DNA of 21,565 nt. Origin: a virus. The stretch covers positions 1 to 21,565 of the IMG/VR virus record IMGVR_UViG_3300030106_003104; one strand, 5' to 3'. A program made the translations under genes and the position numbers. The notes beneath the pieces are model-generated. The model saw nothing but the letters and a program-made list of their open reading frames with translations. It was not told where the DNA came from and searched no databases. Of this stretch, positions 1 through 21,565 are shown piece after piece (position 1 is the first letter of the stretch; every line of letters begins with the position of its first letter).

Positions 1-1
1 G

Positions 2-1945
2 TTGGCACAGCAGCTTGGTATACCCGCTATGAATGTCGGTGGGTTAATTCGTAGATTTCAAAGTGGCTCTAGCGGGACTATAGGTAATTTACAGCAGTTT
101 TATATGGATCAACTTGGATACGATCCTCGTGGTGATTTTTCTAATGTCTATGTGCCGAGTGGTTTTGATTTAAGTAATTTATATGAAATTGAACAGGAAA
201 TATTAAAAACTGACGAAGGGGCGTTTGATACTGAATTTGCTCCTCAAATAGAAGCTGCAGTTCAGGCGGCTAATTTTCCTTTTGCCTCAATGCCTGACAG
301 GTTGGTGGGCTATGATACGTCAGGCCCGATGGGATTTCTTTCCTCTTTATTCCCGAGGCCAGTAAGAGCCAAGGCCACTGACGTTGATGACACGGTAATT
401 AGTGCACAGCAACAAGCAATAGAGAAAGCGCGGGCAGAAGCATTAGAAAAAGCGCGAGTTGATAAACGAAGACAATTACTTTCACGACTTCCTCAAGGAA
501 GAATCCAACAACTTATGACGGTAGGTGGAGATAAAGTATCGGGGTTTGTTCCTGCAGGAAGTAAAACGTTAACGCTCCCCTCTTCATTTGCGCTTTACAC
601 GCCTCCAGCTCCCACAAAAACAATTGATCAACTAAAACAACTGGCGGTTCTTCAGAGTGGACCGCAGGACGCTACAGACCGGGATACTACAGTACCGGTC
701 AGTCCAAATAATCAGACAAGCGGGGTGATGGTTAATCCACGGGGCGGACTTACAATAGGACCAGATTCCACCATTGCCACTAGCACTGCCATGCAACCTT
801 TCACGGCAACTATACCATCAATAGTGGTTCCACCTGCTCTTAATAATCCTAATGCTCCCATGCAGGGTAGGGCCGGACAAGAACAAGATTATAAAATATT
901 TAATTCTATTGAGGTTAAACAAAGAGAACTTGAAGCAGAGCGGTTATCGCAGCTAGTTGCAAGAGAAAAAGAATTAGCTGATAGCGTTACTCAGCGACAA
1001 CAAAAACTAGAAGAATTAGAGGGAGAGCTTCCGACCAGAGAAAATATTAAGGACAGGATTAAAGAACAGACCCGCTTGGGGATGGCAACAGCGTTTTTTA
1101 ATGCCGCTGGTACTGGAAGCCCCGATTTTCTGACCGCCCTATCAAGAGGTTTTGCTGGTGCTACTGACGTTATGGGCAAGATGACTGGACAGGAGCAAAA
1201 AGAACTTTATCAGTTTGCTATGGATAACTATAACCGAGAAAGCCAAAAGGCTAATCGCGATTATGTAAGGCGACAAGACCTTACCAAGCAAATTAACGAC
1301 GTTAAGTCTGCACAAATAACGCGAAGAGCTAATCAGCGTGCAAATGATTTGCAACTTAGAAAGATGCAAAGCGAAGATTACTGGAAAGCACAACAAATAA
1401 GTTTGGATAGACAAACACTAGGCTTCAATGTGCAAAAAGAAAATGTGAAAAATCTCTTGGAACAACAAAAAATTTCTAAAGAAGCACTTGAGACATTCCG
1501 CAGTGATTTAATAACTGTAAATAGAAATCGTCAGGACGCTTTAGACAATGTAGTTAATATTCCTGAGTTACAAAGGGCCACCCCTGACCAGTATGAGTTA
1601 TTTATTGATATAGATAACAACTTTGCACCCCAGTTTAATTTAGGCGCTCAAATTAACGAAAATAAAGGCATAAGAAGGGTAAGCAAAAGACTCGTCGAAG
1701 AGTATCAAGATCTTGATTCAGCACTTCCCGAAGATAAAAGAAGAGGAACTGCGCTTGCTAATTTAGTCGCAAAGCTAGATGAAGAACAAAAGATCGGCGA
1801 CTTGAAACTTTTAGGAAAGTACCAGCAAGAATTATTTAATCTTAATGTTGGAGATGCGGAGCAACGTGAAAATTCCTTAAAAGCATTTTATCAAAAGTAC
1901 CCGTACTTAGATCCGAAAAATTTATTGTACGCAGTGCAACGATAA
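2..1945 (+). CDS. Coiled-coil phage structural/internal protein, 5' end cut by window edge
   Basis: The frame is open from the left edge for 647 codons and ends with TAA three bases before the next gene. The codon at position 2 is TTG and the first in-frame ATG (nt 29) has no ribosome binding site, so the true start probably lies outside the window. I do not recognise a catalytic domain. Residues about 120-160 and 300-360 are charged, Gln/Glu-rich and likely coiled coil. Near residues 360-395 there is a small Gly/Ala-rich hydrophobic stretch (AAGTGSPDFLTALSRGFAGA), followed by another long helical region. This arrangement resembles internal or ejection-type virion proteins that precede giant polyvalent proteins in phage late operons; that resemblance is inference. 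The gene is AT-rich compared with the right half of the window (sampled lines about 30-43% GC) and carries none of the GTTTAAAC palindromes that mark the rest. Confidence 0.7.
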   Translation: MAQQLGIPAMNVGGLIRRFQSGSSGTIGNLQQFYMDQLGYDPRGDFSNVYVPSGFDLSNLYEIEQEILKTDEGAFDTEFAPQIEAAVQAANFPFASMPDRLVGYDTSGPMGFLSSLFPRPVRAKATDVDDTVISAQQQAIEKARAEALEKARVDKRRQLLSRLPQGRIQQLMTVGGDKVSGFVPAGSKTLTLPSSFALYTPPAPTKTIDQLKQLAVLQSGPQDATDRDTTVPVSPNNQTSGVMVNPRGGLTIGPDSTIATSTAMQPFTATIPSIVVPPALNNPNAPMQGRAGQEQDYKIFNSIEVKQRELEAERLSQLVAREKELADSVTQRQQKLEELEGELPTRENIKDRIKEQTRLGMATAFFNAAGTGSPDFLTALSRGFAGATDVMGKMTGQEQKELYQFAMDNYNRESQKANRDYVRRQDLTKQINDVKSAQITRRANQRANDLQLRKMQSEDYWKAQQISLDRQTLGFNVQKENVKNLLEQQKISKEALETFRSDLITVNRNRQDALDNVVNIPELQRATPDQYELFIDIDNNFAPQFNLGAQINENKGIRRVSKRLVEEYQDLDSALPEDKRRGTALANLVAKLDEEQKIGDLKLLGKYQQELFNLNVGDAEQRENSLKAFYQKYPYLDPKNLLYAVQR

Positions 1946-1948
1946 TAC

Positions 1949-4900
1949 ATGGCTACGCAAGAAGATCGGATTCGCCAGCTTATAGGCAGGATGCAGGGGG
2001 TTGATCCTAGATTAAAATCTGCGTTTGACGCTCCTTTAATTTCGCAGCTACCGACAAGACAGATTGCAATCCCCCAGCAACAGCCCGGAAGTTTGCTTTC
2101 TGTGCTGCGAGGGGAGCAACCTCAGCCCGTACAACAGCCAACCGCGCCTAGCTTTGGACAAACTTCAAAAGGCCGAACTATCTATACAGATAGATACGGC
2201 ACCCCATACTCGGAGATAGTAAATACTTACCAGCTCCCAGACGGCCAATGGGTTAATTATCCCACTGTTGATGCAAGGGGTAATCAGATATCCCCTGATC
2301 GTATCGAGAGCCTAATAGAAGAATATAAAACCGATGATGGTGTTAGGGACTTTGTTACTGGTGAGCTTTTGCCTTACTTTGAAACTAAAGATACTGCAGT
2401 GGAATCTGCGAAAAAAAGAAGTAACGAATTAGGCAAGGAACTAGCACTAAAAAGGGACAGCAAAAGAAGCGATAGAACTGAAGCTACGCTGCCGCCAGCA
2501 CAAACTGCATTAGACATTTTCCAAGGTTTTGAGTCGCCATACTTACCAGAGCCTACTACTCCTTCATCTGACGAAAGCCAAAACTTCTTTATGCAGGTAG
2601 GTCGCGGCTTAGGCCGGGGCGTTACTCAAAGCACCCTTACTTTGGGGCAAGGTTTGTTTGCTACAGCAGACATGGTAACGAATCTTGTTGGATATGAAGA
2701 CGCAATAGATCCAGAGACTAGTGAATTTCTTGAAACTTTAAACGAAATTAGAGAGTCCGTTGGATATGAGGAGGGCATGGTAGGAAAACTAGCTGAGGCG
2801 CTAGGGAGCATGGCTACTCTTTTAGTACCGGGCCTTGGGTCTTCTGCACTTTATGCTAAGGCAGCATCAGCCGCAGCGCAGGGCGCAGCAAAAAAAGAAC
2901 TTGCAAAAAGACTTAAAAATTATGCAAGAGGTTTACGTGCTTTGACAGTACCGGTGGCATCTGGCTTGGGTGCTGGCACTGCTAATCAAATGCTAGAGGC
3001 GTATGCAGATGCTGGTAATGAGGTAACTAACGCACAACGTAACCTATCAACGGCTACAGGTTTGGGTATTGGTCTTACGGAATTGTTGCCGTTAGAAATT
3101 TTGTTGCGAGGCATACCCAAGTCATTAGGTAAAAACACCATTAACTCGATAGCTGTTAGAGCCGCGCAAAACATTTCTGTTGCTGGTGCTGAAGGAGCGC
3201 AAGAAGCCGTTGCAGGAATCATGCAAGAGCTTGCAGCGCAAGGTAACTATAACCCAGACCAACCCATAGGTGATTCCGCTTTATCTGACTTTGGGTATGG
3301 TGCTGGCGCTGGCTCTATTATTGATGCGTTACTGGGCAAGAAGTTTCGGTTGCCAAAGACAGACAAGGCTTTGGAAAAAGAATACCAGAGTACAGAGGCG
3401 CTGACCCCTCTGTCTGAAGAAGAGCTATCTGCCGCACAGCAAGCCGAGCAAGACGTTGCTTTTTATGACAACGAAGGCAAGCAGCAAAAGGGTCAAGTTA
3501 TACGATTTGACGAAAACACTGTTGAGCTAACTGTAGATGGTGAAATAGTAAGTCTGCCTCGCAGTCAGATGCCAGACCCAAACACGGGTTTTTCTTTTGC
3601 TTCTGATGATGACTTGCTCACGCCACGATTTAAGGTAGATGGCAAAGAGATTGGCTCAATTCCTTTACCTGATCTTGTAGATCTGAGAAACAAAGAAGCC
3701 TTGCCTGATGCGTTACGCGCCGAAGTTGACGCAGGAACCATGAGTTTAAACGATGCAATTGAGGAATCGAAGACAGACGATCAACAGCCTGTTAGTAGAA
3801 TATCTCCAGATAAAAAGTATCGGCTTCTTGCGCTTACCAAAGAAATTAACCGCCGCGACCCAGACTTCAACCCATCACTTACCGAAAAGGCGGCAGACCA
3901 GCAAGGTAAAGCGCAGACTGCTGTAGAAATTGATAGCGGAGAATTTGGTGACACTTTAAGTGATCGTTTAAACGACATGGTAAGCCCAACCTTGGAGGAT
4001 ACTGTTGCAGGCCGAACAGTTGGCGGCGAGGTATCTGAAGAAATAGTTGGAGAAGCTGCCCTCAAAAAAGCAATGAAGGGTGTCTCCAAGAAGGACAAGG
4101 CAACTTATTACGAAGAAGTTGGCGCAAGCCCTGATGCAGAGTTTGGCTCTCTTAGCCAAGATCAAGTCGTTGCTTTATTGGAGAAAGCACGAGGACACAA
4201 AGGGCGCAAGAAAGCAGAGAAAGAAGCTCAGAAAGAAAGAGAGCAGCAAGCTGCAACAGATGCAGAGGTTGAAAGAAGAGCGCAAGAATTAGTTGCTGCA
4301 CAGCAAGATACAGTAGTTGTGCCCACGCCAGAGCAGCAAGCTCAAGTCGCTGCAGAAGAGATCGCAGAAACTGTTGAGGATGCTGCTGTACAGGTAGCAC
4401 CAGAGCCTGAAGTTGTTGTAGAGGAAGAAGCACCAGCACCATCGAGGTTTGAGTCTAAGGTCGTTGATGACTCTAAGCCACGCTACAGGAGCGTGACACC
4501 TGTATTTGAGTCTTTGCTTGATAAAGCTCTGTACATAGTAGGCAACCCTAGAAGCAAATCTAAAGCAGATGACGAGATTATGGGCGAGCTGCGCCGGTAT
4601 CTGGGTCGCGGGGTGCCGGGATTCCCAGATGCTGAGATACGCAGATTAGGGGCGCTCGTAAGGGATCGGGTAAAACAGTTGGGCGAGCCAGCGGAAAAAG
4701 GCACGCAGACAGATTTCGTGGTCCCAACAATAAATGCGCCTGACGCTAGTATAGATGTTACAGGTACTGATGTTGTTGTTGAAGAGCCTACGCCAAAGCC
4801 CGTAAAGCCCACTTTATCTAGGGCAGAGAAAGTAGTTTTCACTGACGAAGAGAAGAGTGACTACCGCAATGTAATAAGCACACTGCTTCCCGGCAACAAG

Positions 4901-7900
4901 AAAGCCCCAAAGATAGGCAGAGAAGCGTATGAGCGTCTGCGTGGCGAGGGCCAAAGCCATGAGGATGCGCTGGACAATATTGAAAACGATCCAGCCTTTA
5001 TAGATTTAATCAATACTGAAACAGGCCAGCCGGACTTTTCTCGTGCGCCACAAGAATCAGAACAAGTGTCTCCGGGTCCATTGGCTCCTGTTGCTGGCAC
5101 CCAGACTGCTCCGGGCGTTCCGGGGATGCTGGTCCAAAGAGACGGCCCACCGATTGATTTCAATACAGTCCGTCGAATCAAGAAGATTGTAAGCGACGTT
5201 GCCCCGACATCTGATCTTGTTATTGCCAGTCAGTTGTACGGTCAGGTTGTTGACAGAGATGGGGACGTACAATACATCGTCAACGGCAACGAGGTTAACT
5301 ACGAACAGGCTCTTGGTCTTCAGATGGGGAACATCGTTGGTGTTTCTGTAGCGCCAGATGGTTTGATTGACCCAGAAAACAGGTCTTACCATGAAGCTAC
5401 GCACTTCTTGTTCAACAATGGCTTCCTGACAGACGCAGAAATAAAGTCCTTGATCGCCAATAGGCCAAGGCTTGAACAGATTGTACGCGATCACTTAGGG
5501 CAAGATCGTTATAACGACGCTATGTCGGGAAACGAGTTTCAAAACTTTAACGAGTTGATTGCTTACGGCTCTGCGCTTTACAACCGAGGGCTGGATGTAG
5601 ATGGCAAGGTGCCAAAAGAATTCAACCCGGCACTGCGACGAATCTTTGCCAAGATTGCTAGGTTGTTTAAACAGCTCAAATCTAATTTCACTGGCGAATT
5701 TGTGCCGATGGAAGTCGAGCAAGTCTTTGAGCAGATCCGCCAAGGTAGAACAGGACGCAGGACAGCAGACCCACAGGCTACTCAGCGTGTAAGAGAGGCA
5801 ATGCTTAAAGAAGACCCAGCGGGTCTGAGCGCAACGACACCTTTGTTTGTTATCAAGCAGGGTCCGGTGGCTGCAAGCTCATCCTCTCCAGTTTCTGGAT
5901 TACCCATCAGACCAGACTTCAAGTCCGCTATGAAGACCAAGCTAGAGTCTATGGCAGGACAAAAGAAGCTGCCTGAAGCATGGGGAAGGGTAAAGGGAAG
6001 GTCCGTTCAGGGAGCTTTGTCGGGCGTTAAAATAGAAGAATGGAATGACTCTAACATCGAGTCATTTTTAAATAGCTTACCGCCTGATAAATCGGTTAGT
6101 GGACAGGAGCTTCTGGATTACTTTAATGACATAGAGCAATTAGTTGAGGTCCAAGTTTATGGCTCATCACTAACGCCAGAAAGTAATCAAGATTCTGAGA
6201 TTAAGTATCGGGCTGCTTTACAGCAAGATCGAAATGATCAAGCGTATGTCTCGATTGCCAATGACGCTATGAAATCTTTGCGAACAGGCTATGGCAGATA
6301 TGTCGTAAATAATATGCAGATATCTGATCGCACTCGCAGTGAGGTGCCAAACAAGAAAAACATAAATCCTGCTTTCCCCCCAGATGTAACTGATGCGCTA
6401 AGAGCTTATGCAGACGCGCTTAAGGGAGACAGACTCGACTCAGCCAGTGTTTCTCCAAAAAAACAAAAACTCATAGACGCGCTACAAGAGTCGTTTAAAA
6501 GCAGAGATGGTTCTTTCGATAAAATCCAATTTGGAATTACGCTTGTTGAGGCCAGTAACGCTGGTGGAGTTCAAATAGAGCCTAGCTTCAGAAGTGGGGA
6601 AGTCGTTGGTTTTGCAACAGACTTTGGTATTACTGCTCTTGAAAATGCTGCCGATATGCCAGTGGGTAGTGACAAAAACCTTTACTTTCAGTATACGTCG
6701 ATGGGCGGCAGGGGACTCCCTCCACCAACAGACCTAGTAAGAGAATACGACCTTGCTCAAGATCTTGGCTATCGAGTAATTATAATATCAGCGCCGATGG
6801 CTACGGGAAGCGGTGCTTATCACGCTCATTTTCCAGATGTCCGCAATCCAATTATGCATATTCGGCTTGCCGACATCATTTTAGAAAACGGCGAATCAGT
6901 TTTAGTGATTGAAGAAATACAGTCGGACGTTCATCAACAAGCAGACTCAATGATGAAAGAACTTGCTGTACAAAAATTGTTTGATGAAGGTCTTATCCCA
7001 ATCGACAATTTTGAGCGTTTAAACCGTGAACAAAAAAATCTAGTGCGAGAAAACACCAGTCAGTTTAAAGACGAGGTGTACGGCGAGTATCTACCTGATT
7101 TGCCTTTGAAGGATGAAAATCAACGGATTGCCTTTGCAATGCAACAGATTACTCGCATGGCTGTTAATGGCGGATATGATCACATTGCTGTGAGCAATAG
7201 CGAATTGCAGGTGGAGCGTTATCGAAATGAGTATAAAGCCGCTATTGATGGCTTGGTAATGACTCAGGTCGCTGATGTAGATATTAACAATGGATCTCTT
7301 CGTTTTCCGCCGGGTCAAGCAAGAGTGGCTGAAGTTAATGCGAACATAGATGGTGAGACCAAAATATTTAAGGTCACAGAAGAGCAAGTGCGTGAAGAGC
7401 TAGAAGTCTTAATTGATCAAGACATATTTGCTCCTAGTGGACCTGACCCATATACAGGATCTTTTGCGAAACAAGGCGAATTAACCGGAGAGGTTGTCTC
7501 AGAGGAATTGCTTTCTGATCAAGATTACATTGATGAGTTGCAGGCTGTCGAAGAGCAAGAAGCCATAAATACAATCAATGCGTTTTTTGGTCAAAGTAAT
7601 TATTTTGCCTATCTGCAGAAGGGGATGCAGGACACGTTTAGGGCTGGCGCTATGCGAGCAGCAGACGGTGCATTGCAAGATACCGTAAGCGTTAGTGGAG
7701 GAGATGGTTTTAGATTGGCATTTATGAAGGCGCTTGTGGCTGCAAACCCAGACATTCCTTCCTCTTGGCTTGCCACCTACACGACCCCAGTTGTTGGAGT
7801 AAATAATGAAGGCCAGATGGTCAGAGGAAATTTCCAGAGAGCGACCATAGAGCTTGGCAATGAAGGGACGACGATGAGTGGGAACCCTTCCCTAGATGAT

Positions 7901-10900
7901 TGGCTTGGAGAAGATGTCTCTAAATTGGTTCGCAATGAGCTTCAAAATCCAGATGAATTATCTGGACAATTTTTTGCTACAGATTTTGTAAGTTTTATTC
8001 AAGACAAGGTAGCTGAATCTCAGGTACAAAAAGAACGTTTAAACGCTGGAGACACCGAGCTTTCGCCGTACCAAATGTCTGAGGCTGAGTTGATGGATTC
8101 AGAGAGCATCAGAAGATCAGTTAATAATCTTACAGGTGCGATAGATATACCCGTTGGCGGTGGGTTCGTTAACATCTATGACGTAAAACTACCTCAAGCA
8201 CTAGAGACAGCATTAGCCAGCCTTTTACCTACAGACGCATCCTCTAAGAAAAAGAGGAAGAAAGTGAGAGAAGACAATCAGGGTAAGCGTTTGTACCTTG
8301 GTTCAGGGCACTCACTGGCAAAGCGAGTAGAACAAAGCCCCGGCGATATAAGCGGCATATCAGAAGAGTTGAGTGGTGAAATTCTTATAGAAGAATCTCG
8401 GATTATTCCTACAGATCAAGTGCAGTCCATGCCGCAAAGGGCTAGGTATCTAGGAAGTGCTGAAGGTGCGACAGCAGAAGGAATGGCCCTGCAGCAAGCA
8501 ATAGGTGAAATTCCTTACTATCAAGATGATGCAGAATTAGCAGATGTTTCTGAGCGTTTTATGGTCCCCGTATCTAATAGCCGCAACGCTCTGCGTGTTT
8601 ACGAGCTTACCCCAGAGATAAAAGAGTCACCCAAGGTTCTTGAGCCTAGCGACATCTATTTCGCCAGACTACAAAACGAAAGGGCTGAGGTAACTAATCA
8701 CGGCACCGAGAACCTGCGCGGCGTATTTAAAAATGCTAGACAAAAGGCGGTTGATTACATCAACAGTATGCCATTCTTTAATACCCTCAAGGGGCTTCCA
8801 CAAAAGAGAGAGTTTTACTTAGAGCGATCCAAGTATTTAGGCGTGGTCCAAGCGTCCTCAGAAATAGGCACCGTGTTGCGAGATGAGATAGGCAATCAGT
8901 TTCTATTTAAGAAAGGTGACAAGAACCGGGGCGCTACAGAAACTCTACGAACTTCTATATTTAATTACATGACCACGGGTGATGCGTCGGTAGAGCAATC
9001 ACTGTATCAACAGCTTGAGGCGTTAGATGCTAGAGCAGCTAAAGCTGCGGCAAAAGCTAAAGACATGATTGAGTCTTTAGGTTTGCAAATGGTTGAGAGC
9101 GGACTGATGTCACCTACAACATTTTATGAGAACCGCCGCTCTTACTTGCCCCGCATATACATTAAGCATTTATTGCAAGACCCCAAGACAGAACGCTTTA
9201 GCTATCTAAAGGGAAGAAATGAAAACCTTACGCCAGAAGATCAAGAGGCATTAGGTGTTATCAACGAGCTGGACCCCGCATTCCTTGTATCCCAAGCTAT
9301 ACAAAGGCCAATTAGGGATCTGCAGTTCATAGAGTTTATGAACTCTATTGCAGGTAACAATGCTTGGACGGTAGAAGATGACGTTCTGCTGGTGAAGTAC
9401 ACTGACGTTAATGGTAATGAGCAAGAGCAGAGCGGCCTGTATCTCTTGAACCAAGTAGATACACTGCGTGAAATAGCAAAAGCAGTAGAAGCTGCAGACC
9501 CCAGTAGAGCTGAAACATTACGCAGCCAAGCCAATGAGCTAGACGAGGCCGTCAAGAAAACGTTCACAGAGCGTGGCGTAATGGAATATTACCAACCTAG
9601 TGAAAGGGATATAAGCGGGGACACGCAAGAATATGGGCCATTGTTTAAACGGGTTCCAAGAGGAAAGCAGTACGGTATGCTTGCTGGCCGATTGGTCAGG
9701 AGAGAAATATACGACAACGTAATCTCCTCCATGTTCATGTTGAACTTAGGAGATGCAGCAGCAGTCAAGTGGTATCAGAAAGGAAAGAGGCTAACGGCAA
9801 TTTGGAAAACCATTAAGGTGCCGTTGAACCCGCCCACGATTGCTCGTAACACATTCAGCAACGCGATACTGATTCACTTATCTGGTGTACCTTTCTACCG
9901 TGTCTTACCGCGCATGATAGAAGCTGCGCGGGAAGTTATCTCTTACAACAACGGGGATTTTGCGAACGCACGCCACTATCAAGAAATGCTTGCTCGTGGT
10001 GTTAAGCAGTCATCGTTTACAGACCAAGAGCTAGTGACGATGCAGGAAGACATGCTTGAATTCCTGAGATCCGTAGATGCTAAAGATCTTGGTTTGTTTG
10101 GCTGGCTGAAGCTCAACACATGGCAGCAGTTAGCCCAGAAGGCCAGCAATATCTACCAAGGCATAGAGGTTATCGGTAAGACTGCTATTGCCATTGACGT
10201 GATGGAACGCCAAGGCGGCAGTGCTGATGATGCGTACTTGAGGGCGCAAGAGTATCTGTTCGACTATGGTGATGTGCCAGATATTGTCAGAGGTGCAAGG
10301 CAAAGCCCATTGGGCATACCGTTCTTGACGTTCCAGTACAAGGTGCTGCCGATATTGGCGAAGACTGCACTGCGTAACCCTATGCGGTTTGCTCCTTATG
10401 TTGCGCTTTCATACGCGCTACCAGCATTGTTTATGAGCGCATTTGATATAGACGATGATGAGTACGAGGCCATTAAAACATCTATGCCTGATTACATCAG
10501 GGGCAACCCCGGCCTTATTCCGTTGCCAGCAAGAGATGCTGAAGGCAGATTGCAGTTCTTAGATACATCATACCTATACCCTTGGGGTTCCTTTACCAAC
10601 CTTATTAACGGCGCTTACATCAGCGGCAAAAAAGCTGTTGGGGTAGCAGATCCTGCAGAGAAAGGCGTGGGAATGAAAGATATTGCTACCACGTTAGGAA
10701 TGTTTGGTGGCCCCGGATGGTCATTGTATGACTTAACAATGAACAGAGATTCGTTTACGGAAAGACCTATTGTGAATCCCAATGACCCCTTGTTTATAGC
10801 TGACGCTATCGAGCGTCCATTCTATAACAGAGGTAAGATTACTGATGCTATGTTCTGGGCAGCGAATCAATACTTGTTGCCGGGATTCTTGAATACGGAA

Positions 10901-11281
10901 TACGGTGCAGTGTCGAAGATTAACACTGCATTGAAGGGAGACGTGAAGCCTAACGGCGTGGCTCCCGATACGTTATCTCAATCTATCTTTAGAATGATTG
11001 GTTTAAACGCTATCGCTTTAGACCCTCTCCAGATACGCCTTTCGCTGGAATACATAGACCGAGAAAAGAGCGACATCATTAGTGGCATAAACCGGCTGAG
11101 GCGTGATCAGACTCTTTCAAACCAAGAGAAACGCAGAAGAATAAATTCTTACCTTGAGGTGCTAGAGCGATTTAGATTGCAGCGAGAAGCTATAATCAAG
11201 TCAGCCGCCACAGCAAATAGAGTTACTAGAAGACTGAAACTCCGTGATGAAAGAGCCGAGAGGCAGAGTGCAAAACAATGA
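1949..11281 (+). CDS. Giant 3110-residue polyvalent-type virion protein with zinc metallopeptidase motif
   Basis: Probably packaged in the virion and delivered with the DNA, like other giant phage polyvalent proteins; this role is inferred. Visible parts in order: residues about 76-160, a small module ending in an FETKDTAVESAKKRS-type helix common in phage internal proteins; about 280-470, a Gly/Ala-rich hydrophobic region with an EGAQEAVAGIMQ motif, possibly membrane-active; about 745-830, a Glu/Gln-rich coiled coil; 1148-1152 HEATH, an HExxH zincin site, with a possible third ligand in NFNELIAYG; about 1320-2090, a module containing IEEIQSDVHQQAD (1654-1666) and YDHIAVSNSELQVERY; YLPR at 2399-2402; about 2600-2830, a region matching my memory of the C-terminal LPD38-type domain (NPPTIARNTFSN, then FDYGDVPDIVRG); then a basic helical tail. 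It starts 3 nt after the previous stop without a clear ribosome binding site, suggesting coupled translation, and overlaps the holin gene by 4 nt. Confidence 0.85.
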   Translation: MATQEDRIRQLIGRMQGVDPRLKSAFDAPLISQLPTRQIAIPQQQPGSLLSVLRGEQPQPVQQPTAPSFGQTSKGRTIYTDRYGTPYSEIVNTYQLPDGQWVNYPTVDARGNQISPDRIESLIEEYKTDDGVRDFVTGELLPYFETKDTAVESAKKRSNELGKELALKRDSKRSDRTEATLPPAQTALDIFQGFESPYLPEPTTPSSDESQNFFMQVGRGLGRGVTQSTLTLGQGLFATADMVTNLVGYEDAIDPETSEFLETLNEIRESVGYEEGMVGKLAEALGSMATLLVPGLGSSALYAKAASAAAQGAAKKELAKRLKNYARGLRALTVPVASGLGAGTANQMLEAYADAGNEVTNAQRNLSTATGLGIGLTELLPLEILLRGIPKSLGKNTINSIAVRAAQNISVAGAEGAQEAVAGIMQELAAQGNYNPDQPIGDSALSDFGYGAGAGSIIDALLGKKFRLPKTDKALEKEYQSTEALTPLSEEELSAAQQAEQDVAFYDNEGKQQKGQVIRFDENTVELTVDGEIVSLPRSQMPDPNTGFSFASDDDLLTPRFKVDGKEIGSIPLPDLVDLRNKEALPDALRAEVDAGTMSLNDAIEESKTDDQQPVSRISPDKKYRLLALTKEINRRDPDFNPSLTEKAADQQGKAQTAVEIDSGEFGDTLSDRLNDMVSPTLEDTVAGRTVGGEVSEEIVGEAALKKAMKGVSKKDKATYYEEVGASPDAEFGSLSQDQVVALLEKARGHKGRKKAEKEAQKEREQQAATDAEVERRAQELVAAQQDTVVVPTPEQQAQVAAEEIAETVEDAAVQVAPEPEVVVEEEAPAPSRFESKVVDDSKPRYRSVTPVFESLLDKALYIVGNPRSKSKADDEIMGELRRYLGRGVPGFPDAEIRRLGALVRDRVKQLGEPAEKGTQTDFVVPTINAPDASIDVTGTDVVVEEPTPKPVKPTLSRAEKVVFTDEEKSDYRNVISTLLPGNKKAPKIGREAYERLRGEGQSHEDALDNIENDPAFIDLINTETGQPDFSRAPQESEQVSPGPLAPVAGTQTAPGVPGMLVQRDGPPIDFNTVRRIKKIVSDVAPTSDLVIASQLYGQVVDRDGDVQYIVNGNEVNYEQALGLQMGNIVGVSVAPDGLIDPENRSYHEATHFLFNNGFLTDAEIKSLIANRPRLEQIVRDHLGQDRYNDAMSGNEFQNFNELIAYGSALYNRGLDVDGKVPKEFNPALRRIFAKIARLFKQLKSNFTGEFVPMEVEQVFEQIRQGRTGRRTADPQATQRVREAMLKEDPAGLSATTPLFVIKQGPVAASSSSPVSGLPIRPDFKSAMKTKLESMAGQKKLPEAWGRVKGRSVQGALSGVKIEEWNDSNIESFLNSLPPDKSVSGQELLDYFNDIEQLVEVQVYGSSLTPESNQDSEIKYRAALQQDRNDQAYVSIANDAMKSLRTGYGRYVVNNMQISDRTRSEVPNKKNINPAFPPDVTDALRAYADALKGDRLDSASVSPKKQKLIDALQESFKSRDGSFDKIQFGITLVEASNAGGVQIEPSFRSGEVVGFATDFGITALENAADMPVGSDKNLYFQYTSMGGRGLPPPTDLVREYDLAQDLGYRVIIISAPMATGSGAYHAHFPDVRNPIMHIRLADIILENGESVLVIEEIQSDVHQQADSMMKELAVQKLFDEGLIPIDNFERLNREQKNLVRENTSQFKDEVYGEYLPDLPLKDENQRIAFAMQQITRMAVNGGYDHIAVSNSELQVERYRNEYKAAIDGLVMTQVADVDINNGSLRFPPGQARVAEVNANIDGETKIFKVTEEQVREELEVLIDQDIFAPSGPDPYTGSFAKQGELTGEVVSEELLSDQDYIDELQAVEEQEAINTINAFFGQSNYFAYLQKGMQDTFRAGAMRAADGALQDTVSVSGGDGFRLAFMKALVAANPDIPSSWLATYTTPVVGVNNEGQMVRGNFQRATIELGNEGTTMSGNPSLDDWLGEDVSKLVRNELQNPDELSGQFFATDFVSFIQDKVAESQVQKERLNAGDTELSPYQMSEAELMDSESIRRSVNNLTGAIDIPVGGGFVNIYDVKLPQALETALASLLPTDASSKKKRKKVREDNQGKRLYLGSGHSLAKRVEQSPGDISGISEELSGEILIEESRIIPTDQVQSMPQRARYLGSAEGATAEGMALQQAIGEIPYYQDDAELADVSERFMVPVSNSRNALRVYELTPEIKESPKVLEPSDIYFARLQNERAEVTNHGTENLRGVFKNARQKAVDYINSMPFFNTLKGLPQKREFYLERSKYLGVVQASSEIGTVLRDEIGNQFLFKKGDKNRGATETLRTSIFNYMTTGDASVEQSLYQQLEALDARAAKAAAKAKDMIESLGLQMVESGLMSPTTFYENRRSYLPRIYIKHLLQDPKTERFSYLKGRNENLTPEDQEALGVINELDPAFLVSQAIQRPIRDLQFIEFMNSIAGNNAWTVEDDVLLVKYTDVNGNEQEQSGLYLLNQVDTLREIAKAVEAADPSRAETLRSQANELDEAVKKTFTERGVMEYYQPSERDISGDTQEYGPLFKRVPRGKQYGMLAGRLVRREIYDNVISSMFMLNLGDAAAVKWYQKGKRLTAIWKTIKVPLNPPTIARNTFSNAILIHLSGVPFYRVLPRMIEAAREVISYNNGDFANARHYQEMLARGVKQSSFTDQELVTMQEDMLEFLRSVDAKDLGLFGWLKLNTWQQLAQKASNIYQGIEVIGKTAIAIDVMERQGGSADDAYLRAQEYLFDYGDVPDIVRGARQSPLGIPFLTFQYKVLPILAKTALRNPMRFAPYVALSYALPALFMSAFDIDDDEYEAIKTSMPDYIRGNPGLIPLPARDAEGRLQFLDTSYLYPWGSFTNLINGAYISGKKAVGVADPAEKGVGMKDIATTLGMFGGPGWSLYDLTMNRDSFTERPIVNPNDPLFIADAIERPFYNRGKITDAMFWAANQYLLPGFLNTEYGAVSKINTALKGDVKPNGVAPDTLSQSIFRMIGLNAIALDPLQIRLSLEYIDREKSDIISGINRLRRDQTLSNQEKRRRINSYLEVLERFRLQREAIIKSAATANRVTRRLKLRDERAERQSAKQ
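2736..2743. repeat. One-mismatch relative of the GTTTAAAC palindrome (CTTTAAAC)
   Basis: This is the only near match found in the left 3.7 kb, a region otherwise lacking the palindrome. It could be a decayed site or chance. Confidence 0.3.
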
Positions 11282-11661
11282 GTATCGTTAATGCGTTGAT
11301 AGGTCCGGTATCTGGTCTGCTCGATAAGTTCATCGAGGACAAAGACCAGAAGAATGCTTTGGCCCATGAGATTGCCACGATGTCGGAGCGACATGCTCAC
11401 GAAGCACTAAAAGGCCAGTTGGAAATCAACAAGGTCGAGGCTGCTCACAAGAGTTTGTTCGTGGCTGGATGGCGACCGGCCATCGGTTGGGTGTGTATGC
11501 TCGGGCTGCTATACAACACGATCATTGCTAATGTCCTTTCCATCTGGATAGAGGTTCCAGAGGTGGACACAACATTACTCGTGCCAGTGATGATGGGCAT
11601 GTTGGGTCTTGGCGCGATGCGCTCGTATGAAAAAGTAAACCATGTGTCGAGGGAGAAATGA
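11278..11661 (+). CDS. Holin, GTA-type three-transmembrane family
   Basis: A 127-residue predicted inner-membrane holin that would time lysis by permeabilising the membrane so the endolysin can reach peptidoglycan. The N-terminal half (about 1-60) is amphipathic and charged, with the ALKGQLEINKVEAAHKS stretch typical of the GTA_holin_3TM family. The family signature FVAGWRPAIGWVCM follows at about residues 61-75 and opens the first clear membrane segment. Further hydrophobic stretches lie at about 75-95 and 98-115, before a short basic tail. The start overlaps the giant gene by ATGA, and its own stop overlaps the lysozyme start in the same way, so holin and endolysin form a translationally coupled lysis cassette. 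No spanin gene is evident next to them. Confidence 0.88.
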   Translation: MSIVNALIGPVSGLLDKFIEDKDQKNALAHEIATMSERHAHEALKGQLEINKVEAAHKSLFVAGWRPAIGWVCMLGLLYNTIIANVLSIWIEVPEVDTTLLVPVMMGMLGLGAMRSYEKVNHVSREK

Positions 11662-12083
11662 GCAAGCTCGTTGAAATGCTGAGGCTACATGAGGGTGTAC
11701 GCTACAAGGTGTACGTCTGTAGCGAGGGCTACGAAACCATTGGCGTTGGTCGAAACATATCCGAAGGTGGGCTTGGGCTGTCAAAAGATGAGGTCGATTT
11801 TCTTTTGGTGAATGACATCAAGCGAGTGGAAGATGAGTTGACTCGTAACTTCCCTTGGTTTTCGGAGCTTAATGAGGCTCGGCGTGATGCGATGATAGAT
11901 ATAGCCTTCAATCTTGGGCTGACCAGATTGCGTAGTTTTGTAAACGCATTAGAGGCCATGTCACATGGTCAATACGATATAGCTGCCAATGAATTTATGG
12001 ACAGCCGGTGGAGTCAGCAAGTCGGGAACAGGGCAGTAGAAGTCACCTACATGATTCGTAGCGGGGAATACATGAATGTTTAA
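11658..12083 (+). CDS. Endolysin: T4-type lysozyme (GH24 muramidase)
   Basis: Hydrolyses the beta-1,4 bond between N-acetylmuramic acid and N-acetylglucosamine in peptidoglycan (EC 3.2.1.17). The N terminus matches the GH24 active-site block: HEG with catalytic Glu12, then YVCSEGY and ETIGVGRN with Thr27. Spacing is E-8-C-5-T, so Cys21 sits where T4 lysozyme has Asp20. Cys at this position occurs in the family and is compatible with activity. At 141 residues it is close to the usual single-domain length, with no signal peptide or SAR segment, so release should depend on the upstream holin. A GAGGGAG ribosome binding site precedes the ATG, which overlaps the holin stop. The stop TAA (12081-12083) lies inside a GTTTAAAC palindrome and overlaps the next gene by 8 nt. 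Confidence 0.93.
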   Translation: MSKLVEMLRLHEGVRYKVYVCSEGYETIGVGRNISEGGLGLSKDEVDFLLVNDIKRVEDELTRNFPWFSELNEARRDAMIDIAFNLGLTRLRSFVNALEAMSHGQYDIAANEFMDSRWSQQVGNRAVEVTYMIRSGEYMNV

Positions 12084-12291
12084 ACGCTACGCAAAAGGTG
12101 GGAAGGTAAAGAAGAAAAAGAGCAAGTCTCGCGTTAATGAAGCGGGTAATTACACAAAGCCCGAGATGAGGAAGCGCCAGTTTAAACGTATCAAGGCTGG
12201 AGGTAAGGGCGGTAAGCCGGGACAGTGGTCAGCAAGAAAAGCTCAAATGCTGGCGAAGGCTTACAAGAAAGCCGGAGGCGGATACAAGTGA
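12076..12291 (+). CDS. Small basic phage protein with GKPGQWSARKAQ motif
   Basis: A 71-residue, strongly Lys/Arg-rich protein of unknown function. Residues 1-20 are almost all basic (MFKRYAKGGKVKKKKSKSR). The second half carries AGGKGGKPGQWSARKAQML and ends in YKKAGGGYK, a conserved pattern I recall from small uncharacterised proteins of marine phages. The gene starts inside the lysozyme coding region: its ATG shares its G with a GTTTAAAC site, and codons 2-3 (TTT AAA) come from that palindrome. A second copy lies at 12180 within QFKR. First of four consecutive tiny basic genes. Nucleic-acid binding is plausible from charge alone but is not shown. Confidence 0.8.
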   Translation: MFKRYAKGGKVKKKKSKSRVNEAGNYTKPEMRKRQFKRIKAGGKGGKPGQWSARKAQMLAKAYKKAGGGYK

Positions 12292-12300
12292 GGAAACGTT

Positions 12301-12417
12301 ATGCCATTTAGTAAGTACACACCTAAGCAGAAGAAACTAGCTTCTGTTGCACCGCCGAGAAGAAAGATCACAGGCGCTGACCTCAAGCGGGTAAAAGATA
12401 AAAAGAGAAAAAGCTAA
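12301..12417 (+). CDS. 38-residue basic phage protein
   Basis: A short ORF encoding MPFSKYTPKQKKLASVAPPR and then a basic tail ending in KKRKS. It has a good ribosome binding site (GAGGAAAC, about 5 nt before the ATG), begins 9 nt after the previous stop, and its TAA overlaps the next ATG as TAATG. Such continuous spacing in a compact operon supports it being real despite its size. The YTPKQKKLA pattern followed by PP and an ITG motif resembles other tiny phage proteins I recall, but no function is known to me. Confidence 0.75.
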   Translation: MPFSKYTPKQKKLASVAPPRRKITGADLKRVKDKKRKS

Positions 12418-12671
12418 TGGCTTTGTCAAAGTCACAGAAGTCCCTAAAGAAATGGACAAAACAGAAGTGGCGAACGAAGTCAGGTAAACCCAGCACTCAG
12501 GGTAAGAAGGCAACAGGCGAGCGATACTTGCCAGAGAAGGCAATCAAGTCATTGTCCTCTAAAGAGTATGCGGCAACTAGTCGGAAGAAACGTGCTGACA
12601 CAAAGAAAGGCAAGCAACATTCTAAGCAGCCCAAGCGGATAGCGAAGAAGACGGCGAGGCACCGCAAATGA
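12417..12671 (+). CDS. Small basic phage protein (KWRTKSGKPSTQG family)
   Basis: An 84-residue Lys-rich protein of unknown function. It contains WTKQKWRTKSGKPS, then GERYLPEKAIKSLSSKEYAA and a basic tail with KKGKQHSKQPKRIAKKT. This block order is one I recognise as conserved among small hypothetical proteins of many environmental phages. I cannot give a domain number with confidence, though a DUF5872-like assignment should be tested. It overlaps both neighbours by 1-4 nt, so the four small genes are likely translated together. Its low hydrophobicity and extreme positive charge would suit DNA or RNA contact, which is inference only. Confidence 0.82.
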   Translation: MALSKSQKSLKKWTKQKWRTKSGKPSTQGKKATGERYLPEKAIKSLSSKEYAATSRKKRADTKKGKQHSKQPKRIAKKTARHRK

Positions 12672-13000
12672 GTTTGACGGAAGGCGAAAAGAAAAGACTG
12701 AAGAAGGTCGGCTTAACTGGTTTAAACAAGCCGAAGAAAACGCCGAGCCACCCTACAAAGAAAGGCGTGGTTGCTGTCCGTGATGGCAAGAAGATGAAGA
12801 TCATCCGCTTTGGTGATCAGAAGATGGGACATAACTATTCCCCGGAAGCTCGCAAGGCATTCAAGTCCAGACATGCTAAGAACATCAAGAAGGGCAAAAC
12901 ATCTGCCGCCTTCTGGGCTGACAAAGTATTTTGGGCGGGAAAGGGTGGCAGCAGGAAAAGCCCACCGAAGGGACAGAAGCAGAAGTTTGGGAAAGGATAG
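12668..13000 (+). CDS. Small basic phage protein (GLNKPKKTPSHPTKK family)
   Basis: A 110-residue basic protein, last of the late plus-strand operon. The N terminus reads as a short helix (LTEGEKKRLKKVGLTGLNKP) followed by KKTPSHPTKKGVV, a GKKMKIIRFGDQKMG strand-like region, FKSRHAKNIKKGKTSAAFWA and a low-complexity Gly/Lys tail. This block order recurs in uncharacterised phage proteins I remember, without known function. The start overlaps the previous gene by ATGA. Codons 19-21 (GLN) contain one of the GTTTAAAC palindromes (12720). A strong hairpin without a U-tract follows 10 nt after the stop. Confidence 0.82.
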   Translation: MSLTEGEKKRLKKVGLTGLNKPKKTPSHPTKKGVVAVRDGKKMKIIRFGDQKMGHNYSPEARKAFKSRHAKNIKKGKTSAAFWADKVFWAGKGGSRKSPPKGQKQKFGKG

Positions 13001-13010
13001 TAGAATAGAT

Positions 13011-13036
13011 CCCCGGTTTTGACCCCGCTACCGGGG
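13011..13036. terminator. Hairpin between convergent genes, no U-tract
   Basis: Seven-base perfect arms CCCCGGT (13011-13017) and ACCGGGG (13030-13036) enclose a 12-nt loop, 10 nt after the end of the late operon. Neither strand has a T-run after the stem, so it is not a classical intrinsic terminator. It may block or trim transcripts from both directions. Confidence 0.5.
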
Positions 13037-13042
13037 GGAGCG

Positions 13043-13054
13043 GCGTTATAACGC
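13043..13054. repeat. 12-bp perfect palindrome GCGTTATAACGC
   Basis: A perfect palindrome between the convergent late operon and the minus-strand gene at 13093-13599, 6 bp after the hairpin at 13011-13036. It could be a protein-binding site or part of a bidirectional transcription end; nothing in the sequence decides this. Confidence 0.5.
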
Positions 13055-13092
13055 AGCTCTCAACAGCTACGCGTGGTCATCTTTCTCCAACG

Positions 13093-13599
13093 CTAACAAT
13101 AGAAAGCACCATCAACGCTAATAGATACCTCTACAGTAACGTAGTCTTCATCAGGAATGTCACCGCAATCTCTATACATATCCTGTACAGCTTTAGCAGC
13201 GGCCATAATTTTTGAAATGTTCTTATCAGTTTCCTTCGCTAGTCTTCTGTTAAATTGTTCACGGTCCTCGATGATATATGTTTTTTCTGAGTACTTGATC
13301 CCATCTTTTTCATACGCTGGAAGCACCCAATGCTCGCCCAGTTCTGGATCTCCCTCTGCTCGCACCCAGCCTTCCCTGACTACCCACTCGCCTTTCTCCC
13401 CATTTTCGCCGGGGACGTATTTGTCCGCTGGTAGACTTTGGGTTGTCCATCGCACATTGCCCGTGATGTCAGGTATAGGGATACGACATACCAATTTTTT
13501 CTCACCGAGATACGTTTTGGAAAAAACAGAAATCATAGCCTCGCTTGTATCCATTAGATAAGCGTGGTCTGGGTGTATAAATTTGCTGGACTTCTTCAT
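13093..13599 (-). CDS. Unknown 168-residue protein
   Basis: I do not recognise a family. The protein is hydrophilic, with about three Trp in a WTTQSLPADKY / GEWVVREGWVRAEG / GEHWVLPAYEK region that looks beta-rich, then a helical segment at about residues 110-145 (EQFNRRLAKETDKNISKIMA), and it ends in VEVSISVDGAFYC with a terminal Cys. The ATG is preceded by GCAACAAAGG 10 nt upstream, a leader element seen at other operon-leading genes here. The gene is separated from the XRE gene by 174 nt containing a hairpin, so it is probably its own transcription unit. An overlapping plus-strand frame in this interval lacks comparable start signals and reads like a shadow. Confidence 0.65.
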   Translation of the reverse strand: MKKSSKFIHPDHAYLMDTSEAMISVFSKTYLGEKKLVCRIPIPDITGNVRWTTQSLPADKYVPGENGEKGEWVVREGWVRAEGDPELGEHWVLPAYEKDGIKYSEKTYIIEDREQFNRRLAKETDKNISKIMAAAKAVQDMYRDCGDIPDEDYVTVEVSISVDGAFYC

Positions 13600-13608
13600 G
13601 CTTAATTA

Positions 13609-13618
13609 CCTTTGTTGC
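13609..13618 (-). promoter_or_regulatory. GCAACAAAGG leader element with ribosome binding site
   Basis: The 10-mer occurs exactly three times in the window (here, 17408-17417, 17625-17634). Here and at 17625 its AAAGG part is positioned as the ribosome binding site of the first gene of a transcription unit. The preceding ACTTT could pair with AAAGGT and mask the site, suggesting possible translational control. Confidence 0.45.
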
Positions 13619-13711
13619 AAAGTGAAAATTAAAAAGTGTGCGAGATGACCGGATTGGGCCGTATGTTTTATGGGGGCGACCACTTCATCCTGTCTCTTTT
13701 TCTTGCTAGGG

Positions 13712-13729
13712 GTGGAAGGTAGCTTCCAC
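13712..13729. terminator. Hairpin after the XRE gene
   Basis: Perfect 7-bp arms GTGGAAG and CTTCCAC around a 4-nt loop, 45 nt beyond the stop of the minus-strand recombination block. No T-run follows on the minus strand. It separates that block from the independent gene at 13093-13599. The remaining sequence of this gap (13600-13773) shows no convincing sigma70 promoter by eye. Confidence 0.5.
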
Positions 13730-13773
13730 GCACACCTGACGCTCGCACTCGCCTGATGGGAGTACCCCCGAAT

Positions 13774-14055
13774 TCAATTATCTATATTGTCCTTGTAAAA
13801 ACGACTCGCAATCGAGGTGTGTTTTTTGTTTCTTGGTGACATAGCAGTAGGTGCCTCTGGAGCCTCTAGCTGTATGTACACCTTCGCCCCGAGCGCCTTG
13901 GCAAGAGTCTCCACCGTTTCAAAGCTGGGCTTTCTCTTGCCCAGTTCTATTTGATTTATGTAGCTACGATTCATGCCAGACTTCCGCGATATCTCGCTGA
14001 GAGAAAAGTTCTGGTCGCATCGCAGAGCCTTCAACTTATCTGTGTACCAACTCAT
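13774..14055 (-). CDS. XRE/Cro-type HTH transcriptional regulator
   Basis: A 93-residue DNA-binding regulator. Residues 7-56 form a Cro/CI-type helix-turn-helix domain: FSLSEISRKSGM (helices 2-3), NRSYINQIELGKRKPS (recognition helix and conserved ELGKRKPS turn), then ETVETLAKALG. The C-terminal 35 residues (PEAPTAMSPRNKKHTS and on) are polar and probably flexible. It is the last gene of the minus-strand recombination block and overlaps the upstream gene by ATGA, so it is co-expressed with the exonuclease and annealing protein and could feed back on that operon or on the divergent replication block. No peptidase, kinase or toxin gene lies beside it, which argues against a toxin-antitoxin pair. 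Confidence 0.88.
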   Translation of the reverse strand: MSWYTDKLKALRCDQNFSLSEISRKSGMNRSYINQIELGKRKPSFETVETLAKALGAKVYIQLEAPEAPTAMSPRNKKHTSIASRFYKDNIDN

Positions 14056-14501
14056 GCGCCGACCGATTCCTGAAAGTCCATCAAGTGATCGTTTAAACGT
14101 TCCCTTGCATCTGCATTAGTTTTTAATTCTGCCCTAGATCCTATCCTGCAAACGAGTCGGATAACTTCTGCGGCGTATTCCTCATCTTCTAACGTCTCAT
14201 CGACCGTATTCCAGTGATGGCTGTTAGTCCTAGCCCACGCTATGTATGAGTCGTCTCTGCAAATAAGGTTAGCCTTTGCTAAAGCCTTCTCGGCTTCCGT
14301 CACAGCGCGAGGCTTGATGGGATTCTCGTAATCATCTATCTGCACACAGGCGAGCATGTATCGTTGCCCTATGGGAGCGACTGCCATCTCGCTTGGCACG
14401 TCATCCGGGTGCAGTACAAATGACAAGACCATGCCGTCTTTTGTCTGACGGTATGCGTATTTCTTGGCCTCAAAACTCTCAGCAATGTCCTCGCCATTCA
14501 T
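14052..14501 (-). CDS. Conserved-looking phage protein of unknown function
   Basis: A 149-residue acidic protein. The N-terminal half (about 17-60) reads YRQTKDGMVLSFVLHPDDVP then MAVAPIGQRYMLACVQID, a beta-rich block I associate with uncharacterised phage proteins encoded near recombination genes and HNH nucleases. The C-terminal half (about 68-145) is helical (AEKALAKANLICRDDSYIAW), with a short region VIRLVCRIGSRAEL before the end. No catalytic motif is evident. The start has an AGAGGAA ribosome binding site overlapping the end of the HNH gene, and the stop overlaps the XRE start. A GTTTAAAC copy (14091) encodes Leu-Asn in RERLNDH. Confidence 0.75.
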   Translation of the reverse strand: MNGEDIAESFEAKKYAYRQTKDGMVLSFVLHPDDVPSEMAVAPIGQRYMLACVQIDDYENPIKPRAVTEAEKALAKANLICRDDSYIAWARTNSHHWNTVDETLEDEEYAAEVIRLVCRIGSRAELKTNADARERLNDHLMDFQESVGA

Positions 14502-14504
14502 TAG

Positions 14505-14834
14505 CTATTCCTCTTCGTCTTCCTTCTCAAAGCCACGGCCTTCGTTCTGTTTAAACGTTTCAATCCACGCAATCGGGTCGATCCCTTCCATAGCCCACCA
14601 TCTCTTTTCGGCCCCATAGCTGTGAAGATTTCTATGGTGGTCGTCGCAGAGGGGGACGGCATACTGATCGCCTGTCCGCCTCATGCCGCGCAAACCATCT
14701 TGGTCTGCGAATGTCAGATGATGAGCCTGTGCTGGCCGATAACAGATCAAGCATCCCTGATCGCGGACAAGCTGCAGGTATCGCCTACTGCGTAGCTTCT
14801 TAGACCAGCTTTTCTGTTTCAAACCGTGAACCAA
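14505..14834 (-). CDS. HNH-type nuclease (Ref/DUF968-like)
   Basis: Predicted metal-dependent endonuclease of about 109 residues. It has the CxxC...HH...CxxHH layout of the Ref/DUF968-type HNH fold: Cys28 and Cys31 (GCLICYRP), His38-His39 (QAHHL), Cys63, His66 and His67 (VPLCDDHHRNLH), His71, then the family-like WWAMEGIDPIAW helix. In phages these nucleases act in recombination or DNA processing, which fits its place after Erf and the exonuclease. The start is uncertain: this frame opens at a TTG at 14834, only 1 nt after AAGGAG, inside the upstream gene. A second TTG at 14822 gives a start nearer related proteins. A GTTTAAAC copy (14549) encodes Phe-Lys in TFKQN. Confidence 0.85.
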   Translation of the reverse strand: MVHGLKQKSWSKKLRSRRYLQLVRDQGCLICYRPAQAHHLTFADQDGLRGMRRTGDQYAVPLCDDHHRNLHSYGAEKRWWAMEGIDPIAWIETFKQNEGRGFEKEDEEE

Positions 14835-15072
14835 TCTCCTTGCCGATCTCGTAGAGCTGTTCTAATTGATCAACTCTTTCCAATGATATGGCGAGCCGAT
14901 CATCAATCTCCGTCAGCATTTCAGGATCGTCTATGTCGAGATGGTGCATCTCCCTCAGCCGCAAAATGCGCGAACCTATTTCACGCATACGAATACGTGC
15001 AGTGCGTTCCGCGACCTGTGCCTCGCTCAACCTGTCATTCAACTCCATCACTCGGGATTTGGTTCTACTCAT
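14800..15072 (-). CDS. Small coiled-coil protein
   Basis: A 90-residue, highly charged, nearly all-helical protein with heptad-like Leu/Ile spacing in ARIRMREIGSRILRLREM and LERVDQLEQLYEIGKEIG, suggesting a two-helix coiled coil broken at about residues 45-55 (DIDDPEMLTE). I do not recognise a family. It starts 8 nt after the upstream stop with a GAGGTG ribosome binding site and overlaps the HNH gene by 35 nt. Its place between the Erf-linked genes and the nuclease suggests an accessory in recombination, but no motif supports a specific role. Confidence 0.75.
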   Translation of the reverse strand: MSRTKSRVMELNDRLSEAQVAERTARIRMREIGSRILRLREMHHLDIDDPEMLTEIDDRLAISLERVDQLEQLYEIGKEIGSRFETEKLV

Positions 15073-15080
15073 GGTTCACC

Positions 15081-15353
15081 TCATAATCCAAATTCAGAAA
15101 AGTCTGTATCTTCAATCAACTTTTTCGTCGCAGCAGTTCTCGCACCTGCGACCTTCTCCTTCAATTGTATCTTTATGTACGGCGTGAGACCGTCTTTAGA
15201 AACGTTTTTGTAGCCATTGATGTAGTATTCGACTCCCTCGACCACGATATTTCCGCGAAAATCAGAGTGCCAATCTTCCGTTTTTCTTTCGTTTAGGAAA
15301 ATCGAACCATTCTTTTCGTTGTCATAGGTGCGTCCATTGTCATCTTGATCCAT
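15081..15353 (-). CDS. Small beta-rich phage protein, DUF736/SSB-like pattern
   Basis: A 90-residue protein directly after the Erf gene. Its core (about residues 13-70) reads EKNGSIFLNERKTEDWHSDF then GNIVVEGVEYYINGYKN and LTPYIKIQLKEK, an alternating beta-strand pattern like short phage proteins with G-S-L-F-x-N openings, possibly a minimal OB-like fold. By position it might handle single-stranded DNA alongside Erf; no canonical SSB signature is present, so this is inference. The C terminus is acidic (EDTDFSEFGL). The ribosome binding site is GAGGA, 9 nt from the ATG. Confidence 0.72.
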   Translation of the reverse strand: MDQDDNGRTYDNEKNGSIFLNERKTEDWHSDFRGNIVVEGVEYYINGYKNVSKDGLTPYIKIQLKEKVAGARTAATKKLIEDTDFSEFGL

Positions 15354-15372
15354 GTCTCTAAATCCTCAGTTG

Positions 15373-16059
15373 TTAAAAAGGTATGTCTGAATTTTCTTCT
15401 TCGATTTTCTTTTGGCTGGTGATCTCCTCGATCTTCGCTTTCACTGCCGCCGCAAAATCGGACCAACTGTCCTCATTGCTGTAGTCGGCTTTTATCTTTG
15501 GAAAGATTTTACGCATCACGTCACTGGCCTCTTCCGCATTCTTGCACAGGGAAAGCTCGCCCAAGAGTTTCTCCTTCGCTGCCGCAAAGTCGGCTACATT
15601 GATCGCCTTACTCAATGCCGACTCCTTCTTTGCGGTCGGCTTCTTTGCGGTCGGTTTCCTTATCGGTGCTTTGGCTTGCTCAACTTCCGCTACTTCGCCG
15701 TCGTCGTCTTCGTCGGCATCCACGCCACACGCCATCGCAAGGCTGTACCGCTTCGCGTATGTCATCGCACTCCCAAATCCTTGAGGCGTAATCTTTGCGG
15801 CAGGGATGGTAACGGGGCCGGTCTCCAGCGTCTCCCCCATCCCGTAGAATACTGTCTCGATGCTTATGCCATCCTCGGTAGGCAAAGAACGTTGGACGTA
15901 AGCGATTCCGTTACTGTTCAATGCTGGCTTGACGGCTGTAATAATGCTGCCAAGCGAAGCGTATAGCGATCCGAATTGAGGATTCTTCTTGTCTTTGACG
16001 GGTGCATCCATCTCAGACTGGGCCTTTGCCAAAGCCTCTACGAGAGTCTTATCACTCAC
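15373..16059 (-). CDS. erf: Erf-superfamily single-strand annealing protein
   Basis: A 228-residue recombinase that anneals complementary single-stranded DNA in phage recombination. Residues about 5-115 carry ERF-family hallmarks: KKNPQFGSLYASLGSI, LNSNGIAYVQ and PQGFGSAMTYAKRYSLAMA (91-109), followed by the acidic GVDADEDDDGE. A Lys-rich linker includes a perfect PTAKK duplication with matching 15-nt DNA repeats near 15625-15655. The protein ends EENSDIPF, very like the acidic C-terminal tip of bacterial SSB. I chose the GTG at 16059: an AGGAG site lies 6-7 nt upstream and the coding start overlaps the exonuclease stop by 8 nt. The longer reading of this frame lacks such a signal. It pairs with the exonuclease as a Red-like system. 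A GTTTAAAC site (16072) lies just before its ribosome binding site. Confidence 0.92.
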   Translation of the reverse strand: MSDKTLVEALAKAQSEMDAPVKDKKNPQFGSLYASLGSIITAVKPALNSNGIAYVQRSLPTEDGISIETVFYGMGETLETGPVTIPAAKITPQGFGSAMTYAKRYSLAMACGVDADEDDDGEVAEVEQAKAPIRKPTAKKPTAKKESALSKAINVADFAAAKEKLLGELSLCKNAEEASDVMRKIFPKIKADYSNEDSWSDFAAAVKAKIEEITSQKKIEEENSDIPF

Positions 16060-16921
16060 TATTGTTCTCCTGTTTAAACGTTGCGAATTGGTCACAGTAA
16101 TCGGCCACATCACAGAACTGCTCGCACCGAGTGGGTGTGCCTCGTCTGTGATCTATGTGGTGCGTGGCTGCGTCTTTTTGAGCGGCAATAAATGTCTCCG
16201 CTTCTTCTTGCGAATCGAACACACGCACTGCGCGTACCCTCTTCGCCTTCATCACGGCAAACTTATCTTCCCGCAACCAACGTTCTTCGTCGGTGCAGTC
16301 AGGTAGATTGCCAGCCCTAGCCTCTTCATGTGCGGCGATACGCTCTTTCACGAACGCCTCAGTCTGCTCCAGAGGCCACAAGGGGATGTCTTTAATATAG
16401 ATGTCTTGTGGTGGGTATTCAGCCTTACGTTCTGCCTCGTGCCGGTTCCAATCTTTTATGAAGTTGATGATCTGAAGGCCGCTTACCTTGATGTCGTTCT
16501 TGTGAGCGATATAGGCGTAGATGTTGAGCTGCTTCTCATCGCTGTCATTATTCATCACGCCATATGCCTTGCGCGTTTTATAGTCCTGTAAGACCCGCGT
16601 ACCGTCTTTTTGGATGTGCTGGACATCTATGGCCCCTGATAACTTAACGCCGCTCACAGAGCAATACAGACGTTCCTCAGTGATGAAGTCAGGATGTTTT
16701 GAATTCTCTAGGATGGAATGCACGGCAGTGCCGAACAATGTCCAGAGGTTCTCGGACACGTCCCTGAACATGATGTTGTCGGGGTCATCGAAGAGTGCAG
16801 CCATGCGCGGTGGGCGCAACAAGCCTGTAGCTGAGTACGAGGCATCGCCCCGGCTATAGGTATCTTTCTTCAACGCAGCAGCGAGAGGTGCCGGGAGATT
16901 AAGTTCGTTCGTGTAGTTCAT
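16052..16921 (-). CDS. PD-(D/E)XK exonuclease, RecB/Cas4-like, with C-terminal cysteines
   Basis: A 289-residue nuclease expected to resect DNA ends for the neighbouring Erf protein. The nuclease core is clear: FGTAVHSILE (His68), LSGAID (Asp99), LQDYKTRK (Asp113, Lys115) and EKQLNIYAYI (Gln131, Tyr135), the ordered motifs of RecB/Cas4-type enzymes. The C terminus has RCEQFCDVADYC (Cys266, Cys270, Cys276), suggesting an iron-sulfur cluster as in Cas4 and AddB. The fourth ligand is not obvious; Cys87 or the Cys in LPDCTDE are candidates. No adjacent cas1 or repeat array exists, so a CRISPR role is unsupported. The ATG at 16921 follows an AGGG site about 8 nt away. Upstream in-frame codons only offer a TTG inside the promoter region. 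First gene of the minus-strand block. Confidence 0.87.
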   Translation of the reverse strand: MNYTNELNLPAPLAAALKKDTYSRGDASYSATGLLRPPRMAALFDDPDNIMFRDVSENLWTLFGTAVHSILENSKHPDFITEERLYCSVSGVKLSGAIDVQHIQKDGTRVLQDYKTRKAYGVMNNDSDEKQLNIYAYIAHKNDIKVSGLQIINFIKDWNRHEAERKAEYPPQDIYIKDIPLWPLEQTEAFVKERIAAHEEARAGNLPDCTDEERWLREDKFAVMKAKRVRAVRVFDSQEEAETFIAAQKDAATHHIDHRRGTPTRCEQFCDVADYCDQFATFKQENNSE

Positions 16922-16952
16922 GTGATACCCTGTTGCGAAAGGCGTGATACGA

Positions 16953-16981
16953 TATGAACACAATATGAAACGAGTTGTCAA
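16953..16981 (-). promoter_or_regulatory. Candidate promoter/operator for the recombination block
   Basis: A perfect -35 TTGACA (16976-16981) sits in the 9-mer GTTGTCAAC (16974-16982), also found at the promoter near 20621. The -10 is weak (TTCATA at 17 nt or TCATAT at 18 nt). It lies within the start of the divergent RusA gene. GTGATAC occurs twice nearby (16922, 16944), which may be operator half-sites. Confidence 0.45.
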
Positions 16982-17372
16982 CCTAATAATTCACGGCACG
17001 GCCCAATCGAAGTCAAACAGCAGACGACTGGTAACGTTTGGCGGGAAGCCACGGTTCATCAAGAGCAAGGCCGCGCTTGACTTCGAAAAAGCAGTCCAAT
17101 CCCAAGTTCAGCAAATGCGTGACATGCTTGAGGGTGACTTATCTTTTCACGCGGATATCTACTACCCGAGCAGACGACAAGACTTAGATCCCAGCATATT
17201 GCTCGACGCACTGCAGGGCTTGGTCTATGCGAATGATCGACAGTTTAAACAGATAAGCAGTTGCCGGTATCTGGACAAAGAAAACCCGAGAGCAGAGATC
17301 GTGATACAAGAGATTGAGTGGGATGAAAAGGGACCGGCTCATCCGCAAGTGGAGAGAAAAAACTCCGTGTGA
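16965..17372 (+). CDS. rusA: RusA-like Holliday junction resolvase
   Basis: A predicted 135-residue endonuclease that cuts Holliday junctions formed in phage recombination and replication. The RusA acidic cluster is recognisable: RRQDLDPSILLDALQGL (Asp73, Asp75, Asp81) and YANDRQFK (Asp91), followed by a strand ending in AEIVIQEIEW. The usual Asn after the second Asp is Pro76, and the Lys expected three residues later in E. coli RusA appears to be Leu79, so activity is uncertain. I chose the ATG at 16965. An in-frame GTG at 16944 would add seven residues but has its AAAGG too close; neither start has a good ribosome binding site. It diverges from the exonuclease gene. A GTTTAAAC copy (17243) encodes Phe-Lys, and the 3' end lies in a large inverted repeat. 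Confidence 0.8.
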   Translation: MKRVVNLIIHGTAQSKSNSRRLVTFGGKPRFIKSKAALDFEKAVQSQVQQMRDMLEGDLSFHADIYYPSRRQDLDPSILLDALQGLVYANDRQFKQISSCRYLDKENPRAEIVIQEIEWDEKGPAHPQVERKNSV

Positions 17373-17400
17373 CAGGACGATGAGAGGTTGAGCCGGTCCC
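17330..17400. repeat. 12-bp perfect inverted repeat spanning the rusA stop
   Basis: GGGACCGGCTCA (17330-17341) pairs perfectly with TGAGCCGGTCCC (17389-17400) across a 47-nt loop that holds the rusA stop codon and a smaller GGAG/CTCC stem (17351-17366). There is no U-tract. It could protect the mRNA 3' end, terminate transcription with a factor, or form a DNA cruciform. Confidence 0.75.
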
Positions 17401-17418
17401 ACCTTTCGCAACAAAGGT
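17401..17418. promoter_or_regulatory. Hairpin with GCAACAAAGG element
   Basis: Arms ACCTTT and AAAGGT (6 bp) enclose CGCAAC. The 11-mer CCTTTCGCAAC reappears in inverse orientation at 16932-16942, in the leader of the exonuclease gene. There is no start codon after this copy, so here it may work as a DNA site rather than a ribosome binding site. Confidence 0.45.
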
Positions 17419-17437
17419 TGTCAAACGAGGTTGACAA
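17418..17437. promoter_or_regulatory. Inverted repeat TTGTCAA/TTGACAA, possible operator
   Basis: Seven-base perfect arms with a 6-nt spacer. Both arms resemble the GTTGTCAAC sites at 16974-16982 and 20621-20629, which overlap -35 elements. A T-run follows 16 nt later, too far for a normal terminator. Confidence 0.5.
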
Positions 17438-17624
17438 TCGAATTAGACATGTGTTTTTTTAAAAAAGCAAGCGCAGGGGGTAAGACCGCAAGCGCGTTAA
17501 AAAATATAGCGGTAATGTCTGACTTGGCTCCGCCAGTTCTGACTAGACTCTCTCTCCAACCATCTCTCAAATGAGGGGGGTTTGGGGGGAGCGTCTAACT
17601 TTCACCACCAGTTCTATTTCTTAT

Positions 17625-17634
17625 GCAACAAAGG
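17625..17634 (+). promoter_or_regulatory. GCAACAAAGG leader element with ribosome binding site
   Basis: Third exact copy of the 10-mer. Its AAAGGA supplies the ribosome binding site 4-5 nt before the ATG at 17640 and decides that start over an upstream in-frame ATG at 17571. Confidence 0.5.
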
Positions 17635-17639
17635 AATAT

Positions 17640-18095
17640 ATGAGAATAAAATACGAAACAAAAAGAGATAAACAAAAAGAAAGAAATGTAGCCAAGAGAG
17701 TGGCTGATTTATGGGATGTTGTGGCGCGTGAAAACCCAGAGTTCTATCCCGTCGATTTTTGTTTTACTGATAATAAAAATGAGGTCAGCGGATTTGGCGA
17801 AATCAAGGTCCGCACACATGAGTACGGCAGGTATCCGACCTACATTGTCTCTGCCCACAAGGTGGCGGATGCGAAATCACTTGCCAACGCTACCGGATTG
17901 AGTGTAATTTTAATCGTGCAATGGACTTGTGGAACGATTGCATTTTTAGATTTCGATCACCCACCCGTGAGGACGACATGGGGTGGTCGTCAGGATCGAA
18001 GTGATGGGCAGGACATGGAACCTGTGAATCATTACGACATAGAACAATTTACTATCGCAACGAAGGAACCCCAAGAAAATGACGCACCGATTTGA
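17640..18095 (+). CDS. PD-(D/E)XK-like nuclease, small
   Basis: A 151-residue protein. The N terminus is a basic helix (KRDKQKERNVAKRVADLW) and the core reads PVDFCFTD, then GFGEIKVRTHEYGRYPTYIV, SAHKV and GLSVILIVQW. Asp39 with the spaced Glu54-Ile-Lys56 matches the D...ExK core of restriction-like PD-(D/E)XK enzymes, and the following strand/helix pattern agrees. A DNA-processing endonuclease role in replication or recombination is inferred. The acidic, Gln-rich C terminus is probably flexible. The start at 17640 has an AAAGGA site; the same frame is open back to 17571 but that part is G-run rich and unlikely to be coding. It overlaps the next gene by 17 nt and leads the replication operon. 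Confidence 0.7.
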   Translation: MRIKYETKRDKQKERNVAKRVADLWDVVARENPEFYPVDFCFTDNKNEVSGFGEIKVRTHEYGRYPTYIVSAHKVADAKSLANATGLSVILIVQWTCGTIAFLDFDHPPVRTTWGGRQDRSDGQDMEPVNHYDIEQFTIATKEPQENDAPI

Positions 18096-18360
18096 TGGCA
18101 ACACCATAAAACTCAGCGAGCAAGACTACGCACGCTGGGAGAAGGCTTTCAAAAATATCCCGAATCTCGATGCCGTACTGCAGAGTCGTGACGACTGGCT
18201 GACGTATGACGCAGAAGATTCTACCCGCAAACGCTGGTTCCTCAGCACCTCTGCTTATCTCTCCAAGCAGGACCGCCAAATGGCAATGGAAAATCGTAGA
18301 GATGAAAGTGGCCGAAAGTTGAACAGGGATGGATCTGTCCAATTTAAGACGCTGCCGTGA
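18079..18360 (+). CDS. Small protein upstream of the primase-helicase, possible replication accessory
   Basis: A 93-residue protein. It reads FDGNTIKLSEQDYARWEKAF, then NIPNLDAVLQSRDDWL and RKRWFLSTSAYLSKQDRQMA, a mostly helical pattern with conserved-looking Trp residues. This resembles segments I recall from the C-terminal parts of phage replication initiator or helicase-loader proteins and from small genes placed just before replicative helicases. A loader or accessory role is plausible but unproven. It overlaps the nuclease gene by 17 nt and the primase-helicase start by GTGA, so the three are probably made together. Confidence 0.72.
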   Translation: MTHRFDGNTIKLSEQDYARWEKAFKNIPNLDAVLQSRDDWLTYDAEDSTRKRWFLSTSAYLSKQDRQMAMENRRDESGRKLNRDGSVQFKTLP

Positions 18361-20063
18361 GCAACGACTTTTACGACCAGCTTGCACAACTGGGTTTTAT
18401 TGTCTCTGAACTCCGAGAGGGTCAGAGCAAGATACTGTGCCCACAGTGCAGCCACACCAGAAAAAAGAATCGAACTGAAAAATGTTTGTCGGTCTCTATC
18501 GACGGTGACGGAGCGCAATGGCGCTGCCATCACTGCGAATGGACCGGCAACCTCTGGAGATACACAATGAAAAGCCCGTTTAAACAGAACGTGCAGAGGA
18601 AGGCACCAAAGATTCCAGACCTCAACGAAGAACTGAGCGATGGCGTTGTTCAGTGGTTTGCCAAGCGTGGAATATCTGCGGCAACACTCGACATTGCTGG
18701 GGTTGAATCTGGCGAAGCCTTTATCGCTGGCGAAAAGCGCAATGCGATTGCATTCGTTCATCGAGACAAAGATGGCAAGACCATCAACGTAAAATTCCGC
18801 ACCCAAGATAAACAATTTAGCCAGATCAAAGATGGTCATCGACTACCCTACTTGTGGAACCTCGTAGACACGAACGCTGAACACCTAATCATCACAGAGG
18901 GTGAGGTCGATGCGCTGACTTGCCTAGAAGCTGGAATGACGAACGTCACATCCGTGCCTGATGGGGCCAGTGATAAGAAGCTGACGTGGATTGATGAACT
19001 CAACGGAGATCTAAATGCATTCAAAAGGATCGTGCTACTGACGGATGGTGATGACGCAGGGCTTGCCATGCGGAACGAGTTGGCGCGTAGATTAGGTAGG
19101 ACAAGATGCTGGCGCGTCGAGTGGCCCGATGGATGCAAGGACGCGAATGACGTGTTCATAGGTTATGGCCGGGATAAGTTGGTCGAGCTGGTGGATGCTG
19201 CAGAACCGTGGCCGCTTAAAGCACTACATGAAACGAAGGCGTATGCAGATGATGCGTTCGCACTGCTCAATGGTGAGGTCAAGCGCGGGGTCAGCACGGG
19301 TATTTTTGCGATGGATGGCAACTACCGTGTGCGACCGGGCGAACTGAACATCATCAGCGGGGCACCCGGTGTAGGCAAGTCCGAATTCATGGATCAAATC
19401 TGTTTAAACCTAGCGCAAGAACATGACTGGAGATTTGCGGTCTGCTCCTTTGAGAACCCAGTGGACGAACACATCAACAAGTTGGCCGCTAAGTACATCC
19501 GCAAACCTGCGTGGGACACTCAGGGTGGTGGCAAGATGGATCACCACGAGTGGGAACGTGCCGTCCGATTTATCAGTGATCATTATTACTGGATACGCTC
19601 AGATGATGAGGCTCCGACCTTTGACTGGTGTCTGGAGAATGCTACCGCGTGCGTGCAGCGATACCCGAATGTGCGCGGGTTGATCCTCGACCCGTACAAT
19701 GAGTTTGAGCATCGTAGACCTAGTGGGTGGACCGAGACGGAGTATGTGTCGCAAATGCTCGCAACGTTAAAACGGTGGGCAGCAGTCAATGAATGCTCGA
19801 TCTTTCTTGTGGCGCATCCTGCGAAGTTACGACGCAATCAAGATGGCTCGTTCCCTGTGCCGGAGCCATACGACATTGCGGGGTCAGCTAATTTTTATAA
19901 CAAGGCGGATAACATTCTGATTGTGGAAAGGGATTTCACGGAAGGGTCCGACGATATTCGGATTCATGTGAAGAAGATAAGGTTTAAACAGAGCGGCAGG
20001 GTTGGTTGTGTTGACTTGAAATACGACTACAGGGATGGGACATACCAGTCACCATTGCAGTGA
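18357..20063 (+). CDS. T7 gp4-like bifunctional primase-helicase
   Basis: A 568-residue replisome protein, near the length of T7 gp4 (566). It should synthesise primers and unwind DNA 5' to 3' as a ring. Domains in order: zinc ribbon with Cys28, Cys31, Cys57 and Cys60 (CPQC...CHHC); TOPRIM with Glu181 in ITEGEVDAL and Asp230/Asp232 in LLTDGDDAG; linker; RecA/DnaB-type helicase with Walker A GAPGVGKS (335-342) and Walker B-like LILDPYNEF (Asp445), then a VAHPAKLRR block matching the phage helicase family. All key residues appear present. The GTG start overlaps the previous stop. Three GTTTAAAC copies lie inside (18578, 19402, 19982). An 8-bp hairpin covers the stop codon. No phage DNA polymerase gene is in this window. 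Confidence 0.95.
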   Translation: MSNDFYDQLAQLGFIVSELREGQSKILCPQCSHTRKKNRTEKCLSVSIDGDGAQWRCHHCEWTGNLWRYTMKSPFKQNVQRKAPKIPDLNEELSDGVVQWFAKRGISAATLDIAGVESGEAFIAGEKRNAIAFVHRDKDGKTINVKFRTQDKQFSQIKDGHRLPYLWNLVDTNAEHLIITEGEVDALTCLEAGMTNVTSVPDGASDKKLTWIDELNGDLNAFKRIVLLTDGDDAGLAMRNELARRLGRTRCWRVEWPDGCKDANDVFIGYGRDKLVELVDAAEPWPLKALHETKAYADDAFALLNGEVKRGVSTGIFAMDGNYRVRPGELNIISGAPGVGKSEFMDQICLNLAQEHDWRFAVCSFENPVDEHINKLAAKYIRKPAWDTQGGGKMDHHEWERAVRFISDHYYWIRSDDEAPTFDWCLENATACVQRYPNVRGLILDPYNEFEHRRPSGWTETEYVSQMLATLKRWAAVNECSIFLVAHPAKLRRNQDGSFPVPEPYDIAGSANFYNKADNILIVERDFTEGSDDIRIHVKKIRFKQSGRVGCVDLKYDYRDGTYQSPLQ

Positions 20064-20067
20064 CTGG
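20045..20067. terminator. Hairpin over the primase-helicase stop, no U-tract
   Basis: Perfect 8-bp arms CCAGTCAC and GTGACTGG with a 7-nt loop overlap the TGA at 20061-20063, in the gap between convergent genes. Without a T-run on either strand it is not a classical terminator. It is the third block end here built this way. Confidence 0.55.
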
Positions 20068-20081
20068 ATGCCCCGCAAGTC

Positions 20082-20282
20082 CTATCCTTTAAAGTTACTC
20101 AACAGCACATCCAGAAATTGTGTGTAGGTTAACCTATAGGGCAGGTCTTTCTCGTACTTTTCTTTTTCCAAAATGAATGCTGTAGCGGCTTCATCGCGGA
20201 ACATTACGGCATTGGTTGAGGCACCGTCCTTTGTAGGTCGCCCCGGTCCACGCCGTTTCGGCTTCGTGAGGTTTATCGTCAT
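20082..20282 (-). CDS. AT-hook-like small protein
   Basis: A 66-residue protein. The N terminus KPKRRGPGRPTKDG (about residues 7-20) matches an AT-hook-like GRP core flanked by basic residues, a motif that binds the minor groove of AT-rich DNA. The rest (FRDEAATAFILEKEKYEKDL, then LTYTQFLDVLLSNF) is helical and might form a dimer or a small ribbon-helix-helix-like fold. The ATG follows a GAGGAG site 8 nt away and begins 5 nt after the upstream stop. Given the AT-rich GTTTAAAC palindromes across the genome, it is one candidate for a protein that binds them; this is speculation. It is the last gene of a minus-strand unit. Confidence 0.7.
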   Translation of the reverse strand: MTINLTKPKRRGPGRPTKDGASTNAVMFRDEAATAFILEKEKYEKDLPYRLTYTQFLDVLLSNFKG

Positions 20283-20287
20283 TGTAC

Positions 20288-20572
20288 TTACTCCTCATCC
20301 GTTTCAGTTTTTTCTACGAAGCACCTCGACCGGCTCAACGATGAAGGATCGTACCGCATTTCCTCGGTCAATTGACGCAGAATCCTACGGTTGCAGTCTT
20401 TCATCCCCTCTTCCAGATTTGCCACGAGCTGCCGCAGTGTCCTGATTTTTTCTTCAAACTGAATGAGAAAATCAAAAGATTGCTGCCCCACATCGGTAAA
20501 TTTCTCAACGTCATAGATGCCATCATCTGCGACGTAGGTCCACCCCTCTCCACGTTTATATTCTTCGTCCAT
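20288..20572 (-). CDS. Unknown small coiled-coil protein
   Basis: A 94-residue protein, first gene after the promoter at 20600-20628. The N terminus (KRGEGWTYVADDGIYD) is polar. The middle (about 28-72) is a long helix with coiled-coil character (FDFLIQFEEKIRTLRQLVAN, LEEGMKDCNRRILRQL). The C terminus is acidic. I recognise no family. An AGGAG site precedes the ATG, which lies about 20 nt from the predicted transcription start, and the stop is immediately upstream of the AT-hook-like gene, so the two form an operon. Confidence 0.72.
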   Translation of the reverse strand: MDEEYKRGEGWTYVADDGIYDVEKFTDVGQQSFDFLIQFEEKIRTLRQLVANLEEGMKDCNRRILRQLTEEMRYDPSSLSRSRCFVEKTETDEE

Positions 20573-20599
20573 TACGCTCTCCTATTGTTGCGTATTACT

Positions 20600-20628
20600 A
20601 CTGTAACACAGCTAACAGATGTTGTCAA
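20600..20628 (-). promoter_or_regulatory. Sigma70-type promoter for the 20572-20082 operon
   Basis: Minus-strand TTGACA (20623-20628), exact 17-nt spacer, TACAGT (20600-20605; four of six matches to TATAAT). The predicted start is near 20593, leaving a short leader with GCAACA and an AGGAG ribosome binding site. The -35 lies inside GTTGTCAAC (20621-20629), repeated at 16974-16982, so a shared operator is possible. It abuts the stop codon of the upstream gene. Confidence 0.72.
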
Positions 20629-21057
20629 CTATATTTTTTCCCCGAGCATTTCCTCGATCTCTCGGATCGTTTGATTGCGCTCATCCTGCTCTTGCAGAAT
20701 CCCCACCTGATCGTCAATGAAATCCTTGTCGCCAAGGTGAGCGATAGCTTTGTCTACCTCTTCAGCCATCTGCCACTTCAGCCAGTACACGTACTGCCGA
20801 CTGACCTCTTCTCGTTGAGCAATGTCTGCTGGTTTCTCGTTTAAACGCAGTGCTTCCTTGATACGTTTCGTGCGTTCGTTCTTGTTGAAGTCGACTACGT
20901 ATCGTTTTAGCTCGTCATACGCGCTACTACCCATGTGCGCCCTCAACTCGTTGCGGATTGTTGAGGTTGCCACGCCACAAGTATCAGCAATTTTCTGCAG
21001 GGTGTTGCCCTGTCTCCGCATGTGTTCAGCAGCGGCTATCCAGCTTGGTGCGCTCAT
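20629..21057 (-). CDS. Double helix-turn-helix DNA-binding protein
   Basis: A 142-residue protein with two HTH-like segments. The first, about residues 18-38, is NTLQKIADTCGVATSTIRNE; the second, about 73-94, is NEKPADIAQREEVSRQYVYW. A helical, acidic C-terminal tail follows (to MLGEKI). Two HTH units in one small protein suit a phage regulator, or a protein binding two neighbouring sites; a small-terminase-like role is an alternative I cannot exclude. I chose the ATG at 21057, which overlaps the upstream stop as ATGA and has GAGGA 9 nt before it, rather than an upstream codon in the same frame. A GTTTAAAC copy (20839) encodes Leu-Asn in LRLNEK. The gene ends at the next promoter's -35. Confidence 0.75.
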   Translation of the reverse strand: MSAPSWIAAAEHMRRQGNTLQKIADTCGVATSTIRNELRAHMGSSAYDELKRYVVDFNKNERTKRIKEALRLNEKPADIAQREEVSRQYVYWLKWQMAEEVDKAIAHLGDKDFIDDQVGILQEQDERNQTIREIEEMLGEKI

Positions 21058-21440
21058 GCTAAGTAATCCTCGGGCATCAGTATGGTTAACGTCTGCCCGT
21101 CTGGGTCGAGCATCAACCACGCTTTCAGGTCTGTCTCGCCGTCCTCAAACGGATAGACCCCTGTCACCGTGCCCCCGTCCCTGATGCTGCGCCAGTTCTG
21201 CTCCACTTCCTCTTGGCACAAGGTGCCGAAATCGTTGCGGATGAATCGCGTCATGCAGTCGAACACGAAGTCTCTTGCATCGTCCTTGTCATCGAAGAAA
21301 TGACGCAGTTGCATCTCGCAATTCCTCGTGACGCAAACCTCTTTCAATTCCCTAACAGCCAGCCCATCTGGCCGCTCGACCGCCGCTGGCTTTTCATTGC
21401 CTCGGCCCAGCCTGTCAGTGATGTCAATCACATCTCCCAT
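21054..21440 (-). CDS. Unknown mobile-element/phage protein ending in LMPEDY
   Basis: A 128-residue protein of unknown function. The C-terminal half (about 65-126) reads RFIRNDFGTLCQEEVEQNW, then TVTGVYPF and AWLMLDPDGQTLTILMPEDY. This order resembles a small family seen on plasmids and phages, with a D-x-G-x-L-x-x-E-x-x-x-x-N block and a terminal TILLPEEY-like strand. I know no assigned role. The N terminus is polar with a short VIDITDRLGRG stretch. The ATG has an AGGAG site about 9 nt upstream, and the stop overlaps the next gene's ATG. Confidence 0.72.
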   Translation of the reverse strand: MGDVIDITDRLGRGNEKPAAVERPDGLAVRELKEVCVTRNCEMQLRHFFDDKDDARDFVFDCMTRFIRNDFGTLCQEEVEQNWRSIRDGGTVTGVYPFEDGETDLKAWLMLDPDGQTLTILMPEDYLA

Positions 21441-21478
21441 CGGATATATCTCCTGTCTCTTCTATTGCAAATGGTTTC

Positions 21479-21486
21479 GTTTAAAC
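21479..21486. repeat. Intergenic GTTTAAAC copy
   Basis: The only copy that appears to lie outside a coding region, in the 55-nt gap between the gene cut by the right edge and the gene starting at 21440. It has the full CGTTTAAACG form. Its presence in noncoding DNA argues that the palindrome is not kept for its protein coding value. Confidence 0.7.
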
Positions 21487-21495
21487 GCGGTAAGG

Positions 21496-21565
21496 TCAGT
21501 GAATAACCCCGCCTGTATCCTCGTAACGATCAAGGTCAATCGCCGCCACCTTCTTGATCATCTCA
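21496..21565 (-). CDS. C-terminal end of a gene cut by the window edge
   Basis: The last 23 codons read MIKKVAAIDLDRYEDTGG and end VIH before TGA. The codon composition is like neighbouring genes. Whether the internal ATG near 21561 is a start or the frame continues leftward in the gene cannot be told. A second frame also stays open for about 30 codons and ends at a TAG near 21463, so this call is tentative. Confidence 0.4.
   Translation of the reverse strand, partial: EMIKKVAAIDLDRYEDTGGVIH

Follow-up and report, generated by a model that had tools for sequence, protein, structure and literature searches.

An iterated 8-bp palindrome of phages, prophages, and plasmids accompanies a SprT-like protein that is its likely reader

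The palindrome GTTTAAAC, or a close variant of it, recurs at regular intervals along the DNA of the marine phage studied here and of many unrelated phages, prophages, and plasmids, and the word tracks a single gene, which encodes a SprT-like protein (phrog_6361). Because of this association, the SprT-like protein is likely to be the reader of the word, an assignment in which we place high confidence.

The window (the whole 21,565-nucleotide stretch of viral DNA analyzed) contains 19 exact copies of GTTTAAAC between positions 3744 and 21486 (Table 1), where a second-order Markov model expects 0.35. This excess of about 50-fold matches the original prediction, which gave 19 copies for about 0.3–0.4 expected. 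When all other 8-mer palindromes were counted, the runners-up reached just two to three copies. A codon-preserving shuffle of the window's genes, counted in the same way, gave 1.32 ± 1.08 copies with a maximum of 6 in 2,000 trials, which is not similar to the real 19. Nine sites are in the Leu-Asn phase only, eight in the Phe-Lys phase only, one in both, and one is intergenic; the predicted split of nine, nine, and one agrees with this when the site at 16072 is counted in both phases. Over eight related contigs pooled, single-base variants of GTTTAAAC were at or below expectation and the exact word was ~60-fold above it, bearing out the claimed near-absence of versions with a changed end base. 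In these contigs, the 10-bp YGTTTAAACR, with weaker YR steps outside, described the site better, so that the 8-bp palindrome is enriched as proposed but is not the best-fitting unit. Where codons permit the word, it is used at 18 of 20 positions, compared with 0 of 38 in GC-matched outgroups; together with the codon shuffle, this supports the view that selection acts on DNA and not on protein. PmeI sites are not depleted in the window, the opposite of restriction-site avoidance.

Table 1. Copies of the word in the window and the gene used as anchor
Feature	Position	Strand	Context
GTTTAAAC site	3744..3751	.	Leu-Asn phase, 3110-aa gene
GTTTAAAC site	3966..3973	.	Leu-Asn phase, 3110-aa gene
GTTTAAAC site	5665..5672	.	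Phe-Lys phase, 3110-aa gene
GTTTAAAC site	7017..7024	.	Leu-Asn phase, 3110-aa gene
GTTTAAAC site	8037..8044	.	Leu-Asn phase, 3110-aa gene
GTTTAAAC site	9643..9650	.	Phe-Lys phase, 3110-aa gene
GTTTAAAC site	11001..11008	.	Leu-Asn phase, 3110-aa gene
GTTTAAAC site	12078..12085	.	Phe-Lys phase, start of 71-aa basic protein gene
GTTTAAAC site	12180..12187	.	Phe-Lys phase, 71-aa basic protein gene
GTTTAAAC site	12720..12727	.	Leu-Asn phase, 110-aa basic protein gene
GTTTAAAC site	14091..14098	.	Leu-Asn phase, minus-strand 149-aa gene
GTTTAAAC site	14549..14556	.	Phe-Lys phase, minus-strand DUF968 nuclease-like gene
GTTTAAAC site	16072..16079	.	Both phases, overlap of ERF (Leu-Asn) and PD-(D/E)XK exonuclease-like (Phe-Lys) genes
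GTTTAAAC site	17243..17250	.	Phe-Lys phase, RusA gene
GTTTAAAC site	18578..18585	.	Phe-Lys phase, primase-helicase gene
GTTTAAAC site	19402..19409	.	Leu-Asn phase, primase-helicase gene
GTTTAAAC site	19982..19989	.	Phe-Lys phase, primase-helicase gene
GTTTAAAC site	20839..20846	.	Leu-Asn phase, minus-strand HTH gene
GTTTAAAC site	21479..21486	.	Intergenic
DnaB/Toprim primase-helicase	18357..20063	+	Anchor for finding relatives

Among relatives, GTTTAAAC was enriched in each of 52 viral loci carrying a close relative of the helicase, and enrichment was not seen in 31 related outgroup loci. The excess persisted on full contigs (47 copies in 57 kb, 48 in 54 kb, and 40 in 46 kb). Site positions are also kept, with 15 of 18 sites intact in place at 74% identity versus 12% for comparison. 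Sites in the window are evenly spaced (CV 0.47 vs 0.93, P = 0.0003), as they are in most other elements, and site density varies more than 10-fold among elements. The excess claimed for the genome as a whole is therefore real, but whole genomes of carriers are unevenly covered, with the word denser in early and replication regions; Venkman has 28 sites in 14.5 kb of early genes versus 5 in 21.9 kb. Close relatives judged by terminase and portal (HTVC027P, CRP-902, and DSL-LC04; 50 kb examined in each) had neither an excess of the word nor a SprT-like gene.

The association with the SprT-like protein was found from both directions. Starting from the protein, GTTTAAAC was the top enriched palindrome in 45 of 45 viral loci obtained with one SprT-like query; starting from the motif, over whole contigs, the protein was encoded by 9 of 12 enriched contigs and 0 of 10 others (P = 0.0005). 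The SprT-like family was the only one common to all 17 motif-bearing elements, the next real gene reaching about 5. Word and protein occur together in phages isolated on proteobacterial and cyanobacterial hosts, where copies (expected) numbered 34 (1.7) in Venkman, 17 (0.04) in R5C, 16 (0.02) in Pan1, 7 (0.09) in Mica, and 4 (0.10) in Persinger, and in plasmids, including a Magnetospira plasmid with 16 copies versus 0.35 expected. A set of 80 SprT-like loci, mostly sphingomonad, held 145 copies versus 2.5 expected. What had been framed as a phage phenomenon thus extends to plasmids and prophages. Since six of the seven copies in a 4.8-Mb Sphingobium genome lie on one 22.9-kb contig bearing the SprT-like gene, the reader is very probably a product of the element and not of the host. 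Of the suggested dimeric phage or host protein, the protein-bound site remains likely, but a host origin does not fit these copies. On contig G031, 26 sites were counted over 44 kb without a SprT-like gene being detected, and G047 and G045 are weaker cases of the same kind; these contigs may be incomplete. In the open-access literature, we found nothing relevant on GTTTAAAC, GTTTACAC, or GTGTAAAC in phages, and we found no published description of the word-SprT pairing.

In every relative that is long enough, the sprT-like gene lies downstream of the helicase, at a distance of 7–9 kb, and the window stops short of it. The G005 protein matches phrog_6361 (E = 1e-31), tblastn matches bear a SprT-like protease annotation, and the Pfam SprT-like match falls below the Pfam cut-off. 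A PDB sequence search returned no credible relative, and fold comparison gave only weak gluzincin matches (abylysin and CapP). The C-terminal segment is conserved and zinc-ribbon-like (G.YPH...KKQxTRMLK..C..C.Y..R.S.KW...C), and the candidate reader is a SprT-like zinc protein instead of the AT-hook, HTH, or small basic protein first suggested. Most members have the HExxH zinc-protease motif; it is missing at no fewer than 15 loci in which the C-terminal motif and the word are both retained, including some of the densest word carriers. In relatives of the window, the gene shares an operon with two others, one for a MoxR/CobS-type AAA ATPase and the other DUF7192 or CobT/VWA-like. No adjoining AAA/CobT partner was found in the isolates and plasmids examined, and its neighbors in plasmids of Sphingobium and Caulobacter are ParA, a ribbon-helix-helix gene, and rep. 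Until now, genes of the phrog_6361 type have carried only the labels SprT-like protease or transcription elongation protein.

Changes in the word were also found. Actinophages carry GTTTACAC in place of GTTTAAAC, at 14–41 copies versus <0.1 expected, and strict palindromy is therefore not essential. This asymmetric form occurs 61 times forward and 68 times in reverse in five actinophages, a lack of strand bias that upholds the predicted non-polar, not Chi-like, signal and speaks against a KOPS-type one; most elements have the word in palindromic form. Two Sphingomonas prophages carry GTGTACAC; a region of ~38 kb holds 9 of the 11 copies in one genome and 11 of the 14 in the other. The two GTGTACAC groups lie on separate tree branches, and in both the residue after the conserved Arg is Tyr or His instead of Met/Leu. 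On two further branches, Dismas/Armstrong and MW2/Psa21-HRN, QxTR is lost and no word of this kind exceeds chance. Other enriched words in MW2 and Epa43 (CCTGGGC) were considered as sites of the same kind and set aside, as the signal was too weak.

From these sequence patterns, we propose that GTTTAAAC is the address of a small, element-encoded SprT-like protein that guards the element's DNA; the proposal as a whole is rather probable, with more weight on the address than on the guarding. The conserved C-terminal segment would read the site, and the protein would probably bind in dimeric form to a pair of GTKT half sites, given that three related words occur (GTTT/AAAC, GTTT/ACAC, and GTGT/ACAC). 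It would sit along its own element, with a site every ~1–5 kb, and could mark and guard the DNA by excluding or clearing host proteins (restriction, silencing, or stalled complexes), as modeled on known or proposed roles of SprT/ArdC-type proteins. Guarding as opposed to another effect is a tentative choice by analogy, to which we give somewhat less than an even chance; the loss of HExxH at word-bearing loci weakens it, since proteolysis must be dispensable in at least some carriers. Of DNA protection, transcription silencing, and DNA organization, protection is somewhat favored. The chances are about equal for and against a self-marking system in mobile elements of several phyla, in which a sequence-specific, SprT-derived zinc protein and coevolving, evenly spaced words act on element and not host DNA. 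A genome-wide word tied to one family makes the function of a common phage and plasmid gene directly testable, and the word can be used as a prophage or plasmid marker in raw sequence. If the pairing is true, a mobile element could distinguish its own DNA from host DNA, and the natural specificity switches and losses would be built-in controls.

The same protein might act instead as a transcription regulator or silencer, with the scattered sites as operators and elongation blocks like those of phage L5, though we consider this unlikely. The sprT-like gene is closely preceded by a site in Persinger (26 bp), MQ-4 and Mano (~18 bp), and Crewmate (45 bp) and by GTGTACAC in L417 and L415, and the early genes of Venkman are richer in sites. 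Intergenic sites are in excess in Venkman (21 of 34 vs 9%), Marky (12 of 34 vs 8%), MQ-4, and Persinger, but not in the window, where 18 of 19 sites are intragenic, and even spacing is unexpected for operators. Autoregulation was rejected as a general role, a site being near 19 of 83 sprT-like genes, as density predicts. Cluster A mycobacteriophage stoperators, bound by the L5 repressor, are alike in that one phage-encoded protein has many short sites (>20) scattered through the phage genome, some of them preceding genes or lying in the gaps between them. They are 13-bp, asymmetric, and placed in short intergenic gaps, their repressor has a predicted HTH, and they follow transcription direction (PMC9283540). 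The 8-bp site differs in being unstranded, even in its asymmetric variant, and mostly intragenic in the window, with a zincin-family protein and occurrence on plasmids too. Less probable still is an architectural role, in which the protein organizes, condenses, or partitions element DNA. Even spacing over whole elements, the dispensable protease motif, and the plasmid neighborhood of ParA, the ribbon-helix-helix gene, and rep would suit it, but the >10-fold density differences and the virulent phages without obvious need for partition would not, and the early-region bias of Venkman would be left unexplained.

It is improbable that another gene co-inherited with SprT, such as the MoxR/CobS ATPase or CobT/VWA, is the true reader. 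The ATPase is near SprT in 11 of 11 window-clade loci tested and 26 of 31 L174-like loci, yet it is nearby at 0 of 75 plasmid/genome loci and absent at 16 of 23 others, loci that nonetheless carry the word; the SprT-like family alone is shared by all motif-bearing elements, and the word changes or vanishes along with changes in the SprT C-terminus. Because plasmids and many phages have no such ATPase close to SprT, the MoxR/CobS ATPase was rejected as reader. A host-encoded factor or a host-wide word (HIP1-like, orphan methylase, or restriction-related) is very improbable, and the host-wide word was rejected. Cyanobacterial HIP1 (GCGATCGC) is a comparable, highly iterated 8-bp palindrome under DNA-level selection and is linked to methyltransferases (PMC4390886), but it is chromosomal, whereas the present word is a feature of mobile elements, tied to one protein family. 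The methylation or HIP1-like explanation once offered is not supported, given the scarcity of the word in host chromosomes, as in Sphingobium and Sphingomonas, where it is concentrated on the element. The word also spans elements of Proteobacteria, cyanobacteria, and, with one base changed, Actinobacteria, and PmeI sites would be fewer, not more, under pressure from restriction. An origin in chance, codon usage, or protein constraint has virtually no likelihood, as shuffling gave 1.3 copies against 19 and outgroup controls lacked the excess; we found no support for it.

KorA and KorB of IncP plasmids are plasmid-encoded regulators with palindromic operators scattered over the plasmid; they are HTH proteins, and their operators are longer than, and different from, the word here. 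Our preferred reader, the SprT-like protein, resembles SprT/SPRTN proteases and ArdC in being a SprT-like zincin of mobile elements that would contact DNA. ArdC shields incoming plasmid DNA from HsdRMS restriction and differs by another, ssDNA-binding N-terminal domain ahead of its metalloprotease domain, and the present family differs from SPRTN and ArdC in that several members lack HExxH. To our knowledge, sequence-specific genomic address sites have not been described for SPRTN or ArdC. For the MoxR AAA ATPase-vWA (metallopeptidase) pairs of jumbo phages, a virion-assembly role has been proposed, and the passages found link no DNA word to them (PMC7824862). Relatives of the window likewise group SprT-like, AAA, and DUF7192 or CobT/VWA genes, and the word-SprT pairing may account for the CobS/CobT-like genes in some marine phages.

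The palindrome GTTTAAAC, a PmeI/MssI site, occurs 19 times in the window, a virus record 21,565 bases long, against 0.35 expected from a second-order Markov model, and shuffling synonymous codons within each gene returned a mean of 1.3 copies and a maximum of 6 over 2000 trials, bearing out the excess claimed in the original prediction. Use of both coding phases also held (Leu-Asn, 9; Phe-Lys, 8; both at one site in overlapping genes; one site between genes). Across eight related contigs, the exact word stood at ~60 times expectation and one-mismatch words were not enriched, in line with the reported scarcity of end variants; the flanks favored YGTTTAAACR.

Relatives of the window were fetched by a helicase search, giving 80 viral loci. 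All 52 with at least 59% helicase identity were enriched for the word, by ~100-fold, and no enrichment was found in the 28 more distant loci. The excess persisted across whole contigs of relatives. Relatives sharing 74% nucleotide identity with the window keep 15 of 18 sites intact, whereas 12% of 8-mers overall and none of 6 near-words survive, so site positions are conserved, not density alone. The word filled 18 of the 20 places permitted by the window's proteins, versus 0 of 38 in GC-matched outgroups; since such places are also commoner in the window (3.0 versus 0.8 per 1,000 residues), selection for the word seems to reach into the proteins themselves. Gaps were more even (coefficient of variation 0.47) than random placement would give (0.93; P = 0.0003). 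The same was seen in most relatives and actinophages, with the exception of contigs G004 and G005 and phage Venkman, where site density varies by region.

Screening viral contigs for a pair of neighboring GTTTAAAC copies yielded 120 contigs, 62 of them strongly enriched (up to 4 per kb; GC 31 to 51%). Gene-content comparison singled out one family, phrog_6361, present in 25 of the 62 and in 1 of the other 58, and annotated in isolated phages as an SprT-like protease. In the window's clade, this gene lies 7–9 kb past the helicase in every contig long enough; the window itself stops short of it. In contig G031, which has 26 sites, no such gene was detected. Among whole contigs selected by the word, the protein was encoded by 9 of the 12 enriched contigs and by none of the 10 others (Fisher P = 0.0005), the nine including G056, whose first stretch alone had no apparent enrichment.

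Among loci picked by protein alone, GTTTAAAC was the top palindrome in 45 of 45 viral loci. Isolates ranged from Venkman (34 copies), R5C (17), Pan1 (16), and Mica (7) to ECO1230-10 (5), MQ-4 (6), and Persinger (4), the last group modestly enriched; in certain temperate phages and plasmids the excess depends on few sites per element. A Magnetospira plasmid held 16 against 0.35 expected; across 80 loci from bacteria, the majority being plasmid contigs of sphingomonads, there were 145 against 2.5, few per locus; and a Sphingobium genome of 4.8 Mb had seven copies, six of them on the 22.9-kb contig bearing the SprT-like gene. As many elements were found via the protein, it is the word's presence there, not the protein's, that counts as evidence. 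A lenient enrichment test was passed by 163 of 169 SprT-like loci; the other six comprised L435, L436, and L417 (L415 weakly), carrying GTGTACAC, MQ-4 with its six copies, and L429 with one. No family besides SprT-like was common to all 17 motif-bearing elements. In Caulobacter plasmid record pNIBR24542, a ~13.9-kb unit is present twice with identical protein accessions, either because the plasmid is a dimer or because the assembly duplicated the unit.

The word varies with the protein's C-terminus, which retains KKQxTR, Cys residues, and a second Arg. Actinophages carry GTTTACAC (Percival, 14; Crewmate, 21; Marky, 35; IAmGroot, 18; Liebe, 17; Araceli, 41), as do Arthrobacter genome loci, and in two Sphingomonas genomes GTGTACAC is nearly confined to the ~38-kb stretch holding the SprT-like gene. 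Dismas, Armstrong, MW2, and Psa21-HRN have lost QxTR and have at most a single copy of any of these words. In a tree, two branches account for the QxTR/word losses and two for GTGTACAC, the latter each with Tyr or His replacing Met/Leu after the Arg; few sites support the second of them. The three copies of CTATATAG in Microbacterium phage Armstrong, where close to zero are expected, may be another word.

AlphaFold2 modeled the SprT-like protein with confidence (pLDDT 89); the top fold matches of the model are weak ones to gluzincin metallopeptidases. Because the zinc-protease motif HExxH is absent in at least 15 loci retaining C-terminus and word, the family's common denominator is putative binding, not cleavage. 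Four such proteins are in L121, L160, L127, and L187; L121 and L160 have ~3 sites per kb.

ArdC, a plasmid protein whose metalloprotease domain is SprT-like, confers protection from HsdRMS restriction (PMC7213743). Given this precedent, the mobile-element distribution, and the even spacing, guarding of the element's DNA may tentatively be placed first among roles. The main rival is stoperator-like silencing by the same protein: in several phages, sites lying directly 5′ of the sprT-like gene or between genes speak for it, while sites inside genes and the lack of a strand bias, which stoperators have (PMC9283540), speak against it. A partition role is suggested by ParA/RHH genes neighboring the SprT-like gene in plasmids. 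Stoperators likewise pair a single protein with many sites across its own genome, so the general idea is already known; no published description of the present pairing was found in the open-access literature.

Coordinates of features in the window and in other contigs
Feature	Location	Strand	Observation
3110-aa protein	window 1949-11281	+	43% of window; one segment with weak endolysin-type match, nothing else
DnaB/Toprim primase-helicase	window 18357..20063	+	anchor for relatives
66-aa protein	window 20082-20282	-	AT-hook-like motif RGPGRP
SprT-like, CobS-like AAA, DUF7192 operon	L085 10943-13593 (G005)		
Cluster of eight GTTTAAAC in 9 kb	G045:C1 31940-40909		58-kb contig; no SprT-like gene detected

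Phage CobS is customarily read as a cobalamin gene; in G005, the CobS-like gene travels with the SprT-like gene instead. In contig G027 (L342-L344), TACAGCGG and GGTATCTC are unusually common and probably form a repeat family.
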